Source of the DNA: a virus
Virus record (IMG/VR): IMGVR_UViG_3300020442_003949
Location: 1-64,000 of that record
DNA length: 64,000 bases
Strand: one strand, 5' to 3'
Shown: piece by piece, positions 1-64,000 of the stretch
Numbering within the stretch: the first letter of the stretch is position 1
Layout of the letters: each line of letters begins with the position of its first letter
Translations under genes and position numbers: made by a program
Notes under the pieces: model-generated
Told to the model about the DNA's origin: nothing
The model's database searches: none
Seen by the model: the letters and a program-made list of their open reading frames with translations, nothing else

Positions 1-247
1 GTTTTTGGGTTATACATGGCCTGTAATTGAAGTAGATCATTCTGGAGCTAGCCACGTTGTGCTAGCTAACAAAAATAGCACCGACTTTGACATTGAAGGC
101 GTAGACCGTGCTTTAGAAATTGCCAGAGATGTTAGGATATTTGGTAAGCCTAGCACACGAAAGCATCGCAGGATGGGCGTAGTACTTGCAGACACAATAG
201 GTGTAGCAAAGACTGCTGCAGACCACATCCGTGTAATTGAAAGATAA
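1..247 (+). CDS. purT: PurT C-terminal end (formate-dependent GAR transformylase), 5' truncated by window
   Basis: The reading frame is open from base 2 and has no convincing start, so this is the 3' end of a longer gene. The visible part, about 81 residues, matches the C-terminus of PurT, the ATP-grasp phosphoribosylglycinamide formyltransferase 2, which makes formyl-GAR from GAR, formate and ATP in purine synthesis. Diagnostic elements are FLGYTWP followed by SGASHVVLA, which corresponds to GPAASAVIL in E. coli, and the near-terminal RIFGKP followed by RRMGVVLA, which corresponds to RLFGKP and RRLGVALA. The SbmA-like gene starts 2 bp after the stop, so the two are probably co-transcribed. 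A phage PurT would raise purine supply for DNA replication (inference). Identification is firm, but intactness cannot be judged here. Confidence 0.85.
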   Translation, partial: FLGYTWPVIEVDHSGASHVVLANKNSTDFDIEGVDRALEIARDVRIFGKPSTRKHRRMGVVLADTIGVAKTAADHIRVIER

Positions 248-249
248 TT

Positions 250-1221
250 ATGTTTAGATTTTTTTATGATAGTCGTTGGAGGCTATGGAGTACACTGGGT
301 ACTCTAACCATAGTTGCTGCTATATGGTATAGTGTGCAACTAGATGTCCAGATTAACGAATGGTTTGGTAAGTTTTATGATGCATTACAACGTGCATTGT
401 CACAGCCAGGATCCGTTAGTAGTGAAGAATATTATGGATATATGTTTGAGTTTTTTAGCATTGCAGGTATCTATATTATTGTAAACGTAATTTTTAACGG
501 ATTCCTTGTTAATCATTGGACATTCCGTTGGCGGCAAAGTATGGCAGATTATTATCATGATAATTGGCAACGTGTCCGTCATATAGAAGGAGCAAGTCAA
601 CGTGTACAAGAAGATACACTAAAGTTTGCTCGTTTGACAGAAAACTTAGGAGTAGGATTATTAGAAAGTGTACTTATGCTGATTGCATTTGTACCAATCC
701 TTTACGGACTAAGTAAAGCAGTAACAGAATTTCCTATCTTAGGACATGTTGATCATGGACTTGTTTGGGCTGTTTTAATTACTGCATTAGGAGGTACTGT
801 TATACTGAGTTTGATAGGTAGTAAGCTTCCCGGTATTGAATATGATATACAAAAGGAAGAAGCCGCATATCGAAAAGAACTAGTACACGGAGAAGACAAT
901 CAGTACCGTGCATCTGTAACAGATGTTGAGTTATTATTTGCAAATGTAAGAAAAATCCATTTTAGATCTTACTTGCATTATTTCTACTTTAACATTGCTA
1001 AGTGGAGTTATTTACAAGGGATGGTCATTGTACCATATGTAGCATTAGGACCTAGCATTATTGCAGGTGGCATTACGTTAGGAGTTGTAAGTCAAACCAC
1101 AAGAGCATTTGGAAAAGTAGCAGAAAGTTTACAATTTATAATCCGTTCATGGTTACAAATTGTAGAACTAATGAGTGTTTATAAGCGATTACGTGAATTT
1201 GAAAGTCAATTTAAAAAATAA
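250..1221 (+). CDS. SbmA/BacA-family peptide transporter
   Basis: This is a 323-residue polytopic membrane protein that can be aligned with E. coli SbmA over nearly its full length. Matching blocks include FRWRQSM, RHIEGASQRVQEDT, LIAFVPIL, AAYRKELVHGED, YFNIAKW, PSIIAGGITLG and ELMSVYKRLR. SbmA and BacA are homodimeric, proton-driven inner-membrane importers of peptides such as microcins B17 and J25 and proline-rich antimicrobial peptides. They have the fold of an ABC transmembrane domain but no ATPase domain. The protein starts where residue ~80 of SbmA would be, so the N-terminal membrane segments of the E. coli protein are absent. It lies 2 bp after purT and 7 bp before the binding-protein gene. 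The family call is firm. The substrate and the benefit to the phage are unknown. Confidence 0.9.
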   Translation: MFRFFYDSRWRLWSTLGTLTIVAAIWYSVQLDVQINEWFGKFYDALQRALSQPGSVSSEEYYGYMFEFFSIAGIYIIVNVIFNGFLVNHWTFRWRQSMADYYHDNWQRVRHIEGASQRVQEDTLKFARLTENLGVGLLESVLMLIAFVPILYGLSKAVTEFPILGHVDHGLVWAVLITALGGTVILSLIGSKLPGIEYDIQKEEAAYRKELVHGEDNQYRASVTDVELLFANVRKIHFRSYLHYFYFNIAKWSYLQGMVIVPYVALGPSIIAGGITLGVVSQTTRAFGKVAESLQFIIRSWLQIVELMSVYKRLREFESQFKK

Positions 1222-1228
1222 GGAAAAA

Positions 1229-2281
1229 GTGAAGAAAATTATTAATGTATTAATTACTTTGATTGCATTTGCAACAGTTGCAATTGCAGCAGAAAAGCCA
1301 ACTGCAGGTTTGGTGTTAGTTGGTCCAAAAAGTGACGGTGGCTGGAGTATGCGTCACTATCAGGGAATGGTAGAGTCTGGCTATGAATTTGATTATGTTG
1401 AATCAGTATCTGAAACTGATTCTGCTCGTGTATTTACTAGATTAGCTCGCAAGCACGATGTAGTATTTGGAACGTCATTTGGTTATATGGATCCAATGTT
1501 AGAAACTGCAAAAAAGTTTCCTAATGTAAAGTTTATGCATGCTACAGGATTTAAAACTGCAGAAAATTTAAACAATTACAACTGTAGACTGTTTCAAGCA
1601 CGATATCTAGCAGGGATGGCTGCAGGATTACTCACAAAAACAAACAAGATTGGTGTTGTAGGATCACATCCAATTCCAGAAATCATTTCAAACATCAACG
1701 CTATGACACTGGGCGCACAATCTGTTAATCCTGATATTGAAGTAAACATTATCTGGATAAATTCCTGGTTTGACCCTGCAAAAGATATGTCAGCAGCGCG
1801 AGCTTTACTTGATTGGGGTGCTGATGTGTCATTTACTACTACAGACTCACCCTCTGTTGTAGTAGTTGCCGAAGAAAAGTCTACTGCAGAAAAGCCATTA
1901 TGGGGCATGGGCAATGACGCTCCTATGAATTCATATGGTCCTAATCGCTATGCAACAGGCCCAATGTTTAATTGGGATGTGTATTACAAGCATGTTATGA
2001 AATCTGTAGAAGATGGAACATGGGAAGTAGATCGTCCTTTTTGGGGTATGGAAAAAGGATGTGTGGGACTTAGCCCATGGGGACCAAATGTACCTGAAGA
2101 AGTTGTGCAGATTATTGAAAGGGAAAAGCAACGCTTTGTAACAGAAGAATACGATGCTGCTTATCCTTTTTCAGCAGGATATACAAAGCAAGACGGTACA
2201 ATTGTTCCGCCCGGCGCAGGTCGTGCTGAAGTAGATTCTATGAATCATTATGTAAATGGCGTAATTACTCCGATGCAATAA
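1229..2281 (+). CDS. BMP-family (PnrA-like) ABC transporter substrate-binding protein
   Basis: The start is taken as the GTG at 1229, because AGGA lies just upstream (1221-1224) and the first residues then form a classical signal peptide: VKK, a hydrophobic stretch, then AIA before AEKPT. There is no lipobox Cys, so the product is probably a soluble periplasmic protein of about 350 residues. The family match rests on LVLVGPKSDGGWS, FGTSFGYMD, NVKFMHATG, the FQARYLAGMAAG block, KIGVVGSHP, and WGMGND near residue 230. BMP proteins bind purine nucleosides or related ligands for ABC importers. No permease or ATPase gene is nearby, so the protein may plug into host transporters. A terminator follows directly. 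An in-frame GTG at 1175 lies inside the previous gene and is unlikely to be used. Confidence 0.88.
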   Translation: MKKIINVLITLIAFATVAIAAEKPTAGLVLVGPKSDGGWSMRHYQGMVESGYEFDYVESVSETDSARVFTRLARKHDVVFGTSFGYMDPMLETAKKFPNVKFMHATGFKTAENLNNYNCRLFQARYLAGMAAGLLTKTNKIGVVGSHPIPEIISNINAMTLGAQSVNPDIEVNIIWINSWFDPAKDMSAARALLDWGADVSFTTTDSPSVVVVAEEKSTAEKPLWGMGNDAPMNSYGPNRYATGPMFNWDVYYKHVMKSVEDGTWEVDRPFWGMEKGCVGLSPWGPNVPEEVVQIIEREKQRFVTEEYDAAYPFSAGYTKQDGTIVPPGAGRAEVDSMNHYVNGVITPMQ

Positions 2282-2289
2282 AAACAATT

Positions 2290-2316
2290 GGGGAACACAG
2301 TTCCCCTTTTTTTTTT
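2290..2316 (+). terminator. Rho-independent terminator after the BMP gene
   Basis: A perfect 7-bp stem GGGGAAC/GTTCCCC with a 3-nt loop ACA is followed by ten T residues. It lies 8 bp after the BMP stop codon and ends the purT-transporter-BMP unit. The 2OG oxygenase gene starts 8 bp later. Confidence 0.9.
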
Positions 2317-2324
2317 GGAAAATT

Positions 2325-3164
2325 ATGGAAATACCAATAATAGATATAGAAGATGCAAAAGCACATGAAAGATTACACAAAGCCTTTACAACTGCTGGAT
2401 TTGCCTACATAAAAAATCGTGTTCTTACTGCAGACATCTTGTCTTACGCAAAACAATTTTTTGCCTTACCTTTAGAAGAAAAAAATAAAGTGGCTTATAA
2501 ATCAACAGAAGCAAACACTGGTTATCAAGGTATGATAGAAAGTTTAACTCCTGGAACTCCTGTTGATTTAAAAGAAGCTTTTAACTGGTGTGAACATAGA
2601 GATGATAATCAATGGTATAACGAAGAACAAGAGGATGAATGTTTAATTTGGAATCATCGTTTATTAGTGCTAACCATAGATATATTAAGAATGATTGAAA
2701 AAGCATTAGACATAGATAGTGGTTACCTTGTGGAAAAACATCTAGCATCTAAATCAACTACAACAAGGATGCTACATTATCCTCCCTGGAATGGAGAAAT
2801 AGAAACTAATCAAATGCGAGGAGGAGAACATACAGATTATGGAACAATTACTATACTTTTCACTGATGAAAATCCAGGTTTGCAAATAAAACCAAGGAGC
2901 ACTAATGAATGGCTCGATGCGCCCTACATACCAGATACCTGTATTGTCAATGTTGGTGACTTATTACAACGTTGGACTAACGACCTTTATGTTTCTACTC
3001 CTCATCGTGTTATTAATACTAACCTCAATACTAGTCGTTACAGTTTCGCTCATTTCGTACATCCCTGCGATGACGTCCAAGTTGACAGTCTTGTTGGCAA
3101 ACAAAAATACGAAACAATAAGCGCAAAAGAATATTTGGTTTGGCGATTAAACCAAAGTTATTAA
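2325..3164 (+). CDS. Isopenicillin N synthase-like 2OG-Fe(II) dioxygenase
   Basis: This is a 279-residue protein with the two-part architecture of the IPNS/flavanone-hydroxylase type of non-haem iron oxygenases. An N-terminal region (IPIIDIEDA, then FAYIKNR, residues ~3-32) precedes the jelly-roll core. Iron ligands are visible as H169-x-D171 in GGEHTDYG and H227 in STPHRV. The oxoglutarate site is R238-x-S240 in TSRYSFAHF. The YPP after RMLH is also typical. Relatives hydroxylate, desaturate or ring-close small molecules, and some bacterial members act on nucleobases or amino acids. The gene starts 8 bp after a strong terminator with only a weak GGA as ribosome site. It has no partner gene that indicates its substrate. 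Family firm, substrate unknown. Confidence 0.85.
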   Translation: MEIPIIDIEDAKAHERLHKAFTTAGFAYIKNRVLTADILSYAKQFFALPLEEKNKVAYKSTEANTGYQGMIESLTPGTPVDLKEAFNWCEHRDDNQWYNEEQEDECLIWNHRLLVLTIDILRMIEKALDIDSGYLVEKHLASKSTTTRMLHYPPWNGEIETNQMRGGEHTDYGTITILFTDENPGLQIKPRSTNEWLDAPYIPDTCIVNVGDLLQRWTNDLYVSTPHRVINTNLNTSRYSFAHFVHPCDDVQVDSLVGKQKYETISAKEYLVWRLNQSY

Positions 3165-3169
3165 AAAAC

Positions 3170-3198
3170 TTGACAAATTTTCTAAATACATATACAAT
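3170..3198 (+). promoter_or_regulatory. Sigma70-type promoter for folE-queE
   Basis: A consensus TTGACA (3170-3175) and TACAAT (3193-3198) are separated by 17 bp. They lie just after the 2OG oxygenase stop and 40 bp before folE. A GGAG ribosome site (3228-3231) precedes the folE ATG. Host RNA polymerase probably reads this promoter early in infection (inference). Confidence 0.75.
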
Positions 3199-3237
3199 TA
3201 ACTATTAGACATCCTCGTCTCAAACTCGGAGAAATAA

Positions 3238-3909
3238 ATGATAAGCGATGAAATAAAACAAAGACTAAAAGAACGAAACGTTAGATTCCACAGCAACGAC
3301 AATATCAGCGAGCATATTGCTCCATACGAAGTAGAACTGCTACAAGAAGAAGTAGAACAAAAATTTAAAGCAGTACTAGACAGTCTAGTAATTGACACTG
3401 AAAACGACCACAACACAAACGAAACTGCAAAACGTGTAGCAAAAATGTATGTACAGGAAATCTTCGGCGGAAGATATAAACCTGTTCCTAAAATTACAGC
3501 ATTCCCTAATATGGGATATAAAAGCCTATACACTAGCGGCCCTATCTCAATCCGCAGTACCTGTGCCCATCATTTCCAAAATATAGTAGGTAAATGTTGG
3601 GTAGGTATTGTGCCAGAAGAGGAAGTAATTGGATTAAGCAAGTTTAACAGGATTGTGCATCACATTGCAGAGCGTCCGCAGATACAAGAAGAAATGACTA
3701 CACAGATTGCAAAAGCATTAACTGAATATGCAAAAACTCCAAATGTTGCTGTTGTAGTTAAAGCAGAACATCACTGCATGACACACAGAGGTGTACGTGA
3801 ACATGAAAGTGATATGACTACTGCAATTATGCTAGGTGCTTTCCAATCAGATCCATACTTAAAGCAAGAGTTTTATGATATATGCCTTAGCATGAAAGGA
3901 CACCGATGA
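3238..3909 (+). CDS. folE: GTP cyclohydrolase I (FolE)
   Basis: This 223-residue protein is almost the same length as E. coli FolE (222 aa). FolE converts GTP to 7,8-dihydroneopterin triphosphate plus formate. Zinc ligands are C109 and H112 in the CAHHF block and C180 in EHHCM, each one residue off the E. coli numbering. GKCWVGIVP, VIGLSKFNRIV and MTHRGVRE are further family signatures. The stop overlaps the queE start by 4 bp, so both are translated together. This linkage points to the 7-deazaguanine pathway (GTP, FolE, QueD, QueE, QueC to preQ0) rather than folate. QueD is not in this window. The product may feed DNA or tRNA modification. Confidence 0.95.
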   Translation: MISDEIKQRLKERNVRFHSNDNISEHIAPYEVELLQEEVEQKFKAVLDSLVIDTENDHNTNETAKRVAKMYVQEIFGGRYKPVPKITAFPNMGYKSLYTSGPISIRSTCAHHFQNIVGKCWVGIVPEEEVIGLSKFNRIVHHIAERPQIQEEMTTQIAKALTEYAKTPNVAVVVKAEHHCMTHRGVREHESDMTTAIMLGAFQSDPYLKQEFYDICLSMKGHR

Positions 3910-4778
3910 AAACATTAAGATATTCAGAAGCGTTCTATTCAGTGCAAGGAGAGGGCAATTTTATTGGTACTCCTAGTGTATTTTTACGGAGCTTTGGTTG
4001 CAACTTCCGTTGTCAAGGATTTGGACTGCCTAGAGGTGTAAAGCGGAAAAAATACAGCGACGAAGTACTTGCATTCTTAGACGACGGCGTATTAGACAAT
4101 GTACATCGCTTTGAAGACTTACCTATGGTTAGGACAGGATGCGATACATACGCAAGCATCTATCCAGAATTTAAAAAGTATATGATGGATAGGACTGTAG
4201 ATGAAGTTGTAGAACATTTGCTTAGTTTGACACCAGAAGGCAAGTGGCAAATGGATAATGGACAGGATATACACTTTATACTCACAGGCGGAGAGCCCTT
4301 ACTTTGGCAAAGATTTTGGATTAATCTCTTCCAACATCCTGGCATGGCAGATCTTAAAAATCTTACAATTGAAACAAATACAACACAACCTTTAAATCGT
4401 AAATTTTTTACATTTTTATCTGAGCAAGAACAATTCCAAGTTACATGGGCTTGCAGTCCTAAATTAACTGTAAGTGGAGAGGCATGGAGTGATGCAATTA
4501 ACCCTCAAGTAGCTTGTCAATACTTAAATGTACAGAACAGCAAGATGTATCTTAAATTTGTAGTAGCAGACGAAACTGATATAGAAGATGTTAAAAAAGC
4601 TGTTGATCAATATATAGAAGGTACAGTAAATGTTCCTGTATATGTTATGCCAGTTGGCGGGTGCAAAGAAGAATATGGTGCAAATAAAATAAACGTAGCT
4701 GAACTAGCACTTGAAAAAGGCTGGAGGTATAGTCCTAGGCTACAAGTAGATTTATTTGGTAACAGTTGGGGTACATAA
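3906..4778 (+). CDS. queE: 7-carboxy-7-deazaguanine synthase (QueE), variant cluster motif
   Basis: This is a 290-residue radical SAM enzyme with the QueE N-terminal signature FYSVQGEG, GTPSVFLR and GCNFRC. QueE contracts 6-carboxy-tetrahydropterin to CDG. The usual compact CX3CX2C cluster loop is altered: C32-x3-C36 is present, but the third cysteine position is occupied by F39. The next candidate, C79 in RTGCDTY, follows a 42-residue gap, and CDTY resembles the CDTxYS that follows the third Cys in ordinary QueE. The enzyme therefore probably keeps three ligands with an inserted loop. TGGEPLLW (near residue 127) is the SAM-binding GGE motif. The protein is longer than typical QueE (about 220 aa). 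Its ATG overlaps the folE stop and its stop overlaps the next gene as TAATG. Confidence 0.88.
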   Translation: MKTLRYSEAFYSVQGEGNFIGTPSVFLRSFGCNFRCQGFGLPRGVKRKKYSDEVLAFLDDGVLDNVHRFEDLPMVRTGCDTYASIYPEFKKYMMDRTVDEVVEHLLSLTPEGKWQMDNGQDIHFILTGGEPLLWQRFWINLFQHPGMADLKNLTIETNTTQPLNRKFFTFLSEQEQFQVTWACSPKLTVSGEAWSDAINPQVACQYLNVQNSKMYLKFVVADETDIEDVKKAVDQYIEGTVNVPVYVMPVGGCKEEYGANKINVAELALEKGWRYSPRLQVDLFGNSWGT

Positions 4779-5107
4779 TGTTAAATTGGTTAAAGAAGAA
4801 AAAAGAAATTAATTTATCTCCTCAAGACGAAAGAAGAGAAATCTTAGCAAAAGAAAAAGAAATTGCTACAAAAAAAGGCGAGCCTTGGGTAGCTGTTCTT
4901 GACACGCAGGTAAATCCTAATAATATTCGTAATGGGTTTTTTGAGCTAGATTGGAACAATGAATTTATAGAACAATTACTTGATGCTGGATACTCAGGAG
5001 AAACTAATGAAGAAATTGTCGACCAATGGTTTAGGACCATCGCTACACAAATATTAAATGAACAAGGGGTTGACAACGATCGTGGAATCGGGTATATTAA
5101 AGTATAA
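4778..5107 (+). CDS. Conserved phage protein of unknown function (109 aa)
   Basis: The start chosen is the ATG at 4778, which overlaps the queE stop as TAATG. An in-frame start 12 bp earlier would lie inside queE. The first 30 residues are very lysine/glutamate rich (NWLKKKKE, then DERREILAKEKE). A more ordered part follows with EPWVAVLDTQVNP, GFFELDWN and EEIVDQWFRTIATQILN. From memory of marine T4-like phages this looks like one of their small conserved proteins of unknown role, but I cannot verify that here. Function is not inferred. Confidence 0.75.
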   Translation: MLNWLKKKKEINLSPQDERREILAKEKEIATKKGEPWVAVLDTQVNPNNIRNGFFELDWNNEFIEQLLDAGYSGETNEEIVDQWFRTIATQILNEQGVDNDRGIGYIKV

Positions 5108-5127
5108 ACATTCTAATCTAAATAGGT

Positions 5128-6120
5128 ATGGCAACTTACATTCTAGTAGATAGTGCAAACACATTCTTCCGTGCTCGCCATGTTGTACGTGGTGACATTG
5201 AAACAAAAACAGGTATGGCACTGCATGTCACATTAAGTTCTGTTAAAAAGGCTTGGCAGGATTTTAACGGCGATCATGTAGTGTTTTGCTTAGAAGGTCG
5301 TAGCTGGCGTAAAGATTTTTACGCTCCTTACAAACGTAATAGACAGGAATCTCGTGAAGCACTTACCGAGCGAGAAGCAAAAGAAGATCGTGCGTTTTGG
5401 GAATGTTTTGATCAATTCAAAGACTTTATCATAGAAAAAACTAATTGTACAGTTTTGCATGACCCGCAGCTAGAAGCAGATGATCTAATCGCAGGGTGGA
5501 TACAACATCATCCTAATGACCAGCATGTAATTATTTCAACTGACGGAGACTTTGCACAACTTATCGCACCTAATGTAAAACAATACAACGGTGTAACAAA
5601 TCAAACTACAACAATAGATGGGTACTTAACAGAAAAAGGTAATCCTGTAAGAGATCGCAAAACAGGTAAACCTAAACCTGCGCCTAATCCAGAGTGGCTA
5701 TTATTTGAAAAATGTATGCGAGGTGACACTAGTGACAATGTGTTTAGTGCATATCCCGGTGTCCGTAAAAAAGGTACTAAGAATAAAGTAGGATTGCTTG
5801 AAGCATTTGATGACAAGAAATCTAAAGGCTTTAATTGGAACAATCTAATGCTCCAGCGATGGGTCGACCATGAAGGTATCGAACATCGTGTGCTAGATGA
5901 TTACAACAGGAATGTGATGCTATGTGATCTTACAGCTCAACCCAAAGAAATTAAAGAAATAATTAGTAATAAAATAAAAAGCTCACCTAGTAAATCTGTA
6001 GGACAAGTAGGAATCAAATTTATGAAATTCTGTGCAAAACATGAATTAAATAGATTATCTGAACAAGCTGATGCATATGCAAAAATTATCAACTCTAGCT
6101 ATAACGGAGACACACAATGA
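5128..6120 (+). CDS. 5'-3' exonuclease, T4 RNase H / FEN family
   Basis: This is a 330-residue metal-dependent 5' nuclease of the kind that removes RNA primers and flaps during phage replication. Acidic metal-binding motifs appear in the family order: ILVDSANTFFRA (residues 5-16), FCLEG with WRKDFYAPYKRNR, LEADDLIAGW (~115-124), STDGDFAQL (~136-144) and RGDTSDNV (~199-206). These match the PIN/FEN active site and the helix-hairpin-helix lead-in. Spacing of 20 bp from the previous gene and an ATGA overlap with the next suggest one operon. The protein is somewhat longer than T4 RNase H (305 aa). It is good evidence for a phage replication module. Confidence 0.9.
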   Translation: MATYILVDSANTFFRARHVVRGDIETKTGMALHVTLSSVKKAWQDFNGDHVVFCLEGRSWRKDFYAPYKRNRQESREALTEREAKEDRAFWECFDQFKDFIIEKTNCTVLHDPQLEADDLIAGWIQHHPNDQHVIISTDGDFAQLIAPNVKQYNGVTNQTTTIDGYLTEKGNPVRDRKTGKPKPAPNPEWLLFEKCMRGDTSDNVFSAYPGVRKKGTKNKVGLLEAFDDKKSKGFNWNNLMLQRWVDHEGIEHRVLDDYNRNVMLCDLTAQPKEIKEIISNKIKSSPSKSVGQVGIKFMKFCAKHELNRLSEQADAYAKIINSSYNGDTQ

Positions 6121-6605
6121 CAGTTCATGCAAAAGAAATTATAAATGGTAAGTTTTGGATTTTAGAAGACGACGGAGAAAAAATTGCAACATTATCTTTA
6201 ACAGATAATAAATTTTTGCTGGCTGATAAAAAAGGCACACATTTTTTTGATAATACAAAATTTATAGAAAATAATTTTGGTAAAAATATAATATGGGATA
6301 AATTAAATATTACAGAACATATTCCTTTCGAAGTATACGGGTATGAAACTTCAGTTATACCATTCAACCCAGTTTTTGATGTAAAGAGAAAATTACCTCT
6401 TTTCACAAAAAGTCAAAATTCGAAAAGTTTGTATTGTGCTGGCTTTTATATCATTGAATTTGAAAAAGGTTGGGTAAAAAGTTTTTGTCCAAAATTAATC
6501 ACTATAGAAAAATATAATTATGAAGGTCCTTTTCATACAAAAATCGAAATGAAAAACAAACTAGGAACCAAATGCAAACTGAAAAAATCAACACACACTG
6601 TATAG
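6117..6605 (+). CDS. Hypothetical protein (162 aa)
   Basis: The start overlaps the exonuclease stop as ATGA, indicating translational coupling. The protein is mostly beta-strand-like by eye, with alternating hydrophobic residues in GKFWILEDDGEKIATLSL and in KFLLADKKG. A basic C-terminal tail contains KNKLGTKCKLKK. There is no signal peptide, no membrane segment and no motif I recognise. The 3' end overlaps the next gene by 34 bp in another frame. Gene reality is supported by its length, coupling and strand. Function unknown. Confidence 0.7.
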   Translation: MTVHAKEIINGKFWILEDDGEKIATLSLTDNKFLLADKKGTHFFDNTKFIENNFGKNIIWDKLNITEHIPFEVYGYETSVIPFNPVFDVKRKLPLFTKSQNSKSLYCAGFYIIEFEKGWVKSFCPKLITIEKYNYEGPFHTKIEMKNKLGTKCKLKKSTHTV

Positions 6606-6811
6606 AGTCATTTATTAAAACTGTAAAAGCTGCTGATTTTTCTAGACAAAAAGAAATTAAAATAGACATAAAAACAGCAAAAGATATTAGTTATACCCTA
6701 CAGTTAATTTTACTTAGATATACAGGAAATTTAGAACAGTTTTTAGAAAACCAAAATACTAGTAAAGAAGAAACAATACAGGTTAATTTAGATGGAGGAC
6801 AAGGATGGTAA
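6572..6811 (+). CDS. Small conserved phage-type protein (79 aa)
   Basis: This short, mainly helical protein starts inside the previous gene. Its core reads SRQKEIKIDIKTAKDISYTLQLILLRYTGNLEQFL, which I believe resembles a small protein kept in many marine T4-like phages (from memory, unverified). The last residues are glycine-rich (GGQGW). It has no catalytic motif. It belongs to the same + strand run of small ORFs, with a 29-bp gap to the next start. Confidence 0.65.
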   Translation: MQTEKINTHCIESFIKTVKAADFSRQKEIKIDIKTAKDISYTLQLILLRYTGNLEQFLENQNTSKEETIQVNLDGGQGW

Positions 6812-6840
6812 ATAAATAATAATTGTAAGGATTATTGTCT

Positions 6841-7122
6841 ATGAGCCGTCCTAAACCAAAAGTATTGTTAGAATATACTGATAAAAAAACATTTAGAAGT
6901 GAACAAATTTTACAGGCCGATGCTATATGGGCAGTATTTTACAACAATGCACCATTCAATCTAAAAAGTTACAATAGCCTAACAAATTACCCAGGTCCTA
7001 AATACAAAAAAACAAGTTTTAGCAACTCAGGACATGCTTATCATTTAGCCGAAAGACTAAACAAACTGTATGACACAGATCTTTTTACAGTTGTTAAATT
7101 TACTACTACAAAACAAATATAA
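6841..7122 (+). CDS. Small conserved phage-type protein (93 aa)
   Basis: The ATG at 6841 is preferred over an in-frame TTG 6 bp upstream, because AAGGA lies about 10 bp before the ATG. The protein is basic and aromatic, with SRPKPKVLLEYTDKK at the start, a central AIWAVFYNNAPFNLKSYN and a later YPGPKYKKTSFSNSGHAYHLAERLNKLY. This looks like a small DNA- or RNA-associated protein, but no known domain is evident. The stop overlaps the next start as TAATG, so the run 6841-8368 is one translationally coupled set. Confidence 0.65.
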   Translation: MSRPKPKVLLEYTDKKTFRSEQILQADAIWAVFYNNAPFNLKSYNSLTNYPGPKYKKTSFSNSGHAYHLAERLNKLYDTDLFTVVKFTTTKQI

Positions 7123-7502
7123 TGTCAAATAGAGAAACACTGACAAAAATTTTTTTGAAACAATCTAATACAGCAATATCTGCAGCTAATTTAAAGCTTT
7201 ACGCAAGAAAATGGTGGCAAAATAATAGAGATAAAAAAACTGGTGGATTACGATTGACAGAATCTGGATATTATTTTTTACATGATGAGATTAATTTAAA
7301 ATTTTACGAAATCCCACTACCGAGAGACCAAAAAATTACTACACAAACAATTATTTTTTTAGACCAATTCATAGATTGTCCATATTATCTCACAGAACGC
7401 TCTATATTTGTTACTGACGAAAAAAAATCTATGGAACTATATTTGTTTTCTGGCGATTTACAAAAATATGGATTAACAAAGGCTATGAGCAGATATGAGT
7501 AA
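7122..7502 (+). CDS. Conserved phage-type protein (126 aa)
   Basis: It starts in a TAATG overlap with the gene before and ends overlapping the next by 8 bp. The sequence shows LKLYARKWWQNNR, then LRLTESGYYFLHDEINLKFYEI, and a C-terminal half with FLDQFIDCPYYLTERSIFVTDEKKSMELYLFSGDLQKYG. The pattern of short beta strands and aromatic residues suggests a small globular protein. From memory, similar proteins occur in marine T4-like phages, but no function is known to me. There is no membrane segment or signal peptide. Confidence 0.65.
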   Translation: MSNRETLTKIFLKQSNTAISAANLKLYARKWWQNNRDKKTGGLRLTESGYYFLHDEINLKFYEIPLPRDQKITTQTIIFLDQFIDCPYYLTERSIFVTDEKKSMELYLFSGDLQKYGLTKAMSRYE

Positions 7503-7737
7503 CGAAGAACTTGAAAACATTTTAAAAACATTAACGGAAAGCCCGTCAATATTCAAAACTGCAATAGAGATTTATAACACGACCGACGATCTAGAAATTA
7601 AAAAAGAACTAGGCGAACAAATTAAAAAAGGAAAAGAAAGCTTCGAGCGGCTTGATATATTATTAGAAGATTTACAATGGGATATAGAAACTGAGTTAGT
7701 TAACAAACTTATGGAGAAAAATGAAGATAGCGCCTAG
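7495..7737 (+). CDS. Small acidic helical protein (80 aa)
   Basis: It overlaps the previous gene by 8 bp and the rpe gene by 17 bp. The composition is dominated by E, K, L and D in heptad-like order ([28 protein letters not shown]), so a helical hairpin or coiled coil is likely. No motif identifies a function. The tight overlap on both sides supports that it is expressed with its neighbours. Confidence 0.6.
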
Positions 7738-8368
7738 TATTTTATCATCAGATTTTGCAAACCTTGGAAAAGAAATTACTAATGTAACTGAAGCTGGTGC
7801 CGATTGGATTCATATAGATGTAATGGATGGTCATTTTGTTCCTAATATAACTATAGGTCCTAGTGTAGTAAAAGCAATACGCCCTTACAGTAATATTCCT
7901 TTTGATGTTCATTTGATGATAGAACCTTATGAAAATTATATCAGCTTGTTTGCAGATGCAGGTGCAGACCATATTACTATACACGCCGAAGCAGGACCTC
8001 ATCTACATAGAGCTTTACAAAATATTAAATCTCTTGGCAAAAGAGCTGGAGTAAGCTTAAATCCGTCTACGTCTGAAACAGTATTAGAATATATTTTAGA
8101 TGACGTAGATATTATTTTAGTAATGTCAGTTAATCCAGGGTTTGGAGGACAAAGTTTTATCCATTCACAACTAAACAAGATTAAGAAAATAAAAAATATG
8201 ATCGGCGAATTACCGATAGATATTGTTGTAGACGGCGGTGTAACTAAAGATAATATAAGCGTAGTGAAAGCTGCCGGAGCTTCTGTAGCAGTAGCCGGAA
8301 GCTCCGTATTCACAAGTCATAGCAAAGAAATCTACAAAAAAAATATTTTATCACTAAAATCCTCTTGA
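7721..8368 (+). CDS. rpe: Ribulose-phosphate 3-epimerase (Rpe)
   Basis: This 215-residue TIM-barrel enzyme interconverts D-ribulose 5-phosphate and D-xylulose 5-phosphate in the pentose phosphate pathway. Family signatures are complete: [30 protein letters not shown] with the metal-binding His and catalytic Asp, [15 protein letters not shown] and VVDGGV near the phosphate site. Length is normal for the family. The gene starts inside the preceding small ORF and is followed at once by a promoter for the moxR gene. As a phage metabolic gene it would help supply pentose phosphate for nucleotide synthesis (inference). Identity is firm. Confidence 0.93.
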
Positions 8369-8392
8369 CCTTTTCTGCACAACTGCTATACT
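8365..8392 (+). promoter_or_regulatory. Sigma70-type promoter for the MoxR ATPase gene
   Basis: TTGACC (8365-8370) and TATACT (8387-8392) are separated by 16 bp. They overlap the rpe stop and lie 56 bp upstream of the moxR start. The leader carries a clear AGGAG ribosome site just before the ATG at 8449. Confidence 0.75.
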
Positions 8393-8448
8393 ATTATTAT
8401 GTTGCGTAACAGAACGCAGCGCATTTTAACCCTACCAGGAGATACTAA

Positions 8449-9528
8449 ATGGATACTGCACGAACACTTTCCCCAAACAAAGCCAAGTCACGTATTTCAC
8501 ATGCTATCACTAAGAAGCGTCCAGTATTCATTTGGGGGCCTCCAGGCATTGGCAAAAGTGACATTGTTCATCAGATCGGTGATGCACTTGATGCTCACGT
8601 AATTGATGTCCGGTTGAGCTTGTGGGAGCCAACTGACATTAAAGGCATTCCTTATTACTCTGCAGAAGACAACAAGATGAGCTGGGCTCCTCCAGTCGAG
8701 TTGCCTGACGCTGCTATGGCTTCACAACACAAGGCTATCATCTTGTTCTTAGATGAGATGAATTCTGCTGCACCTGCTGTACAGGCTGCTGCATATCAGC
8801 TTATCCTTAATCGTCGTGTAGGCGCTTACGAACTGCCTGACAACGTTTATATTGTTGCTGCAGGTAACAGAGAAACTGATAAGGGTGTCACTTATCGCAT
8901 GCCTGCTCCGCTTGCTAATCGCTTTGTTCACTTAGAACTTGCTGTCAACTTCGACGACTGGTTTAACTGGGCTGTTGACAACAAAATTCACAAAGATGTT
9001 GTAGGCTTCCTGCAGTTTGCTAAACGTGATTTGTATGACTTCGATCCGAAGAGTCCTAATCGTTCATTTGCTACTCCTCGCAGTTGGAGCTTTGTAAGTG
9101 AATTGCTCGAAGATAATCTCGACGACGAAACTACAACTGATCTAGTGTCAGGTTGTGTCGGCGAGGGTCTTGCAATTAAATTTGTTGCACATCGCAAAGT
9201 TGCTGCAAGCATGCCTAACCCAACTGACATCCTTGAAGGTAAGATCAAAGAGATCAAATCAAAAGAGATTTCTGCAATGTATTCACTTACTGTTTCATTG
9301 TGCTACGAATTAAAAGAGGCATGTGACAAAGGTGACAAGAAATTCGACTCTAAAGTTGACAAGTTTTTACGTTTTATGATGGATAATTTTGAGACTGAAC
9401 TTGTTGTTATGGGTGTGAAGCTTGCACTTACACAATATCAGCTTCCAATTGATCCAGACGAAATTGAGTGCTTTGACGAATTCCACGAGCGTTTCGGACG
9501 TTACATTACAAAAGCTCAACAAGCTTAA
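8449..9528 (+). CDS. MoxR-type AAA+ ATPase
   Basis: This is a 359-residue AAA+ protein. It has Walker A at residues 30-37 (GPPGIGKS), Walker B around 98-103 (ILFLDE) and a sensor region IVAAGNRETDKG near 133-144. RMPAPLANRF is the typical MoxR arginine-finger segment. MoxR ATPases usually work with a von Willebrand factor A protein to remodel or load metal into target complexes, and the VWA/metallopeptidase gene follows at 9621. The gene has its own strong promoter and terminator and is visibly less AT-rich than the surrounding small ORFs, which could mean later acquisition or selection for high expression. The role in the phage is unknown. Confidence 0.88.
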   Translation: MDTARTLSPNKAKSRISHAITKKRPVFIWGPPGIGKSDIVHQIGDALDAHVIDVRLSLWEPTDIKGIPYYSAEDNKMSWAPPVELPDAAMASQHKAIILFLDEMNSAAPAVQAAAYQLILNRRVGAYELPDNVYIVAAGNRETDKGVTYRMPAPLANRFVHLELAVNFDDWFNWAVDNKIHKDVVGFLQFAKRDLYDFDPKSPNRSFATPRSWSFVSELLEDNLDDETTTDLVSGCVGEGLAIKFVAHRKVAASMPNPTDILEGKIKEIKSKEISAMYSLTVSLCYELKEACDKGDKKFDSKVDKFLRFMMDNFETELVVMGVKLALTQYQLPIDPDEIECFDEFHERFGRYITKAQQA

Positions 9529-9535
9529 TCCTACC

Positions 9536-9560
9536 GGGCGCCAAGTGCGCCCAATTTTTT
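9536..9560 (+). terminator. Rho-independent terminator after the MoxR gene
   Basis: A 6-bp GC-only stem GGGCGC/GCGCCC encloses a 5-nt loop CAAGT and is followed by AA and six T residues. It begins 8 bp after the stop codon, directly before the next promoter. Confidence 0.88.
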
Positions 9561-9562
9561 CC

Positions 9563-9591
9563 TTGACTTCCTGCCCGCATTCTCATATAAT
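9563..9591 (+). promoter_or_regulatory. Strong sigma70-type promoter for the VWA/metallopeptidase gene
   Basis: TTGACT (9563-9568) and a perfect TATAAT (9586-9591) are separated by the optimal 17 bp. A strong AGGAG site precedes the ATG at 9621. Together with the terminator just upstream this makes the MoxR and VWA genes separate transcription units. Confidence 0.85.
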
Positions 9592-9620
9592 ATAAGTATA
9601 ATTACAACATAGGAGACTTT

Positions 9621-10916
9621 ATGACAGTTGACACTAAAGAATTCAAGCCAAAAGATTTATCCCCAGAAGAACTTGCTAAGATGAGCAAAGAGGTTGAGGA
9701 TAAGATTATTGTTGCTCGTGTAGGTCTTTTGCTGCGCCATCCATTCTTCGGCAATATGGCAACTCGTCTAAAAATCGAATCCTGCGATAAATGGTGTCCT
9801 ACTGCTGCAACAGATGGCAGACATCTCTACTACAATACACAATTCTTTAATCAGCTCACAGAAAAACAGATCGAGTTTGTAATTGCACATGAGATTTTAC
9901 ATTGTGTATATGATCACATGAGTCGCAGAGATAACAGAAATCCTATGCTGTACAACGTTGCCTGTGACTATCTTGTAAACAACTTACTATTACGTGAACG
10001 CATTGGAGAAAAGGTGACACAAATTCCTATCTTCCAAGATTACAAATATGACGGCTGGACTAGTGAAGAAGTTTATGACGAATTAAAGAAAAAATCTGAT
10101 GAAGAAGGTGAAGAATTTCTTAAAGAGCTAGGCGATCTACTCGACGAACATATGGACTGGTCAGATGATAGTGACCAAGGACAAGGACAAGGACAAGGCG
10201 AAGAAGATAGTGAAAACGGAGAAGGCAGACCTCGCAAACTATCAGCAGACGAAATTAAAGCAATCAAAGATGAAATAAAAGAGGGCATGTTACAGGCTGC
10301 CCAAGCTGCAGGTGCGGGTAATGTTCCAGGCGAAATTACCCGCATGATACAGGAACTTACTGAACCTAAGATGAACTGGCGTGAGATCATCCAAACGCAA
10401 ATCCAGTCTACTATACGCAATGACTATACCTTTGCTCGTCCTAGTAGGAAAGGTTGGCACACTGGTGCAGTATTACCAGGTATGAACTTCGAAGATACAA
10501 TTGATGTGTGTGTTGCACTTGACATGAGCGGCTCTATCAGTGGAGATCAAGCACGTGATATGCTTAGTGAGCTACAAGGTATCATGCAACAATATAAAGA
10601 TTATAGAATTAAAGTTTGGTGCTTTGATACTCAAGTTTACAACGAACAAGATTTTTCCTCTGATAACGGGGATGATGTAAATACATACGAACCTAAAGGC
10701 GGTGGCGGTACAGATTTTATGTGTAATTGGGATTATATGAAACAAAATAATATTGAACCTAAAAAGTTCATTATGTTTACAGACGGATATCCTTGGGATA
10801 GCTGGGGAGACGAAGACTATTGTGATACGATTTTTATGATACACGATTATCACGATAAAAACTTTGAAGCACCTTTTGGACTTACAACACATTATGACAA
10901 CACCGTTGAAAATTAA
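9621..10916 (+). CDS. VWA-domain protein with N-terminal putative metallopeptidase domain
   Basis: This is a 431-residue two-domain protein. The N-terminal part carries a zinc-peptidase-like HEILH at 90-94 (FVIAHEILHCVYDHM). A linker near 180-205 is low complexity, with repeated GQ from a DNA run of GGACAA units, followed by acidic residues. The C-terminal part is a VWA-like domain with the MIDAS start DMSGS at 301-305 and later GGGGTDF and FTDGYP. Bacterial proteins of this two-domain type (DUF2201-like) are commonly encoded beside MoxR ATPases, as here. The pair may act as a chaperone or metal-insertion machine. The true target and whether the peptidase site is active are unknown. Confidence 0.85.
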   Translation: MTVDTKEFKPKDLSPEELAKMSKEVEDKIIVARVGLLLRHPFFGNMATRLKIESCDKWCPTAATDGRHLYYNTQFFNQLTEKQIEFVIAHEILHCVYDHMSRRDNRNPMLYNVACDYLVNNLLLRERIGEKVTQIPIFQDYKYDGWTSEEVYDELKKKSDEEGEEFLKELGDLLDEHMDWSDDSDQGQGQGQGEEDSENGEGRPRKLSADEIKAIKDEIKEGMLQAAQAAGAGNVPGEITRMIQELTEPKMNWREIIQTQIQSTIRNDYTFARPSRKGWHTGAVLPGMNFEDTIDVCVALDMSGSISGDQARDMLSELQGIMQQYKDYRIKVWCFDTQVYNEQDFSSDNGDDVNTYEPKGGGGTDFMCNWDYMKQNNIEPKKFIMFTDGYPWDSWGDEDYCDTIFMIHDYHDKNFEAPFGLTTHYDNTVEN

Positions 10917-11184
10917 AAAGCCTAACCATTTAGATTTTTGGAATATACGTCAACCACAATCTGCACCTCCGCATTTTGATTATATAAATATTCCATTACA
11001 ATATAATTTGCAAGAAACTATTACAAGATGGATACAATTACATTTAAAAGGTAGATTCTATGTAGGTAAAGTGTGTGGCCTTGATAAGGAAAAAAAGATT
11101 ACAGAATATTTACATATTGGTTTCGAAGATGCAAAAGAGTTGTCCTATTTCACTTTAGCATGTCCACATTTAAAATATAATTAA
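10894..11184 (+). CDS. Hypothetical phage-type protein (96 aa)
   Basis: The ATG at 10894 is preferred; a TTG 30 bp upstream lies well inside the previous gene. The gene overlaps the VWA gene by 23 bp. The short protein has an N-terminal PLKIKKPNHLDFWN, a central TRWIQLHLKGRFYVGKVCGL, and a C-terminal HIGFEDAKELSYFTLACPHLKYN. The last stretch looks like a conserved C-terminus of small proteins in marine T4-like phages (from memory). Function unknown. Confidence 0.65.
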   Translation: MTTPLKIKKPNHLDFWNIRQPQSAPPHFDYINIPLQYNLQETITRWIQLHLKGRFYVGKVCGLDKEKKITEYLHIGFEDAKELSYFTLACPHLKYN

Positions 11185-11203
11185 ATAAATAAAAGGAGAA
11201 AAA

Positions 11204-11431
11204 ATGTCAGAAGAACAACAACAAGAAGTAAACAATGAAACTGCTGAAAAAAATATCGAACTTACTGTAAACGATCTCAATGCTTTGAAGCAAATTATTG
11301 ACATTGCTAGCGGTCGTGGCGCATTCAAACCAAATGAAATGGTTGTAATTGGAACAACTTATACCAAATTAGAAAATTTCTTAAATGCTGTTGCTGCACA
11401 ACAACAAGCTGCTGGTGCTAAAGATGCTTAA
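11204..11431 (+). CDS. Small conserved phage-type protein (75 aa)
   Basis: A strong AAAGGAG ribosome site precedes the ATG. The protein starts acidic and glutamine-rich, has a helical core LTVNDLNALKQIIDIASGRGAFKPNEMVVIG, and ends with an Ala/Gln-rich tail AVAAQQQAAGAKDA. No function is known to me. The good ribosome site suggests abundant expression. It overlaps the next gene by 8 bp. Confidence 0.7.
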   Translation: MSEEQQQEVNNETAEKNIELTVNDLNALKQIIDIASGRGAFKPNEMVVIGTTYTKLENFLNAVAAQQQAAGAKDA

Positions 11432-12035
11432 ACATATTGGTAGATTAAAAAGAAATCAAAGGAAAGTAATTGTTGCGTATAGAACACTTCCAGGTGATGC
11501 TAAATCGTGTGTGGTTGTAACTACGGAAAATTTAGAAGCTGCTGATCATGACAGTTTAATCAAATTAGTAGAATCAAATGCAGGACAATCAAGTTATGAA
11601 TTTGCTACAGTGATGGCAAGAGCTACATTATCAGATGGTAGTAATATGCTTGCACGATTTCACACCACTGGTAAGATGGTAAAATTTCCTACATCTGAAA
11701 TTGAAATGACACCAGACACTACTTCTACTGTAATGTTAGATGAGCTTAATAATGTAATTGCCACTCAAAAAGGTGTTACAATAGAAGATCTTGCAATAAC
11801 TCCGGAGAACGAAGAACCAAAGACTAAAAGAAATGTACAACCTACTGCTACTAATGTAGAAGAACCTATAGTAGAAGCTGCAAATCCTAATGATGTTTTA
11901 TCAGACGAACAACTTGCCGCTAGTTATAGATCACAAGCAGACGGCTTGTTTAAAGAAGCAAAAAGATTACGTGAAGAAGCAGAAAAATTACATCCTACAA
12001 AAAAGAAATCAGTAAAAAAAAGTGGAAACGATTAA
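11424..12035 (+). CDS. Conserved phage-type protein (203 aa)
   Basis: The ATG at 11424 overlaps the previous stop (ATGCTTAA) and is chosen over an earlier in-frame start inside that gene. Residues ~1-115 look globular (RKVIVAYRTLPGDAKSCVVV, LVESNAGQSSYEFATVMARA, MLARFHTTGKMVKFPT). The rest is an acidic, probably disordered linker followed by a charged helix (LFKEAKRLREEAEKL) and a lysine-rich tail KKKSVKKSGND. This resembles proteins kept next to structural genes in marine T4-like phages, but the role is unknown. Confidence 0.7.
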   Translation: MLKHIGRLKRNQRKVIVAYRTLPGDAKSCVVVTTENLEAADHDSLIKLVESNAGQSSYEFATVMARATLSDGSNMLARFHTTGKMVKFPTSEIEMTPDTTSTVMLDELNNVIATQKGVTIEDLAITPENEEPKTKRNVQPTATNVEEPIVEAANPNDVLSDEQLAASYRSQADGLFKEAKRLREEAEKLHPTKKKSVKKSGND

Positions 12036-12318
12036 TCAACAGGATGATCAGTGGCCTAAAATTTTTGAGGAGCTAGAGCTTACAAGCGTACCTATTAAGT
12101 ATCTACATTCAGTAAGAATAACTTTTGCAGACGGAAAAGTATGGGATATAGATATTAAAAAAAGCAAGACACGCAATACAAGTGTTGAAGAATCTTTACA
12201 AACACTTTTCGATGAATATGAAGATACTATTGAAAATATAGACTTTAGATTAGATATGGAAAAGATAAAAAAAGATATACAAAAACGAACTGCAAAATTT
12301 TTAAAAAAAGGAAAATAA
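12022..12318 (+). CDS. Conserved phage-type protein (98 aa)
   Basis: The likely start is the GTG at 12022, overlapping the previous gene by 14 bp. The central part SVRITFADGKVWDIDIKKS is a short beta hairpin, followed by helices with DEYEDTIENIDFRLDMEKIKKDIQKRTAKFLKKGK. It is the last gene before a T4-type late promoter and the fibre gene. Function unknown. Confidence 0.65.
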   Translation: METINQQDDQWPKIFEELELTSVPIKYLHSVRITFADGKVWDIDIKKSKTRNTSVEESLQTLFDEYEDTIENIDFRLDMEKIKKDIQKRTAKFLKKGK

Positions 12319-12329
12319 TGATTATTTTA

Positions 12330-12337
12330 TATAAATA
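12330..12337 (+). promoter_or_regulatory. T4-type late promoter box
   Basis: A perfect TATAAATA lies 12 bp after the previous stop and 34 bp before the fibre gene start at 12371. AGGAG occurs shortly before the ATG. In T4 this octamer is the only conserved element of late promoters. The same box occurs at 45000 and 45988 on the other strand. Confidence 0.75.
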
Positions 12338-12370
12338 TATAAAGCATAAATCATTAGGAGCAAGATAAAA

Positions 12371-13831
12371 ATGGCACTACGTTTACGAAGAGGAACAGAT
12401 TTAGAAAGAATAGGTGTAGTCTTTGCAGAGGGAGAATTAGTTTATTCAACTGATACAAAAAGGCTGTTTATTGGTGACGGTGTAACAGCTGGAGGAATAC
12501 CTGTATCAGATTTAATTTCTGATATGTCTCCACAACTAGGTGCTTCGTTAGATTTAAACACATATGACATTGTAGGCTTTGGCAACATAAATGTAAATGG
12601 AGATATAACAGCCTCAGGCACACTAACTGTACCAAACATTATTACTGATGTACAAGGTAGTATTTTTGGAGACGACTCGTCTCCGTTAGTAGACGGTGCA
12701 AATAACAAAATAATTTTAGACAATAATTCAATTACAGACTTATCAGATGTAAACACAACTGGTGTACAAGTAGGAGATGTTCTTAAATGGGACGGTGCTA
12801 CTTGGGTTACTGGTCAAGATTCAGCAGAACTTGCGCTAACAGACCTAACAGATGTCATTACAGGTATTAACGTAGTAGGAGATTTTCTTAAATGGGACGG
12901 TGCTACTTGGATTGCTTCTGCTAGTGAAATATCTGACCTATCAGATGTAGACACAACTGGGTTACAAGTAGGAGATATTCTTAAATGGGACGGTGCAAAT
13001 TGGGTTGCTAATCCAGATGAAGGACAGCTTGAATTAGCAGACTTAACAGATGTGCTTGTAGGTGGTTTACAAGTAGGTGATATTTTAAGTTGGGATGGAG
13101 TTAATTGGACTCCTACGGCAGGTCCAGGTGATATTCTTGAAACTGATATACAAGGTTCTGTTTATGGTCTTGATAGTAGCATAATTGTAGATGCGGCTAC
13201 AGGTTCATTCATAGGTAATTTCACTGGCGCTGTCACTGGCGATATTAATGCATTAAATGTTAATGCTACGAACCTATATGTTACCAGTATTTACGATCAA
13301 CCTACTTTCTATAGTGATACAGTAGGATTTAATAACATAGCGACTTTTGTAAAAGAAACAGAAGTTGATGATACCGTAAATCGTGCAAACATAACTCTTG
13401 TAAGAAAATCTACAACGCTGGACTTATCATCGAGTATAGAGCCTAATGCTACTATTTTATTTGCGACAGACGATACTAATGGATTTACCTATAAAGGTGT
13501 AATTGGTGTTCATAACGACCTTATGACTTTTGCTGTTAATTCAACAGGAAATTTTTCAGACAATAACCAAATTTTTTTAGTTGATACTGGATACTTCGGT
13601 ATAGGAACAAAAACTCCAACAGAAAAATTACAAGTTGAAGGGAATACAAAAATCTCAGGATTTGTACAATTTGGAAGTTACACAACAGCAGAAAGAGATG
13701 ATTTAACAACTACAAACACGCCACAATACGCAACAAATTGGGGAATGGTAATATATAATACTGACACTAATAAATTCCAAGGTTGGCAAAACACCGGAGG
13801 AACTACTCCAGAATGGGTAGATTTGAGTTAA
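12371..13831 (+). CDS. Repeat-containing tail fibre protein
   Basis: This is a 486-residue virion fibre protein. The N-terminus LRLRRGTDLERIGVVFAEGELVYSTDTKRLFIGDG is the motif found at the start of many phage fibre and tropism proteins. Residues ~122-248 hold four copies of a ~35-40-residue unit of the form LxDVxTxGLQVGDILKWDGANWVA. A beta-rich shaft follows. Near the C-terminus GYFGIGTKTPTEKLQVEGN and NWGMVIYNTDTNKFQGWQNTGGTTPEWVDLS resemble chaperone-independent fibre tips. It is preceded by a late promoter. Its stop overlaps that of the convergent desaturase gene. Fibre role is well supported, receptor unknown. Confidence 0.85.
   Translation: MALRLRRGTDLERIGVVFAEGELVYSTDTKRLFIGDGVTAGGIPVSDLISDMSPQLGASLDLNTYDIVGFGNINVNGDITASGTLTVPNIITDVQGSIFGDDSSPLVDGANNKIILDNNSITDLSDVNTTGVQVGDVLKWDGATWVTGQDSAELALTDLTDVITGINVVGDFLKWDGATWIASASEISDLSDVDTTGLQVGDILKWDGANWVANPDEGQLELADLTDVLVGGLQVGDILSWDGVNWTPTAGPGDILETDIQGSVYGLDSSIIVDAATGSFIGNFTGAVTGDINALNVNATNLYVTSIYDQPTFYSDTVGFNNIATFVKETEVDDTVNRANITLVRKSTTLDLSSSIEPNATILFATDDTNGFTYKGVIGVHNDLMTFAVNSTGNFSDNNQIFLVDTGYFGIGTKTPTEKLQVEGNTKISGFVQFGSYTTAERDDLTTTNTPQYATNWGMVIYNTDTNKFQGWQNTGGTTPEWVDLS
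12738..13112 (+). repeat. Four tandem imperfect repeats inside the fibre gene
   Basis: Four copies of about 70-75 bp, starting near 12738, 12840, 12937 and 13040, encode the unit with GLQVGDILKWDG. The middle part CTTAAATGGGACGGTGC is identical in the first three copies. The fourth has drifted (TTAAGTTGGGATGGAGT). Such repeats may allow copy-number change by recombination. Confidence 0.8.
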
Positions 13832-14628
13832 TAATTATATTTAACTTCTTTACCACGAACAATATATTTTATTATATAGTAAAGAGGATCAAAATCCTTT
13901 AAACTTTTTTCAATAGATACGGTAGCTTTGTGAGGCTGAGCATGATGATTGTTATGCATTTCTTCGCCGAGTAATAATGGTTTGAGCCAAGGTATATTCC
14001 ACGACTTATCGATCGTTTCAATTCTTCTTTCTCCACCTACCATTTTAGCATACTTTGGCGTATGAACTAACGCTATTAATATGGCGTTTACGTGAAATTG
14101 CATTATCGCAGGAATGGCATACAAATATACAAATAAAATTGGATCGATTATTATTAATGTGATTACATAAACTAAAATAATTCCAAAATAATAATTATGG
14201 AAAAATCTGTTTATAGGATCTTTTAGAAGTTGAATATACTTTTTTGCTCCAAACACTAACTTTGTCTCATCATATACGCCCCACCAAGTTTTAAAAAATC
14301 TGTCTTTTGGATTATGCGGATCTTTATCAGTATCTGCGTTTGCGTGATGCTTTAAATGCATTAGAATATAGCCAACAGTTGAACCTGTAGAGCTTATTGT
14401 AAAGAAAAACGAAAAAATTATTTGCCAAAACTTATTAGTAGAAAATGTGTTATGAACATAATATCTATGAACACCTATACCAGATCCTATTCCGTGCATT
14501 AACCAAAAAGTCAGTAATACCATTAACCAATATGTTGATGTGCTGTAATATATGGCTGGAATGATTGCCAAGTGTAAAAACCATTGTAGGCTTTTTACTT
14601 TTCTGTGTGTGGGTTGTAATATTTTCAA
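13828..14628 (-). CDS. Membrane fatty acid desaturase (acyl-CoA delta-9 type)
   Basis: This is a 266-residue integral membrane di-iron enzyme. The three histidine boxes are present in the family order: H54RYYVH59, H91LKHH95 and H225NNHH229. Hydrophobic segments flank the boxes (residues ~15-55, 68-92 and 150-190). Homologues introduce a cis double bond into acyl chains, using oxygen and an electron donor. The start is a TTG overlapping the stop of the preceding 2OG oxygenase gene, with GGTAAG upstream. It is the last gene of the - strand cassette, and its stop codon overlaps the fibre gene stop from the other strand. It could alter host membrane lipids or a lipid-linked product. Family firm. 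Confidence 0.9.
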   Translation of the reverse strand: MKILQPTHRKVKSLQWFLHLAIIPAIYYSTSTYWLMVLLTFWLMHGIGSGIGVHRYYVHNTFSTNKFWQIIFSFFFTISSTGSTVGYILMHLKHHANADTDKDPHNPKDRFFKTWWGVYDETKLVFGAKKYIQLLKDPINRFFHNYYFGIILVYVITLIIIDPILFVYLYAIPAIMQFHVNAILIALVHTPKYAKMVGGERRIETIDKSWNIPWLKPLLLGEEMHNNHHAQPHKATVSIEKSLKDFDPLYYIIKYIVRGKEVKYNY

Positions 14629-15470
14629 AAAGACTTACCTATTACTTTCTTATTGTCTGTGGTTATTCTGTACAATAGTCTACCACCTAAAGTAGTAGCA
14701 TATCTTTTATGAACAGTTAGCCACTGATTACCTATAATAATATCACCATCATTATATTCATGAATATACATATACTTATTAGATTTATATGTATGATTAT
14801 CTAAATATTCAACCATAGAATCTGATTCTTCTTTTGGAACATCTTTAAATCCAAAAAATTGGAATTTAGGGTAAAACATTCCTTTTAATCCGTTATCAAA
14901 AGTCCGTATAAATTTTTGCCCAGCATTATTTCTATGTGATTTCCATACATTAGATGGAAGATGCTTTGTATATGTGTTTGGTTCAAATCCATATATACCT
15001 AATTTATCTTCTAACCAATCTTTTTTATCATTTGGTAAATCATCATAGGCCAAGCACATATTTAGCCAACCAATCTTACTTCCAGCACTATGCTCAACAG
15101 CATACAACATTACATTAGGTTTTCTCTCTAATTCTGCACTTGGACGATTTGCATGCCAATCTAAATCACTGTCATGTCCAAATAATCCTGTTTGCGATCC
15201 ATCTGGGTTAGTACCAGCACATACTCTTTGAATACCATTCAAACCTGGTATGCCTCTTTGTTGTTGCGTAGTTTCATCTAACAGTTCTAAATCGCCAAAT
15301 CTATTTGCAAATGCAAGAAACTCATCTGCCTCTAATACTTGCCCTCTAATAAAGATAACTAAATGATTTATATATAAATCAGCAAGTAATTTAAAATTAT
15401 CATCATTGAGATTTTTTACATCTATATTAGAAATTTCAATAAAATTGGCAGTCAAGTTTTTTATATCCAT
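14625..15470 (-). CDS. TauD/TfdA-like 2OG dioxygenase with atypical iron site
   Basis: This 281-residue protein has the layout of the TauD family: LVIFIRGQ near residues 37-44, LAFANRFGDLE near 52-62, the metal-site region WHANRPS at 105-111, and a C-terminal GDIIIGNQWLTVHKRYATTLGGRLLYRIT. The proximal site reads H106-x-N108, where TauD enzymes have HxD. The distal His is H254 and the oxoglutarate-binding Arg is R264 or R268. Asn for Asp could change reactivity or abolish iron binding; the codon is AAT. The gene overlaps the previous one by 35 bp and the desaturase by 4 bp. Family well supported, activity uncertain. Confidence 0.78.
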   Translation of the reverse strand: MDIKNLTANFIEISNIDVKNLNDDNFKLLADLYINHLVIFIRGQVLEADEFLAFANRFGDLELLDETTQQQRGIPGLNGIQRVCAGTNPDGSQTGLFGHDSDLDWHANRPSAELERKPNVMLYAVEHSAGSKIGWLNMCLAYDDLPNDKKDWLEDKLGIYGFEPNTYTKHLPSNVWKSHRNNAGQKFIRTFDNGLKGMFYPKFQFFGFKDVPKEESDSMVEYLDNHTYKSNKYMYIHEYNDGDIIIGNQWLTVHKRYATTLGGRLLYRITTDNKKVIGKSF

Positions 15471-16110
15471 TTTTTCTTCTATCTACTTTGTCTGCAATTG
15501 TTTTATATAAGTTATCTATTGATGTATGATATGGTGCATCGTAATATGCATGAAAATTTTCTTTTCTATATAGTATTCGTTGCGGAACATTATTAAATGT
15601 AATAAATTTATCATCCATAGAATATGTCTGCAAAGTTTCTATAGACTCAGCGTCACCTAATTGCCTATATTGTTTATGAATGAGCGACTGGCTCCATGAT
15701 TCTAGTTTTTCATTATATGGATAGATTGTTACAAAAGAATAATGCAAATTCTTAAATTCTTTTGTTGCTGCTGGTATTGTGTGTGTCCATAATGTGCTTC
15801 GTACATCTTTTCTAAATCTTTTAAGAGTATAATAATTCATACCTAATCTAAGGTACTTTCCTTGTCCATAAACTCTTGCTCCACTTATACTAGCAAGTTC
15901 ACCATTATACATAATTCCATATAGTGCGTCTAAAAATAATTTATCCCAATTAGTTTTACTGAATTTCCAAACTTCTTCTTCTAAATTTGAATCATACTTA
16001 GAACTGTAATCTAAAAAATGCTTATGAGAATTATGATCTTGTGTTAAAATTTCTTCTCTAAATCTATATACTAAATCATTATTTGTATCTAATTTAATTA
16101 ATTGTATCAT
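15436..16110 (-). CDS. GNAT-like acyltransferase domain protein (putative)
   Basis: This 224-residue protein has a core that looks like a GNAT fold: a strand pair ALYGIMYNGELASISGARVYGQGKYLRLGMNYYTLKRFR, then a helix after the expected acyl-CoA site, then LHYSFVTIYPYNEKLESWSQSLI. The usual Q/RxxGxG/A pyrophosphate loop is not clear, so this is a low-resolution call. The C-terminus is basic (DRRKNGYKKLDCQFY). It sits between two 2OG-oxygenase-type genes in the same operon. An alternative is an uncharacterised phage family with no enzymatic role. Confidence 0.5.
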   Translation of the reverse strand: MIQLIKLDTNNDLVYRFREEILTQDHNSHKHFLDYSSKYDSNLEEEVWKFSKTNWDKLFLDALYGIMYNGELASISGARVYGQGKYLRLGMNYYTLKRFRKDVRSTLWTHTIPAATKEFKNLHYSFVTIYPYNEKLESWSQSLIHKQYRQLGDAESIETLQTYSMDDKFITFNNVPQRILYRKENFHAYYDAPYHTSIDNLYKTIADKVDRRKNGYKKLDCQFY

Positions 16111-16122
16111 ATTGTTTTGTAA

Positions 16123-16773
16123 TTAGTTAGTTAAATTCCACATCTTTTCAAACGTATAGTTTCCTTTTAATCTAAGCGATATCAAATGCCGTTCCTTATT
16201 TCCTACAAGTGCCTTATGCGGAATGCAAGTATTAAGAACATAAGGATTTTTTTGTGAAAAGTAGTAATAATTAAAGTCGTCAACTTCTTGTTCTACATGC
16301 AATGCAGGAATATTAAACTCATTATATTTTTCCTTAGAAATAATCCACTTTCCACTTTTATCGTACCAAGCTTTATTAGTAACGTAATTACTTCCAGTCC
16401 AAACTATAACACTATCGTCACAATTACAGAGTGGTATATTCAATGCACATTTGACAATACAATCAAGTTTTGCATTATAATCAATATGATATTTTACTAT
16501 TTGTCCTTGTTTATTAGAGGAAAACGTTTTAAAATAAACTGCATAATCTAATTGCGGTAATTTTAAATCCGTTAACCATTTATCTATAATTTTCTTGTGC
16601 TCATAAGATATTTCATATCTGTCTAAAACTTCTATTCTATTAGTTATATTAGTATTGTCTAACTGACATTTTTCTTTTCTATAGATATCAAAAAATACTG
16701 AAGGAATATTAATCTCTAATTCTTTATAATAATTATATAGTTTCGTTAATCTTTTTCCAACTGTGCCAATCAT
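16123..16773 (-). CDS. 2OG-Fe(II) oxygenase-like protein (Asp/Asn hydroxylase type)
   Basis: This 216-residue protein carries a recognisable facial triad: H96-x-D98 in KYHIDYNAK and H186 in IPHKALVG. R195 or R201 in NKERHLISLRLKG could be the oxoglutarate salt-bridge residue. The intervening stretch (KCALNIPLCNCDDSVIVWTG) fits the small aspartyl/asparaginyl hydroxylase-like jelly roll, where a hydrophobic strand follows the HxD motif. The 5' end overlaps the preceding related oxygenase gene by 41 bp. Three such proteins (16123, 16733, 21145) occur in the cassette. Substrate unknown. Confidence 0.65.
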   Translation of the reverse strand: MIGTVGKRLTKLYNYYKELEINIPSVFFDIYRKEKCQLDNTNITNRIEVLDRYEISYEHKKIIDKWLTDLKLPQLDYAVYFKTFSSNKQGQIVKYHIDYNAKLDCIVKCALNIPLCNCDDSVIVWTGSNYVTNKAWYDKSGKWIISKEKYNEFNIPALHVEQEVDDFNYYYFSQKNPYVLNTCIPHKALVGNKERHLISLRLKGNYTFEKMWNLTN

Positions 16774-17467
16774 ATATTCTTTCTTTTTTAGGATTTTTTA
16801 TACCTGCTGCATGATCTACATTGCCTAATGACGATATTTTGATTGATGTTGCTTCATGCTTATTTATCTGCTCTGTAATATATGCTACAAACTTTGTATT
16901 TTGTAAATTGTCACCAACCCAAGGATCTCCCCAACATAATGTGTATTTTTCATCTCCATTATTATCCATTCCATGGAGGGCGGCGCCACTCATAAGATAT
17001 CCTGTCCAATCATTAGGAATAGGAACACGATTATTTTTCTCATCAATATAATATAACGGATTATTTTCTCTACCTTTCAAAACTAATCTTAATTTTGGTT
17101 CTAAAGTTTTCAGCTGATCTGCATAACAATCTGTATGATGCCTCATTTTCATTCCTGGCATTGTTCTAATAATTATTATTCGAGGCCTTATATCTGTCAT
17201 TGGAAAAATAAAATTATTACACAATTCTCTAAGGGATTTACAATCTTTTGTATATGGCAACCAATCCATATTTTTTTTATTGTTCACATCTTCATTTCCG
17301 TACAAACAAATCAAATAACTTTCTCGAAAGGTGCACCAATACCAATGCTCATTAGGTATAGCATCAATCTCTTCAGCCATTTGTGCTAAATCTTCATCTG
17401 TAACAGGAAAATCTAATTTCATTGCTGCAATATCTAATAGAGTAGAAAGCAGTCTATCATTCTTCAT
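16733..17467 (-). CDS. 2OG-Fe(II) oxygenase-like protein
   Basis: This 244-residue protein shows H111-x-D113 in MRHHTDCYA. KLRLVLKGRENNPLYYIDEKNNRVPIP, reminiscent of the substrate-side strands, precedes H165 in GAALHGMDNNGDEKYTLCWG. Upstream RPRIIIIRTMPGMKMR is the strand leading into the metal motif. This order matches aspartyl/asparaginyl beta-hydroxylase-like oxygenases. The ~60 residues after the core (TSIKISSLGNVDHAAG, then KKERIYDWHSW) are not assigned. It overlaps both neighbours by 11 and 41 bp. The function call is at superfamily level only. Confidence 0.62.
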   Translation of the reverse strand: MKNDRLLSTLLDIAAMKLDFPVTDEDLAQMAEEIDAIPNEHWYWCTFRESYLICLYGNEDVNNKKNMDWLPYTKDCKSLRELCNNFIFPMTDIRPRIIIIRTMPGMKMRHHTDCYADQLKTLEPKLRLVLKGRENNPLYYIDEKNNRVPIPNDWTGYLMSGAALHGMDNNGDEKYTLCWGDPWVGDNLQNTKFVAYITEQINKHEATSIKISSLGNVDHAAGIKNPKKERIYDWHSWKKINETI

Positions 17468-18113
17468 TTTTTAAAAATATCCTTTCATCACCTGAGTCCC
17501 ATTTTATTTCAACATTTTTTTTATTTTCTTTCATCTTCTTTTTTTCTTGAGGTTGAATTGGCGTTATATGTAATTCGTCTATATTACAACTTACAGGACT
17601 CTCAATTATCCATTGTACATACGCAGCAATATCTTCTTGCTTAAAATGATGAAAATGACTCCATTGATGCATAGTCTTATCAGTATCAACTCCACCGAAG
17701 CTAAAATAAGTTGTTTTGATTTTACTATCAAACCAATTTACATGCTTTGATAAGGATCTATTCAAATCTCTTAAGGCACGTTTTTCAATTGGGTACAATC
17801 TATTATCTGGTCTAAAATAATAATCTACAGCAGATCCAAAACTAATTATATGTCCACTTTTATTATTGTCTTTCCATTCTGTCCAAACATATTGTAACAG
17901 TTTTGTTTGTGCAAAATCAATTAATAGTGAAGAATTTATAAAAACATCATAGTTCATACTAATTTTTGCTACTTTCTTAAGATTTTCCGATGTTAATAAA
18001 TCTAAAGTATATGTTGCGTCATCCGATCTAGATATAGTATGAGCTGTTGGATATAATTCACATATTGCTTTAGCTATATTTTTTTTTGGGTTTCCAGTTA
18101 ATAATATTTTCAT
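17457..18113 (-). CDS. Short-chain dehydrogenase/reductase-like protein
   Basis: This 218-residue protein has an N-terminal nucleotide-binding segment MKILLTGNPKKNIAKAI, a shortened form of the TGxxxGIG loop. VFINSS follows near residue 60, where SDRs have NNAG, then ISFGSAVDYY, and Y-x3-K (YPIEKRAL) as the catalytic pair. A region after the active site, YFSFGGVDTD, corresponds to the PGxxxT segment. It is shorter than most SDRs, and the lysine-rich C-terminus (KKKMKENKKN) is unusual. It probably performs a redox or epimerisation step on a sugar or similar substrate (inference). It abuts the B12-type radical SAM gene. Confidence 0.65.
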   Translation of the reverse strand: MKILLTGNPKKNIAKAICELYPTAHTISRSDDATYTLDLLTSENLKKVAKISMNYDVFINSSLLIDFAQTKLLQYVWTEWKDNNKSGHIISFGSAVDYYFRPDNRLYPIEKRALRDLNRSLSKHVNWFDSKIKTTYFSFGGVDTDKTMHQWSHFHHFKQEDIAAYVQWIIESPVSCNIDELHITPIQPQEKKKMKENKKNVEIKWDSGDERIFLKNEE

Positions 18114-19703
18114 TTATAAAATTTTTTGTAAATAATTATTTTTTATATTAATTCTTCTTGCAATAGCATTTTCAACAAAGTCTAAATCATCATAATATAA
18201 ATCTTTAATTTCTTCATGCGTATAACCAATGTTTTTCATTCTATTATAATATTGAAATATACTCATACTTTTTTTCTGTCGTGCTCTACTATCATCATAG
18301 AATTCTTTTTCTAATTCAATTGCTTTTTCTACAGTTAAACAAGTATTAGTCCATCTATTATTATCACGCTCCTTTTCCATTGAATAACCATAAGCAGCTG
18401 GATTAGCAAATATTTTAGATACATTTTCATAAACATATCCTTTTGGTGTTTTGTAAAATCCAGCATTTTCTAAATTATATTTTTCAGCATCATCTACTGA
18501 TATTATCGGAGGAACCGAAAATGCATATCTATTCAATTGTATACCATCTAATGGATTATCTTTCCTATATAACCATTCCATTGTTTCCCTAATACTTGCT
18601 TCGTCTTCATAAGGCAAACCTACAATGAATCCTGCTGCTATATAAACTTTCTCTTTCCATATATCTTTTAACATATGCAAATCTTTTTCAATTATTTTTC
18701 TATCACCTCTTTTTCCAATAAACGATCCTGTTTTTTTATTCATAGTTTCTATGCCAAATTCAACAGATCGCAACCCTATTTCTTCTAACATGTAAGGCAT
18801 TTCTTTTGACTTTGACATTATTTCTAGTCTAGAATATGCGCTAAATTCAATTTTAAATGGCAATTCAGATATTACATCATATAAAAACCTTACTTTATTC
18901 ATACTATCATTAAGCGTATCATCTGAAATCATATATCCAGTTGTACCATATAACTCATAGTTTCTAATAAATTCTTCTTGCAATACTTCTTTTTCTTTTG
19001 TGTAATCACCAAATTTTTTACCATTTAGATTAAATGCACAAAAACTACACGCAAATACACATCCTCTAGCAGTTTCAATAGGTAAATTTTCATTTTCAAA
19101 AATATAATCAGTCTTATCATAAATTATTTTAGACTTGCTGAAATCATTATATTGGTACATTTTTTCAGTAATAATATTACCCCAATCGGTTTTTATTGTT
19201 TTTAACGGTGTACTATATTTTAAATGGTTAGCAAGTGCAACACTAGATCGTTCTGCCTGCCCTAATATCCAATAATCAACACCTTGTGTATCATAATTAG
19301 CTGCCTTATATCCACCGACTACAATTTTTGCTTTGTTATTTTTACTTTTTATAAATTCAAAAATAACTCGCATCTCATCGTCTATTAAAGGAAATAATCT
19401 AACATAATTACTAGCTATTATTGTACGTAAACTTGTATTAGTATTTAAATATAATTCTTTTAAATCGTGATCTGAAATATATTTAGTCCATAATGTTGTT
19501 GAAAATCCTACAAATAAAGTAGATTTATCTACATGAACACTTAATATTCTGCAAATAGTATTAATATCAAAAGATGCAAAAAAATCTATAACTTGAACAT
19601 TAAAACCATGTGATCTTAATTCTGTTGCAATTCTATAAGGTCCTGCATATCTGCTAACGCCGAAAACACCATTGACATCAGAAAATATTATAATTTCAGC
19701 CAT
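18114..19703 (-). CDS. Radical SAM protein with N-terminal B12-binding-like domain
   Basis: This is a 529-residue protein of the B12-binding/radical SAM type. Residues ~1-170 form a Rossmann-like domain (IIIFSDVNGVFGV, TELRSHGFNVQVIDFF, AKIVVGGYKAANY, VDYWILGQAE). The classic cobalamin-binding DxHxxG motif is not visible, so cobalamin binding is uncertain. The radical SAM core begins with C215-x3-C219-x2-C222 (ETARGCVFACSFC) and continues with YMISDDTLND, where GGE-type motifs usually lie, and VEFGIETMNKKT and FIVGLPYEDEAS. Many relatives are methyltransferases or cyclases in antibiotic pathways. The stop is 1 bp from the SDR start and the 5' end overlaps the methyltransferase gene by 8 bp. 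Confidence 0.85.
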   Translation of the reverse strand: MAEIIIFSDVNGVFGVSRYAGPYRIATELRSHGFNVQVIDFFASFDINTICRILSVHVDKSTLFVGFSTTLWTKYISDHDLKELYLNTNTSLRTIIASNYVRLFPLIDDEMRVIFEFIKSKNNKAKIVVGGYKAANYDTQGVDYWILGQAERSSVALANHLKYSTPLKTIKTDWGNIITEKMYQYNDFSKSKIIYDKTDYIFENENLPIETARGCVFACSFCAFNLNGKKFGDYTKEKEVLQEEFIRNYELYGTTGYMISDDTLNDSMNKVRFLYDVISELPFKIEFSAYSRLEIMSKSKEMPYMLEEIGLRSVEFGIETMNKKTGSFIGKRGDRKIIEKDLHMLKDIWKEKVYIAAGFIVGLPYEDEASIRETMEWLYRKDNPLDGIQLNRYAFSVPPIISVDDAEKYNLENAGFYKTPKGYVYENVSKIFANPAAYGYSMEKERDNNRWTNTCLTVEKAIELEKEFYDDSRARQKKSMSIFQYYNRMKNIGYTHEEIKDLYYDDLDFVENAIARRINIKNNYLQKIL

Positions 19704-20355
19704 TGTTCCAAATTAAAAAATCTTGTGCTTGTGTATTTAAAATAATGTCACAGTGAAATATTTTTTGTAAAAATTTATTGCAATAAAATGTAAAAAAATA
19801 ATCATGCGTTTTATGATAAATTGGTGTATTATTTACAAGAATATTATTTTGTATTAAATAGTAATAATTGGATCTTAAATTTAAATCTAAGCAAGAACCA
19901 AATTCTTCATATCTTTTCCTATACACCCAATCTTTAAAAAATTTATTATTATTATCTACAAAAGATAGTATTAACTTTTTACATATACCTTGCAAATAAT
20001 TAATTGTTGTTTTAAATGTAAAAAAATCAGTGTGTGTAAACACACTATAAGCAAAACAAATATCAAATTTTTCTTCTAATATAGGAAAAGGCTCATCTAT
20101 ATTGCCTTCATTATACATAGGACTAAAACGATTGTAATGTATAAAATTAGCATTACTAAATTCTATTTTTCCTTGACGTATCGCATCTTTTTCTACATCA
20201 ATGCACGTATAGTTTTCTTCTTTAATTTTACCTTGACTAAAATATAATAAATTTCCTCTATTTCCTCCATAATCTAATATTTTTTTATTTTTATAATCAC
20301 CAGCAAATTTTTCAAACAAACTAAATGTATGTTTAGTTTCATATCGTAGATGCAT
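19696..20355 (-). CDS. Class I SAM-dependent methyltransferase (putative)
   Basis: This 219-residue protein has the motif I region KILDYGGNRGNLLYF (residues ~25-39), an acidic end of strand 2 in YTCIDVEKDAI, and motif IV-like FDICFAYSVFTHTD near residue 100. This is the pattern of the small-molecule class I methyltransferases. The acceptor is unknown. It overlaps the B12-type radical SAM gene by 8 bp and is separated by 7 bp from the nitroreductase gene. Confidence 0.7.
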   Translation of the reverse strand: MHLRYETKHTFSLFEKFAGDYKNKKILDYGGNRGNLLYFSQGKIKEENYTCIDVEKDAIRQGKIEFSNANFIHYNRFSPMYNEGNIDEPFPILEEKFDICFAYSVFTHTDFFTFKTTINYLQGICKKLILSFVDNNNKFFKDWVYRKRYEEFGSCLDLNLRSNYYYLIQNNILVNNTPIYHKTHDYFFTFYCNKFLQKIFHCDIILNTQAQDFLIWNNG

Positions 20356-20362
20356 AATATAC

Positions 20363-21142
20363 TTAAAATTTTATTATATTAGATTTTGGATTACCTCTCG
20401 CTTCTGCCTCACCTACTCTTCTTTTTTCATAAAAATGTACATGAGTAATTTGATTATTTTCTTTTTCTATTAAAACCTCTTGACACCGACTGCCTTCCCA
20501 TCTTTTCATATCCTCTTTGCCTATACATAATAAAATAATTATATTTTCACTATCATTTAACGTTACTATGCCATTTTTGTTTACTAAATTATTATCATGT
20601 TGTCCAGCAATACCTACAAATGCAGTATCATATCCTAGCTCTTGCGCTTTTAATTGTGCCCAACTACAAGATAACATACAATCACGAATTACCCTTGTTA
20701 AAATTTCCATGTTCTTACCTTCTATAAGGTTTTCAAATGTCAATACATCATAATTATCTTTTATTGTAAAAAAATTATCAAATTTATTTTTATCATCTAC
20801 CCATTTCCCTACAAAAGCTAAAGTAAGAGGCGCTTCTATTTGTTTAAGCTCTTGATGCATAAAAATCTGAGGTGTATCAATAGTGTCCCTTGGAAAATCA
20901 ATGTACATTTGATCATCTTTATTAATTACCCATTCGCACACACACACATTACGACATAAATGTTGCTTTATCTGCTTACCTTCGTCAGTGTTTGTAAAAG
21001 CCATTATATTATATGGTTTTAAACAATTTTTACTAGGTGCTTTTTCTGCTGCTGCTATAATTTTATCTACATGATCGTTAGGTACTGGCTCATCTAAGAA
21101 TAATCTAACAGTGCGTCTTGCATCAAATAAATTATCTAACAT
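20363..21142 (-). CDS. Nitroreductase-family flavoprotein
   Basis: The start at 21142 (ATG with AAGGA 7 nt before it) is preferred over an in-frame start at 21181 inside the preceding gene. The 259-residue protein begins LFDARRTVRLFLDEPVP, the FMN-phosphate-binding Arg-rich segment of nitroreductases, followed by IIAAAEKAPSKNCLKPYNIMAF, equivalent to the family AAxxAPSxxNxQP. Further on, SCSWAQLKAQELGYDTAFVG corresponds to the helix that ends at the flavin N5 loop. Members reduce nitro groups, quinones or enones, and some dehydrogenate azolines in peptide pathways. The role here is undetermined. Confidence 0.8.
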   Translation of the reverse strand: MLDNLFDARRTVRLFLDEPVPNDHVDKIIAAAEKAPSKNCLKPYNIMAFTNTDEGKQIKQHLCRNVCVCEWVINKDDQMYIDFPRDTIDTPQIFMHQELKQIEAPLTLAFVGKWVDDKNKFDNFFTIKDNYDVLTFENLIEGKNMEILTRVIRDCMLSCSWAQLKAQELGYDTAFVGIAGQHDNNLVNKNGIVTLNDSENIIILLCIGKEDMKRWEGSRCQEVLIEKENNQITHVHFYEKRRVGEAEARGNPKSNIIKF

Positions 21143-21144
21143 AT

Positions 21145-21657
21145 TTAATCCTTTATATTTGTACATCCTACTAAATGCCATCTAACGTTATCTGAACTAT
21201 TAATGAATGTATGTGTTTCTTTAGTATTAACTAAATATACTTTTCCAGATTCTAAATGATATTGTTGTTTGTGCTTAGGAAAATAAAATACACAATTTTT
21301 GTTTGTCCAAATAGGTACATGAAGTCTCCATGTAGGGTCTGCGTGAAAAGAGTAACAAGTTTTACCTTCTTTAAACATACATCTTGTCCTAATCAGTTCA
21401 AAATCTTTTACAATTTTTTCAATCTCTGTATTTATAAAACTTTTATGAATTTGATCAAAGTCATATTCAGTTACTCCATTATACAGTTTTAAACTTTCTA
21501 GACCGTCAATTATATCCCAAGGACTTGGTACTCCTTTTCTATGTTGAACAGATATTCCTTCCATTCTAATTACTAACGGATGTTTCCTAACATCTTCTAA
21601 ACAATTTCTAATATCATCAATGTTAATTTGATACTTTAATTCTTTAACTAATTCCAT
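21145..21657 (-). CDS. 2OG-Fe(II) oxygenase-like protein (Asp/Asn hydroxylase type)
   Basis: This 170-residue protein has a compact jelly-roll with H105-x-D107 in CYSFHADPTWRLHVPIW, a distal H149 in TKETHTFIN and R159 in SDNVRWHLVG. This spacing and the RLHVPI strand are typical of aspartyl/asparaginyl hydroxylase-like oxygenases, which hydroxylate amino acids, free or in peptides. It is the clearest of the three related proteins in the cassette. It lies 2 bp after a radical SAM gene and just before the nitroreductase gene. Confidence 0.75.
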   Translation of the reverse strand: MELVKELKYQINIDDIRNCLEDVRKHPLVIRMEGISVQHRKGVPSPWDIIDGLESLKLYNGVTEYDFDQIHKSFINTEIEKIVKDFELIRTRCMFKEGKTCYSFHADPTWRLHVPIWTNKNCVFYFPKHKQQYHLESGKVYLVNTKETHTFINSSDNVRWHLVGCTNIKD

Positions 21658-21659
21658 AT

Positions 21660-22802
21660 TTATTCTGCTACATTCAAATCAATTAAATCTAAAATTTTCC
21701 TTTTTGGTATTTTTGAATCTGCACTACTCACACAAGATTCTGTTGTACATACAACTGGATTTTTAAACAGTTGAAACCCAGTTTCTATGTTACCTAGAGG
21801 CACATCATGACAACTATAACTTCTTTTTACACTTCCGTCAGGTTCTCTAATTATAATTCCTTGATACCCAGCGTTACAACTCCATCCTTTAAATTTATTA
21901 AAATTAAAAGCATTAAATCTTTCTGCTTGGTCCATGTACCATTTTTTTCCATCTTTATCAGTAAATTCTACCTGCATATGCCAAGGCACACTGGCATCAT
22001 TCTTACCCATTATTCCTGGATTAATATCATAAGATGGTTTTGGTCGATCTTGCCATTTGCGCTTAGATTCTGTGTAAGCACGTTGTGGCATTCCATTCCA
22101 TAATTTTTTTAACTGTTCATCTGTATATCCATCAACAACACGGCTAGCAGTAGGATCGCTTTGTGGTTTTAGTGTTACATTTATTCCTTGTTCGTGAAAA
22201 AATAATGCATTTTCCCAATCTCTGTCAAACCATTCTGGAACCATTACTTGATTAATTGTTATTTGAACATCGTTTTCTTGACACAATATTAATTTATCTG
22301 CAAAATCTTGCATCTGTTCTTTTGTGCATACATGTTCAGTATGTAAACTTGCTGTAATACTTGCCCTATGGAATGGTTTTGCATATTCAACATACTGTTT
22401 AAACCATTCCATAGGTCTAGAACAATTACTAGTCATGTGTATGCTTGTATAATTTGTGTTAGGCACATCATCTGCAAGATATTTTAGGATATCTAAATAT
22501 CCTGGATGGAATGTAGGTTCGCCGCCAGACAAACTAAAATGGAAACTGTTAAATCCGTTGCTTCTTGCTTGTTTTTTTATCTCATCTATAGTCAGCAAAC
22601 ATAATTTTGTTGGTCTATGATCTTTTGTATTTGATCTTGCATAAGGCCAACAATACGAACAACGATAATTACAATACCTACCTAATAACCACGAAACTGT
22701 AAAAAGGTCTCTATATAACAATGTCCTTTGTCCAACTTGAACTAAATTATCAAATGGTATTTTAGTAAAATCATAGTTAGACCATTTTAAATCTTCAGAC
22801 AT
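21660..22802 (-). CDS. Radical SAM protein (group C)
   Basis: This is a 380-residue protein with the SAM-radical cluster C44-x3-C48-x2-C51 in LGRYCNYRCSYC and GGEP in FSLSGGEPTFHPG. The C-terminal quarter contains further cysteines (WSCNAGYQG, YSCHDVPLGN, VVCTTESC) that probably hold an auxiliary cluster. It resembles the protein at 23772-25001 in the opening motif W-x-LGRxCNYxCSYC and in later regions, so the two are paralogues. Substrate unknown. It abuts both neighbours within 10 bp. Confidence 0.85.
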   Translation of the reverse strand: MSEDLKWSNYDFTKIPFDNLVQVGQRTLLYRDLFTVSWLLGRYCNYRCSYCWPYARSNTKDHRPTKLCLLTIDEIKKQARSNGFNSFHFSLSGGEPTFHPGYLDILKYLADDVPNTNYTSIHMTSNCSRPMEWFKQYVEYAKPFHRASITASLHTEHVCTKEQMQDFADKLILCQENDVQITINQVMVPEWFDRDWENALFFHEQGINVTLKPQSDPTASRVVDGYTDEQLKKLWNGMPQRAYTESKRKWQDRPKPSYDINPGIMGKNDASVPWHMQVEFTDKDGKKWYMDQAERFNAFNFNKFKGWSCNAGYQGIIIREPDGSVKRSYSCHDVPLGNIETGFQLFKNPVVCTTESCVSSADSKIPKRKILDLIDLNVAE

Positions 22803-22812
22803 TTATAAACCA

Positions 22813-23772
22813 TTATAATTTTTCTTTAATAAAAACATCTCTCTTCTTTTGTTTACATACTTGTTTACAACGCAGGATTGGTGATTCTGTATTCCAAGAA
22901 TCTATTATTCCAATCCATATATCACTATTAATTGCATCATCAATGGTAGTTGTTTTTAAATTAATTGTATTAATATAATCATTTTTTGCTAGCAACACTT
23001 CAAAATCATCTTTTATTATACGACTAACATTATATTCTAACATTTTACTATTTAAATGACAACAAGGTATTATATTACCATTATGATTAACAAATATCCT
23101 TTTTTGGTTACCATATTTACAACTTATAGTACTTTCTTCAATAGCACTATCAATTGACTTTGTTTGTGACGGTTTTACACCTTGTGAATCTTTTCTGTGA
23201 CTAATAATTGTTTTAAAATCTTTAAATCCTTCTTCTTTGGCAATTCGTTTGGCTGCATCTAGTTGGTGCTCATTATGTTCAAATACTATAAACTGCCAAT
23301 TACTATCTCCTCCTGCTTTATTAAAGGCTCTAAAATTTTCTTGGATTTTTTTAAATCTTGATCCTTTTCGATATATTTCTGAAGTTTCATCACTTCCGTC
23401 TATTCCCCAAGTTACCCTATGTGAATGTGAAGTTGTAAGTAACTTAGCTAACTTTTTCCACCATACTGCTGTTCTTGTGCTTCCATTTGTAGCAATATTA
23501 ATATGGCATTTCCATTCAACAAAATATTTTATTATATCAAAAAAATGAGGATGAGTAGTGGGTTCATCTACACTTCCGCAAAAATTGATTATCTTTATAT
23601 TTGGAAACATTTCTTTTTTGAATCTATGTTTAATTAACTCAAAATCTATATATTCTTTGTTTAAAATTTTATCTGCTTGATTTGATATAACACGAAAACA
23701 TCCTTTACATTCTATATTACAAAAACTTGTAAGCTCAATATCAATCCATTCTAAAGTATCAATTGTCCACAT
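22813..23772 (-). CDS. Radical SAM/SPASM-like protein (group B)
   Basis: This is a 319-residue protein with the cluster motif C18-x3-C22-x2-C25 (LTSFCNIECKGC) and a C-terminal cysteine set around CKYGNQKRIFVNHNGNIIPCCHLNS, as in SPASM-type auxiliary-cluster domains. The middle carries group B features shared with 30597-31682 and 31708-32787: VDEP in place of GGEP, WGIDGSDETSEIYRKG, and FIVFEHNEHQLDAAKRIAKEEGF. It overlaps the next gene by 1 bp as TAATG. SPASM enzymes often act on peptides or proteins, which makes a peptide substrate plausible but unproven. Confidence 0.85.
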   Translation of the reverse strand: MWTIDTLEWIDIELTSFCNIECKGCFRVISNQADKILNKEYIDFELIKHRFKKEMFPNIKIINFCGSVDEPTTHPHFFDIIKYFVEWKCHINIATNGSTRTAVWWKKLAKLLTTSHSHRVTWGIDGSDETSEIYRKGSRFKKIQENFRAFNKAGGDSNWQFIVFEHNEHQLDAAKRIAKEEGFKDFKTIISHRKDSQGVKPSQTKSIDSAIEESTISCKYGNQKRIFVNHNGNIIPCCHLNSKMLEYNVSRIIKDDFEVLLAKNDYINTINLKTTTIDDAINSDIWIGIIDSWNTESPILRCKQVCKQKKRDVFIKEKL

Positions 23773-25001
23773 TACAAAATCTCCGTAGGGTCAATCGGAA
23801 CATTGTTTGGCTTCTGGAAATCTGTGTTATCAAAAATCTTCATATTAACATGTCTTGCTAATATAGTTTTATAATTGTCTAAATAAACACTTTTAGGCGC
23901 ACACAATCCACATCCGCAAGTATGCTTTGGGCATATTACTGTAGGCATTGTGCCGCTAGAAAGTTTTTCTTTTAATTCAGCAATAATTTTTTTACCTTCA
24001 GAAATTTTTCCAATAGGACCTCTTGTTTGGTCAAACTTTGCTTGACAAGTTTGATGATGAAATATACTATCTGTTTGTTGTTCAAGATGTAAGAAAAACC
24101 AATTAACACTACAATTCCAACCTTTAAAATTTCTAAAGTCTACAAAAGTACCTTTGCGGTGTTTTCCTTTTGCAATTAGGCACATTTCTCTACTTCCACA
24201 ACATGGTCTTCCAATGGCCCATCCTTCTTTCTTTTCTACTTGATGTTTTTCATTCTGCTCTTTCCCCACTGCACTGAGAGCTGATGTAACTTCTTTTTCA
24301 TCATTTAGTTTTGCATTCTTATATTTCCAATAATTTTTCATATAGTCAAGTTGAGCATCTGTATATAAATGTGAAAAATTACTCTTACTACCTGCTTCTT
24401 CACCAATTACTCTAGGAACATATACTACTCCATTTTTGTGCAAGTAGTCACAAAGTTCTTTACACTCGTCAAAATATGCTGCATGAAACATAACATTTAC
24501 ACTAACTGTACAATTATTCTCAGGTCCATGCGTGTGAAACTGCATGATTCTATCACGAACCTGTTGCTTTAACATATTGTTACTTTCAGCATGGTAACTT
24601 ATAGTTATATGATCGGTGTGTTTTATTACCGCATTAGCCATCTCTTCACTCATAGCGCCGTTTGATGTTACTGTAAACGCTGCGTGCCAGCGGTCTTGAT
24701 ATTTTTTTTCATATGTTTGTCTTAAATAACGTAAAAAAGGAATAAAGTTTGGATTTACTGTTGGCTCTCCACCTGTAAAACCTATATTAGCTTCTTTAAA
24801 ACTTCTGTATTCTGTGTAAGTATCTATATATTCAAATAGAAAATCAATATTAGCTTTTAACTCATCTAATGTTGCATGCTTGCTAAAATTGTCATGTCTG
24901 TGTGCAGGACAATAACTGCAATCATAATTGCATCTACGTCCTAAATCCCATGTAACTTGAAATATTTTACCTGATAATAAGTCTACTGTATCAAAACTCA
25001 T
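23772..25001 (-). CDS. Radical SAM protein (group C)
   Basis: This is a 409-residue protein with C24-x3-C28-x2-C31 in LGRRCNYDCSYC and GGEP in GFTGGEPTVNP. Near residues 250-310 it has CCGSREMCLIAKGK and NFKGWNCSVNW, and near the C-terminus CPKHTCGCGLCAPKS. That gives many cysteines suited to one or two auxiliary clusters. Its neighbours are the sulfotransferase-like gene (11-bp overlap) and a group B radical SAM gene. The similarity to 21660-22802 suggests duplication. Function unknown. Confidence 0.85.
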   Translation of the reverse strand: MSFDTVDLLSGKIFQVTWDLGRRCNYDCSYCPAHRHDNFSKHATLDELKANIDFLFEYIDTYTEYRSFKEANIGFTGGEPTVNPNFIPFLRYLRQTYEKKYQDRWHAAFTVTSNGAMSEEMANAVIKHTDHITISYHAESNNMLKQQVRDRIMQFHTHGPENNCTVSVNVMFHAAYFDECKELCDYLHKNGVVYVPRVIGEEAGSKSNFSHLYTDAQLDYMKNYWKYKNAKLNDEKEVTSALSAVGKEQNEKHQVEKKEGWAIGRPCCGSREMCLIAKGKHRKGTFVDFRNFKGWNCSVNWFFLHLEQQTDSIFHHQTCQAKFDQTRGPIGKISEGKKIIAELKEKLSSGTMPTVICPKHTCGCGLCAPKSVYLDNYKTILARHVNMKIFDNTDFQKPNNVPIDPTEIL

Positions 25002-25584
25002 TAGTTATTCCTTGTTTTTTAACATATATTTCAAAACTTTTTTTTAAGCCATAATAGTTTTTTATAACTATATCTTTTTGATAAGGAGATTTATAGCTAG
25101 TTTTTTTAAAAGAGTTTTCCTCAAAACAAAAATTTATTTTATTACCTACGTCTAACAAGATGTTAGTTGAAAATAAAGTTTCATAATATATTTTATTAAA
25201 TGAATTAAACTTCTTACCTTCTTTCTTCCAATGGGTTTCATGCTTGATAATATTCCAATAATCACATATTAATTCTTCCATAGAAAGATTTATTTTACAA
25301 TCTATATAACTATATTTTCGCCATTGATTAGTATATATTGCTATATACTTACTACAAATTTGATCAAATTTATTTTGCCGTGTGCTTAAGATAAACTCCC
25401 AATTTTGTGTGTCCTTCACTGTAACTTCAAATTTATGACAATGTAACATATTATTTTTATTTTTTTGTAAAACTCTACATTTTTTATCATCTAAATTGTA
25501 AGAATTACCATTGTTATAAAAAAAATTTCTTATATATGTGCTACCTGTTCTTGTTGCAGATTTTATTAATATATTTTTAAACAT
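24991..25584 (-). CDS. Sulfotransferase-like protein (putative)
   Basis: This 197-residue protein begins KNILIKSATRTGSTYIRNFF, which fits the PAPS 5'-phosphosulfate-binding loop of Stf0-type and related sulfotransferases (RTGST, residues 12-16). The segment WEFILSTRQNKFDQICSKYIA near residue 63 resembles the 3'-phosphate-binding Arg region. The remaining sequence is very AT-driven (I, N, K, Y rich). No other domain is present. It would transfer sulfate to a hydroxyl or amino group of a cassette product (inference). It overlaps both neighbours by 8-11 bp. Confidence 0.55.
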   Translation of the reverse strand: MFKNILIKSATRTGSTYIRNFFYNNGNSYNLDDKKCRVLQKNKNNMLHCHKFEVTVKDTQNWEFILSTRQNKFDQICSKYIAIYTNQWRKYSYIDCKINLSMEELICDYWNIIKHETHWKKEGKKFNSFNKIYYETLFSTNILLDVGNKINFCFEENSFKKTSYKSPYQKDIVIKNYYGLKKSFEIYVKKQGITNEF

Positions 25585-26980
25585 TTTTAAATATACTTTT
25601 CATTTCTGTGAATGTTTCATAAAAATTTGTATTTCTTTGAGCATCACACAATTCTAAATATTCCTTTAATTCTGGTAATCTTATAGTCCAATCTTCAGAT
25701 TCCATAAAAGATAACATTCCTTCTAATCTTTTGATTCCGTAAGCCGCATTCTCCCAATCTTTATACTCTACGTTATGCCAACTTGGTATTCCTAAATGGT
25801 AATTATCTTTCCACCAAGGATAAAAATCTTGATATTTTTTACGACATTCTTCTTTGAACCATTTAGGCAATACTTTTACATTTATGTGTCCGGGCCAATA
25901 TACAAAATGATAGTTTATGCCTCCTGCACCAAATGGCCACATATTGACTTTCCTAAATCCTTGTGTCAATTTCCATTGTATAAAATCTGGTATATAATAA
26001 ATGTTCAAAGCATTGACTGCACAAGCTACAGTAACTTCTACATTATCTGTAGTTTCTTTATCTAAAATATGAAAGACTTCTTCTGTTCGTTCCCATGTAG
26101 ATGGGTAACGTATATATTCATTCATTTTGTATATTGAATCAACTGAGTAATGGAATCTAACTATTTTAAATTCTTTCCAAAGATCAAACAAATCTTCTCT
26201 CCATTCCACACCATTGGAGTTGTATCGTAATTCTAAATCTTTAGCATAACCATTTTTTACAGCATACTCTAATATTTCGTAATGCTCATCAATTATTAAA
26301 CTTTCACCCCCTGCAAAATATACTTGTTGCATTGTTGGCATTTGCTCATAAAACTGATCCCAAAATATAGGATTTTCTTTATGCCAGTTATAAGATGAGT
26401 GATTTGTACTGCCTTTGTTCTCCCACTGCATTATTTCTTTGAGAGATTCATTTTGTACCTTTGGAAATATAGCTCCCCAATCCTTAATCCACCCCGATGA
26501 ATCGTGTGGTGAACACATAATACAACCTAACTGACATTTGGTTCCAAATCTCAAGTCAATATAGGTAAGATGGGCTGGCGAAAATCCATCTTCTTCTGTA
26601 TTAGCTACAATTTTATCCATATCAACTCGTTGCGCCCAGTAATCTGTTTCCCATTGACGTTTGGATCTATGTCCTGCCGCTTCTTCCTTATAACACTTTA
26701 TACACGAAGGCGGTTGCTCACCATTCAACATCTGTTTGCGAACATTTTTCATATAATTAGAGTTCCAAGCAGTTTGAAAATCAGTTACATTTAGATTGTT
26801 AGGTTTACCATCATCTGTTTTTAGAATTCCTACTTGTCCGCCATGTTCCTTATCATTAGTAGGACCAACTGAAGATGCATTTGCTGTACAACAAACTCTC
26901 ATAGATCCATCTGGACGAGTACTCAAATGAACCCAAGGCAATAAGCAAAAAGTTTCTGAAGGGTATTTATTATCTTTCAT
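25577..26980 (-). CDS. Radical SAM protein, twitch type (group A)
   Basis: This 467-residue protein is the best conserved of the group A enzymes. An N-terminal cysteine module (FCLLPWVHLSTRP, CC at 30-31, and SCIKC at 93-96) precedes the radical SAM core with C149-x3-C153-x2-C156 (FGTKCQLGCIMC). FAGGESLI takes the GGE position. The N-terminal cysteines probably hold an auxiliary cluster, as in SPASM/twitch enzymes, but placed before rather than after the core. Similar twitch-containing radical SAM proteins are known from marine phage genomes. The stop is followed within 8 bp by the sulfotransferase-like start. Substrate unknown. Confidence 0.85.
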   Translation of the reverse strand: MKDNKYPSETFCLLPWVHLSTRPDGSMRVCCTANASSVGPTNDKEHGGQVGILKTDDGKPNNLNVTDFQTAWNSNYMKNVRKQMLNGEQPPSCIKCYKEEAAGHRSKRQWETDYWAQRVDMDKIVANTEEDGFSPAHLTYIDLRFGTKCQLGCIMCSPHDSSGWIKDWGAIFPKVQNESLKEIMQWENKGSTNHSSYNWHKENPIFWDQFYEQMPTMQQVYFAGGESLIIDEHYEILEYAVKNGYAKDLELRYNSNGVEWREDLFDLWKEFKIVRFHYSVDSIYKMNEYIRYPSTWERTEEVFHILDKETTDNVEVTVACAVNALNIYYIPDFIQWKLTQGFRKVNMWPFGAGGINYHFVYWPGHINVKVLPKWFKEECRKKYQDFYPWWKDNYHLGIPSWHNVEYKDWENAAYGIKRLEGMLSFMESEDWTIRLPELKEYLELCDAQRNTNFYETFTEMKSIFKNV

Positions 26981-26984
26981 ACTA

Positions 26985-27919
26985 TTACTTATTATTTAAC
27001 CTCTCTAATGCCCATTTTCTTTCAACACACCAAAAACATAAGCCACATTCTTTTAGCTCTATAGAATCCTTTGCAATTGAATAGTATGTGTAATCTATTC
27101 CTAAAAGATTTTCATTCTTATAATCACCTTCACAACTTCTTGTTACGTTAAAGAAATCCATAATATCATAGTTTTTATATTGTTGTACAATCCAATCTTT
27201 TTCTATAAGACGCAACGGCTCTAAACACCAAGAAATTCCTTCATGTTTGATGTATGCTAAAGTTTTTAAGTCATGTGTAACATTGTCTCTATTACACATT
27301 CTATCTTTAATATCAAAATCTACAGTAGGATTTTGTGTAGTAGCATTATAAACAGCATTATACTTGTTATAGAATGCCAAATAACTATTAAAGGAAGAAA
27401 TTAAAACTTGATCTGGGGATCTATCGCCAACAATATTTCCCACTACACCATGCTCCAACTCAGGCGGTATATAAGTTGTTTCTCTATTATCTATTATATT
27501 TGGAAATCTATTCTTAAGCCAATTATACACATTTAACGATACATCACCTTGCCAAGGACGTGTTTTCCAACATCTTTTATATGTAATAACATCAATTTTA
27601 CATTTATAATTTTTTTCTTGAATTATTGTTGCTAGTAGGTAAGTTAGCATAGCACTATCAGCACCACCACTTAAATTAATCGCAACTTTGTTCCAATTAG
27701 GATTTAACGGAATTGCAACGCCATTTATTAAATGTGTTTGCAAACCTTGCTCTAATAATCGATCCTTAATACTACCATATAGCTTTTCTTTTGCCAAAAA
27801 AAAAGCTCATGATCAGATATATTATTATGTATTCTTTTTGTTTCTTCTTCAATAAATTTAAATTGATCAAAATTATAATTATTATTAAAAATACAAGTTT
27901 GATATAATGTATTATCCAT
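26985..27919 (-). CDS. QueC-like PP-loop ATPase, interrupted by a frameshift in a homopolymer
   Basis: The main frame encodes 270 residues with the PP-loop INLSGGADSAML and a C-terminal zinc-type motif CGLCFWCVERKWAL. These match the QueC/ExsB group, in which EPLRLIEKDWIV and TRSCEGD also align with the QueC regions before the Cys cluster. That frame has only a TTG start at 27797. Upstream, an ATG at 27919 with an AAAGGAT ribosome site opens a 38-codon frame that runs, one base out of phase, into the main frame at a run of nine T's (- strand, 27796-27804). With ten T's the gene would be continuous, about 311 residues. This may be a sequencing error, a real mutation or slippage. Members adenylate a carboxylate and form an amide or nitrile. 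Confidence 0.7.
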
Positions 27920-27921
27920 TT

Positions 27922-29220
27922 TTATCCTTTATTGTAACTATTTATTGGTCTTTTAAGATTTTTAAAATCAGGCACATACCTCACTGCCTTTTTTGGAAAC
28001 ATCGCATATAATTCTTCTATCATAATTGACATATGTGGGAATAATCTATCCCAATCAGTTTCTGGTCTTTTGATTTTAAAATATGAAAATGCCATATCAT
28101 AATGCCATGCTGTTGTATCAATTATGTTTGTACCGATTAAGTTTTTTATTTTGCTTAAATATCTTATGAAATAATCTAATTTATGTTGTTCGCAAAACTT
28201 AATAGCATCATTTTGATCTTCTTTAAAACGCTTAGGCATTCCTATAATAGTCATTCCCATCTCATTTGCATAGTTAAATGCAAACCTTGTTATTGTATGC
28301 CGAAACATTTCTTTCATCTTCTTTGGTCCTAAAGTATCTAAATAAAATTCTATATCATCTTTAAAATACGGCACACTATATACGTTTAATGTATTAACAA
28401 TTCTAATATCAATATTTTTAAAATCAGCATCTAAAATATAATTCATATTTCGCATAAGCCGATTCCATTGTAAACCATGTCTTATTGCTTCGGCTCTATC
28501 TCTTGTTGAATCTACACTAACATCAAAAACACACTTTATATCTTTGTGTTTATCAAATAAATTTATATAATCATTAAAAACTTTTTCTTTGGTATTGAAA
28601 TTTGTATGCAAGAACAAAAAAAGTTGTTTATTAGGAACAATATCTATAATTTGCTCTATAAGCCATAAACTATGTGGATTATATGTAGGCTCTCCTCCTG
28701 AAATTATAAAGGTATACTGTACGTTAGGGTTATATTTTTTGTTTTTTAAATACGTAATAAAGTTTTTTATAGCAGATTCAAACCATTCATCACTAGTACC
28801 TACTGTAGGAATTCCTATTTCTTTTGCCCAACTTGAACTATCCTTAGGTGCGCAATATACACATTTTAAATCACATGCACTACTAAGATTGATAGTAAAT
28901 CTTTCAATATAATCATCATCTAATAAACTTTTTTTAAAACTTTCATCTAATCTACTATGAAACAAATTTCTATTTTTAAAAAAACTATTAGGCAAGGATT
29001 TAGTACAAGTAAAACAACTTGGCTCTGGTAACTTGTTATGAAGAATCATTGATTCTTTACGACTTTTTAATTCAGGATTATGACATAAAATATTTGGATT
29101 GTTAAAATCTTTTATGTCTAACATAATATCAGTAGTTTTACAACAATTGGTAATACTACCTCGCATAAGTCTTAAATCCATACTGTAGAATAATTCACTA
29201 CAAATATTCTGTTTATCCAT
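27922..29220 (-). CDS. Radical SAM protein, twitch type (group A)
   Basis: This is a 432-residue protein with an N-terminal cysteine module (C7, CC at 26-27, and CFTC at 69-72) and a radical SAM cluster C116-x3-C120-x2-C123 in SSACDLKCVYCAPKDSSSWAKE. ISGGEPTYNP is the SAM motif. The segment FDVSVDSTRDRAEAIRHGLQW is shared with the other group A proteins. CAPKDSSSW after the cluster is close to CSPHDSSGW in 25577-26980 and CDSTFSSSW in 29213-30583. It ends 2 bp before the QueC-like start. Confidence 0.85.
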   Translation of the reverse strand: MDKQNICSELFYSMDLRLMRGSITNCCKTTDIMLDIKDFNNPNILCHNPELKSRKESMILHNKLPEPSCFTCTKSLPNSFFKNRNLFHSRLDESFKKSLLDDDYIERFTINLSSACDLKCVYCAPKDSSSWAKEIGIPTVGTSDEWFESAIKNFITYLKNKKYNPNVQYTFIISGGEPTYNPHSLWLIEQIIDIVPNKQLFLFLHTNFNTKEKVFNDYINLFDKHKDIKCVFDVSVDSTRDRAEAIRHGLQWNRLMRNMNYILDADFKNIDIRIVNTLNVYSVPYFKDDIEFYLDTLGPKKMKEMFRHTITRFAFNYANEMGMTIIGMPKRFKEDQNDAIKFCEQHKLDYFIRYLSKIKNLIGTNIIDTTAWHYDMAFSYFKIKRPETDWDRLFPHMSIMIEELYAMFPKKAVRYVPDFKNLKRPINSYNKG

Positions 29221-30583
29221 TTTTTATTCTTGTAAGGTATACATCTTCCACATCATCTATCTGATAATTCTGAAATACATCATTAAAACGTTTTTTAAAT
29301 AATCTATCAGAATATCTTCTATACACAAAAAAAGAACTATACCATTTTGGATCTAATTTTGTTGAATCTATATAATCTTTAATTTCGTCTAATATTTTTA
29401 TTGCCGATTCAATAGGTACGAATGTATCCTTTGATTTTAAATATCCATAGTTATCTTTGTAGTTTACTAAAGTCTTTCTTAAATACTTCTCATACTCTAT
29501 TATTGCATCCTTTGTTTCATTGATATCTTCATATACTTCATTCCTAAACTCATGCATTATTAATGATGGATTTATATATTCTGGAGTTTGAACTGGGGCT
29601 GCTTTTATATCATCAAGAGGCAAAGTTAAAATACTTTCAAATACATTTTTAATATCCATTATTTGATATATTGAATATGTAATAACTCCTACTATCTTGG
29701 AATTAGTATTAATTTTCCTAAACTTATCTAAATTTGTAGATAATGTATTCCAATCTCCGTCTCGAAAATATCTATAAATATTTGTTCCTGCATCTATGCT
29801 TATATTCATAGTTACTTTTTTAAATTTTGAAAGCAAATCATTAAGGCGATCCATATCAAACTCAGCATTAAAATTTGTATAAAAAAATATGTGTAAATTT
29901 TTTGCATTAGGATGATGTTGTAATAATTCTAGCGCAAGAAAAAATTGCTGTTGTTTGAGCGGCTCGCCTCCGCTACAATCAAATTGTTCTAAATTAGGAA
30001 AATTATCACATAAATCATTAATTATATTCCTTGTGTCATCTAAACTCAATTTCATTCTTTGATATCTTTCTTTATCCTTAGGCTGATGACGAAGTCCTAA
30101 TAATTGATAAATTAAATTATTAGATAATTCCTTACGATATTTTTCTATTTCTGATTGTAATCCTTTTAGTTTTGTTTCCCAACTACTTGAAAATGTAGAG
30201 TCACAATGCAAACAAGACATATTACAACTATTATTAAATCTTAATTCAATATGTTTTAATGCTTTATAATCCATTTCTCCTGTTTCAGAATTATAAAATT
30301 CTTTACTAAAATTTTTACTATAATCAAATCTCATAGATTTTAAATTTACTGCTTCCATTTCTTTACATAAATGACACCCAGCAGGAAATTTTCCGGATTG
30401 CAGTTGTTTCCTATGATTTCTAAAATTTTCATTATTCCAAAAATCACTAGTCACCTTTCCTTCCAAAATATGCAAAGGGTCAACTTGTGTAGGGCAACTA
30501 GTTGCAAATCCGTTCTTATAGTTAACACCATGTAAGCTATAAAAACAATTAAGACTCATTGTATAATTATCTAATGTATTCAT
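29213..30583 (-). CDS. Radical SAM protein, twitch type (group A)
   Basis: This is a 456-residue protein with an N-terminal cysteine set (C13, C30, and C70-x2-C73) and the core cluster C120-x3-C124-x2-C127 in RFNNSCNMSCLHC. CSGGEPLKQQQ carries the SAM motif. A lysine/glutamate-rich helix follows the cluster, unlike its relatives. The C-terminal ~130 residues are charged helices without recognised motifs. It overlaps the following gene by 8 bp. The protein belongs to a four-member family with 25577, 27922 and 40033. Confidence 0.85.
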   Translation of the reverse strand: MNTLDNYTMSLNCFYSLHGVNYKNGFATSCPTQVDPLHILEGKVTSDFWNNENFRNHRKQLQSGKFPAGCHLCKEMEAVNLKSMRFDYSKNFSKEFYNSETGEMDYKALKHIELRFNNSCNMSCLHCDSTFSSSWETKLKGLQSEIEKYRKELSNNLIYQLLGLRHQPKDKERYQRMKLSLDDTRNIINDLCDNFPNLEQFDCSGGEPLKQQQFFLALELLQHHPNAKNLHIFFYTNFNAEFDMDRLNDLLSKFKKVTMNISIDAGTNIYRYFRDGDWNTLSTNLDKFRKINTNSKIVGVITYSIYQIMDIKNVFESILTLPLDDIKAAPVQTPEYINPSLIMHEFRNEVYEDINETKDAIIEYEKYLRKTLVNYKDNYGYLKSKDTFVPIESAIKILDEIKDYIDSTKLDPKWYSSFFVYRRYSDRLFKKRFNDVFQNYQIDDVEDVYLTRIKNG

Positions 30584-30596
30584 AGGTTTATTGACT

Positions 30597-31682
30597 CTAT
30601 TCAGTACTTATTTTAGTAAATTCATTATGATAGGCTTTGTTTTTAGCACAAGTTCGTATACATCTAGAGACGTGCTTATTATGATAAGGATTCCAACTAG
30701 ATTCTAATACTTCTGTGTACCAAGGATGAGAAATTATTTCATCTATATTGTAATATATTAAGCTGTTCCAATTTAGATCAAATGAATTAAGTTTATCTAA
30801 TATTCCATCTTTATTTCTTATCGTACTATCCCACAAAAAACAACAAGGCCACACTGTTAAATTACTTGCTATAAAAATTTCACCTTCATGAACAAATTTA
30901 CAAACAATTGTATCTGTTACTTCTTTTATTTGCTCTTCTGATAATTGCTTAGTAGAACTAGATTCTATAAATTTATCTAATTCTTCAATTTCTTTTATCT
31001 TACTATGTTCTTTTTTTCCAGTAGTAGTAATTATATAATTTTCTGTATTGATCTTTTTAGTAGCTTTGTCACGTTTTTGTATATTAGACATCCACTCATT
31101 ATAGCTATTCCGCATACCAGTCCTAGTTGAAAAAGTAAAGCCTAATTCTTTTGCACGATTGTATGCAGCATCTAATTCATATTCATTATGATCAAATACA
31201 ATATAAACCCATTGCCCACTTCCTTCACTTGCATTTTCTGCAAATGCAACCATATTACGATCAATTATCTTATATGAAGTATTAACTCGATATATATGAT
31301 TTGTTTCTTTAAATCCATCTACACACCAATGAACATGGACCAACCCAGGCCTTGCTCTAGATATTTCTCCAAGCCGTGCCCACCAGTCTGCACTTTGAAT
31401 TCCACCATTTGTACTAACTTCACAATACGCATTGTTTTCTGTTAAATAATCAATCATATCTACCATTTCAAAGTTTTTTGCAGGATCTCCTAAAACTCCA
31501 CAAAACTTAAACATTTTACCTTGAATATTTTCTTTTAAAGGAAAGATACGTTGGATTTCTTTAAGTCCAAAACTTTTAATTTTGTATTTTCCTACATTCA
31601 GTGTTCTAGCACATCCAGGACATGCTGCATTACAATCGCTAGTAATTTCTAATTCGATTTTTTTAATATTATTTCTAAGCAC
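30597..31682 (-). CDS. Radical SAM/SPASM-like protein (group B)
   Basis: This 361-residue protein begins at a GTG (31680-31682) with AAGGT upstream. Its cluster is C17-x3-C21-x2-C24 (ITSDCNAACPGCARTLN). Group B marks are FCGVLGDPAKN, DWWARLGE, WCVDGFKETNHIYR and IVFDHNEYELDAAYNRAKELGF. The C-terminal module has CKFVHEGEIFIASNLTVWPCCF and CIRTC. The 31708-32787 protein is closest in layout. A middle insertion (about residues 195-250) is rich in K, E and S. Substrate unknown. Confidence 0.85.
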   Translation of the reverse strand: MLRNNIKKIELEITSDCNAACPGCARTLNVGKYKIKSFGLKEIQRIFPLKENIQGKMFKFCGVLGDPAKNFEMVDMIDYLTENNAYCEVSTNGGIQSADWWARLGEISRARPGLVHVHWCVDGFKETNHIYRVNTSYKIIDRNMVAFAENASEGSGQWVYIVFDHNEYELDAAYNRAKELGFTFSTRTGMRNSYNEWMSNIQKRDKATKKINTENYIITTTGKKEHSKIKEIEELDKFIESSSTKQLSEEQIKEVTDTIVCKFVHEGEIFIASNLTVWPCCFLWDSTIRNKDGILDKLNSFDLNWNSLIYYNIDEIISHPWYTEVLESSWNPYHNKHVSRCIRTCAKNKAYHNEFTKISTE

Positions 31683-31707
31683 AAATTATTTACCTTTTCA
31701 TGATATG

Positions 31708-32787
31708 CTATTTAAATTGTTCTGAAAATACGTCAAACTCTATGCCACACTTCATACTACAAACCTTTAACCTTCCATTGTTACAACCTGTGATTTTCCA
31801 ACTACGTTCTATACTATCAAATATACCTGTTTCAAAAACAGCCTTCAATCCATGTTTCTTAACATTAATTGCATCTTTACCGCCAACAGCATTGATAAAG
31901 TTCCATATTTGTTCAACTTTAGGATCTTTGTGCCACCACTTATACATGCGTCCAGCAGTCCAGCAGCAAGGCATAACTAAACCTTCAGCTGTAATAAACA
32001 AGCTGCCTTGATCTTTTACTTTACAATTGATAGGTACTACATCATAATATTCATCCATACTACCATATTTCTCAATCAATAAATCCTGTCTAGTTAAGGC
32101 TTTATTTTGGTATATTACAGTTGGCTTTTTAAGTTTTGTAGTTTCTTTTCCATTCCGATTTTTAGCTTGATGTACTTCTTTCTTTTTATTATTTGCTGTA
32201 ATAAATCTACCTGTTTTTTTAGGAATAAATCTTTCACATCCCCATTTTTTAGCCAAAGCTTTTGCTTCATCTACTTGATGTTCGTTGTGCTTAAATATTA
32301 AAAAATCCCAGCGAGCTCTGCCGCCTGCGTCAATGAACGCTCGCATATTGCGTTCTACATTATTCCAGACAACACCTTGCCTATACAAATGATTAGTGTC
32401 GCTAAGGCCATCTACGCTGAAAATAACAGCACCCATTTTACCAAAGACTTCAGCCAATTCACGCCACCACGCTTCATCTTTTGCCCCTGCATTTGTGTTC
32501 ATAGAGAGCCATATTTTGCTGTTATGCTCTCTAAAGTATTTGAATATATCTAGTGTATAACGGGAAACAATAGGATCACCTAGGTTGCCACACATGTACA
32601 TAGTATCTAACTGTTTTATAAATTCAGGTTCAAATATACGTTTGCAATCTTCTAAAGTAAGCTCACTAAGATCAATATGAGGATTTAAACCTTCGCCATT
32701 CATATTACGATCACACATAGGGCAGTTTGCTTGACAATTTTGTGTATTTTCTAAATGAATTGTTTTTATATCGTAGTAATTATACAT
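31708..32787 (-). CDS. Radical SAM/SPASM-like protein (group B)
   Basis: This is a 359-residue protein with C18-x3-C22-x2-C25 in NTQNCQANCPMCDRNMNG. GNLGDPIV stands in place of the usual GGEP. It carries FSVDGLSDTNHLYRQG and FLIFKHNEHQVDEAKALAKKWG. The C-terminal auxiliary module includes CKVKDQGSLFITAEGLVMPCCW and, at the very end, CNNGRLKVCSMKC. A lysine-rich insertion (FITANNKKKEVHQAKNRNG) separates the two parts. The stop codon is about 25 bp from the next gene. It is a close paralogue of 30597-31682. Confidence 0.86.
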   Translation of the reverse strand: MYNYYDIKTIHLENTQNCQANCPMCDRNMNGEGLNPHIDLSELTLEDCKRIFEPEFIKQLDTMYMCGNLGDPIVSRYTLDIFKYFREHNSKIWLSMNTNAGAKDEAWWRELAEVFGKMGAVIFSVDGLSDTNHLYRQGVVWNNVERNMRAFIDAGGRARWDFLIFKHNEHQVDEAKALAKKWGCERFIPKKTGRFITANNKKKEVHQAKNRNGKETTKLKKPTVIYQNKALTRQDLLIEKYGSMDEYYDVVPINCKVKDQGSLFITAEGLVMPCCWTAGRMYKWWHKDPKVEQIWNFINAVGGKDAINVKKHGLKAVFETGIFDSIERSWKITGCNNGRLKVCSMKCGIEFDVFSEQFK

Positions 32788-33697
32788 GCAAGTATTCTAT
32801 CATTTCTTTATCGAGATAAATCATATCTTTTAGTTGATCTAACTTTTGTTCGAACTCTTTAAGATCTTCTAAATTGTCGTGATATAATTCTCTAGCAATC
32901 TCTTTATTCTTACTAGTAATTTTAAGGTCAAGTGGTTTATTAATCAACCTAATTACTTCCTCAACATATAGATCAAACCTATTATCAGTGTCTTCGTCAA
33001 AACTTAAATCACAGTCAAAAATAAATCCGTATTCTTTTAGTTTTTTATACATACCTGGATATCCGTAATTAAGGAAAGGCTTTCCGCTTAGTAAGGGTCT
33101 AAATGTTTTTTCTGATATAAAAAAGTAAGGAACGCCTGTAACACTACAGGTCTCTATTTGAAATTCAAATAAGCTACAGTACCATTCTTCTGGTAGGTTT
33201 CTTTTGACATCGTAATGACTTTTTACATTATGTTCTGAAGGTAAGGCAACTTCAGGCCACAAACTGTAAATACCATAATCTAATACTTTTGCGTTTTTTA
33301 GTTTAGATATTAATGCAGTTCTAGTAGTACTATGTGCTCCATTTAGAGATATAAACTTCCAGTCACATCTAGGTGTATAATCTACTAAGGGTCTTTTATA
33401 CATCCAATACAAAGGAAAAGTCCTAATATTGTCTGACTGCGAATCTACGCTCGAACAATAAATTGTGCTATTCTTAATTACTTCGGGTTTTACATTATAC
33501 CTTACAGTTAATTCTTCTATAGGTTCTGTAGAAATATCTATGTATGTGTTAATTTCAAAAAATCTGTTAAATAAATCTTGTCGAGATAAAAATTTTTTAT
33601 GCAAGCAACAACTATTTAATCCTAACTCCCTAAGCATTTTCATATAAAAATCCAGATATTTGTAATGTGTATTTGTTATGCATACCTGCGTTAGCAC
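32780..33697 (-). CDS. Glycosyltransferase-like phage protein (ISEKTFRP type)
   Basis: This is a 305-residue protein with the C-terminal signature FFISEKTFRPLLSGKPFLNYGYPGMYKKLKEYGF. I associate that pattern with phage and algal-virus fucosyltransferase-like proteins, in which the segment would bind the nucleotide sugar. WKFISLNGAHSTTRTALISKLK lies upstream. A related signature (FITEKSFKPFGMLQPFIVAG) occurs in 38747-40036. The GTG start at 33697 gives an unusually long 68-bp overlap with the upstream gene, and the ATG at 33643 (GGA upstream) is an alternative. Sugar donor and acceptor unknown. Confidence 0.6.
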   Translation of the reverse strand: MLTQVCITNTHYKYLDFYMKMLRELGLNSCCLHKKFLSRQDLFNRFFEINTYIDISTEPIEELTVRYNVKPEVIKNSTIYCSSVDSQSDNIRTFPLYWMYKRPLVDYTPRCDWKFISLNGAHSTTRTALISKLKNAKVLDYGIYSLWPEVALPSEHNVKSHYDVKRNLPEEWYCSLFEFQIETCSVTGVPYFFISEKTFRPLLSGKPFLNYGYPGMYKKLKEYGFIFDCDLSFDEDTDNRFDLYVEEVIRLINKPLDLKITSKNKEIARELYHDNLEDLKEFEQKLDQLKDMIYLDKEMIEYLHV

Positions 33698-34172
33698 TAA
33701 GGTGTAAATGATTGCTGTCCCATATATAACCTTGATTTGCTTTCCAATGAGTGCTATTATACCATGTGTTTTTTATTTTATATTGTAAAAAATGACCTTC
33801 TTTCCAATCTTCTAGATATATATGGGCTCTTACTTTTTTCCTAGTATCATTTGGAAACTTTTTTTTAATTTGAAAAAAAGTATCTCTATGTATAGGAATT
33901 ACGTTCCCAGGAGGTTGTAAAATGCTGCTTACTGTTATTACTTCAATTCCTAATTGATTACCTAAATTTTCAAAATCAATCTGTGTGTTATTCCACCATA
34001 GTTGCCTAATTAAGGTATTATTAGTATCATAACTATCAGGAAAACCTCCATATGTTTCATGGATATCTTCAAGCTCGTGTATTTGGTGAGTTATACAACT
34101 ACCTTCATGTACATTATAGTCCGCACTTAAAAAAATTTCAGTGTCATATATTATTGTGGTATCATAGATCAT
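33630..34172 (-). CDS. 2OG-Fe(II) oxygenase-like protein
   Basis: This 180-residue protein has a jelly-roll pattern: H95-x-D97 in NVIPIHRDTFFQIKKKF, strands RAHIYLEDWKEGHFLQY, and a distal His (H155 or H157) in WDSNHLHLSANAG. YTLQISGFLYEN ends the fold. The usual C-terminal Arg for oxoglutarate appears as K167, a deviation. The first ~25 codons are duplicated in degenerate form at 34737-34808. It overlaps the ISEKTFRP protein gene. Superfamily assignment is reasonable, substrate unknown. Confidence 0.62.
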   Translation of the reverse strand: MIYDTTIIYDTEIFLSADYNVHEGSCITHQIHELEDIHETYGGFPDSYDTNNTLIRQLWWNNTQIDFENLGNQLGIEVITVSSILQPPGNVIPIHRDTFFQIKKKFPNDTRKKVRAHIYLEDWKEGHFLQYKIKNTWYNSTHWKANQGYIWDSNHLHLSANAGMHNKYTLQISGFLYENA

Positions 34173-34187
34173 AAATTAATTCCATAT

Positions 34188-34718
34188 CTATACATCTTTT
34201 CCTCTAGATTTAAAATAAAATATTTTTTGTATATTATACATTACATTTATAGAAGACATATAATATTTTTCTATGTAATCTAAATTATCAACAAAAGTAA
34301 AACTGTCAGGATCGATTACTACTATTTTTTTTGATTTAGTAAAGGCAAAATTAGATAATAATGGATCTGTATGGATAAAATACTTATCATCTGGTAAGGA
34401 TTTTGAATAGTTTAAAGTTTCTAAAAATATAGAAGGTAAAAGTGAACTTATATTAATTATCTCAGTTTTTTCTAACAAATGATAGTTGTCACTATTTTTT
34501 ATTAAGTCTTCTACAGTACAAATAATATCTGGAATATATTCCATAGTATAAGTTTGTTCATCGATAATATCTAAAACTTTTACATACATAGATTTTTTTT
34601 TTGATAATTGGTTATAAGCATACAACCAATACTTGTCAATCTTGGTGTATTTTAAATATTTTATAACTATATTGTTTTTAAGAGTAACAATAGATTTAGA
34701 ATTTTCGTGTATAATCAT
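34188..34718 (-). CDS. Aminoglycoside-phosphotransferase-like small kinase (putative)
   Basis: This 176-residue protein ends with the catalytic core of the APH/choline kinase-type fold: H116-T-D118-PLLSN123 (HxDxxxxN) and D136-P-D138 in IVVIDPDSF. The N-terminal lobe is short (about 70 residues), with IVIKYLKY perhaps supplying the ATP-lysine. Such kinases phosphorylate sugars, choline or antibiotics. The protein is about half the usual APH length, so it may be minimal or reduced. It lies between the oxygenase gene and the degenerate repeat at 34737-34808, which suggests that it was inserted there. Confidence 0.6.
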   Translation of the reverse strand: MIIHENSKSIVTLKNNIVIKYLKYTKIDKYWLYAYNQLSKKKSMYVKVLDIIDEQTYTMEYIPDIICTVEDLIKNSDNYHLLEKTEIINISSLLPSIFLETLNYSKSLPDDKYFIHTDPLLSNFAFTKSKKIVVIDPDSFTFVDNLDYIEKYYMSSINVMYNIQKIFYFKSRGKDV

Positions 34719-34736
34719 TTATCTAATCCTATATCA

Positions 34737-34808
34737 CTAAGTTTTTTCATTTAGAAATTCTGCACTTAAAATATTAGTATCATATTTAATTGTTGTATTA
34801 TAAATCAT
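34737..34808 (-). pseudogene. Degenerate duplicate of the oxygenase gene start (23 codons)
   Basis: A 23-codon open frame, MIYNTTIKYDTNILSAEF plus five residues and a stop, matches the start of the protein at 33630-34172 (MIYDTTIIYDTEIFLSADY). About 65 bp of DNA around both starts are alike, including GATATxxAATTAATTTATGAT before the start. The copy overlaps the 3' end of the next gene. It probably marks a duplication or the boundary of inserted DNA carrying the kinase-like gene. Confidence 0.7.
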
Positions 34809-35067
34809 AAATTAATTTTATATCCGTTCCAGGGCCTGCTAGACTGGGTAAATCTCCATACTTTTCTACATACCATTTAATAACCGCAAGGTACCAGTTT
34901 CGACTATTATGATGTGCTTGTTTGTTGAATTGGTTTATATTATTATTAGTAGCTTGCATAGTGCTAAGTGCTCGTGAACTTTCTTTTTGCAGTTCTCTTA
35001 AAGAAAATTTTTCTAGATAGATTTTTTTATCTATGTCCAATTCGCATAAATCGTTTGTATTGACCAA
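34798..35067 (-). CDS. Hypothetical protein (up to 89 aa)
   Basis: This is a short reading frame that starts at a TTG (35065-35067) within the preceding gene; no in-frame ATG lies early, so the start is uncertain. Residues 40-75 form a helical, Asn/Gln-rich stretch (NNNINQFNKQAHHNSRNWYLAVIKWYVEKYGDLP). The last residues GTDIKLIYDL are encoded by DNA that is also repeated upstream of the oxygenase gene at 34172. It has no recognised motif. It may be a real small gene or a leftover. Confidence 0.45.
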   Translation of the reverse strand: MVNTNDLCELDIDKKIYLEKFSLRELQKESSRALSTMQATNNNINQFNKQAHHNSRNWYLAVIKWYVEKYGDLPSLAGPGTDIKLIYDL

Positions 35068-35890
35068 CGTCTAATTCTCCTTCATAGTATAATTCACTTA
35101 ATGGTGTTATTTCACCAAATTGTTCTAATGATTCTGAACAATTAACATGATCTTCGATACCTTTGAAATTATTAGTTTGCAAGATTACCAATTTTCCAAT
35201 AGGAATTTTTTCATACCATTTATCAAAATTTTTAACATGTTCACAACTAGTATTAATAATTGTATTCACAGCGTCCTTTATTGGATAAGACATCCTATTA
35301 TTTTTTTTACTCCAATAAGTCCATTCGTGAATATCATAATTGAGATTTAGAATATTATCAGTAATTGCTTTAAATCTCCAACTTTGCTCAACCCAACGTT
35401 TATTAAAAATTTCTGCTATTTCTATACAACTAGGATCTATATCAAAACTTCTTATTTTATCAACAATTATTCCACTCTCAAATAACATTGGACCTAGTGT
35501 TGCATACCATCCGGCACATAGATACACTGTTCCTAATGGCTTGTTCAATTTTTTTAAGTTATCTATTAACCATTTTTTACTATGTAACTGACCTCTTGAA
35601 AAACAATCTTTATTATAAGGAATTTTTAATCTATGTAAAGATTTAAAGGATGCAACTAAACTTGTATCGATATAATAATTTAGGATAGGCCATAATTTCC
35701 ATTCATTATCTTCTAAAATTAGTTTTCTTAAATTATCATTATATTCGTGTGTTAATGGAGAACTTGCAAGCAATCTAAATAGACTGTGCATATCTTTATC
35801 AATATAAAGTCTCCTTAAATCTGATAGATTTGCGTTTGTAGGATAAAGTATCTCTAATCTATCTAATAACTCAAATAATTGAAGACTCAT
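35027..35890 (-). CDS. SAM-dependent methyltransferase-like phage protein
   Basis: This 287-residue protein has a Rossmann-type core: GTVYLCAGWYATLGPMLFE (residues ~119-137) as motif I, IRSFDIDPSCIEIAEIFN as the acidic SAM-ribose strand, and AITDNILNL with INTSCEHV further on. The N-terminal ~100 residues are helical (LLDRLEILYP, LRRLYIDKDMHSLFRLLAS). I recall similar proteins as a conserved phage family near glycosyltransferases. Target unknown. It overlaps both neighbours. Confidence 0.65.
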   Translation of the reverse strand: MSLQLFELLDRLEILYPTNANLSDLRRLYIDKDMHSLFRLLASSPLTHEYNDNLRKLILEDNEWKLWPILNYYIDTSLVASFKSLHRLKIPYNKDCFSRGQLHSKKWLIDNLKKLNKPLGTVYLCAGWYATLGPMLFESGIIVDKIRSFDIDPSCIEIAEIFNKRWVEQSWRFKAITDNILNLNYDIHEWTYWSKKNNRMSYPIKDAVNTIINTSCEHVKNFDKWYEKIPIGKLVILQTNNFKGIEDHVNCSESLEQFGEITPLSELYYEGELDVGQYKRFMRIGHR

Positions 35891-37529
35891 ATTTTTCTCT
35901 TAACCAATCAAAGTCATTTATAAGCTTCAATGCAGCTAAATTGTCTTTATTTTCATAACCATAATTTCTTCCTGCATTTGCTCCTAATATAGCAAATTGA
36001 CCATATAACTTATCTGCACCAACTGTACACCATACATCTAATCTTTCTTCTGTTTCTTTAGACTTTTGTCTATCAATAATCTTAGATGCTAATTTACAAC
36101 ATTCTCTAAAAGCAGATTTCCAAGTTGAAAACTCATCAACATTAAATGCAGTTATATTAGAAACTTGTGGAATTGATTTAAATTTATCTGTTATACTAGT
36201 TGTCATGTCAGGTTTGGATATATCCATATTGATTGTTAGTTGCCGAGGAAATAACTTTATTCCACCATATCCGTACACTAAATCATTGATTGGATTTTTT
36301 GACCTCCACACATGAACAGTCTCTCTATCCCAAGTGTCTACAAACAATTCAAAATTAAAATCATCCATTAAAATAGCATCTGCATCTACAATCCATACCA
36401 TTTCAGATGTAGATTGCTTTGCTGCCTGTATATGTGCTTGATGGATACCTTTTACACCATGAACACGAGTAGCATGAGGTGCTTTCTTGAGTAATTCTTT
36501 ATAATGCTCATCTGCATTTACCTCGTCGTAGCTTATAAACACAACATCATATGGTTTATGCTTACTAGCAATAATATTCCATTCTTTTTTATAAACTATA
36601 TGCCTATGCTCTAACTCTCTACGACTTATAGGATGATATTTAGAAAACAAGAACACGCCATTATACTTTTCGTCGTCATTACATATATTCTTAAAGGCAT
36701 GATTTTCTTTTCTTTCATACTCAAATTCTTTACCTCTATAAGTATAAAATATATCAAAGTTAAAATCTAATAACTCTATACTATTACTTGTGCCAAAAAA
36801 CATTTCTGTATTACAAGTATTTAGAGCATGTTCATACTCTTCGTATGTATCAATTGTAAATATTGGATATTTACTTGCTCTTGTTGCTACAGTTTCATAT
36901 TCTTTTTTATGAACAAGATGCCTGTATTCTATTTCTTTTTTTGAAACAGGTTTATGTTTAGAAAATAGATATAACCCATCATATTTTAATTCGCCACATA
37001 CATCATTTAACCAGGCATGATTTTCTTGCCTATTATATTCTTCTGCTTTACTTACTCTAAAATAAACATTAGGCATATCAATTATATCAACCATAGAAGA
37101 AATACCATAAAACATTTCTGTTTTGGAACTTGCTAATGCCTGTTCATACTGCTCCATTGTATCAATGATAAAAATCTCATAAGGTTTAGGAGTACTAGCA
37201 ATAATTGGTACTTCTTTTTTTCTGACATAAAACCTATAATCAACTTCATTTTTTGATAAAGGATAAGTTTTTGGTAGTAATGCTATACCATCGTAACAAT
37301 CTCCATTTAAGAAAGTATGAGGATATTCTTGAGAAAAATTATCGGGAATATAATCAAACAAAAAGGAATTGTCAACTATAACATCAGGATACACTGTATA
37401 AAAAAATTTAGTAGTTGTCTTTTCCTGCGCTGAAAATACTGAAGTAGCAAATTTTAATGTAAAAAACTTTTCTCTTAAATTTTTATACGTTTCATCTTTT
37501 GAATCGTTGATATAAAAAATATCATACAT
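35871..37529 (-). CDS. Glycosyltransferase-like protein with N-terminal repeats
   Basis: This is a 552-residue protein. Its C-terminal domain (about 327-552) begins PYDVVFISYDEVNADEHY, with THGV-type TRVHGVKGIHQAH and the nucleotide-sugar DxD site V-D382-A-D384. The same domain stands alone at 41436-42359. Before it come two full and one partial copy of a ~105-residue unit (about 44-115, 116-220, 221-325), each ending in a segment like LFSKHKPVSKKEIEYRHLVHKKE. Each unit holds IDTxExYExAL and NHAF/NHAW. The repeats look like inactivated relatives of an alpha/beta domain or binding modules. Acceptor unknown. Overlap with neighbours is 8-20 bp. Confidence 0.7.
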   Translation of the reverse strand: MYDIFYINDSKDETYKNLREKFFTLKFATSVFSAQEKTTTKFFYTVYPDVIVDNSFLFDYIPDNFSQEYPHTFLNGDCYDGIALLPKTYPLSKNEVDYRFYVRKKEVPIIASTPKPYEIFIIDTMEQYEQALASSKTEMFYGISSMVDIIDMPNVYFRVSKAEEYNRQENHAWLNDVCGELKYDGLYLFSKHKPVSKKEIEYRHLVHKKEYETVATRASKYPIFTIDTYEEYEHALNTCNTEMFFGTSNSIELLDFNFDIFYTYRGKEFEYERKENHAFKNICNDDEKYNGVFLFSKYHPISRRELEHRHIVYKKEWNIIASKHKPYDVVFISYDEVNADEHYKELLKKAPHATRVHGVKGIHQAHIQAAKQSTSEMVWIVDADAILMDDFNFELFVDTWDRETVHVWRSKNPINDLVYGYGGIKLFPRQLTINMDISKPDMTTSITDKFKSIPQVSNITAFNVDEFSTWKSAFRECCKLASKIIDRQKSKETEERLDVWCTVGADKLYGQFAILGANAGRNYGYENKDNLAALKLINDFDWLREKYESSII

Positions 37530-38745
37530 TTCTAGTATTGCCGTAATGAATTACAATATAATTAGGATCATTAAATTTACGCCACGGATCAACAACAATA
37601 GAACCTACTGGTATATTGCAGTATAAAGAATCATGTTGTTCTTGATTCATATACGAATAGGTAGTAGTAGCTGAATGAGCAAGCAAAACTACACAAGGTG
37701 AAGTAGGAACAAAATTGTCGCCTGTTTGAGGATCAATGTATTGTGGTGTAATACCGTATTCTTCGCAATAATGGCCAATTAATATAGAGTAACTTCCTTC
37801 TTCGTACGGCACGTTAGGTTTATATGCTTTACCATGAATTAAAATAGGAAATCCGGATTTTTTTGATTCCTGCACTAATTTGCCAGCTAAATTCTTTGCT
37901 TGTATTTCTCTAGCTGTCATTATAGCATCAAACAAATCATACCCTAGCCCTAAATCGTCAGCCATGTATCGTAACGCAATATTATCTCTAGGATGACAAG
38001 CTCCGCCGTCGCCCATGCCTGCTTTCATATATTGCGGACCCATTATACGCCAGGTAGATTTAGCTAAAGCATCTGTTACAATATCAACATTTATATTTCC
38101 TTGTATTTCTGCTACATCTTGAATCATATTCACTAGAGATAATTTTGCTGAAATAAAAGTATTGTAAAATACTTTTATACATTCGCATTCGTCCCAAGTG
38201 CCAACAATATAACGTGGCTCATTCTGCATTATAGTCTTATAAAATTCAACTAATTTTTTTGCAGGACCTGTTTCTTTGCCGTCTTCGGTTCCTATCATTA
38301 CCATTTCAGGATTTACCATGTCCCACGCTACACTGCCCATAGCAATAAGATAAGGATTATACACAAATTCACAGTTTGTAACTAAAGGTGCTAACTCTCT
38401 GCGAACGGTTCCTGGCAAGACTGTTGATATTAGAACTAGGAGTTGAGATTTTTTCATATAATGATTTGCTTCTTTTAGCACAGATTTTGCTATATCATAT
38501 GAAAAATCTTTTGGAGGTAAATCTACGATAGGTGTTTTGCCATCGTATCTTGTATCGTGTGGTGTAGGTACTGCTACAAATACAATATCTTTTCCTTCAA
38601 CTACTTCTTTGATTGATTCAACAACTTTGACGTTATTTGACTTAACAGATTGTACATCATAACCATCAACTTGATAACCATTTTTTGCTATTTCAGTAGC
38701 ACAAGGCATACCTAATTTTCCTAAACCAATATATCCAATCTTCAT
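37522..38745 (-). CDS. UDP-glucose/GDP-mannose dehydrogenase family protein
   Basis: This is a 407-residue NAD-dependent enzyme that oxidises the 6-position of a nucleotide sugar to a uronic acid. The Rossmann motif GYIGLGKLGMPCA opens the protein, followed by VFVAVPTPHD and STVLPGTVRREL. YNPYLIAMGSVAWD lies in the binding domain. The catalytic cysteine motif is GGACHPRDN. IHGKAYKPNVPYEEGS matches the LGxAFKPxTDDxRES loop of the family. It confirms that the cassette handles nucleotide sugars. Exact donor (UDP-Glc, UDP-HexNAc or GDP-Man) is not resolvable. The stop overlaps the next start by 8 bp. Confidence 0.9.
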   Translation of the reverse strand: MKIGYIGLGKLGMPCATEIAKNGYQVDGYDVQSVKSNNVKVVESIKEVVEGKDIVFVAVPTPHDTRYDGKTPIVDLPPKDFSYDIAKSVLKEANHYMKKSQLLVLISTVLPGTVRRELAPLVTNCEFVYNPYLIAMGSVAWDMVNPEMVMIGTEDGKETGPAKKLVEFYKTIMQNEPRYIVGTWDECECIKVFYNTFISAKLSLVNMIQDVAEIQGNINVDIVTDALAKSTWRIMGPQYMKAGMGDGGACHPRDNIALRYMADDLGLGYDLFDAIMTAREIQAKNLAGKLVQESKKSGFPILIHGKAYKPNVPYEEGSYSILIGHYCEEYGITPQYIDPQTGDNFVPTSPCVVLLAHSATTTYSYMNQEQHDSLYCNIPVGSIVVDPWRKFNDPNYIVIHYGNTRNV

Positions 38746-38746
38746 C

Positions 38747-40036
38747 TTATTCCTTATTAAAAAAGTCTAGTAAAATTGGTATTAAATCTGTCTGATAATA
38801 CCAATTTTCAACATTCTTTACCGTATATAAATTATGTAATAAATCTGGTAGCATTTCATATAAAATTGATACCCATTGATTATCTGGTATACCATACAAC
38901 CTGTCAAATTCTTTTAAAACCTTCCTAAGCCTTTGATGATTGTCATCTATTTCATCATAACTGTGATCTATCCATTTATCAAACATTCTATATCCATAAC
39001 TTCTTAATGCAGCTACATTACCTTTTGGACCAGCAACAATAAAAGGCTGTAGCATTCCAAAAGGTTTAAATGACTTTTCTGTTATAAATGGAACTTCTAC
39101 CCTATCTTCCCATGTTTCACTCACTAATTGAAAATAACTTTTTAAAGTATGTATCCAACCCACTCTATCAGCTAAATTGATATCTAAATCTAAATTGTTG
39201 TGATTTTTACTCATATCATTTGCTTCAATTATTTTACAATGAATATCTCCAATTTTATGTAATTGTTCAAATTCTTTTTTATATTCGGAAAAATCCTCTG
39301 CCCAAGAATAATTTCTTAATTGTTCTGCATCACAAGGAGCACATTCGGTAAATCTACCTAAACTATATAATGCTCTATCATATCTATGATGCATTTGATG
39401 AGCTACTATTACAACTCTAGCCTTTCTAGGCCTCCTATTATAATTTAATGATTTATACGGAACACGTTCTTTTCTTATAATAGAATGAATTTTTTCTTGC
39501 TGATTTTTATTTGATATCGGATCATCCCATTGTATAAACCTTTCTAAATGTCTACCAGCAACTATATTATAAGCATTTTTAGTTCCTAGCTTACCTTTAT
39601 ACTCGCCTACTGCATGTGCTCCTGTTATTATAGTAATATTACTAGGTACAGTAAATAAAGCATTACAAAAATTCCCTATATGTGGATCTGCATAACCATC
39701 AAATGCGTTACATTCTGTGTCATCACATATTAGCCAGTGTACTAAACCATTTTCACTGTCTTCTTTTATCCGTTTTGACATAGGAAAAACACCTGGATTA
39801 TAATCCAGGGATTGCCAATCACCGAAAATGAAATCTAATTCACGGCGAGCATGAGAAAAAATAACATACTTGCTGCCAACAGGTAAGTCAAAAATTGTTT
39901 TATAAGTGTATAAACTTAATTTATCATAACTCTCTTTAAACATGCTTAGTGTACATATGGGTTTCACATCATTTCGAGGTATACCTACAAAAAGTTCTTT
40001 TCCTATTTTTGTAATTAGAAAAACAATTTCTGTCAT
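38747..40036 (-). CDS. Glycosyltransferase-like phage protein (ITEKSFKP type)
   Basis: This 429-residue protein is built like the ISEKTFRP protein at 32780 but larger. The key segment is VPFITEKSFKPFGMLQPFIVAGPKGNVAALRSYGY near residue 325, followed by the helix IDHSYDEIDDNHQRLRKVLKEFDR. The N-terminal half has LPVGSKYVIFSHARRELDFIFG and LVHWLICDDTECNAFDG and is not assigned to a known family. It is likely to transfer a sugar (inference). It abuts the dehydrogenase gene and overlaps a radical SAM gene by 4 bp. Confidence 0.55.
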   Translation of the reverse strand: MTEIVFLITKIGKELFVGIPRNDVKPICTLSMFKESYDKLSLYTYKTIFDLPVGSKYVIFSHARRELDFIFGDWQSLDYNPGVFPMSKRIKEDSENGLVHWLICDDTECNAFDGYADPHIGNFCNALFTVPSNITIITGAHAVGEYKGKLGTKNAYNIVAGRHLERFIQWDDPISNKNQQEKIHSIIRKERVPYKSLNYNRRPRKARVVIVAHQMHHRYDRALYSLGRFTECAPCDAEQLRNYSWAEDFSEYKKEFEQLHKIGDIHCKIIEANDMSKNHNNLDLDINLADRVGWIHTLKSYFQLVSETWEDRVEVPFITEKSFKPFGMLQPFIVAGPKGNVAALRSYGYRMFDKWIDHSYDEIDDNHQRLRKVLKEFDRLYGIPDNQWVSILYEMLPDLLHNLYTVKNVENWYYQTDLIPILLDFFNKE

Positions 40037-41439
40037 TTTTTATTATCCCAATAAAAATCATACATTTCAGGAAAAGTTTGTAAAAAATTTGTATCTCTAC
40101 GCCTATCATGCTCATCTACAAAAATTATAAAATCTTTCCTGTGTTGTTGTAAATCAACACTGTCAAAATTATTATCTTTAAATATATCAACAATCCTTTG
40201 AAATTTTGCAAGTTCCCATGAATAGAAACCGTAATTTTCTTTTCCTCTTATATTTCTATACTCAAGATTATTTTGCATAAAATCTCTATATTTCGTAAAA
40301 TGCTCTGACCAATTTTTGTATCCTATGAATATAGACTGATGTTTTGGCCAACGTAAGTAAGGTGTATCTAATATAATTGGAATTGCTTTATTTGTTCCAC
40401 CAAATTCTAATTTAAGTTCTAAAATATCTTTCAAAAATTTATCAAAAGAAAATATGCTTAAAACATTGAACGTGCTTGTGCATGTAAATGTACAATTTGG
40501 AACTTCTATTAGTATTCTTCTAATATTATGTAACCATTTATTGTAATCTAGTCCATATCTAATATAATTTGCTTGATCGCCGTATGCTTCTGCACTTGTA
40601 AAAATTTTTAATTTTTTTACTTTCCTTTGCCCACCAATAATTTTTATTTTTTCTACAAATTTATTCATTATTTCATCTGTAGGACAAAGATTACTATTGA
40701 TAGAAAATTCTAAATCAGGCCTTGGATTCAAAATTAAATCATCAAGAATTTTAAATGTATCTTTTGTTAAAAGAGGTTCTCCTCCTGTAATCCTGAAATG
40801 CTTTAGATCGTTTGCTAATGTAGGCCACCATTTCCAAAAAGCTTCTACGTAAGGATTATGTTCTTTATTAGGAATAGGCATGTGATCATGCCTTTTTAAC
40901 CAACTTAAATCATGCAAATTTGAACTAGTAGGATAAGGCCCATATTCATTTATTTCTTCCATCCATTTACTACTTACTTGCGGAGAACAATAACTACATT
41001 TAAAATTACAAACACTACTAAAACTAACTTCTAAATAAGATGGATTTACATTCTTTTTCCAATGAGAATTTATAATGTCATTTACATAAGGTTGTGCCCA
41101 CCATTCGTAAGACTTAAACATTCTATCACTTAATATAGAATCATTATTGTCCTCTACTTTCCAACAATAATCGCACTCACTAGGCCTTTTACCTTCTAAC
41201 ATTTCTTTTCTTGCAAGTTTTTTCCAATAAGTGTTATGCAATGCACTTGGGTGATGATTAACTTCGTCTAATGGTATTTTATGCGGTTCAGGATGATGAC
41301 AACTGTGAGTTAATCCATTATGTAAATGTAATGTTACTTGCTTCCATTTTGCTGTACAAAAAGTAGGAGATATATTATCTAAAACCGATTCTTTATAATT
41401 TTTTACTTTCTGCAAAAAATTGTTTTCTTCAATACTCAT
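40033..41439 (-). CDS. Radical SAM protein, twitch type (group A)
   Basis: This is a 468-residue protein with the N-terminal cysteine module (C28, C47, and C89-x2-C92 in SECDYCWKVED) and the core cluster C144-x3-C148-x2-C151 in SSVCNFKCSYCSPQVSSKW. GGEP occurs in FRITGGEPLLTKDT. Arrangement and the motif after the cluster match 25577, 27922 and 29213. It is separated from the other nine cassette radical SAM genes by the glycosyltransferase block, and is flanked by two glycosyltransferase-like genes. Start and stop overlap neighbours by 4 bp each. Confidence 0.85.
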   Translation of the reverse strand: MSIEENNFLQKVKNYKESVLDNISPTFCTAKWKQVTLHLHNGLTHSCHHPEPHKIPLDEVNHHPSALHNTYWKKLARKEMLEGKRPSECDYCWKVEDNNDSILSDRMFKSYEWWAQPYVNDIINSHWKKNVNPSYLEVSFSSVCNFKCSYCSPQVSSKWMEEINEYGPYPTSSNLHDLSWLKRHDHMPIPNKEHNPYVEAFWKWWPTLANDLKHFRITGGEPLLTKDTFKILDDLILNPRPDLEFSINSNLCPTDEIMNKFVEKIKIIGGQRKVKKLKIFTSAEAYGDQANYIRYGLDYNKWLHNIRRILIEVPNCTFTCTSTFNVLSIFSFDKFLKDILELKLEFGGTNKAIPIILDTPYLRWPKHQSIFIGYKNWSEHFTKYRDFMQNNLEYRNIRGKENYGFYSWELAKFQRIVDIFKDNNFDSVDLQQHRKDFIIFVDEHDRRRDTNFLQTFPEMYDFYWDNKK

Positions 41440-42359
41440 TCTGGATCAATTACTTTCTTAGATATCCGTGTAGGATTCATATAAACTGTTTTAAAAAATT
41501 TACTTTGCTTAAAATTTAACGGCTCTCTCGCAATTGGAAGATTCAACTGTTTAATTAACTGTTCCCCAGTAATATGTATTTGATTTTCAAGTTGAGCTAA
41601 TGAAAATTTTTCATATTCTGTAAACCATAAATTGTTCAAATATTGAAAATCTCTTACATTTACGTAATTCCAATTAGAACACATAGTTTTAAACAGACCT
41701 TCTCTAGCGCCCATAATAGCCCAATTACCATTTTCAACATCTGCACCAATCATCAACCATATATATAGTCTGTGTAAATTTTTCCAGTGATTTTCTTTAA
41801 ACTGATCTAATGTAGGTTTAACACCTTGATCAAGTGCCATTTTTACGCCTTCGCGAAATCCTGCTCGCCAAGCTTGATGTGGAGTTGCATTATTATATAT
41901 ATCAGAAAAACAAGAATTCATCTGTATATATTCTACATCCCAACAAAAATCTACTTGAGCATGTGGATTATCTTTATCTGCATTCTCATGAGTTTTCATA
42001 TTTAAAACAAATTCTTTAGGCCAACATTTTACTCCACCATTACCATACATAAGTCCATTTATTACATTATAGCCGCACCATGAAATAACTTTATTTTCTA
42101 ATTCTATATGTTCTTCAAAATCAATTTCCTGCGTTAAAAAATGTTCTCTTATACGATTATCACCATCAATTGTTACAAATCTATCTGTTTCAGATAGATT
42201 TGCACAGGCCTTGTGCGCTGAATCAGAACCTTCTACACCATGCACTCGTTTTGCCCAAGGAATTTTTTTGCACAAATCAGCGTAATTTTGTTCTGCGTTA
42301 GGCTCGTCATAACTTAGAAAAATAACATCATAATCTAAAACTTTAAATTTAGTAGACAT
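41436..42359 (-). CDS. Glycosyltransferase-like protein (FLSYDEPNA type)
   Basis: The ATG at 42359 is preferred because it overlaps the upstream stop by 11 bp; other in-frame starts at 42374 and 42386 are possible. Residues open as VLDYDVIFLSYDEPNAEQNYADLC, then AKRVHGVEGSDSAHKAC and a DxD-type site in FVTIDGDNRIREHFL. This is the same domain as the C-terminal part of 35871-37529, without the repeats. YGNGGVKCWPKEFVL and FREGVKMALDQ continue the similarity. It is probably a GT-A-like sugar transferase. Donor unknown. Confidence 0.65.
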   Translation of the reverse strand: MSTKFKVLDYDVIFLSYDEPNAEQNYADLCKKIPWAKRVHGVEGSDSAHKACANLSETDRFVTIDGDNRIREHFLTQEIDFEEHIELENKVISWCGYNVINGLMYGNGGVKCWPKEFVLNMKTHENADKDNPHAQVDFCWDVEYIQMNSCFSDIYNNATPHQAWRAGFREGVKMALDQGVKPTLDQFKENHWKNLHRLYIWLMIGADVENGNWAIMGAREGLFKTMCSNWNYVNVRDFQYLNNLWFTEYEKFSLAQLENQIHITGEQLIKQLNLPIAREPLNFKQSKFFKTVYMNPTRISKKVIDPE

Positions 42360-42912
42360 ACCCGACTCTTTCATAATTGTAATCAAAAATTTTATTTGTA
42401 TAAATGCTAATCAAACTACCTTCTTTGTTATGTTCAAATTCTTCAGAAAAATCTATAATGAAATAATGTTTTTTTATTAGTTGTTCTAAGTCAACTTGTA
42501 ATTGTTTATAAAGAATATTTGGATTATTAAATTCCGTTACACTAAAAAATAGTTGGAAATTATCTAAAGCAATATTTGTTTTACACTCTACTTCTAATTG
42601 ATCATTAATCAGGAATTTCCAACATACTTCATCACAACTTTGAATTATTGTAATTCCAGATCTATCAATATTTTGTGGAATTTGGTAAAGAATTTGATTT
42701 ATATTTTTAGAGAAAACATCTATTTCATTTTTCTTTTTAAATTCATATATATTTTTTGTTTCATTAAATTCTACAAAAAATTTGTTTGATGATTCTTTTC
42801 CTTCATGAATTAATTTTACATCTTCTATATCTACCTCAACAAAATTCTCCAAAGGCTGAATATTAGTAATAGAAAGAATTTTTCCATTGTCTGGATTAAA
42901 TTTTACAAACAT
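42349..42912 (-). CDS. Hypothetical protein (187 aa)
   Basis: This protein begins MFVKFNPDNGKILSITNIQ, a start I have seen in phage structural or fibre-associated proteins (from memory). It then has long alternating beta strands (EVCWKFLINDQLEVECKT, FQLFFSVTEF) and a charged region EEFEHNKEGSLISIY. It has no cysteine cluster or enzyme motif. It lies between two glycosyltransferase-like genes, 2 bp from one and overlapping the other. A binding or accessory role is possible, but function is unknown. Confidence 0.55.
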   Translation of the reverse strand: MFVKFNPDNGKILSITNIQPLENFVEVDIEDVKLIHEGKESSNKFFVEFNETKNIYEFKKKNEIDVFSKNINQILYQIPQNIDRSGITIIQSCDEVCWKFLINDQLEVECKTNIALDNFQLFFSVTEFNNPNILYKQLQVDLEQLIKKHYFIIDFSEEFEHNKEGSLISIYTNKIFDYNYERVGYVY

Positions 42913-42914
42913 TA

Positions 42915-43739
42915 TTATATTCCTAAATACTTTTCATACGTACTTACAATACTTTCAGTTGCAAAATCATTATTTACATAATGGAATATTCCATCTTGCA
43001 AATAATTACCAATATACAATTTCAAGTCATTTGTAAGATATACTGGAACTTTATCTTGCCAATTATCTTTAACTGATTGCCAATCTTGAACATAGGGTTT
43101 CATATGAACAAATTTTAAAAAATCTACTTTTCTATTTGTTATTTCCGTATCATTATTTAGAATTTTACTTGCAATTGCACAAGTTAAATCCATACTAGGT
43201 TGCTTTGGATAAAATTCTTTACAATATTGACCATAAAAAAGTTCCCAATTTTTTGAAATTAATTCTACCCAAGTAAAAAAATCTTGCGAAGACGGACTTT
43301 TCTTAAAATAATGCAAACCGTTATATAAATTAGGTAAATTATTATATGTAAATGATTTCCTATAATAATCATTAGTGATTAATGTAGATCTATAAGTAAA
43401 AACCTTAGATAAGTAAAATAAATTATAATTTTGAAAAAAATTCCACCACGCATCTAACTGATTTAAAACTAAAATATCAGTATCTAATACAATTGTTTCG
43501 TCATAAGGACTATTGTGATAAATTTTCCATCTATTAAGCACATCATATCTTGAATTATCATGCTCTATCCAAGAAGGTTTTATTACAAAATCAAAAATGC
43601 TTTTATATTTTTTTGGAACTCTTGAATTAGTGATTATTGATATTGGAATTTCTGAATTAATCTTTAAACTAACAGCAGCCAAGCAAGCCTGTTTGACATA
43701 AGAATTACCTTTAGCATAAAATACATATCCTTTAGACAT
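42915..43739 (-). CDS. Glycosyltransferase-like protein (DTD motif, GT8-like)
   Basis: The start is the ATG at 43739, which has AAGGA upstream and overlaps the preceding stop by 8 bp. The protein has an N-terminal nucleotide-binding strand YVFYAKGNSYVKQACLAAVSLK, then ISIITNSRVP, and a DxD in ETIVLDTDILVLNQLDAWW. LYNGLHYFKKS could line the acceptor pocket. The order is that of GT8/GT-A enzymes. The upstream gene (43732-44634) is a diverged paralogue with YDETLLLDTDIV. Acceptor unknown. Confidence 0.7.
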   Translation of the reverse strand: MSKGYVFYAKGNSYVKQACLAAVSLKINSEIPISIITNSRVPKKYKSIFDFVIKPSWIEHDNSRYDVLNRWKIYHNSPYDETIVLDTDILVLNQLDAWWNFFQNYNLFYLSKVFTYRSTLITNDYYRKSFTYNNLPNLYNGLHYFKKSPSSQDFFTWVELISKNWELFYGQYCKEFYPKQPSMDLTCAIASKILNNDTEITNRKVDFLKFVHMKPYVQDWQSVKDNWQDKVPVYLTNDLKLYIGNYLQDGIFHYVNNDFATESIVSTYEKYLGI

Positions 43740-44634
43740 TTTTAAATTCCTTATCAATGCATCTATTTAAACTAAACTTATTCATTACATGAACTGATAA
43801 ACCATTTGTAACTGCTAGTGTATATTCTCCTAAATAATCTTCTTTTTCTAACAAGAATGTTATTTTTTGGTCTTTAATATTGTAACAGATATCTTTATCT
43901 GTAGTATAGTATAACCTTCCTGGCATAGATTTTGCGAAATCACCTTCTGTATAACCATTCATAATATGAATAGCAATACTAAATGCATGATCATTTCTAA
44001 AATAAGATTGATTAATTTGGAAAATTGATCTATAATGATTCCAGTTTTCTTGTATGTGTTGAACTAAATCAAAAAATATTCTATTTTCTTTAGATTTCCG
44101 AAAAAATACTACAGTAGCCCAATAAAATTTAACTCCTATGTCATTTATATACGTAAATTCATTAGATTTTCTGAATAAAGTTAAATCACATGCATCATGA
44201 TAAATTAAAAAATTATTATTTTGCTGAAAACACTGTAAATATTGATCATTACATAAAACAATATCTGTGTCTAATAATAATGTTTCATCATACGGAGAAA
44301 TATCATAAGCTTTTGATCTTAATTGATTTTTAAATTGTAATTTAATTCTAGTTAGGGTGCCATCTCTATAATTTTTATAAAAATGATTTTCTGTTGTGCT
44401 TAATACCGTATTTTCATTATTATTTTTTTCCGACCAAACTACTTCTATAATATTATCAAAAACTTCCTCTGCATCTTGATATTGTTTTTTTAGATATTCT
44501 AAACTATCTGTAACTACTGTTGTAGGTAAATTAAGGTAATATTTTACTTTTTTTGCAAGAAAATATGCCTGTTTTAAATAATCTATTTTTGCATTATTCC
44601 TTGCAAAAAGTAAAATGCCCGCAGATTTATTCAT
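43732..44634 (-). CDS. Glycosyltransferase-like protein (DTD motif, GT8-like)
   Basis: This 300-residue protein opens with GILLFARNNAKIDYLKQAYFLAKKVKYYL. TTVVTDSLEYLK follows, and the DxD motif in SPYDETLLLDTDIVLCND corresponds to that in the adjacent paralogue. The stretch GVKFYWATVVFFRKSKENR resembles the strand holding the acceptor in such enzymes. It overlaps its neighbours by 4-8 bp. It is the first glycosyltransferase-like gene transcribed in the cassette. Confidence 0.68.
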   Translation of the reverse strand: MNKSAGILLFARNNAKIDYLKQAYFLAKKVKYYLNLPTTVVTDSLEYLKKQYQDAEEVFDNIIEVVWSEKNNNENTVLSTTENHFYKNYRDGTLTRIKLQFKNQLRSKAYDISPYDETLLLDTDIVLCNDQYLQCFQQNNNFLIYHDACDLTLFRKSNEFTYINDIGVKFYWATVVFFRKSKENRIFFDLVQHIQENWNHYRSIFQINQSYFRNDHAFSIAIHIMNGYTEGDFAKSMPGRLYYTTDKDICYNIKDQKITFLLEKEDYLGEYTLAVTNGLSVHVMNKFSLNRCIDKEFKNV

Positions 44635-44978
44635 AAATTAACTAAATTTTCTACAGTTCTTTGTTTTTTAATCTGACTATATTCAGTGAGATATTTATTT
44701 GTTGCTCGAAAGTAAACATCTAAGATATCTTTAAAAAAAGACTTTAGATCTTCTATATATATTGGTATATTGTTATCATCTACTAAAATTAATTCATCTT
44801 GATTATTACGAATCATTATATCACAAAAAGAAATTAATTCTTTTGAAACTGTAAATTGACTACCATTTGTATAATATATAGAATTTTGAGCGAATTGCTC
44901 TTGAAATATTTTTGTTTGATTGTGAAGTGTAACCATGTAATTTGAAAAAGCTAATGCTTTCTCTAATTTTTCATCCAT
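44631..44978 (-). CDS. Conserved phage protein (115 aa)
   Basis: This small protein is preceded by a good GGAG ribosome site and a late promoter box at 45000. Its helical sequence (LEKALAFSNYMVTLHNQTK, ELISFCDIMIRNNQ, IEDLKSFFKDILDVYFRATNKYLTEYSQIKKQRTVENLV) resembles a conserved small protein of marine T4-like phages (from memory). It overlaps the first glycosyltransferase-like gene by 4 bp, so the late promoter probably drives the glycan part of the cassette. Confidence 0.7.
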   Translation of the reverse strand: MDEKLEKALAFSNYMVTLHNQTKIFQEQFAQNSIYYTNGSQFTVSKELISFCDIMIRNNQDELILVDDNNIPIYIEDLKSFFKDILDVYFRATNKYLTEYSQIKKQRTVENLVNL

Positions 44979-44999
44979 ACTTCTCCTATAAATGTATTT

Positions 45000-45007
45000 T
45001 ATTTATA
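45000..45007 (-). promoter_or_regulatory. T4-type late promoter box driving the cassette
   Basis: The + strand reads TATTTATA, so the - strand has a perfect TATAAATA 22 bp before the start of 44631-44978. If used, it would transcribe the glycosyltransferase/radical SAM cassette late in infection. Confidence 0.75.
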
Positions 45008-45037
45008 AAAGAGAAATAAAGATGAAAATAACATTGA

Positions 45038-45964
45038 TTAGAAATTACTGTTTGTAATATAAGAAGGCGACGACACTGAAACGTAAGAACCCGAAGCAAT
45101 AAATTCATCTACCGAACAAGTTATAGTACCTTGTACATTTTCATCTTGTGCAGCTCCTAAACCAGTCTGATCTCCAGTATCATTATCTTCTAATCTAACT
45201 TCAAATCCAAGCCTCCAAGCATCAATATTTTCCTTTACTCGCACATATATTGCATTTTCTGCATACACTGCAGCTCCGCCAGTCGAACTGTAAAGATTTG
45301 TATACGATGTAGTTAAGCCTGCATGTGTATTATAATTACAAACAACAGGGTCTGGTGCGTTAGTAACCATAGTTTGCCAGTCTAGAGTTTTTTGTTCAGA
45401 TCCACTATATGAATGCGACAAATTAATTCTTATTTCGCCGCCAGTATTGAAAAAATGTCGTCTTGCTGCAAGAGATCCAAAATCTACTGTAAAAATAAAA
45501 TTTTTCGTTCCATTCCAGCCTGCTGCTAATGAACTAGACCGGACTGATAAATTTGTTGTCATCTGTGAAGTATTCAAACTTACTGTAGGCAAACGATTAG
45601 TTTCTATCTGATTTGTATAATACACATATTGATTATGTGTGTCATTTTCTGATCCATCTGCTGCTCCTGCAGTTATCCAATCTCCTACTGCAATATCTCC
45701 TAAATTAAATGCTGCTGTCGTTTGATGAATCCAGCATTTTTGAATATCAGTTCGTAAATCATCTAGTTGTTGTGCTGTAACAAAATCTCCAACTGAAGGT
45801 TGAGCAGGATAATTACTTGCAACAACTTGTCCGCTTGTTACTGTTTGTCCATAGCCAAAACCGTCATTTGCAGTAGCTGTTCCTAATATTTGGGCTACTT
45901 TGCTTTGCATTGTATTGTAATCTGCAGCATTAATAGATCCGCCCTGTGATACTGTTGCTACCAT
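45038..45964 (-). CDS. Virion structural or tail fibre protein (308 aa)
   Basis: The N-terminus is SQGGSINAADYNTMQSKVAQILG, followed by YGQTVTSGQVVASNYPAQPSVGDFVTAQQLDDLRTDIQKCWIHQT, a layout typical of phage fibre or decoration proteins. The remainder is beta-rich and Asn/Thr/Ser-rich (FTVDFGSLAARRHFFNTGGEIRINLSHSYS). A GGAG ribosome site precedes the ATG, and a late promoter box lies 24 bp upstream. It belongs to the late structural run. Exact location in the virion is unknown. Confidence 0.75.
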   Translation of the reverse strand: MVATVSQGGSINAADYNTMQSKVAQILGTATANDGFGYGQTVTSGQVVASNYPAQPSVGDFVTAQQLDDLRTDIQKCWIHQTTAAFNLGDIAVGDWITAGAADGSENDTHNQYVYYTNQIETNRLPTVSLNTSQMTTNLSVRSSSLAAGWNGTKNFIFTVDFGSLAARRHFFNTGGEIRINLSHSYSGSEQKTLDWQTMVTNAPDPVVCNYNTHAGLTTSYTNLYSSTGGAAVYAENAIYVRVKENIDAWRLGFEVRLEDNDTGDQTGLGAAQDENVQGTITCSVDEFIASGSYVSVSSPSYITNSNF

Positions 45965-45987
45965 TATCGCTCCTTAAATAATATACG

Positions 45988-45995
45988 TATTTATA
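45988..45995 (-). promoter_or_regulatory. T4-type late promoter box before the 308-aa virion gene
   Basis: The + strand reads TATTTATA (TATAAATA on the - strand), 24 bp upstream of the ATG at 45964. It overlaps the stop codon of the upstream fibre gene. Confidence 0.75.
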
Positions 45996-47556
45996 CAATA
46001 ATTTCTATTATTCCTATTTCATCTGAATCATAATCTTCTAAACTTTTACCAATGACACTGCTATACTTATAATCATCCATTTTAACTGTTGTTGCAACAC
46101 CTGACATGTTAGATGTAACTAATATATCACCTTTTCCTATCTTACCTACGACCTTGCAAGGTATGCGACCCCGTAAAGCAACTGTGACTGTTATTCCTTC
46201 TAACTCGCTGTTCATTATATGTGCAGGATTTGTTGAAACAACACCTATTACTTTTGTATCACAATAAGTTTTTGATTCTGTAACTTCAGCTGAGCCACCT
46301 ATGATCATAACAGTACCTGGCTCATAGCCTTTATCGCTAAGATATTTTTCTGCTAAATCCGCATACTGAGCTGCAGTTGCAGTTCCCCTAAATAAATTAG
46401 CATGGATATCGCCTGATATATCTCGAGCAACTACAGAAACGCCAGCAGTTGCTGCAGCATACGCTTGAAAATAATCGGTTACTAGGTTGCTTTGAGCATT
46501 AACGTATTCTACTTTAATCAAATCAGCTTTGTCAGCTGTTCCTTTGAATGCTGTTGCGTACATAGATTGAAATGCATTTGTATCACTTCCTATATCTACA
46601 ACTCTATTACCAGCAGCAACTGGATCAAAAGCAGAGCTATTTGGATCTATCACTAAATTATAGCCTGGTAAGATTTGATTATGTTTTAAACGCACAGGCA
46701 TTCTTATGTCATCATTTGTATCTCTTACTTGGAAAAATACATCATAACCGATTTCATTACCAATGATCGCTTGTTTATCATTTACAATACGCAACCGCAA
46801 ATCATTGTCATTACCAATGCCTATTCCGGTATCATTAAAATTTACTTGTCCATCAAAACTTGCATTCGCTTTTTGCACAAAATTTGACGCATCTGTACCA
46901 CCTAACCTATCTGCATTTGTAGCTGTACCCCACCACCTATGAGCAGTGCTCGTAACTCCACTTGTAGCATTTATAGTATTTTTAAGAGTCAATCCTTCAT
47001 GAATTTTGTCAAACCCTGGATAATCAGTAGCATCTTCTACGCCTATGGTAAAAGTCAACCCACTTATTATATGGACAACCTCATCATCAATAACACTTAC
47101 AATAACAGGACGATTGACTCCGTTGCTATCTCTTATAGTTCTACTTTGGAACTGAGTAATACTATCACCAGTTCCTTGTGGGCCTATCAAAATCCATTCG
47201 GTCCCATTATATGCGTATAACTGTTCATTTTGTGTATCCCACCAAAAATCACCAACAGTTAGCCCTGCAGGGGCTTCTGTTCCAACTTCTGATCCGCCAG
47301 TTGTTCGCCATTTTGTTCCGTCGTAAAATTTAAGTTTGTTATTACCATTATCAAACCAAACTTGTCCACCTATTGCTTTAGGCGGTTCATTTGCTCCTGC
47401 AAAATTTTCAAGCAAAAATACAAAATTTTCATTTTGTATTTCTCCATATCCAGCATAATTTTTTCCAACTAACTTAAGATCTGTAGTTTGATCAATTGTT
47501 CCATCTTCTACTACAGTAAGTTGAGCAGTGTTATACGTATTAATTATATAAGCCAT
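45991..47556 (-). CDS. Tail fibre protein with shared N-terminal module and possible processing domain
   Basis: This is a 521-residue virion protein. Residues ~1-130 form the module shared with the two proteins upstream: VVEDGTIDQTTDLKLVGKNYAGYGE, ENFVFLLENFA, GQVWFDNGNNKLKFYDGTKW and GDFWWDTQNEQLYAYNGTEWILIGPQG. The middle is beta-rich. The C-terminus carries AQYADLAEKYLSDKGYEPGTVMIIGG and a region ending GKGDILVTSNMSGVATTV, like peptidase G2 or intramolecular-chaperone-like tips of phage fibres. Such tips are often cleaved. This is family-level inference. Confidence 0.8.
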   Translation of the reverse strand: MAYIINTYNTAQLTVVEDGTIDQTTDLKLVGKNYAGYGEIQNENFVFLLENFAGANEPPKAIGGQVWFDNGNNKLKFYDGTKWRTTGGSEVGTEAPAGLTVGDFWWDTQNEQLYAYNGTEWILIGPQGTGDSITQFQSRTIRDSNGVNRPVIVSVIDDEVVHIISGLTFTIGVEDATDYPGFDKIHEGLTLKNTINATSGVTSTAHRWWGTATNADRLGGTDASNFVQKANASFDGQVNFNDTGIGIGNDNDLRLRIVNDKQAIIGNEIGYDVFFQVRDTNDDIRMPVRLKHNQILPGYNLVIDPNSSAFDPVAAGNRVVDIGSDTNAFQSMYATAFKGTADKADLIKVEYVNAQSNLVTDYFQAYAAATAGVSVVARDISGDIHANLFRGTATAAQYADLAEKYLSDKGYEPGTVMIIGGSAEVTESKTYCDTKVIGVVSTNPAHIMNSELEGITVTVALRGRIPCKVVGKIGKGDILVTSNMSGVATTVKMDDYKYSSVIGKSLEDYDSDEIGIIEIIV

Positions 47557-47594
47557 TCCATATTACCCCTAGTTTATTAGTTGTATTTACCCTA

Positions 47595-49607
47595 TTAAAC
47601 AACTATTCTATCTACACCTGTACTATTCCAATTAGCCCCATCACTCTGAAATTTATAAATAAATCTGTCAACTATAAATTCAATATTTGTAGTTGAACCA
47701 GAATATGCCGGATTTGCAACAATATCTTGTACAACTGCTACTGTTCCACTATTATCAAAATTCCTAACTGTCACTCTTGATTTTTGCAATACAGCGGTAT
47801 CCTCTTCAGATACTGTTATAGGAAACACTGCTGTAATTTGCCTAATCCTTGTTGCCATAATCTTTACATTTTGCCCAACTAAGGAATTCTCAATTGGTAA
47901 CATGTAATTCATCACTTGCCTTACATTGTCAATCGTTGATGCATAAAATGGCGTGTAATCAGGGTCACCTTCTGCAATCAACCCATTTATGTCTAATGAT
48001 AATAAAATTTCTGCACCATCTACAGCCCTATCTACATATTCTTTATTTGCAGCATCTTTTAAATCTACAGGATCAGCTAAATCGGTAATCCTGTTATGTG
48101 TTGAAAAACTTACTGTGCCTTGTTGTTGCGCTGTTCCATTTGCATCGATTGTTAATCCTGTACCATTAATCCTGCTAATGCTTGCAGAATCTATACTTAC
48201 ATTATCTACAACTAAACTTGTCAGTGTTCCTATATCTGTTAATCCAAGAGCTTGAGTTACACCACTATGTAATTCGTTACTACTTAAAACAGGTGTTCCA
48301 TCTATTTTAAATGCAGGATCTAAATTATTGTTCGTAACAGCTAAATCAATATCTTGATTACTTGTCCACGATAATGTATTTTCTTTCCATAAAAATTCTT
48401 TGTTTCCTTCTGAACATCTTACAATAATTCCTGCATCATCTACTGCTAAATTGTTTCCTTCAATGTTGTCTGCACCTATTGCTAATTCTATATTTTTATC
48501 TTCAATATACAAAATTTGTGAATTAACATACGTAATTTCACCACCAACTATAAGAGATCCATTAACATTAAGATCTCCGCTAAACGATCCATTTGCATTT
48601 ACTGTAAGTTTAGATACTACTTGATCATTCTGTAAAGGAACATTATCAAATATTTTAAGTTCATATTCTGAACTATCTAGCAATAACGCATTCAAAAAAT
48701 AATTTTGATATTGATTATTTTTAAATCGTAATCCATAATCACTGTCTTGCTCTAAATTATCGGCAAAAACTGTAGATCCAAATATTTTTACATTATGGAA
48801 AGGTTTATCTCCAACGCCTATTGTTATTCCTTGACTATTTTTAATAGAGATACTACCAGTAGTTGTACCATTTCCATCTGTAGGTAAAAAATTAACGCTT
48901 GTTTTTTGGACGCCTTGATCATCTAACAAAAATTTTGCATTTATTGCTGTTCCCCTATACCAAAATCCATCAATGGCTGTTTCAGCATTTGCATCTGCTA
49001 AATTAAACCCTTTGTATAATTTTTGACGTTTAGGTTCCTGTGTATCATTAGCATCTACACTTAAACCAGTTATTGCAAATTCTACAGGAATAGTAAACTC
49101 AGCAGGACTATAAATCCCAACTAAAACACCACCTAAAAATAATTTCAATATAGTGCGTGTAACATTTTGTATATCTACTTGACTTGCAGATTCGAAACCT
49201 GTTTTACCTTGCCCTGCATCATAAGTAGGTCCTACTAATGTTAAATCTGATCCATCATACAAATATAATCTATTATTTGCATTATCTATCCAAATATCAC
49301 CAGCAACTAAATTAGTTGGTTGAGAACTGTTTACTATAGTTCCAGTAGCAGACCTAAATGTAACGCCATTAAATATTTTTAATCTCTGATCTTGCTTATC
49401 GTACCATAATTGTCCTGTAAGAGGATTAGGTGGCTGTGATGTACTTGAAAAATTTTCTAAAAGTTTTACAAAATTTTCATTTAACCATTCTCCAAATCCT
49501 TTATAATTCCTACCTATTAGTGTTAAATCGGTGCTACTTGTGTCAATTATTCCATCCGTAAGATCAACCAGTAGTTCACCATCTGTTCTATTAATTCTAT
49601 AACTCAT
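47595..49607 (-). CDS. Tail fibre protein with shared N-terminal module (670 aa)
   Basis: This is a paralogue of 45991-47556 and 49613-51691 in the first ~130 residues: DGELLVDLTDGIIDTSSTDLTLIGRNYKGFGE, ENFVKLLENFSS, GQLWYDKQDQRLKIFNG and GDIWIDNANNRLYLYDGSDLTLVGP. The rest is long, beta-rich and Asn/Asp/Gly-rich, with ITYVNSQILYIEDKNIELAIGADN near residue 360, a pattern common in phage fibre shafts. VDLKDAANKEYVDRAVDGAE near residue 520 is another typical fibre segment. The C-terminal part (after residue 540) is unassigned. It starts 5 bp from the preceding stop. Location in the tail is inferred. Confidence 0.82.
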   Translation of the reverse strand: MSYRINRTDGELLVDLTDGIIDTSSTDLTLIGRNYKGFGEWLNENFVKLLENFSSTSQPPNPLTGQLWYDKQDQRLKIFNGVTFRSATGTIVNSSQPTNLVAGDIWIDNANNRLYLYDGSDLTLVGPTYDAGQGKTGFESASQVDIQNVTRTILKLFLGGVLVGIYSPAEFTIPVEFAITGLSVDANDTQEPKRQKLYKGFNLADANAETAIDGFWYRGTAINAKFLLDDQGVQKTSVNFLPTDGNGTTTGSISIKNSQGITIGVGDKPFHNVKIFGSTVFADNLEQDSDYGLRFKNNQYQNYFLNALLLDSSEYELKIFDNVPLQNDQVVSKLTVNANGSFSGDLNVNGSLIVGGEITYVNSQILYIEDKNIELAIGADNIEGNNLAVDDAGIIVRCSEGNKEFLWKENTLSWTSNQDIDLAVTNNNLDPAFKIDGTPVLSSNELHSGVTQALGLTDIGTLTSLVVDNVSIDSASISRINGTGLTIDANGTAQQQGTVSFSTHNRITDLADPVDLKDAANKEYVDRAVDGAEILLSLDINGLIAEGDPDYTPFYASTIDNVRQVMNYMLPIENSLVGQNVKIMATRIRQITAVFPITVSEEDTAVLQKSRVTVRNFDNSGTVAVVQDIVANPAYSGSTTNIEFIVDRFIYKFQSDGANWNSTGVDRIVV

Positions 49608-49612
49608 TATAA

Positions 49613-51691
49613 TTATCCTGCATAAATTATATAATTTAGTGTCATAAATGGATTTAACACATCAAGTGGGTTATTTAATGTACCTTCTGTTTGTATTCCT
49701 TGAGTATTTTCCATTGCAAGACCAGTAAATTCAGTTTGTTGTTGATAATACGGATAATCTTTAATTCCGTCTGCAATTACTTCAAATTGCTTTTCTGCAA
49801 CTGCATGAAATTGCACAGTATCATCATAGTTTAATGTATGTTTATGATCAGGTAGATTTGATTCAGCTATGGTTAATTTCTCTATTCCTCCTGTACCTCC
49901 TAAAACTTCTGCATTACTATTTGTAACAACAGGAGTATTTGGCACAATATCTCCCATATTATGCATACCCATTACAAATCTACCTCGCAAATCAGGTAAT
50001 GCAAAATAACCGGCTTGTACTAATTCTTGTGCTTTGAATCTATAATTAATAACTGCAAATAATGCATCATAATCTGCTCTTTGAACTTCTTGACCATTAC
50101 ACAATAACCATCCAGTAGGAGGTTCTTCTCCTGCATATGGAACAACAGTTCCAATAGGCGTAATTGGAACTGTCGATAATAAACTTGAAACTGTAATTTT
50201 TTTCAAACCTATATCTGTTGTTTCCCTAAACAATAACAATAAATCATTTTCTTGTGTAAATTCTGTTACATCCTTATTTGCTATTACATTATTATCTAAT
50301 GTTGTAGCAAATTCTACCAATTCTCCTTGGCCATTAAAATTAATATCAGGTGCTGTTATATCTCCTAAAAATCTAAACGTAGACGATTTTGCTAATTTAT
50401 TTGCTGAACCAGCACGACCAGTTACACCTCCTGTAACATTACCAGTTACATCTCCATAAAATCTTTTGGAATATATTCCTTCATATCTTTTGCTCGGCTG
50501 ACCAATATATGAACTTGCTTGTCCTAATAAATCCTCAGCATCAACTGTGGGCTCTATTTTATCACCTATAATTTTACTATCATTTGAATGATTTAAATAT
50601 AGGTTTTCACCAACTGTCAAACTTTTTGCTACTGCAACACCACCTGCAGTCTTAATTGATCCACTTGAAATTTGAGTACTGTTCCTAGTACTATTGACAA
50701 TTAAATTTCCTTTTGTAGTATCTGCTACAGGAACTGTTACTGTTACATCTCCATGCACATCCAATTCAGAACTAGGATTGTCTGTATTAACACCTATACT
50801 CATAGTACTGCTATCATATCGCATTATTGTCCTAAATAATCCGTCATTTTTTACTTTTACATCAATAGCAGATCCTGCAACATTGTGTTTTATAATACCT
50901 ATTGATCCTTCAACATTAAGAGCAAACTCTGAATTCCTACCTAAGACTATTCCATCGTTGCTTAAAACAGATAAAGAAAAACTACTTGAACTAGGAGCGT
51001 CACTCCTTAGAAAATTACCAGCTGGTACTGTTTCATTATTAACAAGTAATGCATCTGCTTTCTCAGCAACCCCTATATATTTAGGAACCGGATTGTTAGG
51101 TATATTTTTTGTTGTTAAGTTTAACCCCGGCTTTACTGTGGAAAAACCATCAATCTTTGACTTAGGAGTAAACTCGTTCATTGATATTATTACTGCAGGT
51201 GTGTTATTTACATCAATCTGTAATATATTATAATTTACATCATCTATACCTAAAACAACCTTAGGCGTAGATCCTGTAACTGATCCTTCGCTAAACTCTG
51301 GTCCAATTAAAATCCAGCCAGCTTGATCCGTAAACATATATAATTGCAAATTCTCACTGTCTATCCACAAATCACCTTCAGTTTTATATATAGGCTGTGC
51401 TACAGATTTATTCACCCCATTAACCGGTATCCAATTTGTACCGTTATACACCATTAATTGTTCATTGCCGGGTGTAGAATCATACCATAGTTGACCTTCT
51501 ACTGGTATATCTGGATTAGTTGGTGCAGCAAAATTTTCTAATAAATGTAAAAAGTTTTCAGCTATTATTGTTCCATATGATGTGGTATTTTTTCCTGGAA
51601 GTTGTAATGATGTTTCACTGTTTATAGTTCCATCTTCTACAACAAGAGATAATTTATTTACGGAATCAGTAAAAGATATTTCATAAGGCAT
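49613..51691 (-). CDS. Tail fibre protein with C-terminal tail-collar domain (692 aa)
   Basis: Residues ~1-135 carry the shared module (LVVEDGTINSETSLQLPGKNTTSYG, ENFLHLLENFAAP, GQLWYDSTPGNEQLMVYNGTNW and GDLWIDSENLQLYMFTDQAGWILIGP). Near residues 525-600 a phage tail-collar domain is evident: GTVVPYAGEEPPTGWLLCNG, RADYDALFAVINYRF and PDLRGRFVMGM. After it come HKHTLNYDDTVQFHAVAE and a C-terminal NPLDVLNPFMTLNYIIYAG, the usual collar ending. GGAG lies before the ATG. Confidence 0.9.
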   Translation of the reverse strand: MPYEISFTDSVNKLSLVVEDGTINSETSLQLPGKNTTSYGTIIAENFLHLLENFAAPTNPDIPVEGQLWYDSTPGNEQLMVYNGTNWIPVNGVNKSVAQPIYKTEGDLWIDSENLQLYMFTDQAGWILIGPEFSEGSVTGSTPKVVLGIDDVNYNILQIDVNNTPAVIISMNEFTPKSKIDGFSTVKPGLNLTTKNIPNNPVPKYIGVAEKADALLVNNETVPAGNFLRSDAPSSSSFSLSVLSNDGIVLGRNSEFALNVEGSIGIIKHNVAGSAIDVKVKNDGLFRTIMRYDSSTMSIGVNTDNPSSELDVHGDVTVTVPVADTTKGNLIVNSTRNSTQISSGSIKTAGGVAVAKSLTVGENLYLNHSNDSKIIGDKIEPTVDAEDLLGQASSYIGQPSKRYEGIYSKRFYGDVTGNVTGGVTGRAGSANKLAKSSTFRFLGDITAPDINFNGQGELVEFATTLDNNVIANKDVTEFTQENDLLLLFRETTDIGLKKITVSSLLSTVPITPIGTVVPYAGEEPPTGWLLCNGQEVQRADYDALFAVINYRFKAQELVQAGYFALPDLRGRFVMGMHNMGDIVPNTPVVTNSNAEVLGGTGGIEKLTIAESNLPDHKHTLNYDDTVQFHAVAEKQFEVIADGIKDYPYYQQQTEFTGLAMENTQGIQTEGTLNNPLDVLNPFMTLNYIIYAG

Positions 51692-51695
51692 AATA

Positions 51696-52310
51696 TTATT
51701 CTCCTGCTATACCAGATAAACTCTGGACACGGACGGTATAATCTATTTGGATTAACCTATTTAAACTTTTTTGCACAGGATGAAAAATTACATGTGTAAT
51801 TAACATCATATTATTATCCGTATTCCAACTTTTCAAACCTAATTCATCAAACACATATAAACTATCTGTTGTAGACGCAGTATCAAACGCATCCTGTCCT
51901 ACAGGTTCTCCATAATCTAACAAACAAGAAACTAAAACATCTGTATAATTTGTTCCACTTACATGCCTAACCTCAGTTTTATTACGAAATGCATCAATAT
52001 TGTTTACACTTCTATCATCTACTACTTTTTCAAATGTTTCATTATACAAACTTGCATTTGTACCTGTACTATTAGGAGTTAAATATGTAATAATACCTGT
52101 TGGATCTACACTTGTTCCACCATTACCAAAAGCCATTGAATAAATAAAACCATTACCCGAATTACTTAAACTTTGTGCTAGGGCAATGCTCATGTTTTCA
52201 TAATGAATTGCATTCCTTTTGTTAACGAAAATTTCATTAGTTTTCGGATCATAAATTTTAATATGTCCTTCAACACATACTCCATTATTCTCTTTTAATT
52301 TATCATTCAT
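51696..52310 (-). CDS. Conserved virion structural protein (204 aa)
   Basis: This protein opens NNGVCVEGHIKIYDPKTNEIFVNKRNAIHYENMSIALAQSLSN, then FIYSMAFGNGGTSVDPTGIITYL and ends in a beta strand IQIDYTVRVQSLSG. The layout matches structural proteins found near fibre genes in T4-like marine phages. Only 4 bp separate its stop from the collar-domain gene. A near-consensus late box lies upstream. Exact position in the virion is unknown. Confidence 0.72.
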   Translation of the reverse strand: MNDKLKENNGVCVEGHIKIYDPKTNEIFVNKRNAIHYENMSIALAQSLSNSGNGFIYSMAFGNGGTSVDPTGIITYLTPNSTGTNASLYNETFEKVVDDRSVNNIDAFRNKTEVRHVSGTNYTDVLVSCLLDYGEPVGQDAFDTASTTDSLYVFDELGLKSWNTDNNMMLITHVIFHPVQKSLNRLIQIDYTVRVQSLSGIAGE

Positions 52311-52327
52311 AATTTTTCCTACTAAGT

Positions 52328-52335
52328 TATTTATC
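52328..52335 (-). promoter_or_regulatory. Probable T4-type late promoter box (7 of 8)
   Basis: The + strand reads TATTTATC, which is GATAAATA on the - strand, one mismatch from TATAAATA. It lies about 18 bp upstream of the ATG at 52310 and overlaps the stop of the giant gene. Less certain than the boxes at 45000 and 45988. Confidence 0.5.
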
Positions 52336-55300
52336 TTGGCAAGTCTGCCACGACAGATTGTATTTTTTTAACAATTCTATTATCAGTTTCACTTAAAGGC
52401 ACACCTTTATCTGTCCAGGTTTTACCAATCCTCCTAATTACATTTATAATTTGACCTTTTGCTGGCACAAACTCTAATTGCAAAATATTCTCATCAAGAC
52501 TAAATTCTGCAGGTAAAGTAACATCTGATTCAGGTGAATCCATACTTTGATTATTTTGATAACTTTCTAGTTCAGTTTTCCTTAATCTCCTACCAGCTAC
52601 AAAAACTTCAAATTCATTTACACTAGCTGGTGTAAAATCTAAAACAAATTCTTTATTCTGACCGTCAGCAGTAAATTTTGTTATAATTGTTTCGTCTTTA
52701 TATGGCAAAATGCTTGAAACACTTTGATCGTAAACTTCAATACCTTTATTATACAAATGCTTTACACCTGTACCTAACGTACCTCGTCGTAAATGAGTAA
52801 GTGTATTACCATACCTTTTCCAATATTCAATACGTTCTCCAGCTATAAAAATTACTCCTGGATATTTACTTTGTTCATTAGGACTAGGTAATCCTTCTCC
52901 ATTTGTAATTTCGATTGTTTTATCATACCAATTCAAATCATTGGCTAATTTAATGTTAAGTTGTCCATTTAGAACAGTATAATGATTTTTATTCATTATA
53001 TCTTTAAATTGACTCCACCCAAAAGTATTCTTAAATCTTGTATCACTAAAATGTATTGTTTGAATATTATCATTATCATTTACAGGATCAGTAAGAATTA
53101 CCTGTAATTTGTTATCACTCAATTTATAGTCAATGCTTGATTGTAAAATTACTCCATTAACCGCTACCCATACATACTGATCATCTATAGCTGGTTGATT
53201 AAGTGGTACAATACCGTTACGTAAAAATCTTAGTTCATAATAATTTTCTGCTGTTTCGCCTATTTCTAACTGTCTTCCAATTTCTTCAAAAACAATTACA
53301 TCATCTTCATTAGAAGTTATACCTAACAACCCCAAATCTATAATATTAGATCCTAATCCAAAAGGTGTTTGTATAACAGCTAAAGGATTACTTTGATAAG
53401 GAGTTGCAAAATTTTCATCATCTATCCGGACATTATTTTTGTAAATAGCATATTGTGCGTTGGCATTCATTTCAAATGGTAATTCTATAATATTTGTATT
53501 ACCCACTATAACAGTCGCGTATCTATCACTAACACCAGGTAATAGTTTTGTACGCTCTATTACATCAAAACTTTGCCAATCTATACTCTGAGTATCGTGA
53601 TTTGTAAACTGATAAACTTTAATATTATCACCATTGCTTAAAGGAGTATGAATATGTAATTGCCCTGGTGTAGAAATAAAATCGCCTTGATCAAAATATC
53701 CATAACGATAATCTCCTCCAGAATCTACACTATCTTCATAAGCATTAATGTAAACCCGTAAAGTATCTCCTGCAGAAAATATGCCTCTCTTCAATACAAT
53801 TGTACTTCCGCTTTGCTGATCATCAGGTAAAGTAGGATCTATAGATTCTGCTGCTGTAAATGTCCATTGCGTCAAATAATTTAATTCAACTGTATTTAAG
53901 AATACACGCAACTGTTTAAAGCTAACTGTACTAATAGGAACTTGATATAGTTTCAATTGATATTCTAATACGTCTGTACAAACAAAAGTTTCAACATACC
54001 CAGGATTTAACAATTTGTCATTTACAATAACCATTGTATACCATTCAACCGGTTCCTGTTGCTTAGGTATTTTAGTCAACTCAAACGCTGTTGAACTACC
54101 GTCAGCTACAAAATTATCAATATGTACATTGCTGAAATTATTTTGACTATTTTCAAAAATTTTGTAATGTATTATACTTCCTTCACTCACAGGATTAGCA
54201 AACTTAATTAACACATTATTTGAACTATCATATAATTCACTATCTGTCTTTTTCAATACATAATCTAAATGCTGGCCATTTACTGTTACATAACTACTTA
54301 CATTATCTACCCATCTAGCATTTGTTATATAAGAGCCTAATGTTCCATCAGCAACAATATTATCTGTATCAAGTATATTACTTCCACTACTACCTAATAT
54401 TAAAATATTAATCCTACTATTTTGTGGCAGAGTATTTGTAAATTCTATTAGCTTTCCTTCAACATTGACATTATAATCAACTGCAACAGTTTTTATTTTA
54501 TTATCTACATTCACAATAACCGAATCTACTGATATCGGATATTCTAATAAAGAAAAACTATTTTGTTGTCCGTCAGCAATATAATTTAAAGAAACAATAT
54601 TACTAATACCTGGTGTTGGTCTTTCGTAAACTTTTATATTTACTGAGTCCTGTACTAATCCAGGAACTTGTTCTTCAGGTCCTTTTGAAGTTAATGGTGT
54701 AATAAAATTATCACCATCTATAATTATGTCTTCTGCATTTACACCTAATGCATTACTATAATTTAATTTTCCCCCTCCTACTAGCGCATCAAAGTCTAAA
54801 TCAGTAGGTATAAAACTACCATCACTAGTAATTTTCCTAATAATTATCTTATCTCCTACTTCTGGTTGTATATTTAAATCTCTAACCAATATACCGTTTA
54901 GTACTCCGTCGCCTGTTATACTATTTGTGACCGCATTAGGATTTGTATTAGATATGTTTTCATCATTATAATTAATATCATCTATCCGCAGATTATTATG
55001 ATATATGTTATATATGATTCCATTTTCCAAAGGATACCTAAAATCTATGTATAATTCATCTAATATTTTTGCAGAAATCAATTCTGTTATTTGCCCTGCA
55101 GTGCATTGGTTGAACAACGGAATAATTTGATTTTCAATATTGTTACTTGCTGTTTCACTTTCACTATTGCCTAAACCATATTTTTGTATTTCATTTGCAC
55201 TGTTAAAGGTAACCCTTGGAACTGCATCTGAAATCCCTTCCTCGTCAACAATATCAATTACTTCATCAAGAACATTTAATATAGATGATCCATCTAAAGG

Positions 55301-58300
55301 ATCTGCTAATGGCTCTCCAACTGAGTTTTTATTAAAAATTTCTAAGAAAATATCTGCAACTGTTGGATCTCCTTTTACTAACTTGTTTACTTCTTTTGCA
55401 AAATTTATGTAATTAATAGCAACTTTATAATTGAATCCAGTAACTGTAATTAACAACAAATTGTTAGGAACTGTATATAGAACATCTTCATAATTTATAT
55501 CGTACGTATCATAAGCTGCTTCTGTATAATTAGCAGTATCCCATCCGCTTTGATTACCAAAATCAAACCCTTTAACTTCTACTCCACCATAATCTACACC
55601 ATCCATGAGTTGCGATATATCATTGCCAAATTGCCCTACATAAGGAGTGTATAGCAAATTAATCCTGTCAGCTGCATTTAATAAATTGGTATCTTTTTTG
55701 TAACTAACCTGTATTGTGGTGAAATTTGGTGCAGGATTGAGCAACGTTATTTGACCTAAGTACCTATTATATGATTTACTTTTATCTAAATAATTAGTAT
55801 ATGTATAATCTGTAGTCAGAAGATCTTTACCATCAACAGTGACATTAATAGTATTTTTGTTTATACTTATAGGCCATTGCAAATTAAAGATATATTTTGA
55901 ACCACTTCCTATAAATGTTTCAACTGTATCTAAATCTGAAAAAGCAAAAGTCGTTGAAATCCTATCATATTTTAAATTTGTTTGCAAACTTCTTATAATT
56001 GGGTTACCAATTACAACTGCTAACTTTGCAGAATACCCGTCTGCAAAAGAGCCATTAATAACGATTCTAGGTGCAGACAAATAACCATATCCAGGATTAA
56101 TTATATCTACTCTTGTTATACTACCATTTGCTCCTAAATGAGCAACAGCAACTGCACCTGCTCCAGTAGAGCTTTCAAACTCTATGCTAGGAGGTATTCC
56201 GTACCCGGCTCCACCATCTACTACTTCTACCGATACTACTTGATATGTGCAATTATTTAACCATCCAATATCTGGATAATTTTGTATTTGCTCTGCATTA
56301 TAAAACCCTAGGTTATTTGTAGTTATTTTGTAAGGTAATATTTTATTTTCAGTTTCTATATATCTAGGTGGTAAATCAAAATCGCTTATATAAGATGCCA
56401 CATCCTCAATCTTATCATAAGCACTTAAAAACTCCCTTATTTTTGCTTTGAACGGTTTAATTTCATTAACATAATCTTCATAACTTGATAAATTATCATT
56501 ATTAAATGTTACATCTTGCCTTAATTCTCCAACATTATGCTTAATTTTTAAGAAATTTGTTTTAAAAATCCAATCAACTGATGGTTGTTCACTTAATATA
56601 TAACGTAAACAACTAAAGAACAAATTATTGTATTTTATTGCTAAATCGTCTATAAAAATATCATCTTTAATTGCATTTGCTATAATTCTTATTTCTATAC
56701 TAGGAATATTGTCATAAAAATAAGTATCAAAACTTATTGTGTCAAAATTTGTAGTAGCAAATGTTGGGTCATACAAACTTCTAGATAATTGTATCGTCCC
56801 ATTATTCCTACCAATTGTTTTATAATTTACTGAATAATCTACATTTGCTAATGAATTTATTTTTTCTAACAAAAGCCAACTACCGTCACCTATATTTCTA
56901 ATTCTTACAATATCACCTATGTTATCATCTACACTTGATAATTCATAGGAATAATCAATAGAATGTGTAACCTTAGTTGCTTCGTTATATCCAGCTGCAT
57001 ACCAGTCTATAAAATACCAATAAAGTGTTGTATTAAACCCTTGACTTTGTATTCTAATCCAAGAATTGTTATTATAATCTCTTTCATATAGAGCCCATTT
57101 ACCAAAAATTGTCTCATCTGCTGCAACAAGTGCTGTAAATTTACGTATAATGATGTAGGTAGAATCTGAATAATTTTTTCCTTGGTTTATTATATTCACA
57201 CTGCCAATACTTCCGTTGCTTGTCATTATAAATTCTAATTCTAACCCTTCACCTTTGCCTATTACTGCATAAGTAGGGGTGGTTATATATCCTCTTCCAG
57301 CGTTTAATACAAATACGTCTATTATATGACCATTTTCAATCTGCAAAGAAATTTCAGCCTGCACTGCTTTTGCAACACCATAACTATCTAAGTCACTTTT
57401 AGATTCTACTTCTATATCATAAAAATTAGATGTTAATAATGGCGGGTCGTCAACCCTATAAAAATTTTGTAAATTTTTATTATCAACTAATAACTCTTTT
57501 GCTAAATCCTGGTTTACATGCTCTACATATTGTTTTAACGCTTCTTGCTTGTTTCTAAACCAACCTTGACGTGGTGTATCTAAATTACCATATCTATATT
57601 TTTCGCTTAGGCTTGGATCTGGCACATTGCGTCCATACAAATCATATCCAACAAGACTGTCTATCCATTTTTGGTTCAACTGCTCATTTGGCTGACTAGT
57701 TGCTAGACCGCTTGTAAGCAACTTATACTGATAATGAGTGTTTAGATCTGTAACTTCGTCATAAGTTTGAAAACTCACAGCTACTTCATCGTTAACAAAA
57801 TCATTTTGTAAATTATACAAAGAAAATTCATTTGCTGAAATTAATGAAATAAATTTATATCCTTGCGTTAACGTATTACCTAATAAATTTGAAATTTTAT
57901 CTGCTGATAAGTTTCTACCATCTATACTAGGAATACTTGTTTTATTTTTCACCCAATAAAAATAACGTAAGACATAACTTTGACTTGTAGTGTCATATAC
58001 TCTTTGCGTTGAATATGAAGCATTTCCATATTTTGTTTGTCCTGTTATATTTAATGAAAAACCTTCACTTGTGCCTTGTAATGCATCCCACTCTGCTGGT
58101 AAAAAATTACTGCCTACCCACTCATAAATATCTATTGTTGAGTTAGGCCATAATCTTCCCCAGTTCAATGCTGAATAAGTAATATCGTTTATATACGGAT
58201 AATAATATCTAACGTTTGTTAAATCCCACCAAATCTTACCTATATATTCTGTGCCCCAAGACGCTCCTGTATCAACAACCTGATTATTAGTTCCGACAGT

Positions 58301-61300
58301 ATATACAGCAGGATCATAATACGATTTATAAGTGATATTTTGGTCAGCTGATCCAGGAATTTTTCCTTGTAACGGATCAATATAATCTAGATTGTATAAA
58401 AACTCATTATTCTTTTTATTGTAAACTAGAATTTTTTTAATTTTATTCAAATCCGGTACAAATTTTGGTTTATTATATTCTATCCATAACTCGTTAACAT
58501 CTTTTCTAAATTCTACAATCTTACCAATTTTAATATCACTTGATTCTATTGTTTTTGCTGTAGGTAAATTAACATATAAAGAATTTCCACTTGAATTGAA
58601 ATTTATTCCTATTTCATACACCTTTGAATCTATATTTTCATATGAAAATTTTTCTCTATAAATAAACTGATCATACAAATTATAATATACATAAATTTCT
58701 CCAACATTTACATTTGTATATTTAAATGTGGTAAAATTATTATCAAATGTTGTTAAAATATTGTCAAATGTTGTTTGCTGAGTAAATTTTCCATTGTATG
58801 CTGTAATAAAAAGTATATTGTTATGTAACAACACATTATACCCAAATTTTTGCAGTGTGACTGATTTAGGACTAGTAATTGTTTGATCTAATTCAAATTT
58901 TTGATTTTTTAACTTGTATACGTATACGCTACCGTCATCAAAATTATTATTATCATCAAGAGACAGTCCTACAACAAAGATTGATCCGTCATCGTTAATT
59001 GACAATCTATCTGCAAAATTTGTGTTTGCTTTAGGTGCAACAATATTTTGCATCCATCTATAAAATCCATCCTGTAATCTATAAACTGCTATAGAATTCG
59101 TAATATCTGTATTATATTTCACTTGAACAATTAAAACTTCCCCATCTGCACTGACAGCAAATGTTCTTGCAAAATCATACATGCCATCAGCAGGAATTGT
59201 GCTTATGTCTGCACTATCAAAAGTAACTAAAAAATCATTCATGTTATTTGGTATACATCCACTATAATCTATTAGTTGATTTATTAATTGCCAAAAATTA
59301 TTATTTGCTGGAGATATTCCTTCTTGTAAATTTGTCCTTGCAACATAAAAACTGTTTTCAAAATACACTATATCATTTGTAAAATAAATTACAGATTCGT
59401 TATAAGGTCCACGATATTTTTTATTCCTTGCTAAATCCCAATTATATTGCAAACCGTCTATTTCTCCAAATTTATAAAAATACATTTTACCAGGATATGT
59501 TTCGGAATTAGTTTCATCTGCAGCTAAAAAATAACCTGTATATATATTATTATTTTGCCTTACTTGCACTTGCTGTCCAAAATAATGATTATTTCTACTA
59601 TCAGGACTTACTAACGTCTTTTGATGCAGATAATTTGTCCCAAATTTCTCAAAGACATAAACACTACCTTCATTGTTATATAAACTAGGAATTCCTGTTG
59701 TATCTACAGGAATAGAGAATAGTTCTTGCCAAGATACACTTGTATTCGACGGAATATTAGGTAATTTTGATATTCCTTGCACCTGCTCTGTTGTGTACAC
59801 CCAATATTCTTCACCTATAATTTCTTTTTGTTGTAATCCAGTTTCTTGACTTATAACAATTGGCAAATTTCCAAATGTTTCGAATATTGCAAGTTTGCCT
59901 ACACTTGTTAATGTATCATTTGCTAAATTTACTTGTTGAGATACTCCAAATTCCCTCACTGCTGCATATATATTTTCTCTACCAAAATAATCATTTTGAT
60001 TTGCAATTGGTAACATTTCTAGTAATGAATCATTTTGACTCCATTCGCCTTGTACATTATCTACATAAACAGTTACATTATTATTTGTATTTCTTTGAAC
60101 ATACATGACTTCTGCAGTGTTTGTTGTTCCTACTTCTCTAATAATTTGACCTTGCCCAGAACCATTTACAACTAGGTTACCTGTTCCATCTTCTTCATAT
60201 TTTGCAACTAGTAGATAAGGTAATCCTTCTGCAAACCTATTTTCATTATAGATAATGTAACCATCCCACAGATTCCAAATTGTTTTTTGTTCACTGCCTT
60301 CCATTAAATCATCTGTACTAAAACCTATTGATTGTATCGAAGTATATATATTTTCTACTACATTATCTACAGGCCTTGCAAAAATTTCTCCACTTATGCT
60401 TCCTATTAATTCGTCTAGGAAATTAAATTCATTCCCATCATAATTTTTACTATAGTATTGAATTTGAATTTCATAGATAGGATTTGTAATGTCTATGCTA
60501 TCATCAGCAACTTTAACCGTATTAGAAAACACAACAGCACTTGCTTGCTCATTATTTCGCTGTTTTAAAGTTTCTCCTACGAATACTTCTGGCGGAAGAG
60601 AAAATCTTGTGTTTCGCACCCGTAGTATAGAAACTGTTTTTGCTAGCTTATTAAATTGTAGCTTGCACACATCTCCTTGATTAGAATAATCACTCATTTC
60701 TTTAGGCAACCGTAGCCCAAAATAACTTAAAGGGGCAGTTTTTGCGCTGTATACGCCTGCTGGACTGATGCTTGTGCCATTATAACTGAGCGACCTAATT
60801 AAACTTGGTTCACCGCTTATTCCTTTATCTTCATATATAGTATCATTTAAAATATTATAATAAATCCTGTCTTTTACAGGATTATTTGTTGTTCTTATTT
60901 CACTAATTATTAAACCTTTTGCAGTATAATCAGTGTCTGCATACACGTAATATTCAGGAGTAGTAATTGCAATGTAACCTTCAAAATAATTATCATTGAT
61001 AGTTTGTCTTACAAATTGCCCAATTGTTGTAATACCTACTGACAGAATTCCTTGCTCTGCAAATTCTCCTGCAACATCAGCCAAATAGAGTATAAAACTA
61101 TTAGAAGCTTCAGGTAAAGAATATAGATATACAACGGTCCCTAGAGCAGTTTCTGAAGATAAAACCTGTCCAATTTCGGGAGTAGCTGCTGCGTTATCTA
61201 CCGTAACAATTTCTTGAAACTTAAAATCAATAGCATGGTCTTTACTAATAAATTCACTCCATAATTGATTATTATCTACAAATACTGTCTGATCGTTAAA

Positions 61301-64000
61301 TGGCTCTGTAGGTAATAATTCTAATTGAGTTTGATTAGCATTGGTTAATTTATTCCAATACAAAGAAATAGAATTACCAGATTCTATTGCTTCATACAAG
61401 TCTTTAGATACACGTACAAGTAATTGCGTAGTAGTGACAGGTGTTTCCTGTGCTTTATAAGACAACGGATAGTTGCCAGTAAGTATAATCAGAGGCTGTT
61501 CAGAATCCTCGTAAATTAAATTATTGTCAATTAAAAAATCTACTGTTGAAAAATATGGATCAACAACTGTAAACGGTTCATACTTATTGATATCGACAAG
61601 AGCTTGCCATGTAAGGCTGTTATATGTTACAATATCTCCTTGTGTATAGTCTACATCTTGGCTGTATTCACCTTTATTTCTAGTCATAATATTGCTAGCA
61701 TTTGGTGCACCTACTACCAAAATCCTACCATCTGCGGATAAATCTACACTACTGCCGAATTTTTTTGGATTCAAAGATTTGGCAAATTCTATAACTAAAG
61801 TAGAATTATTTGGTAATGCATCAGACCCGTTAAATATAATTTTATTTTCTGCAACATTAATTTCATAATAGATCTTTAAATCAGCAGATAATTCTTCGTA
61901 CTCTTCAATAGGATCAATCTTTATAGCATTTATATAAACAACTTGGATATTTTGCACATTATTCATTACCCTTGTTGCCCAATCCTCTGAACTATATCCT
62001 GTTGGCTCATCTAAACTAAATTCGGTCAAATTTGATGTGTTTAATTGAAACTGAATTGGAGATTCAGGAAGCAAAATTTTCAAAAGTGTCCATTTATTGC
62101 TTATACTAGGCCGAGAATACACGTAAACTTTACCATCTCCGTCGTCAGGTGCCCCAACTGCCATATAATTATTATTTTTGTTTACCGCTACTGATTTTGA
62201 AAAATTTGTAAAATTATTATTAGCACTAACAACATTTTTTGTAAATTCGTAATTACTATAAGGTTGTAATACTCGCCATTCTCCATTACCGATATCATCT
62301 ACCCAAAATTTGTTTTTTATAGAAGATTCAAAGCTATTAATAACATCAGTCAAACCATCTAAATTAGGTATCCTTACAGATTTTAAAACTGTAAAAAACC
62401 CTTCAAAAATATCTGCAGTTTCTTTTTTAACTACATCTACAACCTCTTCTGCAGCACTTAACGTAATTTGCGAATGAAAAATATCTATAATTTCAAAAAA
62501 TCCTTTTACAGAACTTTTAACAAATTGTGTTTCTGCAGTTGAATCTTTAGCTGTATAAGATCTTCCTAAAATATTTTCTATACCAATAATTTCTCCTATT
62601 ACTAAATCTTTTGGTATGCTTGCTAGCTCTAATATAATACTTGTTAAAGATCCTTCAATAGTTTTTATGTTTTTAATTTCTATATCATGCTTTACATATG
62701 AATATACATTCCATGAGTCTCCTACTGAACCTATCCAAATTAAATCGTTAGAATTGTATTCTTCAATATTTTCATTTAATAAGTCTGCATATTGAACTAA
62801 GGTATGATTTACATCATTCACACTTACATACCCTGCATGATTGAACACTGTGCTTTTAGGTAAAAATGTAGGAAATATATCATTAGTAAAATTCTCATCT
62901 TTATTATAAATCTTGTAATCAGGTATTCTTAAAATTAAATCAGTTTCTTTTCCAGTTATATTATTAGTTAAAATGACAGGTTGTGGGTTAAGTTTAATTT
63001 TTGATTCATCTATAACAACATCAAATTCTGCATAAGTTCGATAATGGCCATATATCCCTGTTCTTACTCCCCACTCTTCGTAAAATTCAAAACTGTCTTT
63101 ATCTGCGCTTGACAAAACATCAAATAACTTTGAAAAGGCATTTTTTGTACCTTTATCTTGAATGTATCCTTGATAAAATTTGTACTGACTAACTTCATTA
63201 TTAATAATGTTTTCTAAATACTTCCTTTTTTGATATCCTATTAAATGTTGTGCTAATTTTTGTTGCTCAACATTTAAACTATCACTGTCTAAATCATAAA
63301 AATCTTTAAACTGATCAACATGATAATCAAAATTAGTATATAATTTAGATTCTGGAATATCTGTAATTTTTTTCCATATATTAAAATCAAAAATGTCAGA
63401 TCCATTTATCTTTGATTTGGCAGAATAATAAAATTCTTTATATTTTACAACCTGCCCAGTGTAATAATCATTCCAAGCCTTCCATTCAGTTATTTCTGCT
63501 TTGTCATAAAAAAATCCTGGAATATTAAGAGATCCGTTCCAATTTGCTGTTTTATACCCTGCTATTCGTATTCTTTCTTGCCTATAACCCGGTTCTTGAT
63601 CATAAATAACATCGTTAAAAACTGTTGTGTTATCTATCAAAACTGCATGTTCTTTGTATATTAATGGAATTCTTATAAAATAAATACCTGCTGCTGTGTT
63701 TACAGTGTTAATTTGAAAAATATTTGTAAAATCTCTATAAAATTTTAAATTATCTTTTGGTATGTACGTACCATCAGCTTTTAGAACACTATAACCTATT
63801 GAAGAATTTAATGTATTGCCAACAAAAGCTTTTGTATTAGTGTACGTTATCTTATCTGCTCCTGGACTTAAAGTTATTAATGATCCTTTTTTCCAATTTT
63901 GTGTTACCCAAAATAAAAATTGTTTTACCGAGAAAAGCCAATCTGCTACATCATATTGGTCTTCGACAAAATGATCAAATGTAAAACCTAAAGATTGTAA
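52331..64000 (-). CDS. Giant virion/tail protein, 5' truncated by window (at least 3,889 aa)
   Basis: The frame is open to the right edge: from 63640 to 64000 no stop and no start codon occurs, so the gene continues beyond the window. The protein is a mosaic. FG-GAP-like beta-propeller blades appear near 62.1 kb (MAVGAPDDGDGKVYVYS), 61.7 kb (SLDLSADGRILVVGAPN-like), 59.5 kb and 58.9 kb. Three short aromatic modules like carbohydrate-binding domains (GDIVTYNSLTWQA type) lie near 63.4, 61.6 and 59.3 kb. GAGYGIPP and GRGYITTP repeats lie near 56.1 and 57.2 kb. About five modules containing FxADGxxxxFxL lie near 52.6-56 kb. A receptor-binding or baseplate role is likely. Confidence 0.85.
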   Translation of the reverse strand, partial: LQSLGFTFDHFVEDQYDVADWLFSVKQFLFWVTQNWKKGSLITLSPGADKITYTNTKAFVGNTLNSSIGYSVLKADGTYIPKDNLKFYRDFTNIFQINTVNTAAGIYFIRIPLIYKEHAVLIDNTTVFNDVIYDQEPGYRQERIRIAGYKTANWNGSLNIPGFFYDKAEITEWKAWNDYYTGQVVKYKEFYYSAKSKINGSDIFDFNIWKKITDIPESKLYTNFDYHVDQFKDFYDLDSDSLNVEQQKLAQHLIGYQKRKYLENIINNEVSQYKFYQGYIQDKGTKNAFSKLFDVLSSADKDSFEFYEEWGVRTGIYGHYRTYAEFDVVIDESKIKLNPQPVILTNNITGKETDLILRIPDYKIYNKDENFTNDIFPTFLPKSTVFNHAGYVSVNDVNHTLVQYADLLNENIEEYNSNDLIWIGSVGDSWNVYSYVKHDIEIKNIKTIEGSLTSIILELASIPKDLVIGEIIGIENILGRSYTAKDSTAETQFVKSSVKGFFEIIDIFHSQITLSAAEEVVDVVKKETADIFEGFFTVLKSVRIPNLDGLTDVINSFESSIKNKFWVDDIGNGEWRVLQPYSNYEFTKNVVSANNNFTNFSKSVAVNKNNNYMAVGAPDDGDGKVYVYSRPSISNKWTLLKILLPESPIQFQLNTSNLTEFSLDEPTGYSSEDWATRVMNNVQNIQVVYINAIKIDPIEEYEELSADLKIYYEINVAENKIIFNGSDALPNNSTLVIEFAKSLNPKKFGSSVDLSADGRILVVGAPNASNIMTRNKGEYSQDVDYTQGDIVTYNSLTWQALVDINKYEPFTVVDPYFSTVDFLIDNNLIYEDSEQPLIILTGNYPLSYKAQETPVTTTQLLVRVSKDLYEAIESGNSISLYWNKLTNANQTQLELLPTEPFNDQTVFVDNNQLWSEFISKDHAIDFKFQEIVTVDNAAATPEIGQVLSSETALGTVVYLYSLPEASNSFILYLADVAGEFAEQGILSVGITTIGQFVRQTINDNYFEGYIAITTPEYYVYADTDYTAKGLIISEIRTTNNPVKDRIYYNILNDTIYEDKGISGEPSLIRSLSYNGTSISPAGVYSAKTAPLSYFGLRLPKEMSDYSNQGDVCKLQFNKLAKTVSILRVRNTRFSLPPEVFVGETLKQRNNEQASAVVFSNTVKVADDSIDITNPIYEIQIQYYSKNYDGNEFNFLDELIGSISGEIFARPVDNVVENIYTSIQSIGFSTDDLMEGSEQKTIWNLWDGYIIYNENRFAEGLPYLLVAKYEEDGTGNLVVNGSGQGQIIREVGTTNTAEVMYVQRNTNNNVTVYVDNVQGEWSQNDSLLEMLPIANQNDYFGRENIYAAVREFGVSQQVNLANDTLTSVGKLAIFETFGNLPIVISQETGLQQKEIIGEEYWVYTTEQVQGISKLPNIPSNTSVSWQELFSIPVDTTGIPSLYNNEGSVYVFEKFGTNYLHQKTLVSPDSRNNHYFGQQVQVRQNNNIYTGYFLAADETNSETYPGKMYFYKFGEIDGLQYNWDLARNKKYRGPYNESVIYFTNDIVYFENSFYVARTNLQEGISPANNNFWQLINQLIDYSGCIPNNMNDFLVTFDSADISTIPADGMYDFARTFAVSADGEVLIVQVKYNTDITNSIAVYRLQDGFYRWMQNIVAPKANTNFADRLSINDDGSIFVVGLSLDDNNNFDDGSVYVYKLKNQKFELDQTITSPKSVTLQKFGYNVLLHNNILFITAYNGKFTQQTTFDNILTTFDNNFTTFKYTNVNVGEIYVYYNLYDQFIYREKFSYENIDSKVYEIGINFNSSGNSLYVNLPTAKTIESSDIKIGKIVEFRKDVNELWIEYNKPKFVPDLNKIKKILVYNKKNNEFLYNLDYIDPLQGKIPGSADQNITYKSYYDPAVYTVGTNNQVVDTGASWGTEYIGKIWWDLTNVRYYYPYINDITYSALNWGRLWPNSTIDIYEWVGSNFLPAEWDALQGTSEGFSLNITGQTKYGNASYSTQRVYDTTSQSYVLRYFYWVKNKTSIPSIDGRNLSADKISNLLGNTLTQGYKFISLISANEFSLYNLQNDFVNDEVAVSFQTYDEVTDLNTHYQYKLLTSGLATSQPNEQLNQKWIDSLVGYDLYGRNVPDPSLSEKYRYGNLDTPRQGWFRNKQEALKQYVEHVNQDLAKELLVDNKNLQNFYRVDDPPLLTSNFYDIEVESKSDLDSYGVAKAVQAEISLQIENGHIIDVFVLNAGRGYITTPTYAVIGKGEGLELEFIMTSNGSIGSVNIINQGKNYSDSTYIIIRKFTALVAADETIFGKWALYERDYNNNSWIRIQSQGFNTTLYWYFIDWYAAGYNEATKVTHSIDYSYELSSVDDNIGDIVRIRNIGDGSWLLLEKINSLANVDYSVNYKTIGRNNGTIQLSRSLYDPTFATTNFDTISFDTYFYDNIPSIEIRIIANAIKDDIFIDDLAIKYNNLFFSCLRYILSEQPSVDWIFKTNFLKIKHNVGELRQDVTFNNDNLSSYEDYVNEIKPFKAKIREFLSAYDKIEDVASYISDFDLPPRYIETENKILPYKITTNNLGFYNAEQIQNYPDIGWLNNCTYQVVSVEVVDGGAGYGIPPSIEFESSTGAGAVAVAHLGANGSITRVDIINPGYGYLSAPRIVINGSFADGYSAKLAVVIGNPIIRSLQTNLKYDRISTTFAFSDLDTVETFIGSGSKYIFNLQWPISINKNTINVTVDGKDLLTTDYTYTNYLDKSKSYNRYLGQITLLNPAPNFTTIQVSYKKDTNLLNAADRINLLYTPYVGQFGNDISQLMDGVDYGGVEVKGFDFGNQSGWDTANYTEAAYDTYDINYEDVLYTVPNNLLLITVTGFNYKVAINYINFAKEVNKLVKGDPTVADIFLEIFNKNSVGEPLADPLDGSSILNVLDEVIDIVDEEGISDAVPRVTFNSANEIQKYGLGNSESETASNNIENQIIPLFNQCTAGQITELISAKILDELYIDFRYPLENGIIYNIYHNNLRIDDINYNDENISNTNPNAVTNSITGDGVLNGILVRDLNIQPEVGDKIIIRKITSDGSFIPTDLDFDALVGGGKLNYSNALGVNAEDIIIDGDNFITPLTSKGPEEQVPGLVQDSVNIKVYERPTPGISNIVSLNYIADGQQNSFSLLEYPISVDSVIVNVDNKIKTVAVDYNVNVEGKLIEFTNTLPQNSRINILILGSSGSNILDTDNIVADGTLGSYITNARWVDNVSSYVTVNGQHLDYVLKKTDSELYDSSNNVLIKFANPVSEGSIIHYKIFENSQNNFSNVHIDNFVADGSSTAFELTKIPKQQEPVEWYTMVIVNDKLLNPGYVETFVCTDVLEYQLKLYQVPISTVSFKQLRVFLNTVELNYLTQWTFTAAESIDPTLPDDQQSGSTIVLKRGIFSAGDTLRVYINAYEDSVDSGGDYRYGYFDQGDFISTPGQLHIHTPLSNGDNIKVYQFTNHDTQSIDWQSFDVIERTKLLPGVSDRYATVIVGNTNIIELPFEMNANAQYAIYKNNVRIDDENFATPYQSNPLAVIQTPFGLGSNIIDLGLLGITSNEDDVIVFEEIGRQLEIGETAENYYELRFLRNGIVPLNQPAIDDQYVWVAVNGVILQSSIDYKLSDNKLQVILTDPVNDNDNIQTIHFSDTRFKNTFGWSQFKDIMNKNHYTVLNGQLNIKLANDLNWYDKTIEITNGEGLPSPNEQSKYPGVIFIAGERIEYWKRYGNTLTHLRRGTLGTGVKHLYNKGIEVYDQSVSSILPYKDETIITKFTADGQNKEFVLDFTPASVNEFEVFVAGRRLRKTELESYQNNQSMDSPESDVTLPAEFSLDENILQLEFVPAKGQIINVIRRIGKTWTDKGVPLSETDNRIVKKIQSVVADLPR

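Follow-up and report, generated by a model that had tools for sequence, protein, structure and literature searches.

A radical SAM-rich variable island beside the tail-fibre genes of large marine phages, with counterparts in Bdellovibrionota

Why would a T4-like marine virus carry ten radical SAM (rSAM) genes in a single run next to its tail-fibre genes, and what might they make? We addressed this in positions 1 to 64,000 of IMG/VR record IMGVR_UViG_3300020442_003949 (hereafter the window), a record that is itself a 91-kb fragment. Judged from sequence comparison, the run is a swappable block that lies beside the host-attachment genes in a family of large marine bacterial viruses, none of them cultured.

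The island and its genes

A motif scan of the open reading frames placed ten rSAM genes, each with a CX3CX2C motif, on the minus strand within one block of 34 genes at 13828-44978, and these genes make up 12.6 kb of the 31.2-kb island. Pfam Radical_SAM matched all ten in a search of the whole record (E ≤ 3.1e-4), eight of them above the curated cut-off, confirming the ten one-strand genes described in the first-pass annotation. The block given there, 13828-44634, is real but should start at 44978, with u44; the overlap it reported almost everywhere was found in 20 of 33 adjacent pairs, with gaps of 30 bp or less in 31. The island is bordered by u45/u44 on one side and F12371 on the other:

45991..51691, minus: three fibre-like genes (boundary)
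45038..45964, minus: u45, which closes the late fibre operon (boundary)
45000..45007, minus: late-type box TATAAATA, 29 bp before u44 and peculiar to the window; TTGACA-17-TATAAT occupies this place in most relatives
44631..44978, minus: u44, 115 aa, opening gene of the island
43732..44634, minus: GT44, judged GT8-like by eye and paired with 42915; locus L166 of Bdellovibrionales holds homologues; no useful Pfam match
42915..43757, minus: GT43, GT8-like by eye; phrog_1903 (unknown function)
42349..42912, minus: u42, conserved unknown
41436..42386, minus: GT41, homologous to GT36 in the latter's GT-A domain
40033..41439, minus: rS10, N-twitch rSAM; NF033640, 331.7 bits
38747..40036, minus: GT39, a relative of GT33, judged GT-B-like by eye
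37522..38745, minus: UDP-sugar dehydrogenase, above Pfam cut-off
35871..37529, minus: GT36, N-terminal repeats and GT-A glycosyltransferase domain; island core
35027..35890, minus: MT35, island core; looks methyltransferase-like by eye, with homologues in Bdellovibrionota
34798..35067, minus: u34, about 80 aa; island core
34188..34718, minus: small kinase-like protein (by eye)
33630..34172, minus: 2OG-oxygenase-like, HxD motif only
32780..33697, minus: GT33, GT-B-like by eye; homologue in locus L147
31708..32787, minus: rS9, family RC, SPASM-type rSAM; best-conserved core enzyme
30597..31682, minus: rS8, family RC rSAM
29213..30583, minus: rS7, N-twitch rSAM; NF033640, 191.9 bits
27922..29220, minus: rS6, N-twitch-like rSAM; 142.5 bits, under the 170 cut-off
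26985..27797, minus: QueC-like PP-loop ATPase with four-Cys site
25577..26980, minus: rS5, N-twitch rSAM; trio member, 50-61% with Bdellovibrionota; NF033640, 412.5 bits
24991..25584, minus: sulfotransferase-like (by eye), no family match
23772..25001, minus: rS4, family RB rSAM
22813..23772, minus: rS3, family RC rSAM with SPASM
21660..22802, minus: rS2, family RB rSAM; trio member, 56-66% with Bdellovibrionota
21145..21657, minus: Asp/Asn-hydroxylase-like, 2OG; Asp_Arg_Hydrox 5e-4, weak, below cut-off
20363..21181, minus: nitroreductase family, above Pfam cut-off
19696..20355, minus: class I methyltransferase, below cut-off
18114..19703, minus: rS1, rSAM with partial B12-binding-domain match
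17457..18113, minus: SDR-like, weak or below cut-off
16733..17467, minus: 2OG-oxygenase-like by motif; homologue in Bdellovibrionota locus L146 (2e-25)
16123..16773, minus: 2OG-oxygenase-like, HxD...H...R motif
15436..16110, minus: GNAT-like (by eye), no family match
14625..15470, minus: TauD-family dioxygenase, above Pfam cut-off
13828..14628, minus: fatty-acid desaturase family, above Pfam cut-off
12371..13831, plus: F12371, tail-fibre-like gene running convergently and preceded by a late box (boundary)

The rSAM proteins fall into three expanded SPASM/twitch-type families together with B12-rSAMs. Only rS5, rS10 and rS7 pass the 170-bit cut-off of NF033640, a twitch-domain family model that names no function; rS6 and the other six lie below it, with rS2-4 and rS8-9 belonging to other families. 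The nearest sequence or fold relatives of families RN and RC include SkfB, SuiB and anSME, and a fold search with rS9 placed BlsE, which acts on a sugar nucleoside, about level with SuiB/anSME, which act on peptides or proteins. Among the best 50 PDB folds listed for the predicted model of GT36 (pLDDT 85) there were glycosyltransferases only, with polypeptide GalNAc-transferases among the best matches, so that GT36 is a glycosyltransferase by predicted fold; PDB sequence searches with GT36 and MT35 gave nothing usable.

The HMM and structure comparison that the first-pass annotation had proposed supported the rSAMs and GT36 and left several of its other calls without family support. Its desaturase, nitroreductase and UDP-sugar dehydrogenase stand above Pfam cut-offs, as does TauD, one of its five 2OG genes, but the match at 21145 is weak and the genes at 16123, 16733 and 33630 are recognised by motif only. 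Besides GT36, its roughly six glycosyltransferases include the GT8-like pair (42915 and 43732), GT33 and GT39, all called by eye. Methyltransferase and SDR calls were weak or below cut-off (that at 19696 included) or, for MT35, made by eye. The QueC-like protein retains a PP-loop and four conserved Cys, with a weak C-terminal match to phrog_1550, but zero QueC family matches in Pfam or NCBIfam rule out QueC proper. Pfam and family searches returned no naming match for the three motif-only 2OG genes, the sulfotransferase-like gene at 24991 (a call that found no family-level support), the GNAT-like gene, the four by-eye glycosyltransferases or the kinase-like gene at 34188. The desaturase is the sole island protein of the window with a predicted transmembrane segment; a simple hydropathy scan of 11 islands found no protein with three or more hydrophobic segments, and among 525 island genes there was no exporter or polymerase candidate.

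Conservation, promoters and phage lineage

The gene order, which the first-pass annotation suggested seeking in other phages, recurs: synteny and constant borders were seen in 10 relatives. At least 80 other marine viral contigs carry relatives, and of 80 independent contigs most show the island in synteny. Synteny across these 80 loci rules out a chance mix or a chimera with a bacterial contig. The site is constant, flanked by the fibre operon and by a set of convergent genes, and in every relative covering that border the island follows immediately after the fibre operon and u45. Records carry 4-22 rSAM genes (44 counted), and long islands 10-23 each. A core keeps its order (GT-A glycosyltransferases, the methyltransferase-like protein, the small conserved protein u34 and two rSAMs), with u34 60-76% conserved among the phages; the remainder is shuffled. 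Gene content differs strongly between relatives, and for the window's nitroreductase, sulfotransferase-like and methyltransferase genes none of the relatives examined gave a full-length match. Relatives' islands carry sugar genes for GDP-mannose 4,6-dehydratase (3.7e-135) and a DegT aminotransferase, as well as AMP-ligase, Aminotran_3 and Aldedh genes.

In the window, the late box TATAAATA occurs at 45000-45007 and 45988-45995, and it takes the place of a sigma-70 promoter before u44, which counts against early expression. Among 19 distinct sequences upstream of u44, including the window's own, 15 have a TTGACA-17-TATAAT-like sigma-70 promoter (shuffles: mean 0.83, maximum 3). Since these 15 match the sigma-70 consensus, a late operon is not the rule of the family; the placement downstream of a late promoter in the first-pass annotation holds for the window but is contradicted for the family as a whole. 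The late box ATAAATA precedes u45 in 15 of 19 cases, the fibre genes in 12 of 16 and F12371 in 8 of 8, and in relatives the island's promoter is distinct from the late ones that serve the virion genes.

The portal is 45-51% identical to those of T4-like jumbo phages which, along with synteny and the fixed site, upholds the annotation's biosynthetic operon in a T4-like phage. This T4-type portal is 51% identical to PA5oct-type and Atu_ph07 portals, Wroclawvirus and Atu_ph07 being closest, and relatives of 236-382 kb exist. Membership of the pelagimyophages is not supported: both portal and u45 indicate jumbo phages of the Wroclawvirus type, and rS9 has a single pelagiphage match, at 24%. The moraphage lineage lies outside the T4 group, and "radical SAM" does not occur in the text describing it (PMC12619734).

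A link to Bdellovibrionota

In the rS5 and rS2 trees (the former a quick version), the phage proteins form a clade (SH-aLRT 99 and 97) beside or within Bdellovibrionota. A search with rS5 at E ≤ 1e-20 matched 36 of 192 Bdellovibrionota versus 2 of 200 from a comparison phylum, one of the latter being a phage-contaminated centre MAG. The trio rS5-rS2-rS9 lies on Bdellovibrionota chromosomes as it does in the phages and recurs with a glycosyltransferase and MT35. These chromosomal arrays, with 10-37 N-twitch matches per genome among genomes with a locus, share the trio, GT36/41 and MT35 with the phage islands but differ in that u34 was not detected in the chromosomal loci and that some include membrane-bound and classical GT2 glycan genes. 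Some sit among GT2, NTP-transferase and GDSL genes, and the trio homologues are mostly without fibre genes around them. Locus L146 carries homologues of the 2OG, desaturase, TauD and QueC-like genes, and the apparently chromosomal L166 links u45, u44, the GT pair and GT41 with rSAMs; L156 has a copy of the trio with no other glycan genes nearby, which counts against a glycan product.

Loci L157, L158, L160 and L162 come from MAGs labelled Rickettsiales, Gammaproteobacteria, Chloroflexi and Acidimicrobiaceae; because of their phage gene order and tree position we judged them misbinned phage contigs and therefore dropped these taxa as hosts. A literature search for rSAM enzymes in Bdellovibrio gave nothing relevant. 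The island looks acquired from predatory bacteria, and we infer marine Bdellovibrionota to be the source. They are probably also the host group, an assignment based on MAGs and on the trees of two genes, in which the outgroup branches are very long.

What the island may make

We read this fixed-site, variable-content island, with a probability of roughly 0.4, as encoding a soluble pathway that would assemble and chemically tailor a glycan. Stated in full, this leading but less than even reading is of an early-expressed system of glycan building and tailoring that would act on the host envelope, making or recasting an unusual coat of sugars. Once expressed early, the glycosyltransferases would add sugars (UDP-uronate in the window; in relatives, GDP-deoxy sugars and amino sugars) to a carrier accessible on the cytosolic side, and the rSAM, 2OG, methyltransferase and other enzymes would derivatise them. 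Export by the host's own machinery would then place the product on the envelope, where it could change the receptor and exclude competing phages. Diversity among surface glycans would explain why the gene set varies. As to the product, which the first-pass annotation left unnamed, the evidence favours, without proving, a pathway that assembles and tailors a glycan; a free peptide or a modification of DNA fits it less well. Peptides are the best-known substrates of SPASM/twitch rSAMs, which together with the ambiguous fold of rS9 counts against a glycan, as does adjacency to fibre genes, a position that would suit virion decoration equally well. To our knowledge, no product is known for any homologue of the island genes.

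The main rival, somewhat unlikely in our estimation, is that cytosolic glycosylation and rSAM/2OG chemistry act on fibre or baseplate proteins, tuning adhesion or shielding the particle. It would account for the position behind the fibre operon and u45 in all relatives that cover this border, the absence of export genes, the SPASM/twitch rSAMs and Asp/Asn-hydroxylase-like enzymes, the polypeptide GalNAc-transferases among the best fold matches of GT36, the late box before u44 in the window and the gene linkage in L166. However, the relatives' islands have sigma-70 promoters where virion genes have late boxes, and bacterial trio homologues mostly lack fibre neighbours. We consider it improbable that the rSAMs instead modify a RiPP-like precursor, such as u34 or another small conserved protein, to which sugars are added. 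SkfB, SuiB and anSME are among the nearest relatives of RN and RC, and u34 is small and highly conserved, but it lacks a Cys-rich or variable core and its strongly conserved C-terminal half is unlike a precursor, which makes this sole candidate inspected unconvincing; no precursor-like gene was found, and the islands hold no exporter candidate.

That the glycosyltransferases hypermodify the phage's DNA, with tailoring by the rSAMs, seems very unlikely, although the early-type promoter, the cytosolic enzymes and the FolE and QueE-like rSAM genes near the left end would fit it. The TGT family (PF01702) was unmatched in 8 records, mostly fragments, where a divergent DpdA could escape; the PF00303 gene that three relatives have, and that four other records, all partial, lack, encodes a thymidylate synthase carrying the PFNIA Asn, not a dCMP hydroxymethylase; there is no C5-methylase, and homologues are located in bacterial chromosomes. 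Finally, the strongly variable content and the three window genes without a full-length match in relatives would be expected if accessory metabolic genes that share no product had been acquired independently in a hypervariable region. We hold this to be just as improbable as a RiPP-like pathway, given that the core order is invariant, that the trio recurs with a glycosyltransferase and MT35 in phages and chromosomes, and that L146 carries the wider suite.

A close known parallel in layout is the hypervariable host recognition cluster (HRC) of pelagimyophages, bounded by VrlC and gp14 and read as changing the host surface (PMC7029224). Both are large variable islands amid structural or tail-fibre genes of T4-like marine phages, and a variable island adjoining fibre genes, with glycosyltransferases, is present here; the present islands differ in their jumbo lineage, 10-23 rSAM genes when long, conserved core operon, which in relatives has a separate sigma-70 promoter, and Bdellovibrionota homologues. 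In rSAM number the islands resemble, by description, the 183-kb T4-like marine genome TARA_ERS488813_N000010, which has 12 rSAM genes and an A-type Fe-S carrier; the sections of PMC5332604 that concern it treat rSAMs as Fe-S metabolism genes, without island, order or glycan context. Three of our larger relatives also encode an A-type Fe-S carrier. The gtr serotype-conversion cassettes of temperate phages direct a change of host surface glycans with a membrane flippase and a bactoprenol glycosyltransferase; the hydropathy scan of 11 islands gave no polytopic candidate for a GtrA-type flippase or polytopic Gtr. Freeman et al. (2023, cited in PMC12619734) reportedly found that mycobacteriophage virion proteins carry glycans, so phage glycans on virion proteins are a shared theme, and we know of no rSAM enzymes in that system.

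While rSAM cassettes of marine T4-like phages were noted earlier, the architecture, the promoter and the Bdellovibrionota link seem new. About half of the genes in some of these islands encode radical enzymes of uncharacterised families, and we know of nothing comparable in viruses to such a density. More speculatively, and rather doubtfully, predatory Bdellovibrionota and their jumbo phages might share a so far undescribed rSAM-driven pathway whose product, a modified glycan or glycoprotein of the cell surface, would form a class of its own, with a glycosyltransferase and rS5-rS2-rS9 as its minimal unit and the phages' swappable versions as a weapon over surface recognition. This minimal unit recurs in bacterial chromosomes, and its chemistry is therefore testable in a cultivable predator. 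If the host assignment is true, these phages would form a large group that infects marine predatory bacteria and has a surface chemistry in common.

Gene content and phage setting of the island

The first-pass annotation had described ten radical SAM (rSAM) genes in a one-strand block, and all ten encoded rSAM proteins were found among the 34 genes that run on the minus strand from 44978 down to 13828 of a 91,012-base IMG/VR virus record, whose first 64 kb make up the window. Overlaps occur in 20 of the 33 adjacent pairs and just two gaps exceed 30 bp. Mutual similarity sorts nine of the rSAM proteins into three families, and the tenth has a partial B12-binding match.

Families of rSAM proteins in the island
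RN family, minus strand: rS5, rS6, rS7 and rS10; N-terminal Cys-rich twitch/SPASM-like domain
RB family, minus strand: rS2 and rS4; mutual similarity
RC family, minus strand: rS3, rS8 and rS9; C-terminal Cys

The NF033640 cut-off was exceeded by three of the four RN members. Among the non-rSAM enzymes, desaturase, TauD, nitroreductase and UDP-sugar dehydrogenase held up, while several other labels assigned earlier stand at motif or by-eye level only. The AlphaFold model of GT36 (pLDDT 85) matches the glycosyltransferases PGANT9, ArnC, PcManGT and WrtF, with low TM scores in this multi-repeat protein. The rS9 model (pLDDT 85) matches BlsE, SuiB, anSME and SkfB, a set that does not settle between a sugar and a peptide substrate. 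The u34 gene (34798-35067, minus strand) lacks a recognisable domain, is conserved above its neighbours and, among the phage and bacterial loci compared, was seen in the phage-type ones alone.

The remainder of the record carries T4-type genes, and its portal is 45-51% identical to those of jumbo phages, among them PA5oct/Wroclawvirus and Agrobacterium phage Atu_ph07. Pseudomonas phage Cassandra encodes a giant virion structural protein, then several proteins that lack annotation, and then a homologue of u45, the last gene of the fibre operon; this order places our island directly behind the virion operon end. No rSAM island is annotated after the Cassandra u45 homologue, and the island proteins tested against isolated phages were unmatched or had distant matches only (~21-27% identity). 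Several other genes of the window were also recorded.

Window genes outside the island
250-1221, plus strand: phage-encoded SbmA/BacA-like peptide transporter (Pfam 2.7e-131)
1175-2281, plus strand: basic-membrane-lipoprotein type ABC substrate-binding protein (PDB 3s99, 6.5e-73), adjoining the SbmA gene
3238-4778, plus strand: GTP cyclohydrolase I adjoining a QueE-like rSAM
8449-10916, plus strand: phage AAA ATPase, then a DUF2201 metallopeptidase/VWA protein; a MoxR-VWA-like pair kept in relatives
52331-64000, minus strand: segment of a single 5505-aa ORF that spans 52331-68848 of the record and is kept in four relatives

The first two form a transport pair that is unusual for a phage, and the third suggests a 7-deazaguanine route outside the island.

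Viral relatives and island timing

A scan of viral contigs with rS9 as query returned 333 related stretches, the top 80 being 72-90% identical to it; most of these 80 carry the core GT36-MT35-u34-rS9 with rS5 nearby. Records encode 4-22 rSAM domains (n = 44), and rSAM genes make up 187 of 525 genes over eleven islands, the window included. In ten relatives inspected at the level of single genes, the island is flanked by the giant/fibre/u45 genes and by F12371-F12022-F11385 wherever those borders are covered. Relatives also hold a nested block of GDP-mannose 4,6-dehydratase, DegT aminotransferase, AMP-ligase and Asp/Asn-hydroxylase-like genes. Three long relatives (G043, G041 and G003; loci L190, L191 and L192) encode an A-type Fe-S carrier (PF01521), which could provide clusters for rSAM enzymes. 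Four loci binned as Rickettsiales, Gammaproteobacteria, Chloroflexi and Acidimicrobiaceae (L157, L158, L160, L162) resemble contigs of the same phage family. Published precedents are rSAM cassettes within the pelagimyophage host-recognition island (PMC7029224) and a T4-like genome carrying 12 rSAM genes (PMC5332604); the literature searched yielded no account of how the present island is built, of its sigma-70 promoter or of its link to Bdellovibrionota.

A late box of the T4 type (ATAAATA) lies upstream of u45 in 15 of the 19 distinct sequences compared, of a fibre gene in 12 of 16, and of the convergent tail-fibre-like gene F12371 in all 8. Ahead of the first gene of the island, u44, the window alone among 19 distinct sequences has a late box (TATAAATA at 45000-45007). 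The earlier placement downstream of a late promoter thus fits the window but not its relatives: 15 of 19 sequences have a TTGACA-16/17-TATAAT-like promoter there, mostly 26-31 bp from the start (shuffled sequences: mean 0.83, maximum 3). On the island strand of G041, a relative of 251 kb, no other near-consensus sigma-70 site falls within 80 bp of a gene start. The sigma-70-like promoter at u44, with late boxes at virion genes, indicates that across the family the island is a separate, probably early unit, to which pattern the window is an exception.

Bacterial kin

An rS5-family scan of 84,980 genomes found 34 loci, mostly in Bdellovibrionota MAGs, on contigs of up to 937 kb. Many of the bacterial ones carry the rS5-rS2-rS9 trio with GT36/GT41 or MT35 nearby; L146 also has QueC-like, B12-rSAM, 2OG, desaturase and TauD homologues. 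L166 repeats the order u45-u44-GT8-GT8-u42-GT41-rSAM close to a contig end (u42 by position only) and adjoins genes taken by eye as pheT, trmD and rnhB. Genomes above the NF033640 cut-off numbered 41 of 144 in Bdellovibrionota versus 0 of 99 in a comparison phylum, and those with an rS5 match at E<=1e-20 numbered 36 of 192 versus 2 of 200, both Bdellovibrionota samples including several genomes already found by the rS5-family scan. In the rS5 and rS2 sequence trees the phage clade sits beside or within Bdellovibrionota; any direction of transfer is provisional since the roots lie on very long branches. Long, apparently undescribed N-twitch rSAM arrays occur in Bdellovibrionota chromosomes (L176-L182, L184-L186), with about a dozen such genes in 30 kb of G047:C1. 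One bacterial array lies on a single 2,657,893-base contig, taken by its size as a complete chromosome, and those of G051 and G064 have GT2, NTP-transferase and GDSL-type genes around them.

Possible product and role

The glycosyltransferases and sugar-nucleotide enzymes, together with the kinship to glycan islands, point to a glycan as the island product. A simple hydropathy scan, which under-counts (desaturases score one or two segments only), found no protein with at least three hydrophobic segments among the 525 genes of eleven islands. This lack of exporters hints at an acceptor that would be reached from the cytosol. That acceptor might belong to the virion: the island adjoins fibre genes and the window's late box precedes u44. 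Decoration of the virion by island enzymes is the main alternative but seems somewhat less likely to us, as the early-type promoter speaks for a host-directed role. We tentatively favour the latter, at a probability of about 40%, whereby the island would serve to remodel the host envelope.
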